This document shows positions 1 through 50,082 of a stretch of 50,082 bases of DNA, piece by piece. Position numbers and translations under genes: made by a program. The notes beneath the pieces are model-generated. The model worked only from the letters and a program-made list of their open reading frames with translations, was not told where the DNA came from and did no database searches. Position 1 is the stretch's first letter, and the number at the start of each line of letters is the position of its first letter. The stretch spans positions 1 through 50,082 of the IMG/VR virus record IMGVR_UViG_3300049448_000781. The stretch is one strand, 5' to 3'. The DNA is from a virus.

Positions 1-3000
1 CAGCCACCCAGGTGAGTTGGATGGACCTTCAAAGGTGATCCTGCCGGTCATAGCCCCGCCGCTGAGCGGCATGAATGGGCCGCCAGCACCAGCGTAGCCT
101 TGGAGATATTGCAGCGTGACGGCTTCCATCGCCGCTGTCGGATCGCGGCCAAGCAACACGGTGCTGCCGGTCGTCAGAACAAGGCCACCGCCGCCGGTAA
201 GATACCCCAGCGACGACCCGCCGCTCCAGAACTGGATGGTTTGCCCGGAGACGATGTTCAGCGTGCCGCCAGTGATCGAGAAGCCGTAGCCGCCATCCCA
301 CAGCGTGATGTGCGCCGAGGTGTCCCAGCCGTTGTTGTTGGGTGCGATGCGGTTGCCGAGATGCAGCGGGCCGAGCGTGCCGGTGAAAGTGATCAGGGAC
401 GCTGTCGCGCCACTCCTATTGACGGTGAGCCACGCGTTCGCTGCGCTTTCAGTGTCGTTCAATGTGCGGAAATATAGCGAGCCGCCGCCCGCGATGGCAT
501 CCCACTTGCGGTTGTCTGCCGCTGCGCCGGTTTCATTCCACTCGTAGGTGGCGTTAGAACCCGCGACCACACGGATGGCGCTGCTGTTGCCGCCACCCGA
601 CTGAGTGCCGGTGATCTGCGAAGCAGTTAGTCCGGGGACTACCTGAAGTCCATAGTTGAATGTCGCTAAACCAGACGCCCGGTTGATGCTTAATACCGAA
701 CTGTAGGCGCCAGTGTCGGAAACCCTGGTGATGCTGAAGTTGCTGCCGGTGTCGCTGCCGCTCTCTGCGTCGGCACTGGCCTGGACGTTCCAGCGCGGCG
801 CCCCTGATGTGAAGAATTGCAGCGTGCGCCATGTGCTGACTGGCCCGTCGATGTTGATCTGCGGGTTCGGCCCAGTAAAATACGCGCTGCCCGAAAAGTA
901 AGCCTGCCACGTATCGCGCGTTATTTGAAACGCCGTGCCGTGGAACGAGCCATCGTTGTTGTAAGTGTAAAGCGCCAACCCCGCGCCGCCGTTGCCCGTG
1001 GTGCCGCCGCTTTCCGCATAATGATCCAATGCAAAAAGCCAACGAGAATATCCGGCGGACTGAAACTGGAAACCGGGACCGGTCGTCGCGGCAGCATTCA
1101 CTGCGATGAAGGTTTGCCCGCTGGTCGATGTGCCGCTCGTCACCCCGCCGCTGAACTGCGCACCGCCGTCCCCAAGCGACAGCCATATTCTCGGTGCCGT
1201 CGTGCTGTCATTCAGCGCAGGCATCCCGGAGAAATACATCGAACCGGAATTATTGGAAATGCCGACCCAATAAGCGTTTCTATAGTCAGAGATGCCGATG
1301 CCGGGATGATTGGCCGAGTTGGCCAAGACCAGCAGTTGCTGGCCATAATTAAACCCGCCCCATGCGGCGCTGCCGCCCTGTATCTTCAGCGGACCGGAGA
1401 GTGTGCCGCCAATAAGCTGAAGGTAGTATTGGGCAAGGTAGTCGGTGTTCGGAAGATAGCCGACGAACCCACCGTCGACGTAGGCATTGATCAGGTTATT
1501 ATACCACGAGAAACCGATGGTGTTGCCGCCATGCGGGATGCCGTTGTATTGAATACCGAGACCCCACAGAGTCAGCGTTCCGTTGGGAAACAGCGCCATC
1601 AAGTCGACTTTGACGTAGCCGTTCTGCGTGGCATACCAGCGGAAGCCGCCATAAGGGTAAAAGAGCGAAACGAAGTCAACCTCGCCCTGGCCTTGAGTCA
1701 GGTTGTTGGTGATGGCGAGGCCCCAGGTGCCGAGGCCGTTGATCACCGCTGAATTGGCGCTGGCGACAAATACCCCGTCGACCTGTAGCTGACCGGTGAT
1801 CTCGCCACCCCTGAGCGGCAGCCACGGGCCACCGTTGCGCAGGATCAGGCCATCGACATACTGCGCCGTCGCGGCTTGCAGGCCGGTCGTTGGGTCTTGC
1901 GAGAGTGTGATCGCCATGCTGGCGGGCATGGTGATGCCGAAGCGATTGAAGCTGGCGACCTGCACCTGATTGATATCGGACGACGCGTCGTTCGGGTTGC
2001 CGTTATTGATCCACACGTCGAGGTATTCATAGCTCCACGCGTTGGAGCGGAACCCCGAGCGCAGCGATGCCGTCAGGCGCGCGCCCATATCAGTGTTTAC
2101 GTCGAACGTGCCGCCAAATCGCAGCTTGCTCTCTAAATGCTGACCCCAGCCCGGTCGGAGGAACAAGTGCGCTGTCGTTGTAGTTGGTATGTAAGTGATC
2201 GTCAGTCCGCCGGTAAGCTCGCCGCCGATGAGCGGCAGGTATCTGCCAAGCGACGTGTTGAGATAGCTCAGCGTCACCGCTTCGTTGGTAGCAACCGGGT
2301 CTTCCCACAGATACAGCGGCCCCTGTAGCTGGCCACCCAGCGCGGTGAATACAGCGACCCAAGGCTTGCCATTCCACGAGCCGGTGCCGCCCTGCTGACG
2401 GAACCAGATGTTGGACACGCCCGATGATCCCACATCGGCCATGAAAAGCTGGAAGCCCCAGCTTGGGTTCACTCGGTAGGTGGTCAGCACCGTGCCCCAG
2501 TCGTTGCCGCCGCCGTAAGGCCCGTTGATCGGCGTTGCCGAGCCACCAACCTGATGGAAGGCCGTCGCGGTCGGCAGCGTGTTGAAGTCAAACGCACCGC
2601 TGTTCTGATAGGTGGCCGGGGTGAAGCCACCCGCCACGAAAGCAGTGGTCGCAAGGCTTGGGCTGTTGTCGCCTGTGCCGGGTGTCGGCGCGCGTGGGTT
2701 GCCAGTGAAGAACGGCGAGTCGTTCGGCGCACCGCCTGCGCCGGTCACATCCCCCAGTGTCAGCGTGACATCGCCTGTGCGGGTATTGAAGCTGGTGACG
2801 CCTGCATTATGCCGCGCATCGACGTATTGCCGGGTCGCTGCTTCCAGGGCGCCCCCAGGCCCAAGCTGTGGGTCGCGGAACAGCGTGATGGTGCCGCGCT
2901 GCATCCAGATACCGAGCGTATCGACGGTGAAGATGGATAGCAGGTTGACCCAGAACTGGTGCTTGGCGTTGCCCGCCGAGACGCCGTAATTGATGTATGC

Positions 3001-6000
3001 GGTGCCCGCAGCCGAGTCATAGGAAACATTGAAGCCAAAGCGGTTATTGTAGCCGCCATCATACAGCAGGATATGCCGCGTTAGATCGAGCGCATCAGCG
3101 GTAAGCTGCGCAGTTGTAATGTAAATCGGCCCCTGCAAACTGCCGCCTGAAAGTGGGAAGAATGGCCCGCCCGCACGATTGACCGCGCCATCGACATAGA
3201 ACTTATGCGCCGCCTCGTAGTCCTGCACCGGATTGGGCGTCGGCAGCATCACCGAGTTCTGCGCGTAGACCGTGCCGACCGAGTTGATATACAGCAGCCG
3301 TCGCGATCCGCCGCCGCCCAGCACCATCCGGAAGTCAAACCCCGGATCGCTGCCGTTGCCGAGGTTGAACAGATTGATCTCGCCGCCACCGCCACTCAGG
3401 TTCCACTGGCCCCAGAACCCGCTGCCCCACGCTGGCACCGTCATCGAGTTGCCATTGAAAGCAAACGGGCTGTTGACCGTCAGCATGCCGTCCATCGTGT
3501 CGCCGTGGACGTTCACCCAGCGCGCGTCGCCGCCTGCGATGTTGATGGTGTTGGCATTCAGGTAGCCGAGGGTGATCGCTTCGTTGGTGGCGGTCGGCGG
3601 GTCGTGGCTCAGATAGACCGGGCCGTTGAAGGTGGCAGCACCATCGGCGCGCGAAATGTTCAACGCGACGTAAGCCTGCTGTGCATTGTCGGTGTAGCGC
3701 CACAGCCGGAAGCTCGACCCCTGATTGCCGCCAACCTCGTCGTCGTTGTCACCGAGCCGGATCAGCCAGCGTGGCGTCCCGGCCGTCATACCCATAATCT
3801 GTCGACCCTGCTGGGTTGACGACGCATTCAGGTTAATCGTTGGCCATGCGCAAGCTATAGTCAGCGTGTTGCTTAGTGTGCCTCCTGTGAGCGGCAAGAA
3901 TGGCCCGCCGTTGCGGGTGATGACGCCATCCACATAGCCAGCGGTGGCGGCTTGCGTGGAAGCGGTGGGATCGCCTTTCAGTAGATACACCGCGCCCGTG
4001 ACCGAGAGATCACCGTTCGGCGACAGCCACATGAGTTCCGTCAGCGCGCTGGCGTCGCTGTTCATCTGGAACCACTCGAAACTACGACCCGCCGCACCGT
4101 AAAGGTTGATGAAGGTCAGCGCATGAAAACCACCAAATGACAGAGCGCCTCCCCAAGTGGTGGTTGGGGTGGCTCCGCTAGCACCGCCCAGGATAACCAA
4201 CGGGACGTTACGCGACTGTGTGGGCCAAAACGTGAGGCTGTCCTCACACGTCAATGGGCCGGTGAACGTGCCGCCCGTGGACGCCATAATGCGGTTCCAC
4301 GGCGACCAGTTCCCGGGATACTCATCATCGACGCTGCGATACCATAGGGCGGGCTGGAAGCCACGCTGGCGCCCGCCCATCATAAGCTGGCCCTGCCAGC
4401 CCGCATTGCTGTTATAGGTGTGCAGCACTGAGGCGGTCTGATCGGGGTTGTCGCTCGGCCAGTTGGGCGCGCTGGCCTGATTGGTGATCGACAGGATGCC
4501 CATGAAGCCAAACGGGCTGACCGCGTTCAGATCATAGGCGCCAGCACCGATGTATTGCACACCCGGCACATAACCCCACTGCCCGCCGTGACGGCCCCAC
4601 CAGTTCTGGTCGTTCGGCGCATCGACACCGAGCGGCGTGCGGCTGATGACGTAGCGCATCGTCACCGCTTCATTGGTCGCCGTTGGCGGATCGTGGCCCA
4701 GGTAAACCGGGCAGGATGTGTTTACGCCGCTCGCGTTGACCCAAAGCTTGTCGATGCCGCCGACGATGAAATAGTGGTTGTCGGTGGCGCTGACCGTGTA
4801 GTTCAGCCGGTATGCTGAAACGCCGAACCCATAGCCAGCACTGTGCAGCGTGATGTATTTCGATGTGTCTGTGGTGCTGCCGGTTGCCAGACTATCATCG
4901 AAGCTGATGCCGCCGGTCATCTTGCCGCCCGAGAACGGCAAGTAGCTTGTTAGTGCCCAGGTCACCGCGCTCCACGGCGTGGCCGAGTCATTGGTGGTCG
5001 GCCACTGGACCTGAAGCTGGCCCTGCATGGTATCGCCAGCAAGTTTGACCCTGGTGTCGCTCAACCATTGCAGGGTGTCCTGCACGGTCGTCGCGCCCGA
5101 GTAGACCTGTGGCAACACGGCGATCTGCGACGCGGTGAAATACACGAGGCCCAGCATCAGGTGGACCCAGACATCGCCGTCGCTGATGAGCCAGTCGTGC
5201 TGGGTGTAGGTGCTGGGCGGATACACTGGCGGGATGTGCGATCCCGGCGGCGGCGAGCCGGGGTTTGTCACGATGACGTAGTAACCCTTTGGCAAACTGT
5301 CCGGGGCGGGTAATGGGCCGGGTGATGGATATCCGGGATGTGAGATTTGAAATCCTGGCGTGAAAGTCACGACATCATTCGGCACATCGAGTTGGCCGAC
5401 GAATACGAGGTTCTGCTCAAGCTGATTGATCTGGAGTTGCAGGCTTTGAATTTGCCCGTTGACCCAAAATAGCGGCGTCGCCATTTCATCGACGGTCGGC
5501 ACGACATGCGGCAGATACAGTTCACCGGTCAGCGCGTTGTTGAACCCGGCACTGATCGGCAGGAACGGGCCACCTGCTTTGACGATGACGCCATCGACGT
5601 AGCCCATCGTCGCCGCGTCCATCTTGTCGGACGGCTCGCGGCTCAGTGCCACAGTGGCATTGCCCACCATGTGCAGACCGTAGCCATCAAACCATGCGTA
5701 ATTGAGGCCGTTTATGCTGTTGGAGAACCAAATCTGATCATTTGAAACGATATTCAAGCTGGAAGATGTGATCGAGAAACCATAGCCGCCGAACAGCGTG
5801 ATCCATTTGCTGGTGTCTGTCCGAGAAGCAGAGCCGGTATATAGGTTGCTGTTGAATACGATGCCGCCTTCCATCTGACCACCGCCCAGCGGCAGGAAGG
5901 TGTCGACGTAGCTACGCGGCACCGCAGCCGAAGTGTTGGTCGGCACGCGCGACAGGATGACATCAGCGCCCGATGCTATGTATAAGCCGTTGCTCTGTAT

Positions 6001-9000
6001 CCACGCGGTATCGACGCCGCAGATAAATACGTGCTGGCTGTTCACGTCCGCAACGTAGTTCAGCCGCTTCGACCCCGATGCCGGTGGCGTAGTGACGCCA
6101 ATACCAAACCCTGAGTGCAGGGTAATGTGATGCGTCACATCGGCCGGGCTTTGCCCCGACACATCGGCGAACACGATGCCGCCCTGCATGATGCCACCGC
6201 CGAGCGGCAGGTAGTTGCCGGTCTGGCTGGTGACGTAGCCCATCGTCACAGCTTCATTGGTCGCGGTCGGCGTTGTATGGCCAAGGATCAGCGGCGTGAG
6301 GATCGATACGAGGCCGTCCATGCGACGGATGCCGAACGGACTGGGATAGTTGACGTTGCCGTCGTCATGGAAGCGATTGATCAGGAAATCAGTGCCAGCA
6401 TCGCCGCCGGTCTCTTGCTGGGTGCCGCCAAATTCCACCGACCAGCGGTTCCTGCCTTGTCGCTGCGAAGCGAAATACCCTGCCGCAGTGTTGCCTGGGC
6501 CTGCGACAATGTTCGTCGTGGTATTCCATACGACAGCGGGCCAGCCCGGCGTCGTCAGGTGGATCGCGGCAGAGAGGCCGGTGATGGTTGAGTCAATGTA
6601 GAGCGCATCGGTCAGCGGAAAGTTTACACCAGCGGTCAGCGGCAAATAGTTGCCGCCTGTGATCGGCACGAAATTATCCCGCAGCCATTTGAGCGGCACG
6701 ACCTCCATGTCGGTAGAGGGGGTCTGGCTAACGTAGAGGCCAACGCCCTCCTTCACCCAGATGCCCGACAGGCCGAAACTCAGTGCCCAGGCGCCAGCCG
6801 CGATGACGTTCAAACTGCCCGGCGTGATGGTAAATCCGCCCCAGCCATCGAACAGCGAAATGTGCTGGGACATATCGGTCGGGACAGGCGTCGGGCTTCC
6901 TGGCGCAACCCTTTGCCCGAAACTCAGCCCGCCACCGAGTTGCCCACCGGTCAACAGCAGATACTTACCGGTCGGATCGATGGTCTTGACGTAGCCGAGG
7001 TTGACCGCCTGATTGTCGGCGGTCGGCACGTAATTGATGAACACCGAGCCGGTCGGCCAGAAATTCCCCTGCGCATCCAGCCGGGCCAACAGGTTGAGCG
7101 TCGTGCGGTCGCCGCTCATCTCATACCAGTTGAAACTATAGACCGCGTTCGACCACGCGTTGATGAAATCGGCGTCGCCCGCACCCGCATAATTAAAGCC
7201 GAGATACATCCCGAAATTATAGGCCGGGACGGTGCCGTTCATGTTGCCACCAAGGAACAACGGTGGCGCTGTCGTCGGGTTGGGATGGATTTCCAGTATG
7301 CCGTTGATGACGCCGCCTGTGAGCGGCAGGTAGGCGCCCTGCACGGCGGTGATGGCGTTGGTCACATACTCCAGCGTGACCGCCTCGTTGAGCGAGGTTG
7401 CGGTGTGGCTCAGATACAGCGGCCCCTGGAGCCACGTGCTGCCGTAGACCTGCAAGGCGTTGGTGATGCGATCATTGGCCGGGTCGCCCGTGCCAACCAG
7501 CAAGTTGCCAGCCGCCGTGGTCGCCATCACCGGCCGCATGATCACGCTGCCATTGGGCGTCGTGAGGAATTGCAGATAGGTGCCGTGCGACGTGGCGTTC
7601 CACTGTTCCTGGGCTTTTAGCTCGATCGCCGCCTGATCGCCGCTCCATGCCGCGCCGTCAAACCCGCGCCCGGTAAGCTGTAGCAGCGATTGTGTATACA
7701 GCACCTGCACCGGCGATGACATCGAGCCGGTGGCCGCGACACCGATCAGCGAGGGGTCGCCGCCGCCTGCCGAGACAAGGAACGTGCCGAACGTGGTCGA
7801 GCCGGTGCCGGTGGTCCACACCTGGGTGAACAGCGACTTATCGCCCGGCTGGTAACCGGTAAACGGAAAGCCAGTCGGATTGATGGTCAGCAAGCCGGTA
7901 AGATTGCCGCCGGTCAGTTTCAAATAGCCGCCGACCTGATCGTCAACGTAGCGTTTGTTGGCCGCTTCCAGATCGTGCTGCGGCGGCGACGCATTTAGAA
8001 CGATCGGGCCGCCCATGTTCAGCGTGCCGTCAATCAGCCCGTCATAGAACGCATGGAATGACAGGCCGAGACCCTGGAATTGCGCTGGCACGTAGGTGTA
8101 GGCGCCGTTGATGTCGATGCCGAACAGGTCAGTCTCACCGACCGCACCGGACATATCGGTCGGCACTGGCATCACGGCGATGTAGAATGTGCCGAAGAAG
8201 TTCTGCAAACCGTAGACGATGCCCGGTGCCATGCCGCCGCCACCAAAGCCCAGCGCCGAGCCATACGGCGAGTGCGTCGCGGCTAGATAGAGATCGAGCG
8301 ACATACCGGCCCAGTCATTACCGCCCGGCATAGCGCGTGTCGTGTCGATGATCAGTTCGCCGGTCAGCGTGCCGCCGGTCAGCAACAGGTATTTGCCAAC
8401 CGGTGACATGATATCGACGTAGTGCTTGGTCGCGGCTTGCAGGTCAGCGCCAACCGGCGGGTCGCCTGCCGACAGCGTGACCGGCCCCAGCACATTGAGG
8501 TTGCCAGCGAGTTGGGTTGCGCCGGTCTGCCGCGCGATGGTCAGCACGTTGCCGAGTAGGGCGCCGAAATCGTCGTAGCGCGAAACTATGAAATCGGTGC
8601 CGACGCTGGTGCCGAGAACTTCCGGCGTGAAGCCGTCGCCCAAGGTGATCGCCCAGCGCCGCGCGCCGTTGCGTTGGCTTTGCAGGATGCCGACCGCGCC
8701 GGTCGCGGTCTGATTGTTCAGCGTGATGATCGGCCAGTAAGAACCGATGCCGGTGAGGCCGGTGAGGTTCAGCGCCGGGGTTTGGTAGTTGCTTTCGATA
8801 TTGAGCGGGCCGGGGTTGATCGTGCCGCCGGTCAGCAGCAGGTATTTATTCGCCGGGCTTTGCTGATCGACGTAGTGCTTGGTCGCGGCTTCCAGATCGG
8901 TGTTGGGATCGGTGGCAAGAAACACCAGCGAGCCGAAATGCACATAGCCGGTCGCGCGCGTGATGGCGAATGGGCTGGGAAACAGCACGTTGCCGTTGTC

Positions 9001-9570
9001 GTCGAACCGGTTGATCTTGAAATTGGTGCCTGCGTCAAAGCCAGTCTCTTGCTCGGTGCCGCCGAACTCTACTGACCAGCGCGATTTGCCGTAACGCTGC
9101 GACTCAAAGTAGCCCGCAGCGGTGCCCGCTAGATCAGTGTTCCATTTGACGCCGGGCCAGCTTGGCCCGGTGGCGTGGACATAGAAGTTGGCATCAGACG
9201 CGCTCTGGATGGTCAGTGGTCCGGAGAGCGTGCCCCCGGTGAGAGGCAACACGCCGAGCCACGACTGGGTGCTGCCCTGGCGGCCGTAGATCAGCCCGTC
9301 GGTGGGTGCCTCGGGGAAAGGTGCCCCGACCGCCTTACTGCTGTCGTAGAGCAGTTTGCGGCCGGTAGCGTCCATGCTGGTCGGCACGCCCGCCCAGATT
9401 TTGACCGGGTCCGCCAGTTCCAGCCCGAGTTCGCCCACCAACAGCGTGTTGGCCGGTGGCGCGCTGCCAGAGTTCACCGTGTAGAGGTGCTGCACGGTCT
9501 CCCAGCGCGCGCCCGCGCGCGGGGCGGCTTCGTCGTCAGGTGGCGGCGGCGGGTAGTTTACCCCGTCCAT
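1..9570 (-). CDS. Giant modular tail fibre / receptor-binding protein, partial (runs off left edge)
   Basis: The frame is open from ATG at 9570 to base 1 with no stop, so at least 3190 residues are encoded and the C-terminus is missing. The protein is built from about 20 modules, each marked by a motif of the form LPLTGGTLSGPL (first near residue 105, last near the left edge), usually preceded by a linker such as EAATKHYVD and spaced roughly 100-300 residues apart. Other tail-fibre signatures are a VTSFNTRTGDVTLTLGDVTG segment near residues 2255-2275, several W-x-ETG-x-DAGT-x-F-x-I-x-RF segments, and a pyocin-knob-like stretch near residues 1670-1760. Such proteins project from the virion and bind the host surface. 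It overlaps the upstream DUF4054 gene by 13 bases, so the two are probably co-transcribed. The fibre assignment is firm; receptor and C-terminal domain cannot be judged. Confidence 0.9.
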   Translation of the reverse strand, partial: MDGVNYPPPPPDDEAAPRAGARWETVQHLYTVNSGSAPPANTLLVGELGLELADPVKIWAGVPTSMDATGRKLLYDSSKAVGAPFPEAPTDGLIYGRQGSTQSWLGVLPLTGGTLSGPLTIQSASDANFYVHATGPSWPGVKWNTDLAGTAAGYFESQRYGKSRWSVEFGGTEQETGFDAGTNFKINRFDDNGNVLFPSPFAITRATGYVHFGSLVFLATDPNTDLEAATKHYVDQQSPANKYLLLTGGTINPGPLNIESNYQTPALNLTGLTGIGSYWPIITLNNQTATGAVGILQSQRNGARRWAITLGDGFTPEVLGTSVGTDFIVSRYDDFGALLGNVLTIARQTGATQLAGNLNVLGPVTLSAGDPPVGADLQAATKHYVDIMSPVGKYLLLTGGTLTGELIIDTTRAMPGGNDWAGMSLDLYLAATHSPYGSALGFGGGGMAPGIVYGLQNFFGTFYIAVMPVPTDMSGAVGETDLFGIDINGAYTYVPAQFQGLGLSFHAFYDGLIDGTLNMGGPIVLNASPPQHDLEAANKRYVDDQVGGYLKLTGGNLTGLLTINPTGFPFTGYQPGDKSLFTQVWTTGTGSTTFGTFLVSAGGGDPSLIGVAATGSMSSPVQVLYTQSLLQLTGRGFDGAAWSGDQAAIELKAQEQWNATSHGTYLQFLTTPNGSVIMRPVMATTAAGNLLVGTGDPANDRITNALQVYGSTWLQGPLYLSHTATSLNEAVTLEYVTNAITAVQGAYLPLTGGVINGILEIHPNPTTAPPLFLGGNMNGTVPAYNFGMYLGFNYAGAGDADFINAWSNAVYSFNWYEMSGDRTTLNLLARLDAQGNFWPTGSVFINYVPTADNQAVNLGYVKTIDPTGKYLLLTGGQLGGGLSFGQRVAPGSPTPVPTDMSQHISLFDGWGGFTITPGSLNVIAAGAWALSFGLSGIWVKEGVGLYVSQTPSTDMEVVPLKWLRDNFVPITGGNYLPLTAGVNFPLTDALYIDSTITGLSAAIHLTTPGWPAVVWNTTTNIVAGPGNTAAGYFASQRQGRNRWSVEFGGTQQETGGDAGTDFLINRFHDDGNVNYPSPFGIRRMDGLVSILTPLILGHTTPTATNEAVTMGYVTSQTGNYLPLGGGIMQGGIVFADVSGQSPADVTHHITLHSGFGIGVTTPPASGSKRLNYVADVNSQHVFICGVDTAWIQSNGLYIASGADVILSRVPTNTSAAVPRSYVDTFLPLGGGQMEGGIVFNSNLYTGSASRTDTSKWITLFGGYGFSITSSSLNIVSNDQIWFSNSINGLNYAWFDGYGLHMVGNATVALSREPSDKMDAATMGYVDGVIVKAGGPFLPISAGFNNALTGELYLPHVVPTVDEMATPLFWVNGQIQSLQLQINQLEQNLVFVGQLDVPNDVVTFTPGFQISHPGYPSPGPLPAPDSLPKGYYVIVTNPGSPPPGSHIPPVYPPSTYTQHDWLISDGDVWVHLMLGLVYFTASQIAVLPQVYSGATTVQDTLQWLSDTRVKLAGDTMQGQLQVQWPTTNDSATPWSAVTWALTSYLPFSGGKMTGGISFDDSLATGSTTDTSKYITLHSAGYGFGVSAYRLNYTVSATDNHYFIVGGIDKLWVNASGVNTSCPVYLGHDPPTATNEAVTMRYVISRTPLGVDAPNDQNWWGRHGGQWGYVPGVQYIGAGAYDLNAVSPFGFMGILSITNQASAPNWPSDNPDQTASVLHTYNSNAGWQGQLMMGGRQRGFQPALWYRSVDDEYPGNWSPWNRIMASTGGTFTGPLTCEDSLTFWPTQSRNVPLVILGGASGATPTTTWGGALSFGGFHALTFINLYGAAGRSFEWFQMNSDASALTELMWLSPNGDLSVTGAVYLLKGDPTASTQAATAGYVDGVITRNGGPFLPLTGGTLSNTLTIACAWPTINLNASSTQQGRQIMGMTAGTPRWLIRLGDNDDEVGGNQGSSFRLWRYTDNAQQAYVALNISRADGAATFNGPVYLSHDPPTATNEAITLGYLNANTINIAGGDARWVNVHGDTMDGMLTVNSPFAFNGNSMTVPAWGSGFWGQWNLSGGGGEINLFNLGNGSDPGFDFRMVLGGGGSRRLLYINSVGTVYAQNSVMLPTPNPVQDYEAAHKFYVDGAVNRAGGPFFPLSGGSLQGPIYITTAQLTADALDLTRHILLYDGGYNNRFGFNVSYDSAAGTAYINYGVSAGNAKHQFWVNLLSIFTVDTLGIWMQRGTITLFRDPQLGPGGALEAATRQYVDARHNAGVTSFNTRTGDVTLTLGDVTGAGGAPNDSPFFTGNPRAPTPGTGDNSPSLATTAFVAGGFTPATYQNSGAFDFNTLPTATAFHQVGGSATPINGPYGGGNDWGTVLTTYRVNPSWGFQLFMADVGSSGVSNIWFRQQGGTGSWNGKPWVAVFTALGGQLQGPLYLWEDPVATNEAVTLSYLNTSLGRYLPLIGGELTGGLTITYIPTTTTAHLFLRPGWGQHLESKLRFGGTFDVNTDMGARLTASLRSGFRSNAWSYEYLDVWINNGNPNDASSDINQVQVASFNRFGITMPASMAITLSQDPTTGLQAATAQYVDGLILRNGGPWLPLRGGEITGQLQVDGVFVASANSAVINGLGTWGLAITNNLTQGQGEVDFVSLFYPYGGFRWYATQNGYVKVDLMALFPNGTLTLWGLGIQYNGIPHGGNTIGFSWYNNLINAYVDGGFVGYLPNTDYLAQYYLQLIGGTLSGPLKIQGGSAAWGGFNYGQQLLVLANSANHPGIGISDYRNAYWVGISNNSGSMYFSGMPALNDSTTAPRIWLSLGDGGAQFSGGVTSGTSTSGQTFIAVNAAATTGPGFQFQSAGYSRWLFALDHYAESGGTTGNGGAGLALYTYNNDGSFHGTAFQITRDTWQAYFSGSAYFTGPNPQINIDGPVSTWRTLQFFTSGAPRWNVQASADAESGSDTGSNFSITRVSDTGAYSSVLSINRASGLATFNYGLQVVPGLTASQITGTQSGGGNSSAIRVVAGSNATYEWNETGAAADNRKWDAIAGGGSLYFRTLNDTESAANAWLTVNRSGATASLITFTGTLGPLHLGNRIAPNNNGWDTSAHITLWDGGYGFSITGGTLNIVSGQTIQFWSGGSSLGYLTGGGGLVLTTGSTVLLGRDPTAAMEAVTLQYLQGYAGAGGPFMPLSGGAMTGRITFEGPSNSPGWL

Positions 9571-10115
9571 ACGCCCATCGCCCCGACTGCCCAGCCCAGC
9601 ATGGCGCCGTCGCACACCCCGCCCGAGTAGGTCAGCGCCAGCATTTCAACGCCGCCGGTTCCGACAACCTGCATCCACCAATAGAGTTGCTGGCCGTAGA
9701 TGGTATAATTCCACGGCCCGGCGCCCTCCATCGCGGTGACACTGACGTCGTAGCCCACGCTGACCTTGCTGACGCTCTTGTTGGTCATCAGGCCCGAGGA
9801 AATGCCCGGCACTGCCCCAGCCCCGCCACCGGCCGCGCGCGACGCGGCATACTGCCCCAGCGCCAGCATGTGCCCGGTGAACAGTTCCACCCCGAGCGTC
9901 ATATAGCTGCCCCAGCGGTAGGGATTGAGCATGACGCTCCCGGTATCGATGAACAGTTGCACCCGCGCGTCGGGGTAAACCGTGTCGTCGCCGAACTCGG
10001 GGAAATGCGAACGGAAGGTCGCCGGGTCAGTGATGGTCGAGGTGGGCAGCGCGTGCGGCGTCGGCGCCGGAATACGCGGCGGCGGCCCTGGAACGAGTTG
10101 GACGGCGTCGCTCAT
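9558..10115 (-). CDS. DUF4054 head-tail module protein
   Basis: This 185-residue protein has the hallmark DUF4054 start after a Pro-rich leader: FRSHFPEF (residues 34-41) followed by YPDARVQLF (47-55) and a hydrophobic helical region around 70-95. DUF4054 proteins are small phage proteins encoded between the capsid and tail genes and are thought to act at the head-tail junction; the exact role here is inferred from position. Its start overlaps the stop of the upstream gene by four bases (ATGA), and its end overlaps the tail-fibre start, which fits translational coupling within the virion operon. Confidence 0.75.
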   Translation of the reverse strand: MSDAVQLVPGPPPRIPAPTPHALPTSTITDPATFRSHFPEFGDDTVYPDARVQLFIDTGSVMLNPYRWGSYMTLGVELFTGHMLALGQYAASRAAGGGAGAVPGISSGLMTNKSVSKVSVGYDVSVTAMEGAGPWNYTIYGQQLYWWMQVVGTGGVEMLALTYSGGVCDGAMLGWAVGAMGVWTG

Positions 10116-10492
10116 CGGCTGCCTGCCAGTCGCGCCTGATCGCGCGCCAGCACCACCGAGCGACTATCTGGCGTGGGTGCCTGTGTCAGCGTTGGCGGCG
10201 TCGTGGTGGCAGGCGTATTGGGCGTCGACGGGGTCACCGACGGCGCCGTGGTGATCGAAGGCGAGACGCCTGCTTGCGGCGTCGGTGTCGACGGCCCGGT
10301 GACAAGGTCGCGCCCCTTGATCTGTCTGATGTCCTCGGGCTTGCGGCCATACGCCCGGGCGATTTCATGCTGCGGGCGCAGATCGCGACGGATGTTCCGC
10401 TCGCTCTCGCGCGGCGTGATGCCGCCACCGCCACCGCCGCGTGACTTGGCGGCCGCCGCGCGTGCCTCGGGCGACCAGTCATCCTTGGCCAT
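10112..10492 (-). CDS. Hypothetical protein, Gly run and Pro/Thr-rich tail
   Basis: A 126-residue protein of unknown function. It begins MAKDDWSPEARAAAAKSR, has a run of six glycines at about residues 19-24, a basic middle section containing RPQHEIARAYGR, and a Pro/Thr/Ser-rich probably disordered second half. The chosen ATG at 10492 has a clear GGGAGG ribosome site eight bases upstream and overlaps the preceding gene's stop by one base (TGATG); the frame stays open further upstream, but that sequence is the out-of-frame shadow of the previous gene. It sits between a tiny membrane protein and DUF4054, so a virion or morphogenesis role is possible but unproven. Confidence 0.65.
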   Translation of the reverse strand: MAKDDWSPEARAAAAKSRGGGGGGITPRESERNIRRDLRPQHEIARAYGRKPEDIRQIKGRDLVTGPSTPTPQAGVSPSITTAPSVTPSTPNTPATTTPPTLTQAPTPDSRSVVLARDQARLAGSR

Positions 10493-10659
10493 CACCAAAT
10501 CCTCCCGCCGCCGAACAGAATCAACAGCACCAGCAATATGACGATCAGCCCGATTCCACCGAACGCGGGTGGCCCATAGTAGCCGCCGCGATAGCCATAG
10601 TATCCGCCACCGAACCCGAACAGCACGATGACGATAACGAGCAACAGCACGAGGTTCAT
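10492..10659 (-). CDS. DUF3309-like small membrane protein
   Basis: A 55-residue protein with two strongly hydrophobic segments (about residues 2-14 and 33-48) separated by a Gly/Tyr-rich stretch, GGGYYGYRGGYYGPP, and ending GGGRIW. The layout (hydrophobic start, aromatic/Gly middle, GGIGLI entry to a second helix, R-I near the end) resembles DUF3309, small membrane proteins of unknown function common in Proteobacteria and their phages. It ends in a TGATG overlap with the next gene. A role in the virion or at the host membrane (for example in lysis) is only a guess. Confidence 0.65.
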   Translation of the reverse strand: MNLVLLLVIVIVLFGFGGGYYGYRGGYYGPPAFGGIGLIVILLVLLILFGGGRIW

Positions 10660-10741
10660 CGGCGGTTCTCCGTTCAAGAGGTGACGCCAATCGTCCAGCG
10701 TGGTCACGGCGGGCGCCAGACGGCGCCACGCGGCGTCGGCG

Positions 10742-11167
10742 CTACGGCGCGGACGATGGCAGCAAGGAAATCGTGGGGCCGTCCAGCGCCTCGGCAGGCT
10801 TGCCAGCGAAGGTGTGCATCTTGCGCTCCGACATATCCAGCCAGCCGCGCATATCGTCGGGGTTGGGGGCTGGCAGATCACTGGCGGGCGTCATCACCTC
10901 GGCGTTGGCCTGTGGCGGCGGCTGGGTCGCTGCCACCTGGGTGGCCACCGGCTCGTTGCGCCGCACCGCCTGCATCACCTCCAATTCCATCTGCTGATAG
11001 CTCGGCTGGGTCTGCCGGGGCGGCGTCACATAGCCCGCGAGGTGCGCCTGGACGAACCAGTGGTTGGCAGTCTCGTCGGGCACCTCAAAGATGCCCGGGT
11101 TGAACTGCTGTTTGCGTTCGTCGGGGGTCTGAAAAATGAACGCTTTGACGACGTGGATGGTTGGCAT
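10742..11167 (-). CDS. Hypothetical virion-module protein
   Basis: A 141-residue protein. The first 50 residues look folded (VVKAFIFQTPDERKQQF, then NPGIFEVPDETANHWFVQAHL) and the remainder is rich in Gln, Pro and Ala. The opening pattern, in which a basic element feeds into a statement of 'F.PG.yeVpde.A.HW....' type, is seen in short proteins encoded beside phage capsid genes, but I do not recognise a named family. It lies three bases downstream of the small hairpin protein gene at 11171 and is followed by an 82-base gap before the membrane protein gene, in which I see nothing definite. Confidence 0.65.
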   Translation of the reverse strand: MPTIHVVKAFIFQTPDERKQQFNPGIFEVPDETANHWFVQAHLAGYVTPPRQTQPSYQQMELEVMQAVRRNEPVATQVAATQPPPQANAEVMTPASDLPAPNPDDMRGWLDMSERKMHTFAGKPAEALDGPTISLLPSSAP

Positions 11168-11170
11168 GGC

Positions 11171-11380
11171 TCACCCCTGATAGATTTTGGCGCGCACCGC
11201 CGCGTCCTTGGCTTCCAGCAATTTGCGCAGCGCGACCGTGCGTTCCGGGTTGCGTGGCAGGCTATCGACAATCAACACCGCAAGTTCGCCGAACGGTTTC
11301 GAGGTATCCTGCAAATCCCCGCGCAAATGCTCATAGGCGAAGAATTGCAGGATCGGCTCGATGCTCTCACGTCCTGTCAT
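11171..11380 (-). CDS. Small helical-hairpin protein, possible Acb2/Tad1-type signal sponge
   Basis: A 69-residue protein that begins MTGRESIEPILQFFAYEHL and continues with LQDTSKPFGELAVLIVDSLP and NPERTVALRKLLEAKDAAVRA. The pattern (aromatic 'FAY' near the start, a first helix with ELA, a Pro turn, a second helix rich in Ala/Leu) matches small phage proteins of the Acb2/Tad1 hairpin type, which bind cyclic di- and trinucleotides (Acb2, against CBASS) or ADP-ribose-derived signals (Tad1, against Thoeris). The MWAN motif typical of Acb2 is absent; the equivalent place reads AKDAAVRA. The family link is therefore weaker than for the gene at 25012. An AAAGGA ribosome site precedes the ATG. It lies just downstream of the capsid gene and would be made late. 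Confidence 0.5.
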   Translation of the reverse strand: MTGRESIEPILQFFAYEHLRGDLQDTSKPFGELAVLIVDSLPRNPERTVALRKLLEAKDAAVRAKIYQG

Positions 11381-11485
11381 GGGTTATCCTTTCGGACCGG
11401 CAAAGTAGGTGCGGATGGCGTGCAGCTTGTGGCTGAATGTAATCTGCCGCCCGCTGGGCTGAAAAGAGGCGCGAAGCTGACCGGC

Positions 11486-12508
11486 CTAAATGCCGTCGCG
11501 CAGTAGCAATGTCTCGGGATACACCACCTCGATAACGCCGAGGCGGCCATAGTAGGTCGTGATGTTGTAAATCGACCGCCACTCCAACGGCGTCCGCGAC
11601 AGCGGGGTCATTGGAAAGCGCACGCGGTCATACTGCTTGGTATAGGCCAGCATCCGGTTTGCCGAGCCGACGCCCGCATTGGACAACCACTTCAACGGCT
11701 GAATGTTGAGCGGCTTGCCGTTCTGCGTGTTGCAGATCGTGTTTTCCTGCAAATAGCGCAGCACCGAGATGTTGCCCGCCGTCGATACCTTGGCCGACAC
11801 CATCATACCGAATTGCAGCGGCGGCACGCGGAGTTGGTCGGGTGCCTGCGCATAGCCCGAGTTCTGCCACGTGGTCGTCAGGATTTCGTTGACCTGGGCA
11901 ATGATGTTGTCGGGTGCTGCCGCAGTCCATGCGCCGCCGCTTGCGTTGGCGACCGCGATCGACGGGTGGTTGATCAGCCCGTAGGTGCCGAGTGTGGCAT
12001 CGCCGAGGTAGACCAGTTGGTCGGTGTCCATCAGGTGCTTGACGCGCATCACCTGATACTTCTGGTCGTCAATCGGGCGTCCTACGCGTTGCGCCGACTG
12101 TAGCTCTGGCTGTGTATACGACACCTCCATGCCCCAGAGGAACAACGGCTGCGGCGTTTTGCCGATGTCGAGTTGCGCGCCGCTGATCGTGTTGACGTTC
12201 TTGCCGATCCAGTTGATGCCAGCCGGGTTGATACCGCCTGCCACCGCGAAGCTGGAATTGGTGAACGACGACACTTCGTCGCCGATGGTGACATCCTCGC
12301 GCAGATCAATGTCGCGACCCCAGGTGACGCTATACAGCGGGTCGTGAATGGTCTGGTCGAGGCGTTCCAATTCACCGATCAAGAACGCGCCGGTCGAATC
12401 GTAGAACGACGAGTCGTAGGTAAACATGCCGCCGCGACGATTGCCGCCGCCGCCAGCACCGCTGTTGTGGCCAATGCCACCCCAGCCGTTCAGACTATCC
12501 AATGGCAT
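11486..12508 (-). CDS. Major capsid protein (DUF2184 family)
   Basis: A 340-residue protein, normal length for an HK97-fold capsid subunit. It starts MPLDSLNGWGGIGHNSG, where GIGHNSG is a common N-terminal tag in phage proteins of Alphaproteobacteria, followed by a Gly-rich spacer and the folded part from about residue 30. Features of the DUF2184 capsid family include the E-loop-like region around DPLYSVTWGRDIDLREDV, the LVYLGDATLGTYGLINHP segment, and the closing YGRLGVIEVVYPETLLLRDGI. ATG at 12508 is chosen because an AAGGGAAA ribosome site precedes it; in-frame sequence further upstream is non-coding in character. The gene lies between the cement protein and the small hairpin protein, the usual place in this type of head module. 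Confidence 0.85.
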   Translation of the reverse strand: MPLDSLNGWGGIGHNSGAGGGGNRRGGMFTYDSSFYDSTGAFLIGELERLDQTIHDPLYSVTWGRDIDLREDVTIGDEVSSFTNSSFAVAGGINPAGINWIGKNVNTISGAQLDIGKTPQPLFLWGMEVSYTQPELQSAQRVGRPIDDQKYQVMRVKHLMDTDQLVYLGDATLGTYGLINHPSIAVANASGGAWTAAAPDNIIAQVNEILTTTWQNSGYAQAPDQLRVPPLQFGMMVSAKVSTAGNISVLRYLQENTICNTQNGKPLNIQPLKWLSNAGVGSANRMLAYTKQYDRVRFPMTPLSRTPLEWRSIYNITTYYGRLGVIEVVYPETLLLRDGI

Positions 12509-12544
12509 TGGATTTCCCTTCAAGCTGATTCGATTGTGAGGATT

Positions 12545-12560
12545 TGGCGTATATACGCCA
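12545..12560. promoter_or_regulatory. Perfect 16-bp palindrome upstream of the capsid gene
   Basis: TGGCGTATATACGCCA is a perfect inverted repeat in the 59-base gap between the cement gene and the major capsid gene. It could be an operator, a -10 region (TATATA) inside a dyad, or a short mRNA hairpin 35 bases before the capsid start. A related but imperfect dyad (GGCGCATATATGTGCC) occurs at 18518-18533 in the divergent region in front of the whole virion operon. Confidence 0.5.
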
Positions 12561-12567
12561 GTGTAGA

Positions 12568-13089
12568 CTAGATCGCGGAGAAGTAGATTTCCGTGATGCC
12601 GTTGGCGTCGGCGGGTCCCATGAAGTAGCCGCGCACCGCCATCACCGAGGCCAGCGTGGTGCCGTCTGCGGTGATACCGCCGGTTACCTGTCCGCCCGCT
12701 GGCGCTGCCTTCCAGCAATACACCGGGGCACCCTTCACGGCCGCCACGGCGCCGCGCAGGATGACCGACATATAACCCCGGATCATCACCGAGGCCGGTT
12801 CCAACAGGCTGCCTTGCGGCGGGCTGTCCACCCCCAGCGCGGCTTGGTTGGAATTGGTCACGTAGGGCCGCACGTAGAGGCCATACACGACGCCGCCCGC
12901 ATTCGGCCCGGTAGCAGGCGGATCACCCGCGACCGGCGGGCGCACCTTGCCGGTAGCGTCCATCACCAGCCCGCATCCGTAGAACGTCGGACCGGGTGGC
13001 AACAGATACTGTGCCTCGGTGTCGTTGGTGTGAGCGCGGTTGGGCGTGCCGTTGATGCCAGCCCCCATACGCAAGAGAAAAGCGACCAT
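12568..13089 (-). CDS. Structural cement / capsid decoration protein
   Basis: A 173-residue Gly-, Val- and Pro-rich protein that looks like an all-beta fold: GPTFYGCGLVMDATGKV, GGVVYGLYVRPYVTN, SVMIRGYMSVILRG, GAPVYCWKAA and SVMAVRGYFMGPADANGITEIYF. It resembles the Gp24-type structural cement proteins that stabilise the capsid of phages with a DUF2184 or related major capsid protein, in which it sits immediately upstream of the capsid gene as here. The assignment combines the protein's character with its position. The 27 bases before it hold a good ribosome site (GGAGGGG). Confidence 0.7.
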   Translation of the reverse strand: MVAFLLRMGAGINGTPNRAHTNDTEAQYLLPPGPTFYGCGLVMDATGKVRPPVAGDPPATGPNAGGVVYGLYVRPYVTNSNQAALGVDSPPQGSLLEPASVMIRGYMSVILRGAVAAVKGAPVYCWKAAPAGGQVTGGITADGTTLASVMAVRGYFMGPADANGITEIYFSAI

Positions 13090-13116
13090 TTAATCGACCC
13101 CTCCTTTCAGGGTGCT

Positions 13117-13677
13117 TTAGGCTTCCCGGCTCGGCTCGTTGTTACGTCGCCCGCGACGTTGTTCGGTCGCGACCGCCGCCTCTTTTGCCGCCTCGGCTGC
13201 CTCGGCCGCCGCCTGGGCCTTGGCTTCGGCTTCCTCTTTCGCCGCCTCGGCTTCCATAGCTTCCTTCTCGGCGGTGACGTTGGGTGGTTCCGAAAGTGCG
13301 GCAGGGTTGGTCCGCGCCCATTGCTGGAAAGCGGATGCCAATTCCGGTGTGAAGAAATTGGCATAGACCTTGCGGGTGGCGCCGTTATTGGAAGCGACAG
13401 CGGTGAAGAATGCCGCCACTGGGCCACGCCACATATCCGGCACGAACACCATGCCGCCGACATACTGACCCCAGAGTGGTGACAGTATCGGATCGGTGGC
13501 GGGTGCTGCGGCTGGCAGTGAACCGATGATCACCGGAACCACCGGTTGGGTATCGGTCCAGCCAAGGATGGAATTGTCGTGCAGGATGGCCCACACCTTG
13601 CCGGGTTCGCCAGCGACGTCGTCGTTGTATTCGACGGTGATCAGCACCGAGCCGTCGAGCGATGGGAATACCGGCAT
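13117..13677 (-). CDS. Hypothetical virion-module protein with Ala/Glu coiled coil
   Basis: A 186-residue protein. The N-terminal half (MPVFPSLDGSVLITVEYNDD, then KVWAILHDNSILGWTDTQP) looks folded, and PDMWRGPVAAFFTAVASNNG lies near the middle. The last 55 residues are almost pure Ala, Glu and Lys (EAEAAKEEAEAKAQAAAEA), ending in a basic QRRGRRN patch: a long charged helix. ATG at 13677 overlaps the upstream gene's stop (TGATG). Not recognised as a named family; the order scaffold - this gene - cement - capsid suggests a capsid assembly role. Confidence 0.65.
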   Translation of the reverse strand: MPVFPSLDGSVLITVEYNDDVAGEPGKVWAILHDNSILGWTDTQPVVPVIIGSLPAAAPATDPILSPLWGQYVGGMVFVPDMWRGPVAAFFTAVASNNGATRKVYANFFTPELASAFQQWARTNPAALSEPPNVTAEKEAMEAEAAKEEAEAKAQAAAEAAEAAKEAAVATEQRRGRRNNEPSREA

Positions 13678-14708
13678 CAGTGCACACTCCCCTGTGGGCC
13701 GAGACCGCCGTGCTTGGTCCAAAACTCGCGGTTGCGAGCGTTGATCTGGCGGATTTTCTCGGACTGGGCGTCGCGGAACGCGCGCGGATCACCGTCGGCG
13801 GAATAGGTCGCCTCGGATGGCCGCCCGGTGGCGTTGTTATGGGCGCGCACCTTGTCGGACGCGTCCATGAAGGCGTAGCGCACCGCATCACACGACATCG
13901 CCTTGATGCCGCCAGCGGTGAGGTAGCCCGCGATCACCGGCCCGGTGCGCTGATCGGTGATTGCCTTGGTGAGTGCGGCGCGCCGGATACCGCAGATCAT
14001 TTCGCTGGCAACCTTGGGTCCCTGCGCCGCGTCCATGGTTGGGAACTTGATGCCCGGCGCGAGGATTTCGGCCCGCGCGCGGGTTTCCTGAATCAAGTTC
14101 TTGAACGCGGTGGACAGCCTGCCGCGATAGGCACTGTCGCCCATCTTGGATGGCCCGGTTTTCAGCGCCGGGTCGGCTTCCATCAGTTCGGCTTCGACGC
14201 CGGGCGGGTCCTGCGCGACCTGGGCGCCCTCGGTGTGACCGGTGGGCAGATCGTCGTCGGTGTCCTTCTTGTCGTCGTCGTCGCCCTTGTCGTCATCACC
14301 CTTGTCGTCGTCGCCCTTATCGTCGTCGCCCTTCTTGGCGAGCCACGGCGGCAGGCCGTCGTCCTTGCCCTTGCCCGTGATGCTGTCCAGCACCCGGTCA
14401 AGCTTCTTGTCCATCGACGTGAAGCCCTTTTCCAGCCGCGCCACGCGCGCGCCCAGCTTGCCGCTATCACCAACCGGCGCCTTGTCCTTGTCGTCGTCGT
14501 CGCCTTCGTGGTGATTGTGGATATTGACGATGGTGTGCTTGTCGCCACCGCCCTCGTCGCCGTCAGGCTCGTCGTGGTCGTCCTGATCCTTGACCTTGGC
14601 CCTGGCAGCCAAGGCCGCCTCGGCGTCTTGAATGACCGCGTTGACCGAGGCTTTGTCGCGCGACATGAACCCGCGCAAAATGTAGTCGGCAATGCTCCGC
14701 TTACTCAT
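13677..14708 (-). CDS. Probable scaffolding protein with Asp-rich repeats
   Basis: A 343-residue, highly charged protein. Residues 10-60 form an Ala-rich helix; residues 45-75 are Asp/Gly/His-rich; a helical GARVARLEKGFTSMDKKLDRVLDS segment follows; then a run of KGDDD repeats at about residues 126-146 encoded by 15-base units. The C-terminal 150 residues look folded (YRGRLSTAFKNLIQETRARA, later DPRAFRDAQSEKIRQINARN). Scaffolds in DUF2213/DUF2184-type phages lie between protease and capsid genes and are acidic and helical, as here, so the role is inferred from place and composition. A strong AAAGGAGGG ribosome site precedes the ATG at 14708. Confidence 0.65.
   Translation of the reverse strand: MSKRSIADYILRGFMSRDKASVNAVIQDAEAALAARAKVKDQDDHDEPDGDEGGGDKHTIVNIHNHHEGDDDDKDKAPVGDSGKLGARVARLEKGFTSMDKKLDRVLDSITGKGKDDGLPPWLAKKGDDDKGDDDKGDDDKGDDDDKKDTDDDLPTGHTEGAQVAQDPPGVEAELMEADPALKTGPSKMGDSAYRGRLSTAFKNLIQETRARAEILAPGIKFPTMDAAQGPKVASEMICGIRRAALTKAITDQRTGPVIAGYLTAGGIKAMSCDAVRYAFMDASDKVRAHNNATGRPSEATYSADGDPRAFRDAQSEKIRQINARNREFWTKHGGLGPQGSVH
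14271..14333. repeat. In-frame 15-bp tandem repeat (KGDDD)
   Basis: Units close to CCCTTGTCGTCGTCG occur in tandem (14284, 14299, 14314) with degenerate ends on both sides. The 15-base period keeps the reading frame of the minus-strand scaffold gene and encodes KGDDD. Length variation between relatives by slippage would be expected. Confidence 0.85.
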
Positions 14709-14737
14709 TCCGCCCTCCTTTCCTGGGGGGTAAAGTT

Positions 14738-14974
14738 TTAGATAGGCACGTCGGGGGGAGGGGGATCGACGCCGAGCAATTCCCAAAATTCGGTATCGAG
14801 TTCGTAGCCCTCATCAGTATCCAGCGCGGTCTCTAAAAGCTGGATCGCGTCCTGCCAGCTATCGAACGGCACTGCCATCATGTTGGGCGTGTCGCCGAAT
14901 CGCTCCTTGTAGGCTTGGATGATGACTTGGTCGGGGTCGCGCCCCTCATCTGGATCGACGTTGGTTGCTGACAT
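14738..14974 (-). CDS. Small acidic hypothetical protein
   Basis: A 78-residue acidic protein (net strongly negative) with MSATNVDPDEGRDPDQVIIQ at the start and a C-terminal EFWELLGVDPPPPDVPI. Its start codon overlaps the stop of the protease polyprotein by one base (TGATG), and it is followed by the scaffold candidate. I do not recognise a family. Tight coupling to the protease gene suggests a head-assembly or protease-regulating role, but nothing in the sequence proves it. Confidence 0.7.
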   Translation of the reverse strand: MSATNVDPDEGRDPDQVIIQAYKERFGDTPNMMAVPFDSWQDAIQLLETALDTDEGYELDTEFWELLGVDPPPPDVPI

Positions 14975-17900
14975 CAGGACGCTGCCTTTTGCATGTGTGG
15001 CGCCGCAACATTCACCAGTTTTGTTTCGTAACTGTCGGGGTTGGCTGGCCCGTCCTTCAAACCGGCACGCTCGGCGAGAATGTCGTCAAAATGCTGACAG
15101 CACTTTGGCGCGATCGTATGCAACATCTTGCGGTAAAGCGTGCCAAATTGATTGTTGGTCAGCGCGACATACTGCGCGAACATCTCGGCGGTCTTATAGG
15201 CTGGCATCCGTGTGTAATATGACTTGCCATGCCCGTTGCCGATCTGCTCATGGGTCATCGAGCCGATGAAATCCTGATATTCGGAATTGTGTCGACCGGG
15301 TTCCCGCCAGCCGTCGGTCAATGCCTGCATCGACTGGCCGCGTTCAACCTTTTCTGCGGCGGCAAGATTACCGTCGAGCAAATCCAAGATGGCGACTTTG
15401 GTTGTCAGCTTCGGCCCCGCAAAGGCGTTAATTTCAGCCACCGACAGCCCGCGTTTTTCTGCTTCAGCTTCCCAGTCATAGGCGTCTATCTTGGACGTGT
15501 AGCCGCCCCGATGCGCCTGGACTAATTTACGCGCCTCATCACCACGGTCCCGATCGGCACGGTATGACTGGTTGTTAAATTCGCGCTTGGGACCGAGACC
15601 CCAACCCGTTCCGTTCCAATCAATCGCATGGCCATATTCGTGTCGCCACGTGGACAGGCCGTCGTGCCCCATTTGAATATGGTGATCGCCCGGGTCGTAG
15701 TGGCAGCCCTTGTTCGCAGGCGAATCAACGCCGCCACCCTTGCCCGCCAGCGGCCGCATGGTCATCATCGCGGCGAGGATTTGCGGCGACGCGTGTTCCC
15801 ACGCCTTGGCATGGAATTCGTGTTCCTTGGCGCCCCAGTATTTGCCCCGTTCTTTGAGAACCTCGCTGATGTGCTGCGGCTGTTTCTTGACCGGTTCCGG
15901 CGTCGGTGGCGGGGGTGGCGGGGCTGGACTGGGTGTCGGTGCGGGGGTTGGCGCCGGGGCGGCTGTATCGGCCTTGCGCGGCTTGGCGCGATAGGCTGAG
16001 AAATCGGTCTGCCACGCCTCGGCCATGTAGTCGATCAGTTCGTTGGCGTAGACCGACACCTTGCCGTGCAGTTCGCGGCCCGCCATCGCCTGGATTTGCT
16101 TGACCACGTCGATCGGCGGCTCGTTGTTTTCCAGCGCCCGCATGACCAGCGCCTTCATCTGCCGCGCCGAGGCACGCTTCGCGACCCACGCCTCGCGCGC
16201 GTCGGGCGTCATCTGAGCGAAACCGGTGACACGCTCGCGCAACCGCTGCGCCGGGTCGGGCAGGGGTGGCGGCGCCGGTTCCGGCTGCGCCTCTCTTTTC
16301 TTGCGCAGTTCGGGGCGCGCGACCGCTGTGCCATACATGCCAGCGGTTAGCTCGTGCGCCGTCTCGACGTGCTTGATCAGTTCGTTGGCGTAGGCCGCGA
16401 CCGAGCCGTGCACCTCGGTGTGAGCGATGTCCTTCAGTCGCTGGATAACCGACTCGGGCGAATGTCCTTCGGTCAGCGCCTTGATGACGTGCGCCCGCAT
16501 CTGCTTCGCCGAGTTGCGGATGCCGACCCATTTCTTGGAAGGTTCCGGCACCAACGACGCCATGTGGCGCAGGTAGTCGCTCGGTTGGTGGATGACGGTG
16601 CCAGCGCTGGTCGAGTGGATAACCGTGGTCGAGCCGCCGCCCGAGGTGAACCGGCCGCCGCCCTCGGTGCCCTTTGCCTCGCGCGGGTGTTCCGCCTCAA
16701 CCCAGTCGTCCGCCCAGTCGATATCGAGCGTCGCGGGCCAGTCGATGTCGCGGGTGGCGGCACACCTGTCGCAGCCGCAACTATCGGCGAAACCAGGGGC
16801 GCGTCCCTCGATCTGCGCGGCCGCCTCGGCGGCCACCTCGTGACCGGTCGCAGCATGGATCAGCCCACGCCGCGCCTGCGCGATTTTAACGGGGCTGTCG
16901 GGCTGTGCGCGTGCGGCCCGGTAGTTTGCCTGCGCCCGCTCGTGGGCCGCCTCTGCGTGCGCCACATGGGCGGCAAACGGTGGGTCCTCGGGGTAGTCGA
17001 TATCGGCAGTCCAGTCGTCGGCAACCGGGCGGGCCTGCTTGGCGCGTTTCGCCAGTTCCCGTTTCAGCCGCGTCAGGTGCTTGGTGTCGCCGCGCTTGCT
17101 GGCGCCCGCGATCAGATCATGCGCCGCCTGTAGCCGCTCGGTGCTGTAGTTGGTTTCCATGTTATACATCGTTGCGATGTAGCGCGCGGCGTCGGGCGTC
17201 TGCGGCAGGGCTGGCCCCTCGGCATAGTTCAGCAATTCCTGCCAGACACCCTTTTGGGTTTTGGTCAGCCTATCGGCCCACTCGTGCCCAGGACCGACCG
17301 ACAGTTTGCCGTTGTGGAACGCGGTGAACGCCTCGGCGACAAATTCAAAGACGTTGTCCTGCCCATACGGCGACGTCTGGTCGTTGCGGATGCTCATGTT
17401 CTCGTTGGCGCCGACGCCAAGATGCTGCCTGACGATGTTCCACACCGTCACCGGATCAATCGCTTCCTCCAACGCGTGCGACAGCATGTGGCCAAATTCG
17501 TGGGTCAGGATGCCTTCGGGCGACGAATCGTTGACCAGCCCTTCCCATTCTTTGGCGTGCTTGGTCAGGAACTCCTCGTTCCACATCGCGGGCGATAGAT
17601 AGACGTGACCGCCACGATGCGAGCCAAGCGCGTCGCTCTGAATATCGTCGTGCCGCACCTCCACGCGGTGCGGGCCTTCGGTGCCGAACCGGCCGCCCCG
17701 TTTGGCGATCGGGTATTGCTCCGACAGCTTGTCGATGAACGCCTGCGCACCCGACAGGGTGTGGACCGGCGCCTCGCCGCCAGCGGCCGCGACCTCGCCG
17801 CCGCTTTCGCCGCCACCGGCTTCGGTGAACTTGCCGGTATCCGGCTCGCGCGGGTGTTCGCTCTCAACGAACGCCGCCGCGTCGCAGGCTTCACAGGTGT

Positions 17901-18444
17901 CGGTATAAAGCGCCGCGCCGCTGTCCATGATGGTGCAGCGGGCGCCGCAGCGCGCCACATCGACCAGCGCCAAATGGTTGCAGACGATATTTTTCTGCCG
18001 CCCCATGCCCGGCGCGATCTGCTCATAGTGCGCGTCGTAGCCCACCGACACCGCGCGTTTGCCTTGCTTGATCAGATGAATGCCCACGGGCGTGGTGAAC
18101 ATCAGGTCGGCCAGCAACAGGTCGTCCTCGGCCCCGGTGCCCTGGCGCGGGTTGATCATCAGACCGATCGTGAGGTTGCCCCAGTTTTCGGGGCGCACTT
18201 CCTCCATCGGGTGGTCGTTGACGATCGGCTTGCCCTGAAATGACCGGATGCTTTCGGGGCGGAACACTTCGGTCGGCTCGCGGTGCACCGTCACCAACCC
18301 GTCGCTGTTCGGTTCCAGCGGCAGTTCGCTGTGGTGGTAGATTTGCTGGCCGCAGCGCGCCACCGCGACGCCCTCGGCGATCAGGTAGCCCTCGGGGCTT
18401 AGCGCGGTGTGCTTGCCCAATTTGGTGACCGTATAGAACCGCAT
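14974..18444 (-). CDS. DUF2213 prohead protease fused to two zincin-like metalloprotease domains
   Basis: A 1156-residue polyprotein, several times longer than an ordinary DUF2213 protein. Residues 1-180 are DUF2213 (LSPEGYLIAEGVAVARCG, FQGKPIVNDHP, RAVSVGYDAHYE), a head maturation protease. Acidic linkers of the form EHPRE-x-GKFT-x-GGG follow near residues 197 and 585. The first zincin has HEFGH at 315-319 with AEAF (Glu371) as likely third zinc ligand. Residues 640-810 hold two copies of a helical unit (AKQMRAHVIKAL and ARQMKALVMRAL). A Pro-rich linker leads to the second zincin, HEYGH at 935-939 with AEMF (Glu1087). ATG at 18444 has a GGGAGGG ribosome site; the frame is open a further 32 codons. 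The zincins could be packaged effectors or act in maturation; their targets are unknown. Confidence 0.85.
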   Translation of the reverse strand: MRFYTVTKLGKHTALSPEGYLIAEGVAVARCGQQIYHHSELPLEPNSDGLVTVHREPTEVFRPESIRSFQGKPIVNDHPMEEVRPENWGNLTIGLMINPRQGTGAEDDLLLADLMFTTPVGIHLIKQGKRAVSVGYDAHYEQIAPGMGRQKNIVCNHLALVDVARCGARCTIMDSGAALYTDTCEACDAAAFVESEHPREPDTGKFTEAGGGESGGEVAAAGGEAPVHTLSGAQAFIDKLSEQYPIAKRGGRFGTEGPHRVEVRHDDIQSDALGSHRGGHVYLSPAMWNEEFLTKHAKEWEGLVNDSSPEGILTHEFGHMLSHALEEAIDPVTVWNIVRQHLGVGANENMSIRNDQTSPYGQDNVFEFVAEAFTAFHNGKLSVGPGHEWADRLTKTQKGVWQELLNYAEGPALPQTPDAARYIATMYNMETNYSTERLQAAHDLIAGASKRGDTKHLTRLKRELAKRAKQARPVADDWTADIDYPEDPPFAAHVAHAEAAHERAQANYRAARAQPDSPVKIAQARRGLIHAATGHEVAAEAAAQIEGRAPGFADSCGCDRCAATRDIDWPATLDIDWADDWVEAEHPREAKGTEGGGRFTSGGGSTTVIHSTSAGTVIHQPSDYLRHMASLVPEPSKKWVGIRNSAKQMRAHVIKALTEGHSPESVIQRLKDIAHTEVHGSVAAYANELIKHVETAHELTAGMYGTAVARPELRKKREAQPEPAPPPLPDPAQRLRERVTGFAQMTPDAREAWVAKRASARQMKALVMRALENNEPPIDVVKQIQAMAGRELHGKVSVYANELIDYMAEAWQTDFSAYRAKPRKADTAAPAPTPAPTPSPAPPPPPPTPEPVKKQPQHISEVLKERGKYWGAKEHEFHAKAWEHASPQILAAMMTMRPLAGKGGGVDSPANKGCHYDPGDHHIQMGHDGLSTWRHEYGHAIDWNGTGWGLGPKREFNNQSYRADRDRGDEARKLVQAHRGGYTSKIDAYDWEAEAEKRGLSVAEINAFAGPKLTTKVAILDLLDGNLAAAEKVERGQSMQALTDGWREPGRHNSEYQDFIGSMTHEQIGNGHGKSYYTRMPAYKTAEMFAQYVALTNNQFGTLYRKMLHTIAPKCCQHFDDILAERAGLKDGPANPDSYETKLVNVAAPHMQKAAS

Positions 18445-18476
18445 GGCCACCCTCCCGCACGGGGTCAGAAAATAAT

Positions 18477-18533
18477 TTGTGCTGGCACAAATAAATGCTT
18501 GCATTGCGTCCAGGGTTGGCGCATATATGTGCC
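18477..18533. promoter_or_regulatory. Divergent control region: operator-like dyads and plus-strand promoter
   Basis: The 153-base gap separates the minus-strand virion operon from the plus-strand amidoligase. TTGTGC-TG-GCACAA (18477-18490) is a perfect dyad. TTGCAT at 18499-18504, a 17-base spacer, and CATATA at 18522-18527 form a plausible sigma-70-type promoter towards the amidoligase, and the -10 lies inside an imperfect palindrome GGCGCATATATGTGCC (18518-18533). The TTGCAT box recurs in other plus-strand promoters of this phage. No equally good minus-strand promoter is evident. Confidence 0.5.
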
Positions 18534-18597
18534 ACACCAAACGGACGGCCTAGCGCGCCAACGCGAACGCCGCCCCTGCTGAAAGGAGCAGCTTACC

Positions 18598-19623
18598 ATG
18601 ACCAACGACCACACCTTCGGTATCGAGATTGAGTGCTACTTGCCGGATGCCACCAACGCGACAGCGTGCGCGGCGGCGGTTACCGCCCGGCTCGGCTCAC
18701 CGTGCGTTGCCGAAGGCTACAACCACACCACGCGCAGCCACTGGAAGATCGTGACCGATGGCAGCCTGGGCGATTACACACGCGGCATCGAGATCGTCTC
18801 GCCGGTCCTGCAAGGGCAGGATGGCTTGGACGCGACACGCCGCGTGATGGAAGCGCTGACCGATTTCGGCTGCACGGTTTCCAAGAAGTGCGGTTTGCAT
18901 GTGCACGTTGGCGCAGGCGCCGCGCCGTCGCTGGATTTCTTCAAGAACCTGCAAAAGCTGTATGCCCATTTTGAGCCGGTGATCGATGGTTTCATGCCAG
19001 CCTCGCGGCGCAAGAGTGCCAACCCCTACTGCCGCTCGATCACTCATGTGGCGCTGCCCGCAGTCGATCGGGCGCCAGACCTCACTGGCATGATCCGGCT
19101 GATGACCGCGCATGGCGGCGAGGCGCGCTATCACAAGCTGAACCTCGACGCCTACCGCAAGCACCACACGGTCGAGTTCCGCCAGCACAGTGGCACGTTG
19201 GACGGCACCAAGGCGGTAAACTGGACCCTGTTCTGCCTGCGCATGGTGGACGCCGCCAAGGCCGGTGTGAGCATCGCCACCCAGGGCGTAGCGCAGACCA
19301 GCGCGGCGCGGCCGGGCAGCAAGGCATCCCTGGTCGGCGCCCTGTTGCAGCGCACTGAAGGCGTGACGCGCGCCGAAGCGATGGCCGCCACCGGCTGGCC
19401 CTCGATCAGCCTGCCGCAACAGGCGGCAGCGTGTGGCCTGGGCTTCACCACCCAGCGGACGGGGCGCGAGGTGCGCTACTTCGCGCAGGCGGCGGCGGCA
19501 ACCAGCACGGTGCCCGCCACGCTCGACGGGCTGTTTGATACGCTGGCCTGCCCGCCCGATGAGCGCGATTACTTCCGCGCCCGGACGGCGAACCTGTCCG
19601 GTCCGGTGCAGTGGGCGGCATGA
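18598..19623 (+). CDS. Amidoligase (Amidoligase_2 family) with C-terminal DUF3489-like domain
   Basis: A 341-residue protein. The catalytic part is a COOH-NH2 ligase fold: FGIEIECY at 7-14, GIEIVSPVL at 63-71, CGLHVHVG at 98-105, and VEFRQHSGTLD around 191-201, with the conserved Glu, His and Arg expected for ATP/Mg-dependent glutamine-synthetase-like ligases. These join an amino group to a carboxylate, typically adding or linking amino acids. Residues 242-297 (SLVGALLQRTEGVTRAEAMAATGW, then GREVRYF) look like the DUF3489 winged-helix domain, an unusual tail for this enzyme. A GAAAGGAGC ribosome site lies before the ATG. The cyclotransferase-like gene two genes downstream is a known companion of phage amidoligases, suggesting a peptide-modification pathway; the substrate is unknown. 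Confidence 0.85.
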   Translation: MTNDHTFGIEIECYLPDATNATACAAAVTARLGSPCVAEGYNHTTRSHWKIVTDGSLGDYTRGIEIVSPVLQGQDGLDATRRVMEALTDFGCTVSKKCGLHVHVGAGAAPSLDFFKNLQKLYAHFEPVIDGFMPASRRKSANPYCRSITHVALPAVDRAPDLTGMIRLMTAHGGEARYHKLNLDAYRKHHTVEFRQHSGTLDGTKAVNWTLFCLRMVDAAKAGVSIATQGVAQTSAARPGSKASLVGALLQRTEGVTRAEAMAATGWPSISLPQQAAACGLGFTTQRTGREVRYFAQAAAATSTVPATLDGLFDTLACPPDERDYFRARTANLSGPVQWAA

Positions 19624-19638
19624 TTGCCGCTAACTGAC

Positions 19639-19691
19639 TTGCTTACCCCCTCACTGGCCTATATATGATACGGAGTGACCCAAAATGGATA
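19639..19691 (+). promoter_or_regulatory. Promoter and operator of the XRE-type regulator
   Basis: TTGCTT (19639-19644), 17 bases, TATATG (19662-19667) form a promoter whose start site would fall near 19674. Immediately after it, GACCCAAAATGGATA (19677-19691) matches the dyad found in the spacers of other promoters of this phage and overlaps the ATG of the regulator at 19685. A protein bound here would block transcription start or elongation of its own gene. Confidence 0.6.
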
Positions 19692-19924
19692 CAATGTTGA
19701 AACCCCCGACGAAGCGCCCCAACAAGCTGAACGCGGCCACCCTGGTCGCATGGCGTGACCGCATGGGCTACTCGCAGCGCGATGCCTGCATCGCCTTGGG
19801 GTGTTCGCGGGGCGCGTGGTCAACCTGGGAGAACGGCACCCACCACGTGCCGCGCTACATCGGCCTTGCCTGTGCCGCGCTGGCGCTGGGCATGACCACT
19901 TACGGCGACGATAGGAGCGTGTGA
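19685..19924 (+). CDS. XRE-type helix-turn-helix regulator
   Basis: A 79-residue DNA-binding protein. LVAWRDRMGYSQRDACIALGCSRGAWSTWENG (about residues 21-52, quoted here in part: YSQRDACIALGC and AWSTWENG) is a classic Cro/C1-type helix-turn-helix. The short size and position with its own operator at the start codon suggest a repressor; it is the best candidate to bind the TAYCCA-N3-TGGRTA sites elsewhere in the window, which is an inference. It ends in a TGATG overlap with the next gene. Confidence 0.8.
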   Translation: MDTMLKPPTKRPNKLNAATLVAWRDRMGYSQRDACIALGCSRGAWSTWENGTHHVPRYIGLACAALALGMTTYGDDRSV

Positions 19925-20454
19925 TGACGGTGATGTTTGCCTACGGTTCAAACCTGAACCTTGACCAGATGGCGCGGCGCTGCCCCGACGCGGTGGCGCT
20001 GGGCAGGCTGCGGCTGGCTGATTGGCGGCTGGTGTTCCGGGGCGTCGCCGACTGCATCCCCGAGCCGGGCGCGGTCTGCTACGGCGGGGTCTGGCGCATC
20101 ACGCCGCGCTGCGAGGTGGCGCTGGATGCTTACGAAGGAATCGCATCGGGGCTGTATCGTAAAGAATACGTGCCGATCAAGCGCACCCGCGAGGGTGAAA
20201 CCGAGATGCTGATCTACATGATGAACAGCACCGGCATCATGCCGCCGAGCCAAGGCTACCTGAGAACCATCCGCGAGGGTTACCGCGACTTCCGCATGCC
20301 CAAGATTGCCCATAAGGGGCTGGACGAGGCGGTGCGGGACTCCTGGGACGATAAGGCGCCAACGCACATCGAGCGTCAGCGCCACCGCCGCAAGGGGCGG
20401 CCGCAGCTTGCGGCCTATCCCACGCCACCGGCCATGCCAGCGACCGGGCTATAA
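19924..20454 (+). CDS. Gamma-glutamylcyclotransferase-like (GGCT-fold) enzyme
   Basis: A 176-residue protein with the GGCT/AIG2-like signature: FAYGSNLNLDQM at residues 5-16 (the YGSN nucleotide/substrate loop), the central strand RLVFRGVADCIPEPG, and the catalytic acid context LDAYEGIASGLYRKEYVPI. GGCT enzymes release 5-oxoproline from gamma-glutamyl amines. Paired with the amidoligase two genes upstream, the likely theme is making and removing gamma-glutamyl or similar amide links on a peptide or small molecule. ATG at 19924 (TGATG coupling) is preferred over GTG at 19921. The last 25 residues are basic and Pro-rich. Confidence 0.8.
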   Translation: MTVMFAYGSNLNLDQMARRCPDAVALGRLRLADWRLVFRGVADCIPEPGAVCYGGVWRITPRCEVALDAYEGIASGLYRKEYVPIKRTREGETEMLIYMMNSTGIMPPSQGYLRTIREGYRDFRMPKIAHKGLDEAVRDSWDDKAPTHIERQRHRRKGRPQLAAYPTPPAMPATGL

Positions 20455-20477
20455 ATCACGCTGGCTTATAGGAGACC

Positions 20478-20723
20478 ATGATGACCATGATTGAACTGAG
20501 CAAGATCGTTTCGGACCGCGACTTTCGCAATGACAGCGACGAGGATGTCGCGCAGCAAGCCCCGGTGACCACACCGGTTTCGATCAACGTCGCGGCGATC
20601 CGCTGCTACTATCCGCGCCGCAACGATCGCCCTGGCAGCCGCCTCACCTTCACCGACGGCGGCGGCTTCGCGGTCAGCGAGTCTTACGACGAAGTGAGTG
20701 CCCTGCTGCACCGGGCGAGCTAA
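20478..20723 (+). CDS. Small hypothetical protein (FlbD-like pattern)
   Basis: An 81-residue protein preceded by a TAGGAGA ribosome site. Its second half, VSINVAAIRCYYP followed by GSRLTFTDGGGFAVSESYDEV, has the strand-strand-helix pattern seen in FlbD-like small proteins (lines of 'I-N-x-x-x-I ... T-x-L-x-x-G ... V-x-E-S-x-x-E-V'), which are frequent in phage genomes without known role. Last gene of the tightly spaced amidoligase cluster; a 167-base gap follows. Confidence 0.7.
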   Translation: MMTMIELSKIVSDRDFRNDSDEDVAQQAPVTTPVSINVAAIRCYYPRRNDRPGSRLTFTDGGGFAVSESYDEVSALLHRAS

Positions 20724-20856
20724 CCTAAGCGGCAGCCGCCCGCGCCCCGGGACTCCTTCCCGCTCGGCGCTGCCCGGTCAGGGCCGTCGTCCCCTTGGCG
20801 GGGGGCGGCGGCCCGTCGCCGTTCTGTCATGCAACCAAATCGGCCGCGCCGCGTTC

Positions 20857-20880
20857 CCTAGCGGGTTCAACCCCGCTAGG
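20857..20880 (+). promoter_or_regulatory. Hairpin overlapping the ribosome site of the 20891 gene
   Basis: CCTAGCGGG (20857-20865) and CCCGCTAGG (20872-20880) form a perfect 9-bp stem with loop TTCAAC. The 3' arm contains the first part of the ribosome site (CTAGGAG) of the gene starting at 20891, so the folded mRNA should hide it. No T-run follows, which argues against a simple terminator. The rest of the 20724-20890 gap shows no other clear signal. Confidence 0.6.
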
Positions 20881-20890
20881 AGATGTCCAC

Positions 20891-21100
20891 ATGCCAACCG
20901 ACAACCGGGCAGCCGCCCAGGGCCTACTCGCCGCGCTGGATAAGATAGGGTCGGTTGCTGACGATCCGGAACAGGTGAAGCGGGCCGTCGCGGACGCCAG
21001 ACGCGCCGTGGAGGCGTGGCGCGATCAGGGCGGCGCCTACCAGCCGGAACACAACCCCCCGCCGCCACCCACGCAACAGCGCCAGACGATGCCGGGATAA
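20891..21100 (+). CDS. Small hypothetical protein, helical with Pro-rich tail
   Basis: A 69-residue protein beginning MPTDNRAAAQGLLAALDKI. Residues 5-52 are predicted helical (ADDPEQVKRAVADARRAVEAW), and the C-terminal 18 residues are rich in Pro and Gln. The ribosome site AGGAG lies ten bases upstream inside a strong hairpin. The stop is two bases before the end of the convergent Mu-F-type gene. No family recognised. Confidence 0.65.
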   Translation: MPTDNRAAAQGLLAALDKIGSVADDPEQVKRAVADARRAVEAWRDQGGAYQPEHNPPPPPTQQRQTMPG

Positions 21101-21101
21101 A

Positions 21102-21989
21102 CTACTCGGGGATCACCGGCAGCGCGGTGCAACGGCAGTTCCAAATCTGGCCGGGGTGGCTGTGGTGATCCGGCGGGTCCGACAGCGGTGGGGCGTCCCA
21201 CCGCTGGACGCTGCCGTGCAGCTTGCGATGGCTTTCCCGCACCTTCCAGTCCTTCGCGGTATACCAAATGTAACTTTCGGCACCGATATGCGTGCTGCGG
21301 GCCTGCACCAACACGGACGCGGTGCGGGCCGTCTCGGTCCGCGCGATCAGCGTGGCGCGGTTGCGCAGCCACTTTTCCGTCGCGTGCGGCGTCGCCTTGG
21401 CCAGCGCCTCGGCGAGTTCGGTGCGCGGTGGCGGGGTGCGGGTCCATCGCCCGCGTTCCGGGTCCCAGCCTGACTCGATCGCGGTCTTTTCCTCATAGCG
21501 ACGGCCAGCTTCCAGCGCCTGCAACGACTGCTCATGCACCCAGCTTGCCGCCTCGCGCGGCAACGAGGTGATCAGGTGCACCTGATCCGCCATCAGCCGC
21601 TGCACCTCGGCGCCGATCGGTGCCTCGCGCAGTTCCTGCCGCAGCGCGGCACTCATGCCCCGGGTGTATTGTTCCCACGCGGTTTTATCGCGCCGGTTGG
21701 TTTCCGCGATCATCCGCCACGACACCGCCTGCGCCCATGGCTCGATCGCCTCGGCATAGTTGTCCAGCGCGTCGGTGATCGCCGGTATCTCATGCGGCTC
21801 GATAAAGCCCAGATCGCCGCTGTCGGTCAGCGCCTCAATGATCCGCACCACCTGTCGCGCCAGATGCCGCAGTTGGGCTGCGAAGCTGGTTTCCGCATGG
21901 CGGGCTTTGAAGAACCCGCTGTGACGCGGTTCCTCGGCGCGCTGACGGCGGCGTCGCTCGCGCCATTCCTCGGCATTCTCGCGCGCCAC
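21102..21989 (-). CDS. Mu gpF-like minor head (morphogenesis) protein
   Basis: A 295-residue protein. The N-terminal two-thirds are helical; the C-terminal part carries the Mu-F/SPP1 gp7 signature: ATLIARTETARTAS near residues 212-222, then WYTAKDWKVRESHRKLHG, and HPGQIWNCRC near the end, where the His and Cys residues are typical. These proteins bind the portal and are needed for capsid assembly or DNA delivery. The gene follows the portal gene by three bases, the standard order terminase - portal - Mu-F. Confidence 0.85.
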   Translation of the reverse strand: MARENAEEWRERRRRQRAEEPRHSGFFKARHAETSFAAQLRHLARQVVRIIEALTDSGDLGFIEPHEIPAITDALDNYAEAIEPWAQAVSWRMIAETNRRDKTAWEQYTRGMSAALRQELREAPIGAEVQRLMADQVHLITSLPREAASWVHEQSLQALEAGRRYEEKTAIESGWDPERGRWTRTPPPRTELAEALAKATPHATEKWLRNRATLIARTETARTASVLVQARSTHIGAESYIWYTAKDWKVRESHRKLHGSVQRWDAPPLSDPPDHHSHPGQIWNCRCTALPVIPE

Positions 21990-21992
21990 GGC

Positions 21993-23636
21993 TCAAGCCC
22001 GTTCGCGGCGATACCAGTTGATCCCGCGCACCACGCTGTCGCTGTCGCCACCAAACTCGTCGCCACCGCGTTTCTCCCCTGGCGGCTTAGGCACGGGCGG
22101 CGCGCCCGCCCCTGGCATCCCTGGGGGCTTCATCATGCCCGGTGGCCCACCCATGCCCGGTGGCCCGCCCATGCCGCCCATGGCCGCCATATCGCCCGGG
22201 TCGGGCTGTTCCCAGGGCGGCGGGGCTTCTTCGCTGTCCTTGATGTCTTGGTCGGTGATGTTGGTGAACCGGCCGGTCATGATGGAACTCTGCTTGAGTT
22301 CCTTCAGCGCCATCGTGGTCGAGATGATCCCGGCGCCATGCGCCTGCACCACCGTCGCCACGTCGCGCTCCGCGAGTTCGGCTTTCTCGGTTTCGTCTAG
22401 TTGCCGCAGCGAGTTGAATGTGAACCCGAACGTATCGGGCGGCTCGGTGCCCAGCGCGCTGCGGTGCACCACCTCAAACACCCCGGTCAGCGGCCGTCGC
22501 AGCCGCGCTTCCTGGGCGGCGCGGATCATGTCGTAGTATTGCCGCAGATCGGACTCGCCACTGGAATTCAACCCGGCGGGCGACTGGCCGAATAGTCTAA
22601 CAAGGGGAATCCCTAACGCGCCGGAAATCTGCTGTCCCAGCGCCATGATGGTGTCCGATACGCCAGCGAACGAATATGACAGCGCCTCAAATTCGTCCTC
22701 GCTGTCGATCACCGTCATGCCGTTATTGCTTTGCAACCACCGCATGGCGTCCATCGACTGGTAGAAACCCTGCAACGGGTTGGGCATACCGGTCGGCGAC
22801 TGCGCCGGGTTGCCCGCCATCGCCGCGAGTTGTTTGTATCCCTTCACCTTGTAAACTCTGAGATAGGCGCGGAACAGCAGTTCGGCGGCACCCATCGTGC
22901 CAGAATCAAACGCCAACAGACGATCGTATAGACGCTCGATCACCGACATGCCCCAGCCGTTCTCGGCCAGCTTTTGCCTGAAAGGCAAAGTAACCCCATC
23001 CATCCTGACACAACGGGTGTAATGGATGGTCATCTTCGGCATGAACGGCGCGTTGGCGACCACTTGATAGAACACCGGCAGGCCATAGTCGGGACCGAAA
23101 TCCTGCACCAACACGTTGTAGCTGGGCTGGATCATCCACCGGTCGAGCGTCAGGAACCCCTTGAGTTGATCCTTTGCGATCGATTCTTTGACTAGCGGCG
23201 TCGCCATGTCCTGCCCGTCGATCAGCATGACCATCAGGCAGCCGCCATAGAGGCGCGACCATTTCACCGTCTCATTGAGCGATTGCCACAGGCACAGGTC
23301 GTTGATCACCTTGTGCAACTGCTCCACGTCGTCCGGGTCCATGTCGCTATTCAACGTGATGCCCGCGCGGGTCATATCATCCGCAACCACATCGACGGCG
23401 GCGCCGATAATCCACGACCCCCGATAGGCCCATTCCATCAGCAGGTTCAGCCGGGTGACCGGGTTGAACGTATGGGTCGAGTGGCTGAGTTGGTTTTGCT
23501 GGCCGAGGCCGATGCGAGCGACGAAATTAGAAATGTTGTCGGTGGTCAGATTGCCCAAATGGTCATTGGACGACCCCGCCTGCACGCGCACGCGCGGCTT
23601 GGCAGCCGGATCGCCGCCGTTGATATGATCAGACAT
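21993..23636 (-). CDS. Portal protein (DUF1073 / Phage_portal_3 family)
   Basis: A 547-residue protein, the usual size of a DUF1073 portal. Recognisable parts are NLLMEWAYRGSWIIGAAVDVVADDM (given in part: AYRGSWIIGAAVDVV), WSRLYGGCLMVMLIDGQD, and the clip/stem region GVSDTIMALGQQISGALGIP followed by VRLFGQSPAGLNSSGESDLR. The C-terminus has a Gly/Pro/Met repeat (GGPPGM units) followed by a charged tail. The portal forms the ring through which DNA enters. Current databases relate this family to the N-terminal part of some Acb1 anti-CBASS fusions; no Acb1 phosphoesterase domain is visible here. Start overlaps the terminase stop by one base. Confidence 0.88.
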   Translation of the reverse strand: MSDHINGGDPAAKPRVRVQAGSSNDHLGNLTTDNISNFVARIGLGQQNQLSHSTHTFNPVTRLNLLMEWAYRGSWIIGAAVDVVADDMTRAGITLNSDMDPDDVEQLHKVINDLCLWQSLNETVKWSRLYGGCLMVMLIDGQDMATPLVKESIAKDQLKGFLTLDRWMIQPSYNVLVQDFGPDYGLPVFYQVVANAPFMPKMTIHYTRCVRMDGVTLPFRQKLAENGWGMSVIERLYDRLLAFDSGTMGAAELLFRAYLRVYKVKGYKQLAAMAGNPAQSPTGMPNPLQGFYQSMDAMRWLQSNNGMTVIDSEDEFEALSYSFAGVSDTIMALGQQISGALGIPLVRLFGQSPAGLNSSGESDLRQYYDMIRAAQEARLRRPLTGVFEVVHRSALGTEPPDTFGFTFNSLRQLDETEKAELAERDVATVVQAHGAGIISTTMALKELKQSSIMTGRFTNITDQDIKDSEEAPPPWEQPDPGDMAAMGGMGGPPGMGGPPGMMKPPGMPGAGAPPVPKPPGEKRGGDEFGGDSDSVVRGINWYRRERA

Positions 23637-25015
23637 CAGTAGGCCATGCGCGACCAGACGCTGATATCGCCCTCGGCCACGAGGTTGAACGCGCGCGAGG
23701 TGGAGTCAACATCATCATCATGTGGCAACTCCGGAAAGCCTTCCAGCATCTGTAGCCAGCGCTCGTTCCACGCGCCGCGCTGCACCAACACGTTGCCCGC
23801 CTCGGCCTGCGCCGAGAACGGCGCGAAGCGGGTGATCTTGTCGCCGGTCTCGGGTGACCACTCGATCGCATAGCCCGCCAGCATCCGCACGAAGGCGGCA
23901 ATCTGCGCCTTGCCTGCTTGGCCCGGGTCCTGCGGGATGCCCACCTTGCAGCCGACGCCGTCCTGCGACGTCATGTTGGCGACCGCGCGTTCCACCTCGG
24001 CGGGGCTGCCCCGGAACCACGTGTGGTCCAGCACCACATAGCGCCCGTCGATGGTGCGGCCGATCTTGGTGGAACAGGTCCAGTCGGGGTCGTTCTCGGT
24101 GGTCTCCACCGTCGCCGCCAAATCCCAGCCGCGCCCGACCTCGGTGATCATCGGGCAAATATCCACGACTTGAATCCAGCGCCGATTGAAATAGAGGCCC
24201 GCCGACGGACGGATGTGCCAGTTGCCGTTGAGCAGCCGTTCGCGTTCCACCTGGGGCAGCATCATCAGGTTGCCGCGATAACCCGGGTCGTTGCGTTCCA
24301 GCGCCGGGTTGTCCGCCAGCTTGGCCGAGATGAAGGTCAGCGACTTGACCATCGCCTTGGTTAGCTTGGGGTGGTCGCGCAGCGCGGCGACCTTGCTGTC
24401 ATACCATTGCAGGGCGTCGTCGTGCCCGCGCACGAAATAGCGCACCACGCCCGAGCGCTCGGGGATCGGATAACCGGTGGCGGGATCGATCCACCATTCG
24501 ATCAGTTGCGCCACCCAGCTACCGGCGTCGGCGTTGCAGGACGCGCGTATATACGGACGTATTCTGGTCGGCGAACGGTTGCGCGACATCAGGTAGAAGA
24601 ATTGCTGCTTGGTGAACGTGGTCAGTTCGTCAAAACACAAACAGCCGATCTGGCTGCCATGCCAGTCCAGCACGGTGTTGTCGTATTCAAGATGCGACAG
24701 CTTGACCATGCCTTTGCCGGGCCAGCGCCACTCCATGCGGTGCGACACCGGGATGCCTCGGGCATGAAAGAACAGCTTTTCCGATTCCGACCACAGCCCA
24801 CCCGGCTTGCGCAGATCGGTGGTATTGCGACGGAACATGACCGAGTCAAAACTCTTAACCTGACTGGGATAGCGCATCGCCTCCAACAGCAGCGCCCAGC
24901 TTTTGCCCGATCCTGCGCTGCCGCCGAAGATCGCTATGTCGGCGTCGCTTTCGAGGAACATGCGCTGCGGCCCCTCTTGCGGGGCAATCGTCGTGCGCTC
25001 AAGCGTGGCACTCAT
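23636..25015 (-). CDS. terL: Terminase large subunit
   Basis: A 459-residue DNA-packaging motor. The Walker A loop is GGSAGSGKS (31-39), Walker B lies in IGCLCFDELTTF (about 120-131) and the coupling/sensor region includes ASCNADAGSWV. The C-terminal RNase-H-like nuclease begins at GRGWDLAAT, continues through DGRYVVLDHTWFRG, and has further acidic residues in GIPQDPGQAGKAQ and PHDDDVDSTSRAFN. ATG at 25015 overlaps the upstream stop by four bases; an in-frame ATG 16 codons further upstream lies inside the previous gene. It docks on the portal encoded directly downstream. Confidence 0.92.
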   Translation of the reverse strand: MSATLERTTIAPQEGPQRMFLESDADIAIFGGSAGSGKSWALLLEAMRYPSQVKSFDSVMFRRNTTDLRKPGGLWSESEKLFFHARGIPVSHRMEWRWPGKGMVKLSHLEYDNTVLDWHGSQIGCLCFDELTTFTKQQFFYLMSRNRSPTRIRPYIRASCNADAGSWVAQLIEWWIDPATGYPIPERSGVVRYFVRGHDDALQWYDSKVAALRDHPKLTKAMVKSLTFISAKLADNPALERNDPGYRGNLMMLPQVERERLLNGNWHIRPSAGLYFNRRWIQVVDICPMITEVGRGWDLAATVETTENDPDWTCSTKIGRTIDGRYVVLDHTWFRGSPAEVERAVANMTSQDGVGCKVGIPQDPGQAGKAQIAAFVRMLAGYAIEWSPETGDKITRFAPFSAQAEAGNVLVQRGAWNERWLQMLEGFPELPHDDDVDSTSRAFNLVAEGDISVWSRMAY

Positions 25016-25227
25016 GCGCGCGGTGTGCCATCGTCCAGTCGTGTGATGGCGACGTTGGCCCACATCGCAGCGGTGCGCAGGTGCCGCATCACATGATCCC
25101 GATCGAGACCGGGTGGCACATGCATCTCAACGAAGCTTGCGAACGTAGCGAATGCCTGCCGAAGATCGGCCATGTCGTCTAGCTGCGCGTCGGTCGGCTT
25201 CAAATATTCAAACGTGTTTCGGTGCAT
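25012..25227 (-). CDS. Acb2-like cyclic nucleotide sponge (anti-CBASS candidate)
   Basis: A 71-residue protein with the pattern of Acb2 (also known as Vs.4 in T4-like phages): TFEYLKPTDAQLDDMADLR at the start, a helical middle, VPPGLDRDHVMRHLRTA, and AAMWANVAITRLDDG at the end. The F-x-Y-x-x-P, P-G-x-D-R and MWAN-x-AI elements are those shared by Acb2 proteins, which form hexamers that soak up the cyclic dinucleotide and trinucleotide signals of CBASS immunity. It is embedded between terminase genes, coupled by TGATG upstream and ATGA downstream. Binding specificity cannot be read from the sequence, and a Tad1-like activity against Thoeris signals is possible. Confidence 0.75.
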   Translation of the reverse strand: MHRNTFEYLKPTDAQLDDMADLRQAFATFASFVEMHVPPGLDRDHVMRHLRTAAMWANVAITRLDDGTPRA

Positions 25228-25502
25228 CACCAGAACCTCTGGTCGGCTTCCATCTGGCGCAGCAACAGCCACAGCAGAATCTTCGCGGTGCCGTCGCCGC
25301 CCCATGACTTGTTGGCTACCAGCGACGCGCGTAGCGCCTCGGTGCTGCCTTCCCACTTGCCGTCAGCGAACAGCGTGATGGCGCAGGGCGGCTCGCCGAG
25401 CGTGATGGTGAACGGATACCACGGCGAGTCCTGTAGCCTGAACGTGCTGGTGACGGTTTCGCCGCTCGGGATCGGGACGAACTTGATCTCCTCATCGCTC
25501 AT
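25227..25502 (-). CDS. Hypothetical protein in the terminase operon
   Basis: A 91-residue protein, MSDEEIKFVPIPSGETVTST at the start, with LQDSPWYPFTITLGEPPCAI and a helical C-terminus TAKILLWLLLRQMEADQRFW. It overlaps the terminase small subunit gene by four bases and the Acb2-like gene by one, so all are surely co-translated. No family recognised. Its place directly upstream of an Acb2-like gene makes a counter-defence or packaging accessory role possible, but this is only context. Confidence 0.7.
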   Translation of the reverse strand: MSDEEIKFVPIPSGETVTSTFRLQDSPWYPFTITLGEPPCAITLFADGKWEGSTEALRASLVANKSWGGDGTAKILLWLLLRQMEADQRFW

Positions 25503-26026
25503 GGATCGGTGCCCGTCGCTGCGGGTGGCGCCTCGGTGGCATCGCCGTCGATGGTCGGTGGCGCGTCGTCCGCCTCGGGCTGGTCGCGGCCGTTGGGCGG
25601 CATGTAGAAATGCACCACATCGTCGTCGCGCGAGGTTTCCGGGTCCGCCCCCGGGGCTTCCTTCGGCACCTGCCACGACGGCCCGCCATGGGTCAGCAAC
25701 CAGAACCGCGCCGCCGCCATGTTGCCCGCCAGCGCTTCCTTCACCACCGTGTAGCCGACGCGGGCAACAATCTGGGCGCGGCCGGTTTTGATTTCTTTCT
25801 TGAAATACTTCACCAGCGTCGAGTGGTGGATATTCAGCGCCTGCGCGATCACTGCCTGAGTGTCGTTATTGGCGGCCAGCACCATCACGGTATGGCGCTG
25901 CTCGTTGGTCGGCACAAAGGCGGGGATACGCCCATTCTCATCACGCTCCGCGCGTGGCTGCCCACGGCTGATCCGCTGGCCGGGATTGAGTTCCACGACC
26001 ACGTCGTCAGGCTGGTTGTCCTCCAT
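25499..26026 (-). CDS. Terminase small subunit-like DNA-binding protein
   Basis: A 175-residue protein with a helix-turn-helix at about residues 40-75 (TNEQRHTVMVLAANNDTQAV, then IAQALNIHHSTLVKYFKKEI), a helical segment VVKEALAGNMAAARFWLLTHG typical of TerS-like proteins, and an acidic Pro-rich tail. Small terminase subunits recognise viral DNA and regulate the motor. Position three genes ahead of terL supports this. Its start overlaps the end of the ParB-methyltransferase gene by 20 bases. The exact family is not certain; a generic HTH regulator is the alternative. Confidence 0.7.
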   Translation of the reverse strand: MEDNQPDDVVVELNPGQRISRGQPRAERDENGRIPAFVPTNEQRHTVMVLAANNDTQAVIAQALNIHHSTLVKYFKKEIKTGRAQIVARVGYTVVKEALAGNMAAARFWLLTHGGPSWQVPKEAPGADPETSRDDDVVHFYMPPNGRDQPEADDAPPTIDGDATEAPPAATGTDP

Positions 26027-27227
26027 TCGCCACCTCCCGGGTTGCGGTCTGGCCGGTGAATTGCTCCCAGCGCTGCACGCAAACGTCAGTATAGCCCGGG
26101 GTGATTTCCATGCAGTAGGCCACCCGCCCGGTCTGCTCGGCGGCGATCAGCGTGCCGCCCGATCCGGCAAACGGGTCGGCCACGGTGCGCGCCAGATCGG
26201 TCACGTCGATGATGGTGGTCAGCAGATCGACCGGTTTCTGCACCGCGTGCAACAGGTTGCCGGTGCGCTTGGCCTGGATCACGTTGCCCTGGGCTTTCTG
26301 CGGCGAGAACGGCGAACGCACGCGCAGGCCGCACATGATCAGTTCGTGCTGCATCCGCCAGCCGACGCCCATGCCCGGCGTGCCCTTGTCCCACACGATC
26401 ATATTGCGCACGCCGTAGCCCGAGGATTCGACCACGTCGAACAGGTTGATCCACATCCGCCAGTCGGTGAAAATGTAGACGACGCCCGTGCCGAACCCCG
26501 AGACCACGGCTTTCATCAGCGCCATGTAGCCGCGCGTCGACAGCGTATCGTTGGCCACCATTTCGTCGCCGCGCGTCCCCACGCTGCCCGAGGCGCGGCC
26601 CGCTTCCTGAAAGCCGCCCGAGCAATACGGCGGATCGGTCAACAGCACGTCGATCGCTTCGCCCCGGGTCAGCTTGGTGATATCGGCGGGCGAAGTGGCA
26701 TCGCCGCACATCACCCTGTGGCGGCCGCACAGCCAGACATCGCCCACCTGGGATATCGGCACCGGAGGCACCTCGGGCACCGCCTCCGCGTCGCCTGTGC
26801 CCTGCGACGGGCCTAGTCCCAGGATATCGTCAACCTCGTCCATGTCGAAGCCGGTGAGCGTCAGGTCCCAGCCCGCCATTTGCAGGCCGCCCAGTTCCAT
26901 TTTCAGGGTGTCGTCGTTCCACGACGAATTCAGCGCCAGCTTGTTGTCGGCGATCACATAGGCCCGCTTCTGTTCGTCGGTCCAGTTGCGCGCCACCATG
27001 ACCGGCACCTGGGGCAGTCGCAGCTTGCGCGCCGCCTCGACGCGGGCGTGGCCCGCGATCAGCATCCCGCTTTCGTCAACCAAGACCGGCATGGTCCAGC
27101 CCCACTGCTCGATCGAGCGGGCAATCTGTTTGATCTGCGCTGACGAATGCGACCGCGCATTCTTGCTGTAGGCAAGCAGCGTTTCGGTGTCGCGCCGCTC
27201 AACCGTGTCGGCTGGCCAATCTGGCAT
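26007..27227 (-). CDS. ParB-domain / N6-adenine (or N4-cytosine) DNA methyltransferase fusion
   Basis: A 406-residue fusion. Residues 1-100 form a ParB/Srx-like domain with the nucleotide-binding motif GHARVEAARKL (59-69) and LLAYSKNARSHS. The methyltransferase follows: catalytic DPPY at 198-201, and the SAM-binding DPFAGSGGT at 351-359, giving the beta-class order (catalytic motif first). Such proteins are common at the head of phage packaging operons and probably methylate phage DNA to evade restriction or mark it for packaging. ATG at 27227 has GAGGAAA ten bases upstream and faces the divergent early promoter at 27274. Confidence 0.88.
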   Translation of the reverse strand: MPDWPADTVERRDTETLLAYSKNARSHSSAQIKQIARSIEQWGWTMPVLVDESGMLIAGHARVEAARKLRLPQVPVMVARNWTDEQKRAYVIADNKLALNSSWNDDTLKMELGGLQMAGWDLTLTGFDMDEVDDILGLGPSQGTGDAEAVPEVPPVPISQVGDVWLCGRHRVMCGDATSPADITKLTRGEAIDVLLTDPPYCSGGFQEAGRASGSVGTRGDEMVANDTLSTRGYMALMKAVVSGFGTGVVYIFTDWRMWINLFDVVESSGYGVRNMIVWDKGTPGMGVGWRMQHELIMCGLRVRSPFSPQKAQGNVIQAKRTGNLLHAVQKPVDLLTTIIDVTDLARTVADPFAGSGGTLIAAEQTGRVAYCMEITPGYTDVCVQRWEQFTGQTATREVANGGQPA

Positions 27228-27273
27228 CGCGGAATTTCCTCAAAAATAATTTGCACGCGGTGGCGTTTTTCGC

Positions 27274-27323
27274 TTGCATCGGTTACCCAAAATGGATACA
27301 AGTTGTCCTGCACACAACGAACC
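27274..27323 (+). promoter_or_regulatory. Early-type promoter with operator dyad and conserved leader (copy 1)
   Basis: TTGCAT (27274-27279), 17-base spacer, TACAAG (27297-27302). The spacer contains TACCCAAAATGGATA (27284-27298), an inverted repeat TAYCCA-N3-TGGRTA. The transcript would begin near the conserved leader GCACACAACGAACC (27310-27323), which recurs at four other promoters. It drives the DUF6011 gene and faces the divergent ParB-methyltransferase operon. Confidence 0.75.
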
Positions 27324-27339
27324 AACCGGAGACCTCGAC

Positions 27340-27954
27340 ATGACCTACCGCGACGCCCTGAACGCCCTGCACGCCGCCCTGCCCACGCTCCCCGCCCGCG
27401 ACGCCGACTTCGCTCAATCCCTGCTGTTGCAGTATACCGCCCGCCAGTCTCTGAGCGAAAAGCAGTGGCACTGGGTGCGCAAGCTGGCGGCCCCTCGGGC
27501 CGCTGCCCCTGCCCCCGTGGTGACCGCCAACGTCGGTGACTTCAGCGCGGTGATCGCGATGTTCGCCACGGCCGCCCAGACGAAGAAGTTCCCCAAGATC
27601 ACGCTGGCGCTGGCCGACGGCCGTGCGGTGGTGCTGAAGGTGGCGGGCGCCCAGTCAGCGCAGCCCGGCACGGTCACCGTGACCGACGGCCGCCCGTTCG
27701 GCAGCAACGTATTTTACGGCCGGGTGGCGCCCTCGGGCGACTGGCAGGTTGCCCGCACGATCGACACTGAGACCGCCACCTCGGTGACCGCCCTGCTGAC
27801 GCGCTTCGCGGCCGAGCCTCTGGCCATCGCGGCCGCCCACGGCCACGCGACGCACCGTTGCTGCTTCTGCAACATCACCCTGACCGACCCCCGTTCCAAG
27901 ACGGCAGGATATGGGCCAATTTGCGCAGGCAAGTTTGGCCTAGCCTGGGGCTGA
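27340..27954 (+). CDS. DUF6011-containing zinc-ribbon protein
   Basis: A 204-residue protein. The C-terminus HRCCFCNITLTDPRSKTAGYG followed by PICAGKFGLAWG is the DUF6011 signature, a small C-x2-C ... C zinc-binding motif found at the end of many phage proteins that handle or bind nucleic acid. Residues 1-50 are helical (LLLQYTARQSLSEKQWHWV) and residues 65-160 form a beta-rich domain (KITLALADGRAVVLKVAG). ATG at 27340 follows a CCGGAGACC ribosome site. First gene of the plus-strand early transcript. Biochemical role unknown. Confidence 0.75.
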   Translation: MTYRDALNALHAALPTLPARDADFAQSLLLQYTARQSLSEKQWHWVRKLAAPRAAAPAPVVTANVGDFSAVIAMFATAAQTKKFPKITLALADGRAVVLKVAGAQSAQPGTVTVTDGRPFGSNVFYGRVAPSGDWQVARTIDTETATSVTALLTRFAAEPLAIAAAHGHATHRCCFCNITLTDPRSKTAGYGPICAGKFGLAWG

Positions 27955-28003
27955 CACCACAGCGGGGGCGACAGCCCCCGCGCCTGTTTCGGGAGGAAAC
28001 CAA

Positions 28004-28267
28004 ATGGGTCATATGATCATCACCGAGGCCGCGCTGGCTGCCATCTGCGCGTTGACCAATCAAAAGATACGCGAGGACGCGGCAATGGAACGTCGAGCGG
28101 ACGGTTTGCTGTATGTGCCGATGCCCGACGATCTCATAGCAAACCTGAACGCCGCGCGGCTTCCAGGGGAGGACGACAGCCAACTGGCGCTGCGCGCGTT
28201 TGAAACGGTAGTTGCCAGACGGCGCACGACCGACGGCGGCCACCGCCGCGCCTCGTTACGCCGCTAG
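28004..28267 (+). CDS. Hypothetical protein, first of a tandem paralogous pair
   Basis: An 87-residue protein, MGHMIITEAALAAICALTNQ at the start, LLYVPMPDDLIANLNAARLPGEDD in the middle and TDGGHRRASLRR at the end. It is a paralogue of the next gene: shared elements are '(I/L)T(E/Q)AAL-A-I', 'VP-x-x-x-x-L-A-x-L', 'GEDDSQ-x-x-LR' and the end 'DGGHR-x-L-RR'. Both are preceded by the identical block TTTCGGGAGGAAACCAA, including the ribosome site. Function unknown. Confidence 0.75.
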   Translation: MGHMIITEAALAAICALTNQKIREDAAMERRADGLLYVPMPDDLIANLNAARLPGEDDSQLALRAFETVVARRRTTDGGHRRASLRR

Positions 28268-28284
28268 TTTCGGGAGGAAACCAA

Positions 28285-28548
28285 ATGCCGCATCTGGTTC
28301 TGACCCAGGCCGCGCTGGACGCGATCTATGAGTTCGGCGACGGCCCGGTCGAAAGCGCCTGCCAGTCACTGCCCGACGGGCGTTGGTGGGTGCCGTTCGC
28401 CGCTGAGTCGCTGGCACGCTTGGACGAAGTGCGCCACGCTGGCGAGGATGATAGCCAAGTCATCCTGCGACTATTTCAACAGGCTCAGATCAACCGCCGC
28501 AGCCGCAGCGCCGACGGCGGCCACCGGCTCGCTGGGTTGCGCCGCTGA
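28285..28548 (+). CDS. Hypothetical protein, second of a tandem paralogous pair
   Basis: An 87-residue paralogue of the preceding gene, starting MPHLVLTQAALDAIYEFGDG and ending SADGGHRLAGLRR, with VPFAAESLARLDEVRHAGEDDSQ (quoted part: LARLDEVRHAGEDDSQ) in the middle. Same length and the same duplicated ribosome-site block upstream. Most identical residues lie in the C-terminal half, so the N-terminal half may bind different partners. Function unknown. Confidence 0.75.
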   Translation: MPHLVLTQAALDAIYEFGDGPVESACQSLPDGRWWVPFAAESLARLDEVRHAGEDDSQVILRLFQQAQINRRSRSADGGHRLAGLRR

Positions 28549-28557
28549 GAGTTGGGG

Positions 28558-28694
28558 TGTCGGACACTTTGCACGTGACGGACGCACACGGCGACATGGC
28601 CCGCCTCCCTACCGTCCCAGGCCCCTTGGGTAGTCATGCTGGGACGCATGGGCAAACCCTGTCCGACAGCAAATCTACAAGGGCAAGGCGGGCC
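28558..28694 (+). ncRNA. Candidate structured RNA or paired operator sites in a gene-free stretch
   Basis: The 28549-28717 gap has three inverted-repeat pairs: TGTCGGACA (28558-28566) with TGTCCGACA (28660-28668); GGCCCGCCT (28598-28606) with AGGCGGGCC (28686-28694); and GTCCCAG (28614-28620) with CTGGGAC (28639-28645). The first two pairs interleave, so an RNA could form a pseudoknot, ending just before the ribosome site at 28705. The first pair is also two copies of a near-palindrome TGTC-S-GACA, so two protein-binding sites are an alternative. A GTG-started frame (28557-28751) crosses the region but lacks a good ribosome site. Confidence 0.35.
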
Positions 28695-28717
28695 GCGTTC
28701 ACCGAGGAGGAAGCACT

Positions 28718-28909
28718 ATGCAACGCGTGCCCGGTTGGTGGCATAGCCTGAACGGCATCACGCCAGCACGGCTGGAAGCGCTGCGACGCGAGGTGGTGCG
28801 GCGTGGCGTCAGCCCGAACGACCGCACTGCGGTCGAGCAAATCCTGCGTCAGCAGTGGCTGGATTATCTGCCACCATTAAAAGCGGAGAAACCGCAGGAC
28901 CCTGGTTGA
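28718..28909 (+). CDS. Small hypothetical helical protein
   Basis: A 63-residue protein after a strong GAGGAGGAAG ribosome site: MQRVPGWWHSLNGITPARLE at the start and a charged helix LEALRREVVRRGVSPNDRTA, then VEQILRQQWLDYLPP. No family recognised. It closes the first early transcript; the promoter of the next gene starts at 28906, overlapping its last codons. Confidence 0.65.
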   Translation: MQRVPGWWHSLNGITPARLEALRREVVRRGVSPNDRTAVEQILRQQWLDYLPPLKAEKPQDPG

Positions 28910-28954
28910 CACTGTTACCCAAATTGGATACATAAGGCGGGCACACAGTGAACC
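28906..28954 (+). promoter_or_regulatory. Early-type promoter with operator dyad and conserved leader (copy 2)
   Basis: TTGACA (28906-28911, consensus -35), 17 bases, TACATA (28929-28934). The dyad TACCCAAATTGGATA (28916-28930) is the most symmetrical copy of the operator. The leader GCACACAGTGAACC is at 28941-28954. Drives the gene at 28970 and probably the block to 31449. Confidence 0.78.
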
Positions 28955-28969
28955 ACGAGGAACCCGCAC

Positions 28970-29233
28970 ATGGCCCAGCATCCCTACTTCACCAAGGTCA
29001 ACGCCAGCGTTAAGGCCGCGTTTCGCGACCGCCCCGGCTTCGTCCCGGTCAAGGCCGACGTGTTCGGCACGTTCGCCTCGCTGCGCTTTGAGGGCGATCT
29101 GCCGGTGTCGCTGCTCACCGACATCGCCAAGCACGTCGAAGCCAACTTCCCCGAGTTCGCCAGCACGCCCGCGACGCGGGTGATGAACTACCAGTTTGGC
29201 GGCTCCGTCATTAACTGGTATCGCAACGCATGA
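28970..29233 (+). CDS. Hypothetical protein
   Basis: An 87-residue protein, MAQHPYFTKVNASVKAAFRD at the start, then VKADVFGTFASLRFEGDLPV and a C-terminal MNYQFGGSVINWYRNA. It looks like a compact alpha/beta protein. First gene after a strong early-type promoter, overlapping the next gene by four bases (ATGA). No family recognised. Confidence 0.72.
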   Translation: MAQHPYFTKVNASVKAAFRDRPGFVPVKADVFGTFASLRFEGDLPVSLLTDIAKHVEANFPEFASTPATRVMNYQFGGSVINWYRNA

Positions 29234-30429
29234 AGCGGCCGCGCCACGGCCGTCGCGCGCCCGAGGACGGCGAAAAGCGGCGGCCCACGCTGGCCGACCG
29301 CTTCATCGCGCGGCGGTGGAGCGACTGGGAGCGCGCGGTGCATCCCAAGACGATCGCCCAGCTTCAGAAATCCGCCCGCGACGCGCGACGCTTCGTACTG
29401 GACGAGGCTGCCACGCTGCGGCTGGCCGAGATCATCGACAGCATCCCCGAGTTGCTGATCCGCGAACACCAGTTCGCCCGCGCCCCCTACGACCTCACCT
29501 GGGTCGAGTTCCCGTCGCATGTCCTGTGGTCCTACATGCACGAGCAACATCCGGAAGCCTATGAGGGGCTGGGGCGGTTCGGCGACCCCGATGCGTCCGA
29601 CCACACGCTGGGCTACCTGATCGACCACGAGCGGGTCAACGTGATCTGCGGCGGCACCGTGGCGGACCCCGATACGCTGCCGCAGATCATGCCGCTGCAA
29701 TATCGCCTGCATACCCCGATGGAGGATGCCGAACAGACCGAGTTCCGCCGCCTGTCGGGCATGACCAGCGAGTGGCACCTGAACGCCTTCCTGTGGGGTA
29801 GCACATACACCCGCCTAAGCCCCGAGGAGCGCGCTGTGGCCACCGACCGCAACAGCGTGGGGTTACTGCCATTGAACCCGCTGCACCCGCTGTATCCCCG
29901 CTACAGCGGCGACGGCGAGTGGTGCGACGCGGTGCGCGGCAGCATCGGCGAGTTGCGCAACATCATCGCCGTTTTATTGGTGCTGAACCGGCCGAGCCTG
30001 ACGAAATACATTCGGTCAAACGAGATGACGCGCGGCTTCCACAAGGGCAAGCTGATGCCATACCTGTCGCACACCGTGGTGACGATCGACCTCGACGCAC
30101 GGCCCACCCTCAAGCTGATCGGCACGCCTGCCGGTGACGCCGAACCAAAGCGTCGCGGCGAGGTGCGCGGCCACTACAAGCACGATGAAACCGCGCGCGA
30201 CTTCAGCCGCATCGCGGGCTGTATCCACGAATATCAGCCGACGCACGGCCCCGACGACGATTGGGCGCCGTGGCCCGATCCGCCGCCCGGTGTGCCGGGC
30301 GATCCCGGCTGCGTCCGCAACTGGGTGTGCGCCGCGTGCGGCGGCAAGCGGTGGTGGCGCCGTGAGACCGGGCGCGGCGACGCGGCCAAGGGCTTCGTGG
30401 TGCATGACGGCTACGATGTTACTGCCTGA
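29230..30429 (+). CDS. Hypothetical phage protein with C-terminal Cys motif
   Basis: A 399-residue protein. Residues 60-290 look folded (DLTWVEFPSHVLWSYMHEQH, ERVNVICGGTVADPDTLPQI, GELRNIIAVLLVLNRPSL). Near the C-terminus are HTVVTIDLDARPTLKLIGTP, GEVRGHYKHDETARDFSRIA and a probable zinc site NWVCAACGGKRWWRRETGRG. The 'R-G-E-V-R-G-H-Y' followed by 'W' and a basic stretch is a pattern I associate with uncharacterised phage early proteins. Function unknown; the CxxC with nearby His could indicate nucleic-acid binding. Confidence 0.72.
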   Translation: MKRPRHGRRAPEDGEKRRPTLADRFIARRWSDWERAVHPKTIAQLQKSARDARRFVLDEAATLRLAEIIDSIPELLIREHQFARAPYDLTWVEFPSHVLWSYMHEQHPEAYEGLGRFGDPDASDHTLGYLIDHERVNVICGGTVADPDTLPQIMPLQYRLHTPMEDAEQTEFRRLSGMTSEWHLNAFLWGSTYTRLSPEERAVATDRNSVGLLPLNPLHPLYPRYSGDGEWCDAVRGSIGELRNIIAVLLVLNRPSLTKYIRSNEMTRGFHKGKLMPYLSHTVVTIDLDARPTLKLIGTPAGDAEPKRRGEVRGHYKHDETARDFSRIAGCIHEYQPTHGPDDDWAPWPDPPPGVPGDPGCVRNWVCAACGGKRWWRRETGRGDAAKGFVVHDGYDVTA

Positions 30430-30445
30430 ACAGGAAAGACCGACC

Positions 30446-30817
30446 ATGACTGTCCGAGCTATGACCGTGAAACGCTACCATCAGGTGCTGGACGCGCTGC
30501 GCCTCAGTCAGCGCGCCCTGGCGCCCTTCCTGGGCTGCTCTGACCGGCTGCCGCGCGCCTGGGGCATGGGCACCCACACCATTCCGCCCGCCGTGGCGGA
30601 CTGGCTGGAAGCCTGCGTCGACAACCGCCGCGCCCACCCTGACCCCCTGCCGCCGACCGAGGAGGAATGGCGGCGTCGCACCGGGGTGTATGATCGGGCC
30701 AAAACGGCCCGCGCACGACGGCGTCGGCTGCATTCGCCACCGCTGGCGCCGCCACGCAAGCGGCCACGCCCGCGCCCAACCAAAGGCATCACTCGGTTAC
30801 CGGGAGAACAGCGATGA
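30446..30817 (+). CDS. Helix-turn-helix protein with basic tail
   Basis: A 123-residue protein. Residues 1-55 (RYHQVLDALRLSQRALAPFL, GCSDRLPRAWGMGTHTIPP) read as a Cro-like helix-turn-helix with the 'S-Q-R-A-L-A-x-x-L-G' core and a substitute for the usual 'W-E-x-G'. The second half is extremely Arg/Pro-rich (RARRRRLHSPPLAPPRKRPR), suggesting non-specific DNA or RNA binding. An AGGAAAG ribosome site precedes the ATG. A second regulator beside the one at 19685, ending in a four-base overlap with the next gene. Confidence 0.7.
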   Translation: MTVRAMTVKRYHQVLDALRLSQRALAPFLGCSDRLPRAWGMGTHTIPPAVADWLEACVDNRRAHPDPLPPTEEEWRRRTGVYDRAKTARARRRRLHSPPLAPPRKRPRPRPTKGITRLPGEQR

Positions 30818-31449
30818 AACGGAAAGCCCACCGCGCCGACCGTGCTGGCGCCATTGATTGGGAGAAGCAACTGCGGTTCGACGTGGAATATGCCAAGGCG
30901 GCATTGTTTGAGATGGGCGGGCTGACGCCGATGTTCATCGTGCACTGTCCCGAGGGGACGCGGGTGTATGCCACGCCGTGGCACAACGAGGGAGAGAAAC
31001 GCGCCACCCAGCGATTGCTGGCGCTGCGCGGTGCGGCCGACGGCGCTGTCGGCATCACCTTCATCGGCGAAGCCTGGATGCTGGTGTTGCAACAGCGGCC
31101 CGGTGAATCGGATGCCGAATACAATGCCCGCGCGACGGCGGTGCCGCCGTCCGAGGCCGAGGAACGGCAAGAGGTGCTGATGGTCACCAGCGAGTTCTAC
31201 GACGCCGACGGCGACTATCAGGCGCTGTCCATCACCCTGGACATCGTGCGCAATGCGGCGGGCAAGATTACCGGCGCACCGCAACGCGGCGGGGTGGAGC
31301 ATGTCGAAATGCGCCACGGCCAGATGCTGGCGCCGACGCCGCCCGACGCCGAACAGCGTCGCATCGCGGGGGCGCTGTATGACCGGATGACCAAGGTGAT
31401 GGGCTTCCAGGCCCAGGTGCAGGTTATCCACCCAGCGGGGCACGCCTAG
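30814..31449 (+). CDS. Hypothetical protein
   Basis: A 211-residue alpha/beta protein. Sections include AIDWEKQLRFDVEYAKAALF, GLTPMFIVHCPEGTRVYATP, AVGITFIGEAWMLVLQQRPG and EERQEVLMVTSEFYDADGDY. I do not recognise a family. It is translationally coupled (ATGA) to the helix-turn-helix gene and ends before the third early-type promoter. Confidence 0.72.
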   Translation: MKRKAHRADRAGAIDWEKQLRFDVEYAKAALFEMGGLTPMFIVHCPEGTRVYATPWHNEGEKRATQRLLALRGAADGAVGITFIGEAWMLVLQQRPGESDAEYNARATAVPPSEAEERQEVLMVTSEFYDADGDYQALSITLDIVRNAAGKITGAPQRGGVEHVEMRHGQMLAPTPPDAEQRRIAGALYDRMTKVMGFQAQVQVIHPAGHA

Positions 31450-31460
31450 CAAAATAACGC

Positions 31461-31509
31461 TTGCATAGGTTACCCAAAATGGATACATAGGCGCTGCACA
31501 CAACGAACC
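31461..31509 (+). promoter_or_regulatory. Early-type promoter with operator dyad and conserved leader (copy 3)
   Basis: TTGCAT (31461-31466), 17 bases, TACATA (31484-31489). Dyad TACCCAAAATGGATA at 31471-31485 is identical to copy 1. Leader GCACACAACGAACC at 31496-31509, also identical to copy 1. Drives the block of very small genes from 31522. Confidence 0.78.
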
Positions 31510-31521
31510 GAGTGAACCCCG

Positions 31522-31803
31522 ATGGCCAACTTTCGCTACTTCGCAGACCTCGCCGACGGCACCACGGTGCAGCTTTCCAACGTGTGGCACGACGGGCACG
31601 TCTCGACCAAGGCGTGCCACTTTTTCGGCACCGCGCCCGACGGCAGCCGCAAGGTGCAGGCGACGCGCGCGATTGAGCGCAAGAGCAACCCTTCCAACCA
31701 CACGTGCGACGCGCGCTGCCTGAACGCTCGGGGCTTCAAGTGCGAATGCTCCTGCGGTGGCAAGAACCACGGTGCTGGCGCCTTTGTCTGCGAGGCGGCG
31801 TGA
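31522..31803 (+). CDS. Small Cys-rich, probably zinc-binding protein
   Basis: A 93-residue protein. The first half is beta-rich (MANFRYFADLADGTTVQLSN); the second holds NHTCDARCLNARGFKCECSCGGKNHGAG, of which CDARC and CECSCGGKNHG are the probable metal ligands. The CxCxCGGxNHG signature recurs in small phage proteins of unknown role. First gene behind promoter copy 3; ends in TGATG with the next gene. Confidence 0.72.
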   Translation: MANFRYFADLADGTTVQLSNVWHDGHVSTKACHFFGTAPDGSRKVQATRAIERKSNPSNHTCDARCLNARGFKCECSCGGKNHGAGAFVCEAA

Positions 31804-31958
31804 TGACCAGCTACCGCCCGACGTGGCGCCCGACCGAGGAACAGAAAGAACGCCATCGCCGGATGCGCCAGCGCCGCGCCACTCTGCGTCGGCAAATCCG
31901 TGCGGCCCAGCTACGCGCGATCACCCAGGCCGCTGCAACCCCCAAGACGGAGAATTGA
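31803..31958 (+). CDS. Small basic hypothetical protein
   Basis: A 51-residue very basic protein (MTSYRPTWRPTEEQKERHRR, then RQRRATLRRQIRAAQLRAI), probably a single helix. It starts in a TGATG overlap. Nucleic-acid binding is likely from charge alone; no family recognised. Confidence 0.6.
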   Translation: MTSYRPTWRPTEEQKERHRRMRQRRATLRRQIRAAQLRAITQAAATPKTEN

Positions 31959-31959
31959 G

Positions 31960-32091
31960 ATGACTTGCCAATGGTTCCTGCGCTGCGAGCGGCCAGCGAC
32001 GACCACGCTGCCGCACCCGATCCTCGGCCCCGTGCCGGTCTGCCAGTGCTGCGCCGACAAGGTGGCGCGGCTGTCCTGCAAGGCGGCCTGA
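31960..32091 (+). CDS. Small zinc-ribbon protein
   Basis: A 43-residue protein, MTCQWFLRCERPATTTLPHP then PVPVCQCCADKVARL. Four Cys in C-x5-C ... C-x-C-C spacing suggest a small zinc knuckle. GGAG lies eight bases before the ATG. Too short for confident family placement. Confidence 0.6.
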   Translation: MTCQWFLRCERPATTTLPHPILGPVPVCQCCADKVARLSCKAA

Positions 32092-32093
32092 CC

Positions 32094-32231
32094 ATGTACA
32101 GCCTTGAATACTGGCTGATGGCTGTCCAGGCCGTCTACGAATCGATGGACTGGGTTGCCGTTATCGTGGTCGCCATTATCGGCACCGCGATCTGTGACCT
32201 GATGACCGGCTTTCTGAAGGTGTTGAGATGA
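32094..32231 (+). CDS. Small single-pass membrane protein
   Basis: A 45-residue protein with one clear transmembrane segment, WVAVIVVAIIGTAICDLMTG, between a short N-terminal helix (MYSLEYWLMAVQAVYESMD) and the end FLKVLR. It begins two bases after the previous stop and overlaps the next gene by four. A holin-like or membrane-anchored accessory role is conceivable; nothing specific shows it. Confidence 0.6.
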   Translation: MYSLEYWLMAVQAVYESMDWVAVIVVAIIGTAICDLMTGFLKVLR

Positions 32232-32500
32232 TCGATTCTAACATCGTTGAACTGTGCCGCGCCTATGCCGACCTGATCTGCGCGGCGCGCAAGCTGCATG
32301 TCGCGTGGGTCCGATCGCCCGGCAACAGCAACTATGGGTCCTGCCTGATCGCAGCGGCGCACAAGCTTTACGGCGCCGCGCCGATCGACGCCATGCCGCA
32401 CCTCGACACCGTCAAGCGGGTGCTGGAAATCGACACCACCATCACCACGGTCAGCGTGGTGTTACTGCGGGCGTCGCTGATGACGGAGGACGCGTCATGA
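32228..32500 (+). CDS. Hypothetical helical protein
   Basis: A 90-residue protein with helices NIVELCRAYADLICAARKLH and LDTVKRVLEIDTTITTVSVV. Coupled on both sides by ATGA overlaps. No family recognised. Confidence 0.65.
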   Translation: MIDSNIVELCRAYADLICAARKLHVAWVRSPGNSNYGSCLIAAAHKLYGAAPIDAMPHLDTVKRVLEIDTTITTVSVVLLRASLMTEDAS

Positions 32501-32691
32501 CCGACGCGTTTACCTGCGCCCGCTGCGGCGGCGTTTTCAACAAGAGATGGTCCGACGCCGAGGCCCTGGCAGAATACCGCGCGAACATGCCCGAGGTGCC
32601 GCCGGATGAGCCGACCGACGTGCTATGCGAGGACTGCTATCAGCGATTCATGGCGTGGCTGAAGGCGCACCCGGAGGAGCGGTTCCGATGA
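32497..32691 (+). CDS. Small zinc-ribbon protein
   Basis: A 64-residue protein with CARCGGVFNKRWSDAEALAE at 7-26 and VLCEDCYQRFMAWLKAHPEE at 44-63: two CxxC knuckles about 35 residues apart, the classical small zinc ribbon of phage early regions. Coupled on both sides by ATGA overlaps. Function unknown. Confidence 0.7.
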   Translation: MTDAFTCARCGGVFNKRWSDAEALAEYRANMPEVPPDEPTDVLCEDCYQRFMAWLKAHPEERFR

Positions 32692-33158
32692 CCGGCGAGT
32701 TCGACTACCTGCTAGACCCCACGCACAAGGCGCCCGAGGTGGTGCTGTCGCGCAAGCCGCCCGAGGCGGTGGTTCGGAAGGTGACGGCGCCGGAAACCGG
32801 TGCGCCGCCACCAACCCCACCCGAACGGCCGGGAGGAAGACCGGTTATTCGGGTTGAGATCGAAATCAACCAGGGCGGCGTCACCCGGGTCAAGCCCGGC
32901 TATTCCGGCCGGGTGGTTCTCGCCGCTGTGATCTGGGTCATCGTGCTGTTGATCCTGGCCACGCTGGCGCGCGCCGAGACGTGGACCTCGCGGCGCGACG
33001 GCTTCATGACGCGCTACCAGAGCGACGATGGCGGCACCGCGCAGTCCTACCAGCAAGGCTTCATGACCTACTATGACCAGACGCTGCCCGACGGCAGCGT
33101 GCGGCACTGCGAGTCCTACCAGCAAGGCTTTCAGACCGTGCTGCGGTGCAATCCCTGA
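32688..33158 (+). CDS. Single-pass membrane protein with repeated SYQQGF motif
   Basis: A 156-residue protein. The N-terminal 75 residues are Pro-rich and presumably cytoplasmic; VVLAAVIWVIVLLILATLA (about 83-101) is a transmembrane segment whose A-R-A end resembles a signal-peptidase site. The outer part has a repeat: GFMTRYQSDDGGTAQSYQQG, FMTYYDQTLPDGSVRHCESY, QQGFQTVLRC, i.e. SYQQGF twice and two Cys that could bridge. A secreted or periplasmic short domain is likely. Its end overlaps a convergent gene by 28 bases. Confidence 0.65.
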   Translation: MTGEFDYLLDPTHKAPEVVLSRKPPEAVVRKVTAPETGAPPPTPPERPGGRPVIRVEIEINQGGVTRVKPGYSGRVVLAAVIWVIVLLILATLARAETWTSRRDGFMTRYQSDDGGTAQSYQQGFMTYYDQTLPDGSVRHCESYQQGFQTVLRCNP

Positions 33159-33355
33159 CGCTCGCGCGTGACGTAAACCGTGCGACTGGATTTGCCCAGT
33201 CTGGCTTCCAACACCTCGTTCAAAGCAATCAGCGCGTCGTCAACCGGCGCGCCTGCCAGCGCCAGATCGACCGCCGCCACGAGGCGCGTTATGCCGTTTG
33301 AGCGACCACGCGCGACATGACGCTCGCGCGCTGGCGTTAGGGTAGCTTCTGACAT
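33131..33355 (-). CDS. Possible small antisense-strand gene
   Basis: A 74-residue frame, RLVAAVDLALAGAPVDDALI followed by ALNEVLEARLGKSSRTVYVT, with natural helical composition and few rare residues. It lies against the direction of its neighbours, overlaps the membrane protein gene by 28 bases at the 3' end, and has only GGGGA as ribosome site. The 33159-33483 stretch holds no other gene, which makes a real gene more likely. Confidence 0.45.
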   Translation of the reverse strand: MSEATLTPARERHVARGRSNGITRLVAAVDLALAGAPVDDALIALNEVLEARLGKSSRTVYVTRERQGLHRSTV

Positions 33356-33483
33356 GCTGGGGTCCCCGTGCGGGTTGGGGTGCGGCGCAAATAGCGCGAG
33401 TGTGGGGAAATTGGTATGACGGCAAATCTGGTGCCGTCAAGCTATTCCGCGCGCTATCCCTTGGATGGGGCTGGGTTTTCGAC

Positions 33484-33546
33484 TTGATGTGGTTCACCAA
33501 TTTGGATACAAGAAACGCGGGCAACAGGCCCGTGCACACAATGAAC
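33484..33546 (+). promoter_or_regulatory. Early-type promoter with operator dyad and conserved leader (copy 4)
   Basis: TTGATG (33484-33489), 17 bases, TACAAG (33507-33512). Dyad TCACCAATTTGGATA at 33494-33508. The leader GCACACAATGAAC is at 33534-33546, here preceded by a small hairpin CGGGC-AACAG-GCCCG. Drives the DUF932 gene. Confidence 0.72.
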
Positions 33547-33561
33547 AAAGGAACCCAACCC

Positions 33562-34419
33562 ATGCCGTTTGATATGGCAATACTGGATGATTTCGTGCCG
33601 ATGGATCACAAGCAGGTCCAGCCGGTCAGCGCCAAGGCGCTGAAGATTTACGATGCGGAAGGCGCGGAAATCCCGGGCTGGCACCACGTCGTCCACGGCA
33701 CGACCGGCGCCACCCTGCGGGTCTGCCCCGAGGGCTACTCGCTGATTCAGAACGACCTCGCCATCGACACCATCGAAGCCGCGCTGCGGGCGTCCCGCCT
33801 CGACCTGACCGACGCCCGGTTCGGCTGTGACTACAGCCACGACGGCGCGCGCATGTTCGCCCAGTGGATCATGCCCGCCCATACCGCCAAGGTGCGGCAG
33901 GGGGTGGAGGCCAGCCTGCGAGTCGTGCTGCTCAATGCCTATGACGGCAGCACGTCGCTGTCGTGCCGCGTCGGCGCGTTCAACTGGGTCTGTGCCAACA
34001 CCTCGGTCTCGGGCAAGGAGTTCGCTTCCTTCAAGTTCCGTCACTCGGGCAAGATCGATCTGGAACCTGCGGTGCGGCGGCTGGCCCAGGCGGCCGAGGA
34101 GCATGTCGAACAGGTGCGTCGCTGGGAGCGCTGGCCCGCCATCGCGGTCACCGACGTGCAGGCCCGTGCGGCGGTCTCGGCGCTGCCCAGGGTCACCGAG
34201 GCCATGGTGGACGGCTTGGTGCACGCGTGGCTGAAGGCGCGCGACGAGGACCCCCTGCAAGGCGGCGCCAACCTATGGTGCCTCTACAACGTGTTGACCG
34301 CATGGGCGTCGCGCGATCCGACCGGCGGTGCCAACCGGGCGTTCCGCAACTGGGAGCGCACCGAGAAGGTGGCTGCCCTGGTCGAGTCCAAGCTGTGGAC
34401 CGAGTTGGCCACCGCGTAG
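33562..34419 (+). CDS. DUF932 protein
   Basis: A 285-residue protein. Features of DUF932 are GATLRVCPEGYSLIQNDLAI near residue 50, a central ARMFAQWIMPAHTAKV, and VLLNAYDGSTSLSCRVGAFN followed by WVCANTSV, the conserved 'N-x-x-D-G-S ... R-x-V-C-x-N-T' block. DUF932 genes are frequent in phages and plasmids; the biochemical role is unknown. ATG at 33562 (MPFDMAILDDF) is chosen; an in-frame ATG at 33541 would add seven residues but lies in the conserved leader. A rho-independent terminator follows. Confidence 0.8.
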   Translation: MPFDMAILDDFVPMDHKQVQPVSAKALKIYDAEGAEIPGWHHVVHGTTGATLRVCPEGYSLIQNDLAIDTIEAALRASRLDLTDARFGCDYSHDGARMFAQWIMPAHTAKVRQGVEASLRVVLLNAYDGSTSLSCRVGAFNWVCANTSVSGKEFASFKFRHSGKIDLEPAVRRLAQAAEEHVEQVRRWERWPAIAVTDVQARAAVSALPRVTEAMVDGLVHAWLKARDEDPLQGGANLWCLYNVLTAWASRDPTGGANRAFRNWERTEKVAALVESKLWTELATA

Positions 34420-34436
34420 GGAAAGCGCGGCAGGCG

Positions 34437-34488
34437 ACAGGCGGGCGGCCGGGGGTTGTAGTGACATCCTCCCCCGGTCGCCTGTTTT
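34437..34488 (+). terminator. Rho-independent terminator after DUF932
   Basis: Outer stem ACAGGCG (34437-34443) with CGCCTGT (34479-34485) and inner stem CCGGGGG (34049-equivalent arm at 34449-34455) with CCCCCGG (34471-34477), followed by TTTT. It separates the DUF932 transcript from the tRNA that starts one base later. Confidence 0.75.
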
Positions 34489-34562
34489 GCGGAGGTAGCT
34501 CAATGGCAGAGTGGTCCGCTTTCCAAGGGACGACGGCGGTTCGATTCCGTCTCTCCGCTCCA
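34489..34562 (+). tRNA. tRNA-Gly (UCC), with a bulged anticodon stem
   Basis: Acceptor GCGGAGG pairs with TCTCCGC, D-stem GCTC/GAGT with loop AATGGCA, T-arm GGCGG-TTCGATT-CCGTC, discriminator T and an encoded CCA (34560-34562). The anticodon arm reads GTCC-g-C, TTTCCAA, GGGAC: a five-pair stem only if one G is bulged, with anticodon TCC. The variable region is then three bases. The identity Gly(UCC) fits GCGG acceptor, AATGGCA D-loop and U73. The bulge may reduce or change function. Confidence 0.75.
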
Positions 34563-34579
34563 ACCTTGAAGGGGACACG

Positions 34580-34768
34580 ATGACGTCGAGCAACCAAGCC
34601 GCCTTCGACCTCATCGTGGCGTTGCGCGGCGGCCTGCCTGCCGACTGCGATTTCTGCGGCCAGCCGTTCACCCAGGCGCGCTATCCGGTGCCCGAGGAAG
34701 CCGGTGCATGGGCCTGTCGCGAATGTCTGGACCGCTGGATCAAAAACAAGGAGCCTGGATATGGCTGA
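34580..34768 (+). CDS. Small zinc-ribbon protein
   Basis: A 62-residue protein with CDFCGQPFTQARYPVPEEAG followed by WACRECLDRWIKNK: a CxxC...CxxC ribbon about 20 residues apart. It starts 17 bases after the tRNA with GGGGA upstream, and ends eight bases inside the next gene. Function unknown. Confidence 0.68.
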   Translation: MTSSNQAAFDLIVALRGGLPADCDFCGQPFTQARYPVPEEAGAWACRECLDRWIKNKEPGYG

Positions 34769-35165
34769 TCACAAGCCCACGCTGTGCATCGACTTCGATG
34801 GTGTCGTGCACCGATATTCTAAAGGTTGGCAGAACGGCACGATCTACGATGACGTGACCCACGGCTTCTTTGAGTGGGCGGCCGAAGCACAGAAATACTT
34901 CAAGCTGGTGATCTATTCCAGTCGCTCAAAGGACATGGACCAGCGAACCCTGATGGCGATGTGGCTGTATGAGCAGCGCAACAAATGGATCGCGGCCCAT
35001 GGCCCGACCGATGTCGATCTGATCGACATCGAGTTCGCCAGCGAGAAACCGCCCGCGTGGCTCACCATCGATGACCGGTGCATCAAGTTCGAAGGTTCCT
35101 GGGGCATGCTCGGACTGCAACCTGAACGACTACTGGCCTTCAAACCATGGAACGCACCACGATGA
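34761..35165 (+). CDS. HAD-like phosphatase
   Basis: A 134-residue protein. LCIDFDGVVHRYS (residues 8-20) is HAD motif I (D-x-D-G), LVIYSSRSKD (about 49-58) is motif II (Ser/Thr region), and WLTIDDRCIKFEG near residue 105 is the motif IV acid pair. Small HAD proteins of this type are frequent in phages and are related to the phosphatase half of polynucleotide kinase or to nucleotidases. No kinase domain is present. Substrate unknown. Confidence 0.75.
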   Translation: MADHKPTLCIDFDGVVHRYSKGWQNGTIYDDVTHGFFEWAAEAQKYFKLVIYSSRSKDMDQRTLMAMWLYEQRNKWIAAHGPTDVDLIDIEFASEKPPAWLTIDDRCIKFEGSWGMLGLQPERLLAFKPWNAPR

Positions 35166-35169
35166 AGCT

Positions 35170-35289
35170 ATGAAGATACGCCCAATCGTCGCTTGGTATG
35201 ACATTTGGGTCGGCGTGTTCATCGACCGCGCTAAGCGGCGCATCTACATCTTGCCGGTGCCATGTATCGGCATTGTGGTAAACTACTAA
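35170..35289 (+). CDS. Small hypothetical protein
   Basis: A 39-residue protein, MKIRPIVAWYDIWVGVFIDR then RRIYILPVPCIGIVVNY. The 'V-A-W-Y-D-x-W-x-G-V-F-x-D-R-x-K-R-R-x-Y-x-x-P-x-P' pattern recurs as a tiny conserved phage protein of unknown function. Hydrophobic C-terminal strand; it might associate with a membrane or with a larger complex. Confidence 0.65.
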   Translation: MKIRPIVAWYDIWVGVFIDRAKRRIYILPVPCIGIVVNY

Positions 35290-35302
35290 AAGAGGCAACG
35301 TC

Positions 35303-35731
35303 ATGAAATCCCAGATCGCCTACGCCCTGGCGCACCCGGTGTATGATCCCGACAAGGAAATCACGCGCGGGCATTACTGGGTCGCGACCGACCATATCTC
35401 GGCCTGCCTGACCGCCAATATCGGCATGGAGTGAGCCGTCTACGCCGGGGGGCGCCCGCTGTTTCAGCTATCGCTGGCGGTGCACGAGAGGCAAGGCCCG
35501 GTGCCGGTGGTCCGTTGGACCCCAATGATGGCGCGGCAGGTTGAGGCGGTGCGGGATCGTATCTTCGCCATGTGCGGCAGCGCCGAGGCGGTGATACCGC
35601 TCACCGACTATGAGGCGGCGGCGCTGGGAGCCACCCGCGTCACCATGCAGTGGCGCAAGCCGCTGTCGCTCACCGAGGTGGCGCAACTGGCACCGACGCC
35701 CGAGGTGCGGGCGCGGCCGGGCCGACCCTGA
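35303..35731 (+). pseudogene. Hypothetical gene interrupted by an in-frame UGA
   Basis: An ATG with AGAGGCAACG upstream opens a frame (MKSQIAYALAHPVYDPDKEI at the start) that meets TGA at 35432-35434 after 43 residues. The same frame continues without a break as AVYAGGRPLFQLSLAVHERQ to residue 142 equivalents and a normal TGA at 35729-35731. The context IGME-UGA-AVYAG suggests a former Trp codon. It may be a nonsense mutation, a sequencing error or genuine readthrough. The second part could also start separately at GTG 35480. Function unknown. Confidence 0.6.
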
Positions 35732-35756
35732 CATTTTGTCCGTCATTTTGTCAGGG
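35726..35756. terminator. Hairpin between convergent transcripts
   Basis: CCCTGACA (35726-35733) and TGTCAGGG (35749-35756) can form an eight-pair stem with a T-rich 15-base loop. It lies exactly between the ends of the plus-strand early block and the minus-strand block, the right place for a two-way terminator, though there is no strong T-run. Confidence 0.5.
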
Positions 35757-35771
35757 GGTTAAACGGGAACG

Positions 35772-36515
35772 TCAGCCGCTGTTGCGCTTGGCGTCCCGGC
35801 GCCGCGCCTTGTCCAGTTCGCTGACCCTGGCTTCCGCCGTCCGCACCGAGGGGCCGAACAGGTCAGCCACGCGACGCTTGGCTTTCGCGTCGTCACGCGC
35901 GGCTTTCTTGGCTTTGCGCTTGGCTTTCTTGTCCAGCGCCAGTCGCAACTGCTCAATCTCGGCTTGCAACGAAGTGATGCGCTTGTTGGTTTCGTTGGCC
36001 AGATGCGGGAACAACGTGCGCGACCACTCCTGCATGATGCGGTGAATGTCGCCGATCATGCCCGCCGCGACCGGGTCGGTGTGGGTGCCAAGCTGGCTCA
36101 GTTCCTGATGCATCCCGGTGACCGCGCGATGCAATATGGCCATCGCATTGGTGGCGCCTTCCGACGCGCGGATGGTCTCGCTACGCTGTTGCGCAATGCC
36201 ATCGCGCAATGCGACGAAGCCGGTGTCCAGCGCGTCAATGGTCCTGGCCAATTGGTTGACGCCCTCTGGCACCACGTGCAGCCGCAGCGACGCGACCTCG
36301 CTGCGCAGGGCCGCCACCTCGGCTTGCAGGTCCCGCACCGGCCCGCCGGTCGGCGCCAGCGGCTGCCACGGCGATTGCTGCCAGCCTTTGGCCGGTGGCG
36401 GCTCGGGTTCAATCGGCAGGAACGGTTTGGCGTCGGCGGGCGCCTCGACCGGCAGCACCGTCGGCTTGGCAATTGCCGGGCGGCCACGGCGTTTGCCGGT
36501 GGGGCGACGGGTCAT
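35772..36515 (-). CDS. Long coiled-coil hypothetical protein
   Basis: A 247-residue protein with a basic N-terminus (MTRRPTGKRRGRPAI), a Pro-rich linker, then almost continuous coiled coil: VRDLQAEVAALRSEVASLRL, SEGATNAMAILHRAVTGMHQ, ITSLQAEIEQLRLALDKKAK, ending in a Lys/Arg-rich RRDAKRNSG. The RPTGKRRGRP stretch resembles an AT-hook. It is coupled by ATGA to the alpha-CTD-like protein upstream, which also has a coiled coil, so the two may form a complex. No named family. Confidence 0.7.
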   Translation of the reverse strand: MTRRPTGKRRGRPAIAKPTVLPVEAPADAKPFLPIEPEPPPAKGWQQSPWQPLAPTGGPVRDLQAEVAALRSEVASLRLHVVPEGVNQLARTIDALDTGFVALRDGIAQQRSETIRASEGATNAMAILHRAVTGMHQELSQLGTHTDPVAAGMIGDIHRIMQEWSRTLFPHLANETNKRITSLQAEIEQLRLALDKKAKRKAKKAARDDAKAKRRVADLFGPSVRTAEARVSELDKARRRDAKRNSG

Positions 36516-36991
36516 TGGGTCATCCTCATGCGGTCGGCGGGGAACTCTGCCAGTTGGGCGCTTACCATGCGTTCCAGCGCGGCCACACATTCCAGCATCT
36601 TACTGTAGTATGACAGCAACTGTGCAATTTCATGCTCTGCGGCGGCCATGCGTTCCTCAAGCTGGGCAACGTGCGCGTGCAGTTGGTCCAGCCGGTCCGC
36701 CACGCTGGTGACGCGCAGCGCCATATGGTCCGACGGTGGTCGCTGCTCACCCCGCAGCGCCAACCCGTAGTCGGTCAACATCGCGCGCAGTTCGCCCAGC
36801 GACTTGTTGCCGAATTGCGGGATTCTTTTAAGCTGATTCGCGTCGCAGGCGATCACCTCGCGCAGCGTTTTGAAGTTGCCGAAATGCGCCATGGTCAGGG
36901 TATTTTGCAGTCGCACACTGGGCATCACGTCCAGCGTGTCGAAGAACTGGTCCAGCGGCCAGTCCAACAGGTTGGCCGGGCGATCGGTCAC
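36512..36991 (-). CDS. RNA polymerase alpha C-terminal domain-like protein with coiled coil
   Basis: A 159-residue protein. Residues 23-79 (SVRLQNTLTMAHFGNFKTLR, EVIACDANQLKRIPQFGNKS, LGELRAMLTDYGLAL) match the alpha-CTD fold: 'SVR-x-x-N-x-L', a helix, then 'I-x-x-F-G-x-K-S-L-x-E-L' where the helix-hairpin-helix loop contacts DNA. Residues 85-145 form a coiled coil. In RNA polymerase this domain binds UP elements and activators; a free phage copy may redirect host transcription or simply bind DNA. The start overlaps the upstream gene (ATGA). Confidence 0.75.
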   Translation of the reverse strand: MTDRPANLLDWPLDQFFDTLDVMPSVRLQNTLTMAHFGNFKTLREVIACDANQLKRIPQFGNKSLGELRAMLTDYGLALRGEQRPPSDHMALRVTSVADRLDQLHAHVAQLEERMAAAEHEIAQLLSYYSKMLECVAALERMVSAQLAEFPADRMRMTQ

Positions 36992-37290
36992 CTGTGGCCC
37001 ACAGCCTGCGAGCGTCCCTCACCGTCCACGACGTGGGGCACGGCTTTACCGTCCACCACATCGTAACACGTCCAGCGTTCAACGTCGGGCGCCGCATAGC
37101 TACCCTGCTTGTCCCCGATGCGGTCGCTCGCCGCTTGCGAATACATCACGCCGTGCTCTTTATCGAAGACGAATTCGTCGTCGCGCACACCAAAATGGCG
37201 CATCATCAGATAGCGATACTGGTTGTCCAACAATTGAGTGCCGACGATCTTTGCGTCCAGGCAGCGCCTGATAAATTCCTCACGCGTCAT
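36988..37290 (-). CDS. Hypothetical protein
   Basis: A 100-residue protein, MTREEFIRRCLDAKIVGTQL then YRYLMMRHFGVRDDEFVFDK and VERWTCYDVVDGKAVPHVVD. Looks compact and alpha/beta. Coupled by ATGA on both sides. No family recognised. Confidence 0.68.
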   Translation of the reverse strand: MTREEFIRRCLDAKIVGTQLLDNQYRYLMMRHFGVRDDEFVFDKEHGVMYSQAASDRIGDKQGSYAAPDVERWTCYDVVDGKAVPHVVDGEGRSQAVGHR

Positions 37291-37871
37291 GGCGGCAGTC
37301 TCCTTCCTCGCGCCAGATCATCAGCGACGTCGCTGTCGAAATGCTGCACCAGTCTTTCTAAGATTACCAGTAGCTTCACTTTCTCTAAACGCGGGGTGGC
37401 AATACGCGGCACTCGTGACTCGCACCATTGCCGCAGCGTCATGTTGCGCAGGATAACAGCCTCGATCATCAGCAGTTGCGGCGGATGGAACAGCCGCACC
37501 GCACGGCGCATCTCCCGCACGGCGCGCATCTGAGCGACGGCGTCTGCCCCCATGCCGAAACGCGGCGCCGCGTTCAGCCCGACAAAGATCAGCGGGCGGG
37601 CGGCGGTGTAGCCCATGACCGCCACGTCGCAGACCTCGCGGAATTTGTCGGCGGCCATGATGTGCGCGGCGGTGATACCGGAATTCGGATGGCCCGACAT
37701 TTTGCGCAGCGGGCAATAGCTGCGCCATGCGGTGATCTCGCGCGGCGCCCGCCTTGCACCGGGCGTCAGGTCGTCCGGGTCGCGCCACGTGGCGCGCATG
37801 GCATGGGGCGGGGGTGGCTCGGCGTCGGGCTGGGGCGCCGCTACACGGCGCTGGCGGGCGCGGCTGGGCAA
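37287..37871 (-). CDS. Hypothetical protein, start uncertain
   Basis: A protein of up to 194 residues. The folded part is REITAWRSYCPLRKMSGHPN, then AAHIMAADKFREVCDVAVMG, RPLIFVGLNAAPRFGMGADA and FHPPQLLMIEAVILRNMTLR. A TTG at 37871 directly after the previous stop gives the longest form; an ATG at 37799 gives 170 residues and loses a Pro-rich leader. Neither has a good ribosome site. No family recognised. Confidence 0.6.
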   Translation of the reverse strand: MPSRARQRRVAAPQPDAEPPPPHAMRATWRDPDDLTPGARRAPREITAWRSYCPLRKMSGHPNSGITAAHIMAADKFREVCDVAVMGYTAARPLIFVGLNAAPRFGMGADAVAQMRAVREMRRAVRLFHPPQLLMIEAVILRNMTLRQWCESRVPRIATPRLEKVKLLVILERLVQHFDSDVADDLARGRRLPP

Positions 37872-38069
37872 CTATGGTGCCCGACCACAACGGGGCATCC
37901 AGTAGCCTCGCAGGGCTGGCGGCGGGGTGGGGCACGCGGGGTCACGCGGGTTGCGCGTGCACTGGCCGTGCATGGCGCGCGTTAGCAGTGTGAGCGTGGA
38001 ACAGACATCGCACCACCAACAGGCGATGCCGTTGCGGTCGTCGTCGGACAGATCGTCGGGAACCCGCAT
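37872..38069 (-). CDS. Small Cys-containing hypothetical protein
   Basis: A 65-residue protein: MRVPDDLSDDDRNGIACWWC followed by DVCSTLTLLTRAMHGQCTRN. C-x2-C-x2-C and later Cys/His residues suggest metal binding. AGGGGGAT lies before the ATG at 38069, which decides the start. The 38070-38177 gap upstream contains a stray copy of the early leader motif. Confidence 0.6.
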   Translation of the reverse strand: MRVPDDLSDDDRNGIACWWCDVCSTLTLLTRAMHGQCTRNPRDPACPTPPPALRGYWMPRCGRAP

Positions 38070-38114
38070 ACGATCCCCCTGACGTGGTTCCGGCCGAGGT
38101 TGCCCCCGGCCGGT

Positions 38115-38128
38115 GCACACAATGAACC
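38115..38128 (+). promoter_or_regulatory. Orphan copy of the early leader motif
   Basis: GCACACAATGAACC matches the leader found downstream of the early promoters, and GTGCACACAATGAAC is shared with copy 4 at 33533. No promoter lies in front; instead a CCGGCCG/CGGCCGG hairpin precedes it. The only plus-strand frame after it is 27 codons long, and the neighbouring genes lie on the minus strand. Probably a recombination remnant. Confidence 0.45.
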
Positions 38129-38177
38129 GAATGGGGGCACGTGCGCGGCGGCCCTTCACCCGGACATCGTGGCAGCG

Positions 38178-38393
38178 TTATAGCGGACGCTTGCGCGCTT
38201 GGCCATAGATGTGACCGCGACGGCGCATGTCCTGGCAGTCGGGACAGTATTCCTGCCCCCGGTTGGCGGTGGCGAACCAGAACTCGCAGTCGTCGCATTG
38301 CCGCTTCACCATGCCGGGCAGCGGGTCCCACGGCTCGGCGTTGATCCGGCGCGCCTCGGGGATGGTCGGGTTGCACACGTAGCGACGGGTCAT
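38178..38393 (-). CDS. Small zinc-ribbon protein
   Basis: A 71-residue protein with KRQCDDCEFWFATANRGQEY then CPDCQDMRRRGH: CxxC pairs 18 residues apart, a zinc ribbon, with a basic end (GQARKRPL). Starts in a TGATG overlap with the upstream gene. Likely nucleic-acid binding; no named family. Confidence 0.7.
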   Translation of the reverse strand: MTRRYVCNPTIPEARRINAEPWDPLPGMVKRQCDDCEFWFATANRGQEYCPDCQDMRRRGHIYGQARKRPL

Positions 38394-39049
38394 CAGTGCA
38401 GCATCCGTTGCAGCGTCAGCGTGCGATGCCCACCGTCAATCAGCGCCCTGTCGGGCTGTTTGCGACCAGCGATGATATCAGCCCGCAGCGCTTCGATCCG
38501 GCGCAGCTTTTCCTCGCGCGAAACCTTCCGCTCCATGTCGTCATGACGCACACAGATCAAATGCGTATGCACCTTCTGGCGCTTGGCGTTCAGCGTGAAG
38601 GTGACCAGCGCACTGGTTGGCGGACCGATGAAGGTGCAGCGATCCGGCGGCATGGTATCGCCTAAACGGGTCTGCAATGTCGCCCAGCCCAGTACCGGGC
38701 GAACCAAAATGGTGTGGTCCTTTAGCAAGTCCTTCGGTTGGCCTATCTCATGCACCTTGATCGAGAACAGCGCGACTTCCTCGGTCTCCAGCGCTTGCAG
38801 TTCCGGCATAGGCTGACGCGTGGCAACCGTGAGCGCGGTATATGCCTCGTCGGTGTCGTTGTCCTGCACGTCGAATCCCAGCAAGTAATAGCCTGGGTTG
38901 GCGGGCACGATTTCAGCGAGCCTGCCAAGAAAATTGATTTCGCCGCCATGCAGATCGCCGCCCGCGTGCCAGATTTGCTCAGCCAGATCGTGCACCCCAT
39001 GCGGCGCGTGCAGCGTGGGCCAGCCGTCCCCACCACCCGCGCCGCTCAT
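38393..39049 (-). CDS. Hypothetical protein
   Basis: A 218-residue protein. GYYLLGFDVQDNDTDEAYTA, VALFSIKVHEIGQPKDLLKD and HTHLICVRHDDMERKVSREE are its clearest segments, and it ends DRALIDGGHRTLTLQRMLH, with a 'D-G-G-H-R-T-L' that is reminiscent of ParB-type or DGQHR-like motifs but is too short to call. Coupled by ATGA to the small gene upstream. Confidence 0.68.
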   Translation of the reverse strand: MSGAGGGDGWPTLHAPHGVHDLAEQIWHAGGDLHGGEINFLGRLAEIVPANPGYYLLGFDVQDNDTDEAYTALTVATRQPMPELQALETEEVALFSIKVHEIGQPKDLLKDHTILVRPVLGWATLQTRLGDTMPPDRCTFIGPPTSALVTFTLNAKRQKVHTHLICVRHDDMERKVSREEKLRRIEALRADIIAGRKQPDRALIDGGHRTLTLQRMLH

Positions 39050-39237
39050 AGCGGTGCCACCATGCGAATGGTTGCCTTCCAGTTCCTGCGGCGGAACTGG
39101 TCGCGCAGTTGGTCGGCGGTCTGCCCGATCGCCCAGCGCAGGATCGGCGCGGCTTCGGTGCAGCGTTCGTCGGTGATCTTTAGCGCGGCCACGAAATGCG
39201 GCGCTTCCACCCGCACCCAGTAGACATCAGGCGTCAT
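39046..39237 (-). CDS. Small hypothetical protein
   Basis: A 63-residue alpha/beta protein, VYWVRVEAPHFVAALKITDE then RCTEAAPILRWAIGQTADQL. Coupled by ATGA overlaps to the helicase upstream and to the 218-residue protein downstream. No family recognised. Confidence 0.68.
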   Translation of the reverse strand: MTPDVYWVRVEAPHFVAALKITDERCTEAAPILRWAIGQTADQLRDQFRRRNWKATIRMVAPL

Positions 39238-40628
39238 GCCGCCACCGCGAACCGCGCCTCCTGATCGCGCAGGAAGTGCCACACCCACCCGGCCTTGTAG
39301 CCCTTGGCGATGCAGTAGTCGCGCACCTCGACCTCGGTGCGGCGGCGGCCCTTGAAGGCGCCGTATGACATGCGGCGCCATTTGGCCAGCCGGTCGCCCC
39401 GCTGGGCTTCCACAAGGGCGCCAGCGACTTCCTCGACCTCGCGCCTGCGGCCCTGGTTGACGCCGTCAGCGCCCACCACAGCGGCCGCGCGGGGCTGCTT
39501 GGTGATGCCGTCCAGGGTCCACTCGCGGTCTTCCTCGGGCAGCCCGTGGCGCAGCGTGTTGCCCGCGTGGTCCAGCACGATCAGCGGGGCACCGTCCGCC
39601 TTGGGGCGCATCCCCCGGCCGATCTGTTGCAGGCAGAGGATCAGCGAGGCGGTGGGACGCAACAGGATGACAGCGCCAACGCTCGGCACGTCCAGCCCCT
39701 CACTGATCAGGTCGCACGAGGTGAGAACGTCCAAGGTCGGGCCGTGATCTGCGCTCGACCTCCCCAGCGCCGCGATCAGGTTATCCCGGGTGACCTTCGG
39801 TGTTTGGCCATGAACGCAAGCAGAACGAAATCCAGCCGCCCGGAAATCTGCCGCCACCGCTTCCGCGTGTTCCACCGTGACACAGAACGCGATGGCAGAT
39901 TTGCCCGCCGCCTTGGCGCGATATTCCGCGATGGCGTCACCGGTCACCACGTTGGCGCGTTCCGCCAGCGCATTGCCAGCCGCCCAGTCGCCCGCCACCT
40001 GTCGCAGCCCAGCGGTGTCGATGCGGCGGGGCGGCACGAAGCAACGGGTCGCGGCGAGGTGGCTAGCGTCGACCAGGGTCTGCATGGTGGGGCCACACAC
40101 GATCCCGTCGAACAGGCCACCGGCTTGCAGCCCGAGGCCACGGCCGTCGGTGCGGGCGGGCGTCGCGGTGACACCCAACAGCTTGGCCCGGGGATGCGCC
40201 TGCAACAGCGCGGTCCATGTGTCGGCGCGGCAGTGATGCGCCTCATCGGCCACGATGAAGTCCAGATCGCCCAGGCTGGCCGGGCCGCGCGCGGTGATGG
40301 TTTGGATGGAAGCGACCAGCACCCGGGCGTCATGGTCGCGGTCCAGCCCGGCAGCGACGATGCCGTGCGGCACGCCACACCATGTCAGCTTGGCGGAAGC
40401 TTGGCTGATCAGTTCGCGGCGGTGCGCCAGCACGGCAACGCGCTTACCCTTAGCTGCCGCTGCTTGGACAATATGCGAGAACACCACGGTCTTTCCGCCA
40501 CCCGTGGCCAACTGATACAGCACGGCCCTTTTGCCGTGTGCATACTGGCCACGAAGCGCAGCAATATCAACGATTTGGTAGTCACGGAGCGCGAGGGCGG
40601 GAGGGGCGATTTGGGCGCTGTCAAACAT
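39234..40628 (-). CDS. DEAD/DEAH-box (superfamily 2) helicase
   Basis: A 464-residue helicase. Motif Q-like LRDYQ (14-18), Walker A ATGGGKT (41-47), motif II DEAH (128-131), motif III TATP (154-157), and in the second RecA domain LISEGLDVPSVGAVILLRPT and QQIGRGMR (motif VI, near residue 337). The C-terminal 70 residues hold KWRRMSYGAFKGRRRTEVEV and a Trp-rich end. This is the SSL2/RecG-like type encoded in many phage replication regions, unwinding DNA with ATP. It has its own promoter with the conserved leader at 40641-40694. Confidence 0.9.
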   Translation of the reverse strand: MFDSAQIAPPALALRDYQIVDIAALRGQYAHGKRAVLYQLATGGGKTVVFSHIVQAAAAKGKRVAVLAHRRELISQASAKLTWCGVPHGIVAAGLDRDHDARVLVASIQTITARGPASLGDLDFIVADEAHHCRADTWTALLQAHPRAKLLGVTATPARTDGRGLGLQAGGLFDGIVCGPTMQTLVDASHLAATRCFVPPRRIDTAGLRQVAGDWAAGNALAERANVVTGDAIAEYRAKAAGKSAIAFCVTVEHAEAVAADFRAAGFRSACVHGQTPKVTRDNLIAALGRSSADHGPTLDVLTSCDLISEGLDVPSVGAVILLRPTASLILCLQQIGRGMRPKADGAPLIVLDHAGNTLRHGLPEEDREWTLDGITKQPRAAAVVGADGVNQGRRREVEEVAGALVEAQRGDRLAKWRRMSYGAFKGRRRTEVEVRDYCIAKGYKAGWVWHFLRDQEARFAVAA

Positions 40629-40640
40629 GGGTTTGGGTCC

Positions 40641-40694
40641 GGTTCAGAGTGTGCAACGTCCTGTCTTGTTACCCGAAATCGGCACAAATGTAAA
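40641..40694 (-). promoter_or_regulatory. Helicase promoter with conserved leader (minus-strand copy 5)
   Basis: Read on the minus strand: TTTACA (40694-40689), 17 bases, TAACAA (40671-40666), then leader GCACACTCTGAACC (40654-40641). The spacer holds CCGAAATCGG, a dyad in the same position as CCAAAATGG in the plus-strand copies but with changed half-sites, so it may escape or weaken the same repressor. Confidence 0.65.
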
Positions 40695-40749
40695 GGGCGT
40701 TTTTCGTTTTCGGTTGGGTGCCAAAAACGCGCGGAAAAACTCGCGGCTA

Positions 40750-40840
40750 AAATCTCGCGACCGGTTTTGGTGCCCTATGCGGGAGAACCCCCCTTGGCGG
40801 CAGGGGGTTCTCACGCCTGAAATCTCGCGACCGGTTTTGG
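40750..40840. repeat. Direct repeats flanking a strong hairpin
   Basis: The 21-base sequence AAATCTCGCGACCGGTTTTGG occurs at 40750-40770 and 40820-40840. Between them GAGAACCCCC (40783-40792) and GGGGGTTCTC (40803-40812) form a perfect 10-bp stem. The rest of the 40629-40847 gap holds the helicase promoter and AT-richer sequence. The element may terminate the upstream transcript, or act in replication or recombination; two repeats alone do not make a CRISPR array. Confidence 0.7.
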
Positions 40841-40847
40841 GCGCCCG

Positions 40848-41066
40848 TTAATTGCTCCCTACTACTCCCTTGACGTGCCCGAGCCGCACCGCGTCGGCGT
40901 CCACCTGGGCGCGGTGCGCCATGCAGGCCCACCGGGTCCCACGGTAGCCATAGCCAAACGGGGCTGGGGAGCGGCCACAGACGGCGCAGCGCTCGGGTGG
41001 CTCAATCGGGCGGGGTAACCGTGCCGGGGCCGTCTGGCGCGTCCTGGGGGGCGGGCGGCGGGGCAT
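40848..41066 (-). CDS. Small zinc-ribbon protein
   Basis: A 72-residue protein. After a Pro/Arg-rich leader comes ERCAVCGRSPAPFGYGYRGT then RWACMAHRAQVD: C-x2-C ... C-x2-H, with the 'FGYG' loop, a pattern typical of small phage zinc ribbons. Its start coincides with the upstream stop (one-base overlap). Function unknown. Confidence 0.7.
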   Translation of the reverse strand: MPRRPPPRTRQTAPARLPRPIEPPERCAVCGRSPAPFGYGYRGTRWACMAHRAQVDADAVRLGHVKGVVGSN

Positions 41067-41263
41067 CAGCCCTCACCCTCGACCGGCGGGTGGTAGCGCG
41101 CGGTGAAATCGCCGTTGGGGCCGCAGCACCCGCCCAGCACGCCCAGCGCCACGGCCATGGCATCATCGCGCGCCGCCTGCTGTAGCCGGGGCGGCACGTA
41201 CTCGGCGATCACCCAGCGCAGCGCGGCGATGTGCGCAGCCGTCACCCGGGCACCCTCAGTCAT
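41066..41263 (-). CDS. Small hypothetical protein
   Basis: A 65-residue protein, MTEGARVTAAHIAALRWVIA then YVPPRLQQAARDDAMAVALG and a C-terminal CCGPNGDFTARYH. ATG at 41263 has GAGGG upstream; the frame is open further back, but that region is the repeat array. No family recognised. Confidence 0.65.
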   Translation of the reverse strand: MTEGARVTAAHIAALRWVIAEYVPPRLQQAARDDAMAVALGVLGGCCGPNGDFTARYHPPVEGEG

Positions 41264-41286
41264 CGCTTTCACCCTCTGGTTGTGGC

Positions 41287-41364
41287 TTGTTGACTTTGTT
41301 GGCCAGTTTTGCGGTTTGTTGACCTTGTTGCCCTGTTTGGCCGTTTGTTGGCTTTGTTGCCCAG
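41287..41364. repeat. Iteron-like array: three 20-bp repeats with 29-bp period
   Basis: TTGTTGACTTTGTTGGCCAG (41287), TTGTTGACCTTGTTGCCCTG (41316) and TTGTTGGCTTTGTTGCCCAG (41345) lie exactly 29 bases apart, with a partial fourth unit near 41374. The period is not a multiple of three, so a coding repeat is unlikely. The array lies in the 231-base gap 41264-41494, which also has AT-rich tracts (for example TATTTTTTTA near 41463). It could be an origin of replication or an operator array. Confidence 0.65.
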
Positions 41365-41494
41365 GCAATGTTGGCCATGTTGCTTCTGCGTAGAGCACTA
41401 TAATGATTCGACCCCTCTCTCTCTTTTTTGTGACACCCGCACACGCCCGCGCGGGAACGCATATTTTTTTACCCGCACGCGCATACAACAAAGT

Positions 41495-43378
41495 CTACAA
41501 ACCGGCTTCGGAATGATTGGCCGCACGGGCTGCCTGTCGCTCTGCGGCCGTCCGCTCGATTGCCTCACGAATGGCGTCCCGCCGCTCACGTTCCTCCTGG
41601 GCACGCTGGGCATAGGCGACGTGGACGCGGGGGTTGACCGTCCAGGCATTGGGCGGCTTGGTGGGGTTGGCAGGCTCGATCGGCTCCACCCAGCCATACA
41701 GGGCAAGCGATTCCATGACCGAGTAGAGCGCCCGCTTTTCCTCGGGCGCTTTCATCTGCTTGTAGTCCTGCATGATGTCGCGTGCGGTCACCACGTCCAG
41801 CTTGCGGGCAAGGATGTAGCCCGCGATCCAGCCCGCGTGATTGGTCTGCACGCTGTGGAAAATCATGGCGTCGGCGCGTTGCAGGTTGGGGAGCAGGATA
41901 TCGCGCATGTAGCGGCGCACCCGGTCAGCGATCTCGGGGCGCACCGCGCCGGGCGGTGGTCCCAGGTTGCCTTGCACGTTGGCGGCGGCGATTTCGATCA
42001 GGTGGAACACGAGGCAGAGGCGGCCGAACACGCCGCTCCATTTGTCCAGCGTGCTTTGCACCCGCGACGTGGTCTCCACCCGCGCCATGGCTTCCAGCAA
42101 GGCGTCCACGTCCTCGCGGGCGGCGTGGGCCTGCTCATGCAGGCATACCACCGTCACCGGCCCGTCAGGGTCACCGGAGCGGGCAGGCCGCAGCGCCGCC
42201 AGCGCCGGGAACAGGTCACGATAGGCCAGCATGGCTGGATAATCTGGGGCACGGTCCTCGCCCCGGCCCTCGCGTGGCAGCGGCACGTCGAACAGGATAC
42301 GCTGCAACAATCCGTCGTCAGCGGTCTCCTTGGCGATCTTTTGTATCACCTCGGGCTGAATGCCACCCAACAGGCAGCCCGACCAGCTTTGCACCACGAA
42401 CGAGCCGCGCTGAATGCGGTCCACCGACCAGCGCCCGCCGTCATACAGCCGCAGATAGCTGCCACGATCGCCGCTGCTCCTGCCCTGCTGATATTTGTCG
42501 ATGTTGCCAATGAATTCGCCCAGTTCGTCCTGCAAGACCAGTATCTTGCCAGCCGGTGTGCTGAATCTGGCTTCACCATCATCCCGCAGCACTTCGGATA
42601 ACGCCTCGACCGTGGTGCTTTCCACGATGTAGCGGACGCGCCGGGGCGCTACCGGCGCTGGATCGGGCCGTCCCGCATCCTTCCACGCTTTTTCGTCGCG
42701 CTTGTATTGCGCCATGGCTTCGGCCCATTGCCGGTGGCCACCGGCTTCCATGGCGACGATCGGTTTGGTGGCGGCGCGGATGATCGGGGATTTCAGCACG
42801 CCCGGCCGCCCCACGATGGCGCCCCACAGCCGCGCGCCCTGGGTCCAGTCCCAGTCGCGTCGCTTGGGCTGGATCAGCCATGACTCGTGGATCACGGCGG
42901 AACAGGCGACGATAGCCGCCAGTGCGACCGAGGATGTGGCGGCGCCCATGCGTTCCGAGGTGTCTTTGATGAACGGCCACAGCGACGGCGGCACATGCTG
43001 CGGTCCCAGCACGCCGACAGCCTCCCGCACCACCTCGAAATCCACCGGCACGGGCCAGCCCGCGAAGCGCTCCCGCGCCGCGTCGATGCAGTCCTGCCAG
43101 ATCGCCCACACGTCGGCGGTGAACAGCGCCGCGCCATGCTCGATGCGGCTGGCATAGGGTCCGTCGGGATAGTGCCCGAACGCCTCGGTCAGTAGCTCGG
43201 GCCGCAGCGCGGACGCGGTGGCGACGGCCGCTGCATGGAACGCCCCGATCACCTCGGACAGCGTCAGATGCTCGTCCTCGACCTCGCCGATCACGTGACG
43301 GATGATGTGCGGGGCGGTTTGGTATACCGCGTCCCAGGCAGGCGTCAGGTCGGCGTGCCACTCGCCGTTGCCCAGCAT
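41495..43378 (-). CDS. DUF3987 primase/helicase-like protein
   Basis: A 627-residue protein of the DUF3987 type. GAIVGRPGVLKSPIIRAATK (P-loop-like, residues 187-206), VRYIVESTTVEALSEVLRDD, ILVLQDELGEFIGNIDKYQQ (Walker B-like D-E), YLRLYDGGRWSVDRIQRGSF and SWSGCLLGGIQPEVIQKIAK follow the family order. The C-terminal part has STLDKWSGVFGRLCLVFHLI. DUF3987 proteins are encoded in phage replication regions and are related to primase-helicases; the exact activity is inferred. ATG at 43378 is preferred over TTG at 43384. It lies two bases after a short leader ORF. Confidence 0.8.
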   Translation of the reverse strand: MLGNGEWHADLTPAWDAVYQTAPHIIRHVIGEVEDEHLTLSEVIGAFHAAAVATASALRPELLTEAFGHYPDGPYASRIEHGAALFTADVWAIWQDCIDAARERFAGWPVPVDFEVVREAVGVLGPQHVPPSLWPFIKDTSERMGAATSSVALAAIVACSAVIHESWLIQPKRRDWDWTQGARLWGAIVGRPGVLKSPIIRAATKPIVAMEAGGHRQWAEAMAQYKRDEKAWKDAGRPDPAPVAPRRVRYIVESTTVEALSEVLRDDGEARFSTPAGKILVLQDELGEFIGNIDKYQQGRSSGDRGSYLRLYDGGRWSVDRIQRGSFVVQSWSGCLLGGIQPEVIQKIAKETADDGLLQRILFDVPLPREGRGEDRAPDYPAMLAYRDLFPALAALRPARSGDPDGPVTVVCLHEQAHAAREDVDALLEAMARVETTSRVQSTLDKWSGVFGRLCLVFHLIEIAAANVQGNLGPPPGAVRPEIADRVRRYMRDILLPNLQRADAMIFHSVQTNHAGWIAGYILARKLDVVTARDIMQDYKQMKAPEEKRALYSVMESLALYGWVEPIEPANPTKPPNAWTVNPRVHVAYAQRAQEERERRDAIREAIERTAAERQAARAANHSEAGL

Positions 43379-43380
43379 GG

Positions 43381-43479
43381 TCAACAGCCCCCCGGCGCGT
43401 GTGCCTCCCGAGGCCGTCGATAGCGGGCAGCAATCAATCGGGCATCAATGATAGGTGACGGATATGGGAATCCGGACAT
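43381..43479 (-). CDS. Short leader ORF before the DUF3987 gene
   Basis: A 32-codon frame, MSGFPYPSPIIDARLIAARY then RRPREAHAPGGC, whose TGA ends two bases before the DUF3987 ATG. A GGGAGGAG ribosome-like site and a closer GAGG lie upstream of its ATG. It may couple translation into the DUF3987 gene, which has only a weak site of its own. Too short to be sure it is a real protein. Confidence 0.45.
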   Translation of the reverse strand: MSGFPYPSPIIDARLIAARYRRPREAHAPGGC

Positions 43480-43594
43480 GCGACCTCGCTCCTCCCTTGC
43501 GTTCGGGTCGCGGATAGGGCAGAAATCCGTTGCGACTTCCTGCTCTGCACTATCTATCCGACGATCCGACCGCGTCAGGGCGGTTCATGATTGG

Positions 43595-43635
43595 CAGCAA
43601 TACCGCCCCCGATCTGGCAGTCGGGGGCGTTGCTG
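43595..43635. terminator. Strong hairpin in the 43480-43726 gap
   Basis: CAGCAA plus CGCCCCCGA (43595-43612) pairs with TCGGGGGCG plus TTGCTG (43621-43635) around an eight-base loop. On the minus strand it follows the 43727 gene and precedes the DUF3987 leader. Without a T-run it may be a weak terminator, an attenuator or an mRNA-stabilising structure. Nothing else definite is seen in this gap. Confidence 0.55.
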
Positions 43636-43726
43636 TATCTGGGAAGGCTAGCCCGTCAGGTGGCTAACTACCAGACGCACCTAGTGTCATTCCGCTTTGA
43701 AACGGTCCCCCGATACACCCACAGGC

Positions 43727-43945
43727 TCAATGCAGGAACGCATGGTCCTCGGGGCTATCGTCATCCTCATCGTCAGCCGCGCGCGCCTGGGCGTCCATCA
43801 TGGCATTGTGGAAAGAGTTGGCGACATGCAGCGCCAGCGCCGCGATGCAATGCGGGCAATCCTGCAAATGCTGCGATGTGGTCTTGAATTTGACGGTGAC
43901 CGCGTCGTCGTCCTCAAGCACGTCGATCCTCAGATGCTGCTTCAT
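43727..43945 (-). CDS. Small acidic hypothetical protein
   Basis: A 72-residue protein, MKQHLRIDVLEDDDAVTVKF then TSQHLQDCPHCIAALALHVA and a very acidic AADDEDDDSPEDHAFLH tail. DCPHC could bind a metal. ATGA-coupled to the nuclease-like gene upstream. No family recognised. Confidence 0.68.
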   Translation of the reverse strand: MKQHLRIDVLEDDDAVTVKFKTTSQHLQDCPHCIAALALHVANSFHNAMMDAQARAADDEDDDSPEDHAFLH

Positions 43946-44625
43946 GCGACGACCCCAGTGGCAGCCACCGGCCCCTGCCGCCCCCAGCGCGGGTCAGCGT
44001 TGTCGAACGTCATGAAGTCCACAAAATAAAACGCGCGTTGCTGCGATTGCGCGCCCAGCCACAGCACGAATTGCCGCATCCGGTGTTCGGTGAGGTTTTG
44101 TAATGGCTCAGCAAAATAACGCTTCAGACGTTTCGGGTGGAACTCGGTCAATACGGTGAATCGGCTGATCGGGAAGTCCACCAAATCGTGCACTTGCGGC
44201 AACAACGAGGGGAACGGTGTGCCGAGTTCTTGCAGCGTGGCGCCGACCAGCACGGCGTCCTCAATGCAGATCAGCAATACCACCAACGGCATGGCAAGCT
44301 GTTCCGATGCGAGACGATAGGCTTCATGGTTGGCGCGGTCGATGCCGTGAAATTTGACGCCTGCGCGCATCCAATTAGACCCAGGTGAACCGCCACGCGA
44401 CTCATTGGCGCAGGTCTTGGTTTTGATTTCCACCAGCATCGGCCGGGTGCGAACCATCATACCATCGGGCGATACCAGCGTGCCTTGCCATTGCCGCACC
44501 AGGGACGCCCCGCGCGGGCCACCGGCCGCGATGTTGACATAGCTGTAGCCGTGCCGCCGCATGATGGCGGACGCCAGCAACTCGCCGCGTTCGCCCATGT
44601 CGCGTTTTTCCTCCGCGTTAGACAT
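43942..44625 (-). CDS. Probable PD-(D/E)xK-type nuclease
   Basis: A 227-residue protein. GERGELLASAIMRRHGYSYV (residues 11-30) gives the first helix with Glu; TLVSPDGMMVRTRPMLVEIK (about 49-68) gives the metal-binding core, with D54 and E66-x-K68 in 'V-E-I-K-T-K-T'; GIDRANHEAYRLASEQLAMP supplies the following helix; PLVVLLICIEDAVLVGATLQ the next strand. This order is that of RecB/restriction-type PD-(D/E)xK nucleases. It overlaps the Dam-type methyltransferase gene by eight bases, so the pair could act as a restriction-like couple; that is inference. Confidence 0.6.
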   Translation of the reverse strand: MSNAEEKRDMGERGELLASAIMRRHGYSYVNIAAGGPRGASLVRQWQGTLVSPDGMMVRTRPMLVEIKTKTCANESRGGSPGSNWMRAGVKFHGIDRANHEAYRLASEQLAMPLVVLLICIEDAVLVGATLQELGTPFPSLLPQVHDLVDFPISRFTVLTEFHPKRLKRYFAEPLQNLTEHRMRQFVLWLGAQSQQRAFYFVDFMTFDNADPRWGRQGPVAATGVVA

Positions 44626-45574
44626 AGCGCGACACCAGCAATCCGATCGGCCCGAACACGTCGGCGAAGCGGGTGAGGTTGCTGCCGTAATAGAAGAACG
44701 CCTGCCCCTGGGTGGGCGAGTCGGCTTCCTGTCCGTTGATGTTGATGAAGCGGATGCGGCCGCGCGTGAAACAGATCATCGCGCAGGCTGATGCCGCGAT
44801 ATGGAACCACGCCGTGTCGGTGTAGTTGTGCGTCAGCATGACGGCTTCGGTGGTATGGCCGAGGCCAACTTCCTCCACCATCTTCTTGGCGAAATCCTCA
44901 ATCGCTGGCTGCGCATAAGGCGGATTGAGCCACACCTTGCCGTGCCATTCCTGCGCCAACCCGTCGTCGGCGATGGTGAAATACTTGGTGGCCTGCACCG
45001 TCCGTTGGGCGTTGACGTGGGTGGCGGGGTCAAGGTCGATGGTGCCCATCACGGCGCGCGCGGCAGCGATATAGCGGGGCGGCGTATACCATTCGAATTC
45101 GCCTGTGCCCTCGGCGCGGTGGTTGTCCGCCGCGTCCAGCCCGGCCGCCTGTCGCGCCTTGTGGATGATCTTGTCGGCGTAGTCTGCCGCCGCCTCGGGG
45201 TCGGCCGCCACGCTCTCGGTGGTCATCCCGAGGCTGCCGCGCCAGCGCGCTACCATCTGGTGGCTGATGCCGGTGGCTTGTTCGTGCTGCCTCACAGTGG
45301 TCGAGCCACGATCTGCGCTCGACCACTGATTGCTACCCTGGCTCTCCCGCCCGCTGATCCGCGCATTCCAGTCGGCCACGAAGCCCGTCTGCTCGGCGAC
45401 CTTGGCTTCGGCCGCCTCTATCAGCAATGGCCAGTTGGAAAGGTCGCCGCGCCGCGCCTCATCGGCAATGCCCGCAATCACTTCGCCAAGCTGGCGCAGC
45501 CTCGCGCGGGTTTGGGTGGGATCGAACTGGGTTAGATCGCCGTCGTGGCGCAGTGGTAGAATCTGCCCGCTCAT
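44618..45574 (-). CDS. Phage DNA N-6-adenine methyltransferase (Dam-type, PF05869-like)
   Basis: A 318-residue protein. The C-terminal 160 residues are the phage-type Dam enzyme: EWYTPPRYIAAARAVMGTID (161-180), LDPATH and the catalytic VWLNPPYAQP (NPPY at 217-220). The N-terminal part is helical, with NWPLLIEAAEAKVAEQTGFV and QHEQATGISHQMVARWRGSL, which may be a small DNA-binding segment. It would methylate adenines in phage DNA, usually to avoid restriction. It is the second methyltransferase of the phage. Confidence 0.85.
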   Translation of the reverse strand: MSGQILPLRHDGDLTQFDPTQTRARLRQLGEVIAGIADEARRGDLSNWPLLIEAAEAKVAEQTGFVADWNARISGRESQGSNQWSSADRGSTTVRQHEQATGISHQMVARWRGSLGMTTESVAADPEAAADYADKIIHKARQAAGLDAADNHRAEGTGEFEWYTPPRYIAAARAVMGTIDLDPATHVNAQRTVQATKYFTIADDGLAQEWHGKVWLNPPYAQPAIEDFAKKMVEEVGLGHTTEAVMLTHNYTDTAWFHIAASACAMICFTRGRIRFININGQEADSPTQGQAFFYYGSNLTRFADVFGPIGLLVSRYV

Positions 45575-45607
45575 CCTGCTTTCTCCCCTTGCATCAACCC
45601 AGCGATT

Positions 45608-45859
45608 TCATTCACGGCCTTGGAACGCCCCTATGAATGCCGATTGCAGCCAGTCCAGACGCCTTGCCTGTTTTGCCGCCGCCACGCAACCTTCGCCAAA
45701 GCGGTTTAGCTGACTTTTGGCGGTTAGCATATGCAATCTATCCAATAATTGCATACACTGGTCATAACGAAGCGCATCGTCGTTATTCGCACAAGTGACT
45801 AACGCATCGGCTACAATGCCAAGTTTGATTTTTAGTTCTTTGACGTTATTATCGCTCAC
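45608..45859 (-). CDS. Hypothetical helical protein, GTG start
   Basis: An 83-residue protein starting at GTG 45859 in a GTGA overlap with the upstream stop: VSDNNVKELKIKLGIVADAL, then DALRYDQCMQLLDRLHMLTA and EGCVAAAKQARRLDWLQSAF. All-helical, basic at the end. A GGGGAG ribosome site fits this start. No family recognised; 33 bases without features separate it from the methyltransferase gene. Confidence 0.65.
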   Translation of the reverse strand: MSDNNVKELKIKLGIVADALVTCANNDDALRYDQCMQLLDRLHMLTAKSQLNRFGEGCVAAAKQARRLDWLQSAFIGAFQGRE

Positions 45860-46071
45860 CCCGTTTTTCTCCCCACCAACCCAGCACAGCGCAAACATAG
45901 ATTGCGGTCCGCCGCGCCGCGCCGCAACACGACGCCCGCCTCGCGCGCCATATGCTGGCCCACGATCACGCAATGAACGTGGGCACCGCACGCGCACCGA
46001 CGGCGCGCGAAGGCGCGTGCCAGTTCATTGTGGTAAGCCGCCAGCGCGGCGCGGTCAGGTGCCGATTTCAT
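45856..46071 (-). CDS. Small Cys/His-rich protein
   Basis: A 71-residue protein, MKSAPDRAALAAYHNELARA, then RRRCACGAHVHCVIVGQHMA and AADRNLCLRCAGLVG. CxCGxHxHC and CLRC probably bind one zinc ion. It overlaps the gene upstream by 17 bases and the one downstream by three. Function unknown. Confidence 0.65.
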   Translation of the reverse strand: MKSAPDRAALAAYHNELARAFARRRCACGAHVHCVIVGQHMAREAGVVLRRGAADRNLCLRCAGLVGRKTG

Positions 46072-46429
46072 GGCCTTGGGTGCGCGCGCGTTCCGCGTGC
46101 CACTTCGCGCTCTCCTCTGCTCTCTTATGGTAATACCGTAGCTGCGCATCGGCGTCCTGCACGAACGACACCCAGCTTCCCGGCGCATAGTGACTGTGCG
46201 GCTCGAATGACCACGTCGGTTCGTCAGGCCCCATCCAGTAATACAGGGTCAGCAGGCCGTTATCGCTAATTCGGAAATAGTCACAGTGCACGTCGACCAC
46301 CGTGCCGCCGGTCAGCGTCAGTCGGAAAAACTTGCGCTCCGCTCCTTCGTCAACCGGGTCGTGGCCGGGAATATACAGAATGCCTGCGGCGTCAAATTGC
46401 ATCCGCTTCAGTTCTTCGTTCGTCCTCAT
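46055..46429 (-). CDS. Hypothetical protein
   Basis: A 124-residue protein, beta-rich in the middle (RKFFRLTLTGGTVVDVHCDY, LLTLYYWMGPDEPTWSFEPH) and helical at the end (RYYHKRAEESAKWHAERART). ATG at 46429 is chosen because an AGGAGT ribosome site lies just upstream. No family recognised. Confidence 0.68.
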   Translation of the reverse strand: MRTNEELKRMQFDAAGILYIPGHDPVDEGAERKFFRLTLTGGTVVDVHCDYFRISDNGLLTLYYWMGPDEPTWSFEPHSHYAPGSWVSFVQDADAQLRYYHKRAEESAKWHAERARTQGHEIGT

Positions 46430-46460
46430 TGGTTGCACTCCTGTTGGTTGGTGTCGAACG

Positions 46461-46865
46461 TCAATGCAGCATCCCCCATACCGCCATCTGGCGCCGATCC
46501 CCATCGGTCACCACGTCGGCCCATGCGGGCTGCCCACGGTCGCGCAACAGATGCGCCAGCGCGGCACCCCGGTTGGCAATGAACGCCCGCATCATCGGCG
46601 TCCAGGGGTGCTTGGACGGCAGCTTGGCCACCGCCTCGCTGCGCGCCTCATGCACCGCGACCAGCCGCGTGGCGGCTTCCGCCCAGGTGATGTCGTTGGC
46701 GTCGATCCGCTGACTGACCTCAAGTGACGTGCGTGCCGCGTTTTGCAACGCGATCAGCAGCGCGGTCTCCAGCGGCTTGCCGCGTGCCATTTGCAACATG
46801 CGGGGCGCCACGGTTTCGATAAATTCAACGCTGGTCTTGGTGTCCATGGTCCGCTGGCTTTTCAC
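46461..46865 (-). CDS. Hypothetical helical protein
   Basis: A 134-residue protein made mostly of helices: TSVEFIETVAPRMLQMARGK, PLETALLIALQNAARTSLEV, WAEAATRLVAVHEARSEAVA and RAFIANRGAALAHLLRDRGQ. ATG at 46865 overlaps the upstream stop by four bases. No family recognised. Confidence 0.68.
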   Translation of the reverse strand: MKSQRTMDTKTSVEFIETVAPRMLQMARGKPLETALLIALQNAARTSLEVSQRIDANDITWAEAATRLVAVHEARSEAVAKLPSKHPWTPMMRAFIANRGAALAHLLRDRGQPAWADVVTDGDRRQMAVWGMLH

Positions 46866-47242
46866 GCCACCACCTCAAGTATCGGCGCCTTGGCCTTGAC
46901 GCGCTTGCTGGGTTTCGGCCGCGTGTCACCCTCACCGCGCAACAGGTCAGGCGCCCAGCCCGGCAGGCCATAGGCCAGCATCATCCGCCAATTGCCCTTG
47001 CCGTTCTGGCACAGCCGCTTGGCCGCCTTGACGATCAGCCGCTTCTCCAACAGCGGGATCGCACGCGGCGAAAAGCTGTCGCGCGGATAGCCGCAGATCA
47101 CGGCGATTTCTGTGGTGGTCAGCGGATGCCCGACATGCCGCAGCGTGGCGATGAACTTGGCTTCCAGATCGACGGTATTGACGTGCGCCGCCGCTGAATG
47201 CGACGTGCCTGGATCGGTGCTGCGCGCCCGGCCTGCCATCAT
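46862..47242 (-). CDS. Winged-helix-like hypothetical protein
   Basis: A 126-residue protein. After RARSTDPGTSHSAAAHVNTV comes a DNA-binding-like part: DLEAKFIATLRHVGHPLTTT, EIAVICGYPRDSFSPRAIPL, LEKRLIVKAAKRLC. The 'T-D-P-x-T-S-H-x-A-A' opening followed by a winged helix is frequent in small phage and prophage proteins. Starts at one of two adjacent ATGs overlapping the VRR-NUC stop. Confidence 0.7.
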   Translation of the reverse strand: MMAGRARSTDPGTSHSAAAHVNTVDLEAKFIATLRHVGHPLTTTEIAVICGYPRDSFSPRAIPLLEKRLIVKAAKRLCQNGKGNWRMMLAYGLPGWAPDLLRGEGDTRPKPSKRVKAKAPILEVVA

Positions 47243-47667
47243 ACCACCTCCATCGGAAACACCGTGCGACGCGAGCGTGGCACAGCCCACACGTCCAGAT
47301 TGGCCAGACATGACCGCGCGTCGATGCACACCGCGATATCGGCACCGGCCAGCCGCGCGGATGCCATCACCGCGCCCTGCGCATCGGACAAGATGCCGTT
47401 CGGCCGTTTGATTTCCTGAAAATACGCCTTGGCCCGATACAGGAACATCAGGTCGGGAATGCCCGCGATAATGCCGAGCGTGGTCCGTGCGCCGGGCGCA
47501 ATCGCCGCACTGTTGGAAATGTCATAGGCCCACCACATCACACCCTGCTTGGATAGCCGTCCCGGCAGGCCGATTTCCAGTCGCAGGCAGTCGGCGATCT
47601 GCCGATGCAGATCGAGTTCTTTCGGCTCCGGTATGGTCAGCTTGAACTGCTGTATCCGTGCCATCAT
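47239..47667 (-). CDS. VRR-NUC domain nuclease
   Basis: A 142-residue protein of the usual size for a stand-alone VRR-NUC. Catalytic features are GIIAGIPDLMFL (Asp72), FQEIKRPNG (Glu85, Lys87) and LSDAQGAVMASARLAGADIA (the Q-x-x helix). These virus-type PD-(D/E)xK enzymes act on branched or replicating DNA and are usually encoded beside helicases and annealing proteins, as here. ATG at 47667 overlaps the upstream regulator's stop. Confidence 0.85.
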   Translation of the reverse strand: MMARIQQFKLTIPEPKELDLHRQIADCLRLEIGLPGRLSKQGVMWWAYDISNSAAIAPGARTTLGIIAGIPDLMFLYRAKAYFQEIKRPNGILSDAQGAVMASARLAGADIAVCIDARSCLANLDVWAVPRSRRTVFPMEVV

Positions 47668-47861
47668 GCTGCCGCCTTGTGTTTCTCGGCAAACTGAGTC
47701 GCTGCCCAATCCATGATCTGGGAACGCGACCGTTGCTCCCGCTCGCAAATCACGTCGATCTGCCGCAACACCTCGCGGTCAATCGTCATGGTGATCTGCA
47801 CGCGCTGCCGCTCATGGGAGGAGCGTGGTAGCCCTCGGTTGGGTTTTTTGCTGTGTCGCAT
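47664..47861 (-). CDS. Ribbon-helix-helix (CopG-like) DNA-binding protein
   Basis: A 65-residue protein. RVQITMTIDREVLRQIDVIC (residues 20-39) gives the beta-strand and first helix, and REQRSRSQIMDWAATQFAEK the turn and second helix: a CopG/Arc fold. It is the first gene of the minus-strand replication block and faces a divergent gene 44 bases away, so it probably controls both directions. TTGACA on the minus strand near 47894 could be its -35 box, with a poor -10. Confidence 0.75.
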   Translation of the reverse strand: MRHSKKPNRGLPRSSHERQRVQITMTIDREVLRQIDVICEREQRSRSQIMDWAATQFAEKHKAAA

Positions 47862-47905
47862 TTATCCACCTTGCATTTGGTATGTGTCCGTGTCAAGACG
47901 CCGCC

Positions 47906-48457
47906 ATGAGCATGACCCAACCCCCTTCCGCCTATGTGCTGGAAAAGTCTGTGTCGCTGTATCAGCAGATTCAGGCCAAGCTTGCCGACGACCCCTCCAT
48001 GGACCCCGACGAACTGGCGGCCAAGCTGCCAGCGCTGCCCGAGGATCAGTCCAAATGGCCGCATCCTTCGGTGCTGCTCCGTCAGGCAATTGACGCGGAA
48101 ATCTGGTGCGAGCGGCGCGAAACCGAGGCGGCCAACCTCGCCAAGCGCTACACCGCGCGCAAGAACCGTTATGCCGAGCGCAGCGATCACCTCCGCGCCA
48201 CCATCGTGCAGTTGCTTGACGTGTTGAGCATCACCGCAGCGGAGTCCGAACTGGGTAGCGTCAGCATGGTGAAGGCGCCGCCCAAGGTGATCGCCGACGT
48301 GGACTGGCTGCCCGAGCAATACATCCGCACCACCATCACAAGGGAACCCGATAAAATCGCGTTGGCCAAGGATTTGAAGGCATTGAAGCCGGGCGAAACC
48401 ATTCCCGGCGCAGAGCTATCAAATCCAGGGTTGGTCGCGCGCATCACGCCGTTCTAA
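47906..48457 (+). CDS. Siphovirus Gp157-like protein
   Basis: A 183-residue protein. It has the Gp157 pattern: a helical N-terminal half with YVLEKSVSLYQQIQAKLADD and RRETEAANLAKRYTARKNRY, then RSDHLRATIVQLLDVLSITA, VSMVKAPPKVIADVDWLPEQ and EPDKIALAKDLKALKPGETI. Gp157 proteins are encoded with phage annealing proteins and were linked to phage resistance in Streptococcus; their biochemical role is unsettled. ATG at 47906 is preferred. A TTGCAT box at 47873 is spaced 17 bases from a weak CAAGAC -10. Confidence 0.8.
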   Translation: MSMTQPPSAYVLEKSVSLYQQIQAKLADDPSMDPDELAAKLPALPEDQSKWPHPSVLLRQAIDAEIWCERRETEAANLAKRYTARKNRYAERSDHLRATIVQLLDVLSITAAESELGSVSMVKAPPKVIADVDWLPEQYIRTTITREPDKIALAKDLKALKPGETIPGAELSNPGLVARITPF

Positions 48458-48479
48458 TTCGCCCACAGAGGAAGCTGCC

Positions 48480-49520
48480 ATGAATGACATTGTGCCCACC
48501 GGCAACACCCACCCCATGCTGGCGCTGATCCAGCGCGCGGCGGCCGATCCGAATTTCGATACCACGAAGTTTCAGGCGTTGCTGGACGCCTATAGCGCCG
48601 AGCGCAAGGTGCTGGCGCACCGCGCGTTCAACGAGGCGATGACGGACGCCGCGACCGAGATGCAGCAAGTGCCGAAGGACGCCAAGAACGATTATTTGCA
48701 CAGCCGCTACGCCACCCTGCCCGGCATGCTGTCGGTGATCAAACCGGTCACCGCCCAGCATGGTCTGGCGTTCCGCTTCGGCACCCTGCCGCACCCCGAC
48801 CCGGGCTGGATGACGGTCACGCTCATCCTGAGTTTGGGCGACCATGAGGAAATCACCGCGCTGCCCGGCCCGATCCTGTCGGGCGAAGGCATCCGGGGCG
48901 GCAAAACCCAGATGAACGCTTTGCAGGCGGTCGGCGGCACGGTCACCTACCTGTCGCGGTATTTGCTGGGCATGGTTTTCAGCCTGATCCAGCACATGCC
49001 CGACATTGCCGCCGATGACGATGGCGGCGATCCGACGCGCGGGCCGCGCCAGTCGCAGCCTGCGTCCCACCCGCCCGCGCAACATGCCCCGCCGCGCCCG
49101 CCACAGGGCGCCACAGCGCCTGCCGCCAACGGCCAGCCCAGTGACCCCACCGCGTGGCTGAAGCGGCTGGACACCCTGTTGGGCGGCTGCAAGGTGCTGG
49201 ACGACATTGCCGCCGTGATGGGGCGCGACGCGATCAAGACGTGGCGCGACGGCGCCAGCCCGGCGGTGCGCGCCGACATCGACGCCCTGGTCGTCACCCA
49301 CACCGCCCGCGTGGCGCCACAAGAGTCCACGCCAGCCGAATCGACTGCCATGACGGCGTTGCTGAACGAAATCAGCCGCGCCGACCAAACCATGCTGGAC
49401 GCCCTGCCCACCAACCCGGTGTTCAATCAGGCGGTGCTGGGGCTGTCGTTCCCCGAACAGGACCGCATCGACGCGGCGATCAAGCTGCGCGCCGCCGACC
49501 TGGGGGTGGTGGCGTCATGA
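48480..49520 (+). CDS. ERF-family single-strand annealing protein
   Basis: A 346-residue recombinase. Residues 55-175 are the ERF domain: FNEAMTDAATEMQQVPKDAK, YATLPGMLSVIKPVTAQHGL, then TLILSLGDHEEITALPGPIL and GGTVTYLSRYLLGMVFSL, where 'Y-A-x-L ... G-G-T-x-T-Y-x-x-R-Y' is diagnostic. A Pro/Gln-rich linker leads to a helical C-terminal domain. ERF proteins pair complementary single strands in phage recombination. It follows Gp157 with AGAGGAAG as ribosome site. Confidence 0.88.
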   Translation: MNDIVPTGNTHPMLALIQRAAADPNFDTTKFQALLDAYSAERKVLAHRAFNEAMTDAATEMQQVPKDAKNDYLHSRYATLPGMLSVIKPVTAQHGLAFRFGTLPHPDPGWMTVTLILSLGDHEEITALPGPILSGEGIRGGKTQMNALQAVGGTVTYLSRYLLGMVFSLIQHMPDIAADDDGGDPTRGPRQSQPASHPPAQHAPPRPPQGATAPAANGQPSDPTAWLKRLDTLLGGCKVLDDIAAVMGRDAIKTWRDGASPAVRADIDALVVTHTARVAPQESTPAESTAMTALLNEISRADQTMLDALPTNPVFNQAVLGLSFPEQDRIDAAIKLRAADLGVVAS

Positions 49521-49753
49521 GCGACCAAGCTGCTCGCCCCATGACGCCCGACAGTCTCGGGACCGAACTTGCGCAAGTGGTCATCGAGATGATCAAGGAC
49601 GGGCCGACTTATGCCCCGGACGGCTCTCATGTGGGGCTCTTCGGCATCTACTCGGTGGACGAACTGCTCGATATCGCCATTGAATTGGAAACCAAGGCAA
49701 AGCAGTCAGGCGATGCCGTGGCCGCGTTCGACCACCTGATGGGGGCAGCATGA
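49517..49753 (+). CDS. Small hypothetical protein
   Basis: A 78-residue protein, MSDQAARPMTPDSLGTELAQ then VVIEMIKDGPTYAPDGSHVG and SVDELLDIAIELETKAKQSG. Acidic, mainly helical. Coupled by ATGA to the ERF gene and to the next gene. No family recognised. Confidence 0.68.
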   Translation: MSDQAARPMTPDSLGTELAQVVIEMIKDGPTYAPDGSHVGLFGIYSVDELLDIAIELETKAKQSGDAVAAFDHLMGAA

Positions 49754-50082
49754 CCGAAGGCCCGCCCGACCTCAGCCCCGTGCGCGTCGCTGGCACCGCG
49801 CACGGCCCCACCCCTACCAACGTCGCGCCGCTGCGCCTGCCCGGCCACCTGACGCCCGAGGCGCACGCGGTGGCTGTCGAACGGCTGTGCGAGGCGATGA
49901 TCCTGTGCGCCACCATCAGCCGCCCCGCCGCCGACGCTTTCCTGATGATGCTGAAGGTGGCCAGCGTCGCGGCCCCGTTCGGCGAGCATGGTGCCCAGGT
50001 CAGTAAAATCATCACCAGCCTAACCAAGCGCTTGGACGCGCATCTTGCTACACTGCCCAATCAGCCACCCCCGGCTGCATAG
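49750..50082 (+). CDS. Hypothetical helical protein at the right edge
   Basis: A 110-residue protein whose TAG is the last codon of the window. The first 40 residues are Pro-rich; the rest is helical: EAHAVAVERLCEAMILCATI, SRPAADAFLMMLKVASVAAP and QVSKIITSLTKRLDAHLATL. ATGA-coupled to the gene before. No family recognised. Confidence 0.68.
   Translation: MTEGPPDLSPVRVAGTAHGPTPTNVAPLRLPGHLTPEAHAVAVERLCEAMILCATISRPAADAFLMMLKVASVAAPFGEHGAQVSKIITSLTKRLDAHLATLPNQPPPAA

What the first reader, a model, noticed from the sequence alone, without database searches (positions are those of the whole stretch)
19677..33508. A phage-wide operator, TAYCCA-N3-TGGRTA, placed in promoter spacers
Sites at 27284, 28916, 31471 and 33494 sit at the same place in a 17-base spacer between recognisable -35 and -10 boxes, and a fifth (19677) overlaps a regulator's start codon. 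Common placement shows co-regulated early transcription units across the window.
Basis: seen in the sequence. Interest (0 to 1): 0.65.

Follow-up and report, generated by a model that had tools for sequence, protein, structure and literature searches.

The report
Lineage-specific operators in phage early promoters
An uncultured phage carries copies of one short mirror-image DNA sequence inside five of its early promoters, and related phages carry a different such sequence inside promoters of the same genes, as expected if one small phage DNA-binding protein controls all of them and protein and sites change together.

Summary
Four matches with at most one mismatch stand against 0.09 expected, and four sites lie at one fixed offset in exact 17-bp promoter spacers; the fifth covers the start codon at 19685.

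Related uncultured phages carry at least five other operator sequences, most repeated 3-6 times, in or beside spacers upstream of the same early units: first early gene, regulator operon, DUF932 gene, helicase. This supports a phage-encoded regulon whose operators are replaced together.

The likely regulator is not the 19685 protein, which sits in a mobile-looking cassette and whose relatives in other phages lack the operator. It is the 123-aa HTH protein at 30446: strong matches occur in every operator-bearing lineage tested, mostly in an operon headed by an operator promoter, and not in three related phages without the operators. It probably acts as a small autorepressor (like Aca proteins) that shuts off early genes. 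Binding is not shown. This is a new variant of dispersed-operator phage regulons.

The parts
27274..27302 (+). Promoter TTGCAT-N17-TACAAG with operator TACCCAAAATGGATA at 27284-27298; first early gene (27340-27954, DUF6011)
   Evidence: conserved in near-identical contigs L007, L009, L010, L011
28906..28934 (+). Promoter TTGACA-N17-TACATA with operator TACCCAAATTGGATA at 28916-28930; reads into 28970, 29230 and the HTH gene 30446
31461..31489 (+). Promoter TTGCAT-N17-TACATA with operator TACCCAAAATGGATA at 31471-31485; gene 31522
33484..33512 (+). Promoter TTGATG-N17-TACAAG with operator TCACCAATTTGGATA at 33494-33508; DUF932 gene 33562-34419
40666..40694 (-).
   Evidence: the helicase promoter carries the lineage operator in G019, G023, G024 and G010 too
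19677..19691 (+). Operator GACCCAAAATGGATA over the start codon (19685) of the 79-aa HTH gene, downstream of a possible promoter TTGCTT(19639)-N17-TATATG(19662)
30446..30817 (+). 123-aa HTH protein, best candidate for the regulator that binds the operator
   Evidence: matches at about 1e-25 or better in every operator-bearing lineage searched; predicted HTH fold, pLDDT 88; Foldseek neighbours include Aca1, Aca2, Aca10 and controller proteins
19685..19924 (+). 79-aa HTH protein (HTH_31) in an amidoligase/gamma-glutamylcyclotransferase cassette; probably a target, less likely the regulator
27310..27322 (+). Shared leader GCACACAACGAAC just before the Shine-Dalgarno region; further copies at 28941-28953, 31496-31508, 33534-33546 (+) and 40654-40642 (-)
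33516..33534 (+). GC-rich hairpin between the -10 box and the leader of the DUF932 gene

Best explanation
The sites are operators of a phage-encoded early-gene regulon. A small HTH protein, most likely the 123-aa product of 30446, binds the palindrome as a dimer inside the -35/-10 spacer and blocks RNA polymerase. It thereby turns down its own operon, the first early operon, the 31522 operon, the DUF932 operon, the helicase operon on the other strand, and the 19685 cassette gene. No integrase or resolvase was found, so a timed shut-off of early transcription in a lytic cycle is more likely than prophage immunity. In related phages the same units are controlled in the same way by the orthologous protein through other operator sequences, so operator set and regulator seem to change together. 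Shown by sequence: the sites, their placement, the orthology of the promoters, and the presence/absence pattern of the regulator. Inferred: binding, dimerisation, repression rather than activation, and timing.
For: Enrichment and fixed placement. Own operator classes in relatives, each repeated: G019 GTGGGTCA-N3-TGG x5; G023/G024 TTGACAYRGTGCGCCA x6/x5; G010 TGGCRN3CGCGYATAA x4; G013 TTGACATCYTASGTCAGG x6; G025 GTTACGTGACGG x3. Shuffle means are 0-0.1, and the classes hardly occur in each other's genomes (contexts). Orthologous units carry them: first early gene in window, G019, G023, G024, G013, G027, G014, G025; regulator operon in window, G019, G023, G024, G010, G027, G014, G025, with a variant in G013; DUF932 in window, G019, G023, G024 and, one gene upstream, G010; helicase in window, G019, G023, G024, G010. 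A4-type regulator: strong match in all those lineages, only weak cross-matches or none in G005, G006 and G020. Its putative recognition helix varies between lineages: DRLPRAW, TRLPGSW, DRLTREW, SRLPGTW, YRLTADW, HQLLGKW. Fold like small palindrome-binding repressors. No tyrosine integrase or resolvase match.
Against: No binding or expression data exist. The 30446 protein matches no Pfam, PHROG or NCBIfam family, and Foldseek E-values are only 0.1-1. The 33494 and 40684 sites are degenerate. The 19677 site covers the start of another HTH gene, which looks like autoregulation. In G013 and G014 the DUF932 and helicase promoters carry other sequences, so not all units are shared there; G014 and G011 support rests on one or two sites. 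The G025 motif is short (three sites against 0.1 expected, one of 100 shuffles reaching two at most). Which operator goes with which recognition helix was compared by eye only. All records are metagenomic contigs, possibly incomplete.
Confidence: 0.65

Rival explanations
1. The 79-aa HTH protein 19685 is the repressor: it autoregulates through the site over its start codon and controls the other promoters in trans.
For: Operator exactly over its start codon, with a possible promoter upstream; a recognised HTH_31 domain; it is distantly homologous to the 30446 protein.
Against: Strong matches only in the window, G005 and G006, plus L018 and near-identical contigs; upstream regions of the G005, G006 and L018 relatives lack the site and G005/G006 have none anywhere; the sister lineages with the promoter architecture lack this protein.
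Confidence: 0.15
2. The sites bind an activator or a host transcription factor rather than a phage repressor.
For: Most -10 boxes are only moderately good (TACAAG, TACATA, TAACAA), so an activator could help.
Against: The spacers are already the optimal 17 bp, so a protein bound inside them should exclude polymerase; activators that bind within a spacer (MerR type, own knowledge) use 19-20 bp spacers. Different operators at orthologous promoters of related phages fit a co-evolving phage protein better, though different hosts could also explain it.
Confidence: 0.12
3. The repeats are recently duplicated promoter copies with no dedicated regulator.
For: 27271-27300 and 31458-31487 are 97% identical, and the leaders are near-identical.
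Against: Other copies are 67-77% identical over 30 nt while the CCANNNTGGATACA part stays constant; near-identical contigs differ in flanking bases but not in the site; independent families occur at the same genes in other lineages.
Confidence: 0.06

Closest known systems
Aca (anti-CRISPR-associated) autorepressors such as Aca1, Aca2 and Aca10
   Same: Small HTH protein encoded in the operon it would control; inverted-repeat site within the core promoter (for Aca: PMC9410906); Aca1, Aca2 and Aca10 structures are among the Foldseek neighbours.
   Different: Here at least five promoters on both strands, including the helicase promoter, would be controlled; no Aca family match; no confirmed anti-CRISPR gene: the 29230 family profile finds no AcrVA2 chain among solved structures, although one submitter labelled a homolog AcrVA2.
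Cluster A mycobacteriophage repressor with operators and stoperators (L5, Bxb1)
   Same: One repressor, many dispersed sites, and subcluster-specific site sequences that diverge together with the repressor (PMC6550527).
   Different: Those sites are mostly outside promoters, oriented with transcription, 20-30 per genome and serve prophage immunity. Here most sites are in promoter spacers, about six per genome, on both strands, and no integrase was found.
Phage P1 C1 repressor (own knowledge)
   Same: Operators dispersed over the genome at several operons.
   Different: Temperate plasmid-prophage; P1 operators are asymmetric; no sequence relation was tested.

Membership tests
Aca autorepressor circuit | small HTH protein with Aca-like fold | tested here: inconclusive
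   Predicted HTH fold; neighbours Aca1, Aca2, Aca10 at probabilities of about 0.8-0.98 but E 0.2-1; no family match for 30446
Aca autorepressor circuit | inverted repeat inside the core promoter of its own operon | tested here: met
   28916-28930 within TTGACA-N17-TACATA upstream of 28970-29230-30446; the operon itself is inferred from gene order
Aca autorepressor circuit | operon contains an anti-CRISPR gene | tested here: not met
   29230 family profile A6 finds no AcrVA2 chain at E <= 1; no PADLOC or NCBIfam match
Phage regulon with dispersed operators (cluster A-like) | same operator at several transcription units of one phage | tested here: met
   six sites in the window, 3-6 in relatives
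Phage regulon with dispersed operators (cluster A-like) | operator classes specific to phage lineages | tested here: met
   cross-class counts
Phage regulon with dispersed operators (cluster A-like) | regulator shown to bind the sites | not testable with these tools
   needs gel shift or footprint
Lysogeny (cI-type) immunity system | integrase or other sign of a temperate life | tested here: not met
   no PF00589 or PF00239 match in 10 records, while controls ring; contigs may be partial

The most novel reading that the evidence does not exclude
A clade of probably lytic phages uses one orthologous small HTH regulator to shut off orthologous early units from operators inside the promoter spacers, and the whole operator set has been replaced several times (six classes seen) while promoter positions stayed. 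The series would be a natural experiment in which regulator and regulon-wide binding sites change specificity together, possibly so that co-infecting relatives do not silence each other.
Probability: 0.35. Interest if true: 0.7.

Novelty: new variant of a known kind. Interest (0 to 1): 0.5.

Why it matters
Dispersed phage operators are known from temperate phages. Here the comparison gives six distinct operator classes at orthologous promoters next to orthologous small HTH regulators, in phages with no sign of lysogeny. That makes it directly testable how a regulator and a whole set of binding sites move to a new specificity together. It also gives a reading key for early transcription units in an uncultured phage clade, most of whose genes have no name.

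Tried and rejected
Scans for the exact class A motif in viral contigs returned only near-identical contigs plus isolated single sites (L006, L008). A DUF932 profile found no relative in 84,980 bacterial and archaeal genomes, and a terminase profile only distant ones, so the host is unknown. Protein searches with 29230 and 30446 in viral contigs failed; orthologs were reached through the terminase and DUF932 genes. Anti-CRISPR (AcrVA2) identity of 29230, suggested by one GenBank label, was not supported. The structure of the 19685 protein could not be predicted usefully (pLDDT 52). G005, G006 and G020 were searched for a comparable promoter set: none was recognised in G005 or G020; G006 has a repeated element near gene starts with another layout. 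Reading GCACACAAYGAAC as a transcription start or second operator was set aside: its distance from the -10 varies from 6 to 21 nt, and in G019 the equivalent GCACACACACA also stands before two Shine-Dalgarno sites without any operator, so a translation leader is likelier.

Full report
What was checked. The window is a 50,082-base virus record with portal and terminase genes on the minus strand, early genes of mostly unknown function on the plus strand (27.3-35.7 kb), replication genes on the minus strand (35.8-47.8 kb), and Sipho_Gp157 and ERF genes on the plus strand at the right end. TAYCCA-N3-TGGRTA with at most one mismatch occurs four times against 0.09 expected, and the 33494 site has two mismatches. 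Four sites start at base 5 of an exact 17-bp spacer between TTG-type -35 boxes and TA-type -10 boxes. The site at 19677 covers the start codon of a 79-aa HTH gene.

The same layout occurs on the minus strand: TTTACA-tttgTGCCGATTTCGGG-TAACAA, operator 40684-40670, before the helicase gene. All five spacer promoters are followed by a shared leader, GCACACAAYGAAC or close variants, just before the Shine-Dalgarno region. The DUF932 gene has a hairpin between the -10 box and the leader; hairpins at that place also occur in G019, G025 and, more weakly, G023.

Relatives. Terminase and DUF932 searches brought in uncultured phages that share the order terminase, early genes, 30446-type HTH gene, DUF932 gene, helicase. 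Words repeated between genes were then sought in each, without using the window's motif. Several lineages gave their own element at promoters: G019 GTGGGTCA-N3-TGGCATAA (five), G023/G024 TTGACATAGTGCGCCA (six and five), G010 TGGCRN3CGCGYATAA (four), G013 TTGACATCYTASGTCAGG (six; two in G027), G025 GTTACGTGACGG (three). G014 and G011 carry a weaker relative of the G013 type (two sites and one). In shuffled genomes these words appear 0-0.1 times on average, and they hardly occur in the other genomes. They sit within or next to the -35/-10 spacer of the same units as in the window: the first early gene, the operon of the HTH gene, the DUF932 gene and the helicase, with gaps noted under evidence against.

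Which protein binds. A profile of the 30446 family matches every operator-bearing lineage tested at about 1e-25 or better. In G005 and G006 it finds only weak cross-matches and in G020 nothing; no such promoter set was recognised in these three. The 19685 family is strong only in the window, G005 and G006, plus L018 and near-identical contigs, and its more distant relatives have no operator. In most lineages the 30446-type gene follows an operator-bearing promoter in the same direction, with a few genes between, so autoregulation is likely; G011 was not resolved. AlphaFold gives a helix-turn-helix fold (pLDDT 88). Foldseek neighbours are small palindrome-binding repressors, with modest scores. 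The residues of the putative recognition helix differ between lineages, as expected if specificity changed; this was compared by eye, not tested formally.

Mechanism. A dimer in a 17-bp spacer should exclude RNA polymerase. Since the 30446 gene lies downstream of an operator promoter, the simplest circuit is a burst of early transcription followed by shut-off. No tyrosine integrase or resolvase family match was found in ten records, which speaks against prophage immunity but does not exclude it, because the contigs may be incomplete. Binding and repression are inferred.

Comparison. In logic it works like Aca autorepressors, whose inverted repeats lie in the core promoter (PMC9410906). In breadth and lineage specificity it resembles cluster A mycobacteriophage repressors (PMC6550527). 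It fails the Aca test of an anti-CRISPR partner and differs from cluster A in site placement and in the lack of lysogeny genes. I therefore rate it a new variant of a known kind.

Noticed in passing
window 38091-38127 (+): A strong hairpin (CCGGCCG...CGGCCGG) followed by an exact copy of the leader GCACACAATGAAC lies between two minus-strand genes, without a visible promoter or operator; the same hairpin-leader order as before the DUF932 gene.
   Followed up: partly
L077 20030 (-) and 11440 (-), coordinates of G019: In G019 the leader GCACACACACA stands directly before Shine-Dalgarno sites of two genes without any operator, which suggests a translation leader.
   Followed up: partly
window 34489-34562 (+): One tRNA-like gene; ARAGORN reads a four-base anticodon (ttcc), Rfam scores 44.8 bits; no tRNA was found in the related contigs scanned.
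   Followed up: partly
window 41280-41366: About three 29-bp tandem repeats (TTGYGGYTTGTTGACYTTGTTGSCC) in a stretch without a called gene between replication genes; possibly origin iterons.
   Followed up: no
window 40740-40770 and 40810-40840: 31-bp direct repeat (90% identical) just upstream of the helicase promoter.
   Followed up: no
window 18598-20723 (+): Cassette of amidoligase, HTH, gamma-glutamylcyclotransferase-like and small gene inserted among structural genes; the same set occurs in G005, G006 and L018.
   Followed up: partly
L123 2998-4038: A homolog of 29230 in Planktothrix phage Pag-Yong1 is labelled AcrVA2 in GenBank, but the family profile finds no AcrVA2 chain among solved structures.
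   Followed up: yes
G006 around 8990, 10624 and 14133 (locus L073): Repeated promoter-like unit with a CGGAGCGGCGCTCTCGG inverted repeat near gene starts in a phage with a 19685-type HTH; possibly another regulon with a different layout.
   Followed up: no

Follow-up and report, generated by a model that had tools for sequence, protein, structure and literature searches.

The window analysed here is the whole of viral record IMGVR_UViG_3300049448_000781 from IMG/VR, 50,082 bases in length, and the genes of interest lie in a minus-strand run of packaging and head genes. The run is headed by a DNA methylase gene (26007..27227; PF01555, E 1.5e-13) with a ParB-like N-terminus (PF02195 at E 1.8e-4, under the cut-off). 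It continues with a terminase small subunit-like gene (25499..26026, 175 aa; phrog_309 at E 1e-5 and phrog_12540 at E 6e-13), an accessory ORF of 91 residues, ORF91 (25227..25502, no Pfam or PHROG match), the acb2-like gene (25012..25227, 71 aa; PF24729 and phrog_1454 matches), the terminase large subunit gene (23636..25015, 459 aa; phrog_979 at E 1.2e-147, PF03237 at E 1.1e-21, and PF17289), the portal protein gene (21993..23636; PF06381 at E 2.4e-101, phrog_146) and a minor head protein gene. The call for the small subunit is weaker than that for the large one, as Pfam shows only a sub-threshold HTH. PHROG and Pfam matches thus agree with the original prediction that the acb2-like gene sits between terminase genes: the large subunit gene lies on its 3' side, and the small subunit-like gene lies upstream of it beyond ORF91.

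The acb2-like frame runs for 71 codons from ATG to TGA, from 25227 to 25012 on the minus strand, which the original prediction did not specify, and the plus strand over the same interval is interrupted by a stop. Short overlaps between start and stop codons are the usual mark of coupled translation. Such overlaps join the small subunit-like gene to ORF91 (ATGA on the coding strand), ORF91 to acb2 (TGATG, the ORF91 stop overlapping the acb2 start) and acb2 to the large subunit gene (ATGA, the large-subunit ATG overlapping the acb2 stop), and they argue for the coupling into the packaging operon that had been proposed. A promoter scan finds 2 sites versus 1.3 expected. Third-position G+C is 0.667 for acb2 versus 0.79-0.87 for its neighbours, which, over the 72 codons of acb2, hints at a later arrival of this gene.

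Several other genes in the window deserve mention. The head-maturation protease is apparently split in two: a 1156-aa protein (14974-18444, minus strand) matches phrog_1961 positions 1-176 (DUF2213) and leaves about 980 residues unmatched, and a 343-aa protein (13677-14708, minus strand) matches positions 202-416 of the same family. Also in the head region, one short plus-strand run (18598-20454) carries genes for an amidoligase (phrog_2443) and a gamma-glutamyl cyclotransferase-like protein (PF06094/PF13772). A 159-aa protein (36512-36991, minus strand) matches the RNA polymerase alpha C-terminal domain PF03118 (26.2 bits versus 23.8) and is possibly a transcription modifier. An open frame of 3190 residues (1-9570, minus strand), cut by the record end, has no Pfam match at E 0.01.

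Identification of the 71-aa protein as Acb2-like is borne out by the family HMM search that had been called for. The curated model PF24729 (Acb2/Tad1 hairpin) scores 41.9 bits against it (cut-off 27, E 1.2e-10) over model positions 2-58 of 58, and phrog_1454 matches at E 5.2e-11. Across the entire record PF24729 finds this single place (E 9.2e-12), and it gives zero matches in 14 control genomes. Over its full length this model also matches two tested members, T4 Vs.4 (71.4 bits) and PaMx33 Acb2 (ORF24; 66.1 bits). Identity to these tested members is 16-18%. A search of PDB chains with the window protein as a single sequence finds nothing; with a 51-row profile it finds unrelated chains (best E 0.032) and no Acb2, and hhalign of the profile against the single tested proteins is weak, with a probability of 3% for PaMx33 and 53% for Vs.4. 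The motifs on which the original prediction leaned are all present (F6-E-Y8-L-K-P11, P39-G-L-D-R43 and M55WANVAI61), but they make up a subfamily signature rather than that of tested Acb2: in six aligned rows that include T4 Vs.4 and PaMx33 Acb2, the residues common to all are Y8, M55 and A60 only. The 71-aa protein is, as judged by these profile matches, a divergent new member of the known Acb2 family. The gene evolves under purifying selection, with pN/pS of 0.15 against sister contigs (protein 96% identical) and 0.32 against a 70% relative, and a range of 0.15-0.34 against L003, L007 and L009.

The predicted structure (mean pLDDT 91.8) is a two-helix hairpin, with helices at 13-36 and 41-62; the residues before the first of these give only a short helix at 7-9, and the model has zero strands of three or more residues. 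Foldseek and VIA-align both return Vs.4 with cGAMP as the top PDB match, with Acb2 at ranks 4 and 5. These fold searches add little because many helical hairpins reach the same scores: Foldseek E values are 1.4 for Vs.4 and 2.7 for Acb2, with common helical hairpins scoring as well, and the VIA Z values for these two, 6.4-7.1, are also reached by helical hairpins that are unrelated. Vs.4 is described as holding cGAMP by hydrogen bonds and salt bridges from Y8, H11, K23 and R79, and as stacking Y8 and F82 on it; S74N disturbs binding, and A73 and A77 are the hexamer alanines (available text of PMC10097602). Aligned to Vs.4, the window protein keeps Y8 and T12 and has R23 for K23. The hexamer alanines are kept as A53 and A57, and L29 becomes F29; R79 and F82 are replaced by V59 and T62, and H11 and S74 by P11 and A54. 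Conservation in the 51-row alignment reaches 90% or more at each of Y8, T12 and R23 and is complete for MWANVAITR, the latter being partly built in by the use of WANVAITR as a search word. Because the family model matches and Y8 is kept, with R23 in place of K23, while four other contacts are changed, we assign the protein to the family and expect it to act as a sponge, and we name no ligand. The Acb2 family is widened by this divergent branch, whose ligand face differs from those of tested Acb2 proteins and whose specificity may therefore differ.

A rebuilt face could instead mean a sponge of the same fold that serves another signal, such as gcADPR, used by Thoeris, or some unlisted cyclic nucleotide. 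The name of PF24729 also covers the Tad1 hairpin, the Vs.4 contacts R79 and F82 are missing, and three residues of the helix concerned, N58, T62 and R63, do not vary across the 51 rows. However, 71 residues are too few to include the N-terminal beta-sheet of Tad1 as described in the available text of PMC12043709, the model has no strand as long as three residues, and the invariance of the helix owes something to the search word. We regard a different signal as unlikely, though it is the best placed of the alternatives.

The settings in which relatives of the gene occur were surveyed by a scan of IMG/VR, which gave 149 pattern matches, of which 134 were confirmed and 80 loci kept; grouping these loci by flanking DNA gave 59 groups. 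(In 10 of 81 sequences acb2 escaped the gene caller, and its position was then taken from the profile match; the labels of neighbours derive solely from PHROG matches to the representative of each cluster.) Within three genes of acb2, 13 of the 59 groups show packaging or head genes (two of these, L056 and L081, resting on a weak terminase match at E 5e-5), 16 show replication genes and 30 are unlabelled. Later matches shift L010 and L018 to packaging, giving 15 packaging/head, 16 replication and 28 unlabelled groups. On this count the wider family acts like a mobile accessory gene. Among sequenced phages, the window protein as query recovers 28 records, all at less than 60% identity and mainly from Mycobacterium and Gordonia phages. 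A scan of 84,980 species genomes recovers a single relative, in a Rhizobiales isolate, with terminase and portal genes downstream; this sole host genome with a relative shows no match to a SMODS cyclase. The large terminase of the window is nearest to those of Rhizobium phages, at 55%. Nearly all that is known of the divergent Acb2 branch comes from metagenomic virus contigs.

In a quick Acb2 tree (71 columns, several long branches), the window, L002 and L006 fall in a clade of nine rows (SH-aLRT 98), with L053 and L097 outside it. Head or packaging genes are found near all nine rows, a pattern spotted after the tree was built and hence no test. Three rows adjoin the large terminase gene (window, L002, L006), five are near the major head protein gene (L010, L019, L044, L018 and L021, with L044 tested through L048 and L021 inferred from L018 by shared flanks), and in L009 the portal gene lies some 1.8 kb downstream of acb2. 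The family is known; what is new, in a modest way, is that it turns up repeatedly amid late genes for packaging and the head. The PMC open-licence literature, so far as its text could be searched, yielded no description of Acb2 or another anti-CBASS gene set among terminase, late or packaging genes.

Close relatives of the window's large terminase differ in what lies at the junction. In L119 and L120, whose large terminases are 80-81% identical to that of the window and whose portals are 85% and 79% identical, acb2 is absent from the stretch examined and the small and large subunit genes overlap directly. In L006-L008 (large terminase 75%) acb2 occupies the same junction, 71% identical and without ORF91. 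L053, a partial record (large terminase 76%), has an acb2 54% identical to that of the window. In L097 (large terminase 74%) the small and large subunit genes overlap and acb2 (51%) follows the large subunit gene, joined to it by TGATG. The acb2 genes of L053 (5388-5603) and L097 (5377-5592), which lie on opposite sides of closely related large terminase genes, resemble acb2 genes found in other settings (70% and 69%) more than they do that of the window. PF24729 is found in five of 27 whole records (L096, L007, L053, L097 and the Rhizobiales genome) and not in the other 22, many of which are short fragments. This presence and absence among close large-terminase relatives is the ground on which gain and loss of acb2 at the terminase junction seems frequent. 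By identity to the acb2 products of L053 and L097, the window protein ranks 67 and 70 of 82, which suggests that acb2 arrived independently in those two. Independent acquisition was also put to the tree, which does not establish it: when the five terminase-linked rows are constrained to group together, an AU test gives p 0.141 and does not reject the constraint, on an alignment of 71 columns with several long branches.

The same comparisons bear on whether the protein is a packaging or head-assembly accessory that reuses the Acb2 fold structurally and has no role in counter-defence. The close coupling of acb2 with the large terminase gene in the window, L006-L008, L053 and L097, together with the head or packaging genes beside every row of the subclade, would fit such a role. 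Against it, the junction does without the gene in the relatives with large terminases 80-81% identical, 16 of the 59 groups of wider relatives have it beside replication genes, and the family members of tested function are sponges (available text of PMC10097602); we consider it improbable, more so than a different signal. That the frame arose by chance, being short and in DNA of 64% G+C where chance frames abound, is refuted by the curated profile match, the 134 related stretches in viral contigs and the pN/pS values.

ORF91 had been put forward as a partner for acb2. The ORF is there, yet among its relatives (eight loci, six of them on contigs also found through acb2) adjacency to acb2 is confined to L002-L005, four contigs that are nearly identical. 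In L006 and L008 it is about 4 kb from acb2 on the other strand, and the L086 record, which has an ORF91 relative, gives no match to PF24729. A partner role was rejected on these grounds, and ORF91 (mean pLDDT of its predicted structure 66.2), judging from its distribution, is most plausibly an accessory gene in its own right.

We favour the reading that the gene encodes an Acb2-type sponge for cyclic oligonucleotides, made with the packaging proteins, to which we assign a probability of roughly 0.8. The small helical hairpin would oligomerise and hold cyclic oligonucleotides, which would keep the effectors of CBASS, or of a related system that works through signals, switched off. The acb2 gene, an accessory gene inserted precisely between the two terminase genes, would be translated by coupling to them, and the level of the sponge would rise with the late structural proteins, at a time when cyclic-nucleotide alarms can fire. 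Late expression of the window gene is itself expected from its position alone. The original prediction considered such timing late for a counter-defence factor, but it involves no contradiction, because relatives of PaMx33 Acb2 follow capsid or portal genes in structural operons and late firing of the cyclase has been reported. In the available text of PMC11153139, two phages activate the cyclase only at a late stage of infection, and capsid proteins are cited as implicated triggers; in that of PMC12043709, Acb2 acts in lysogen induction and not in its maintenance. A broader proposal, which we offer as speculative, is that one lineage of Acb2 sponges has its home in late modules for the head and packaging and has more than once, perhaps in independent events, come to lie before or after the large terminase gene. 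Coupled translation would then tie its dose to that of the late structural proteins, matching defences triggered late or by capsid products. The placement of acb2 offers a simple test of whether phages time the sponge to the defence trigger or to early infection.

Among known systems, Tad1 shares the PF24729 hairpin by family name and differs by its N-terminal beta-sheet (as described in the available text of PMC12043709), which the model of the window protein lacks. T4 Vs.4 is alike in matching the whole of PF24729, in its two-helix hairpin, and in Y8, T12, the MWA core and the hexamer alanines; it differs in its 16% identity and in R79 and F82, which are replaced in the window protein, and its gene lies near regB among small genes whereas the window acb2 lies in a packaging operon. 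Acb2 of PaMx33/PaMx41 (ORF24) is alike in its PF24729 score of 66.1 bits and its equivalent of Y8, and differs in being 18% identical and 93 aa long versus 71; its gene ends a strand of replication genes convergent with the structural genes, so a place among structural genes does set the window gene apart from these best-studied cases. (A PaMx33-Acb2 relative in L094, at 9001-9288, or MN536027.1 9042-9329, was labelled "NAD/FAD-utilizing enzyme" by its depositors, a label that is probably wrong.) The PaMx33 Acb2 query finds relatives in vB_Pae-SS2019XII (Pseudomonas, Beetrevirus) and Vibrio phage 252E42.2, at 54% and 51% identity, which the window protein as query against sequenced phages does not recover. 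In these two the Acb2 homologue is part of a structural operon, lying two genes past the capsid gene or immediately behind the portal gene, and not, as in the window, between the terminase genes.
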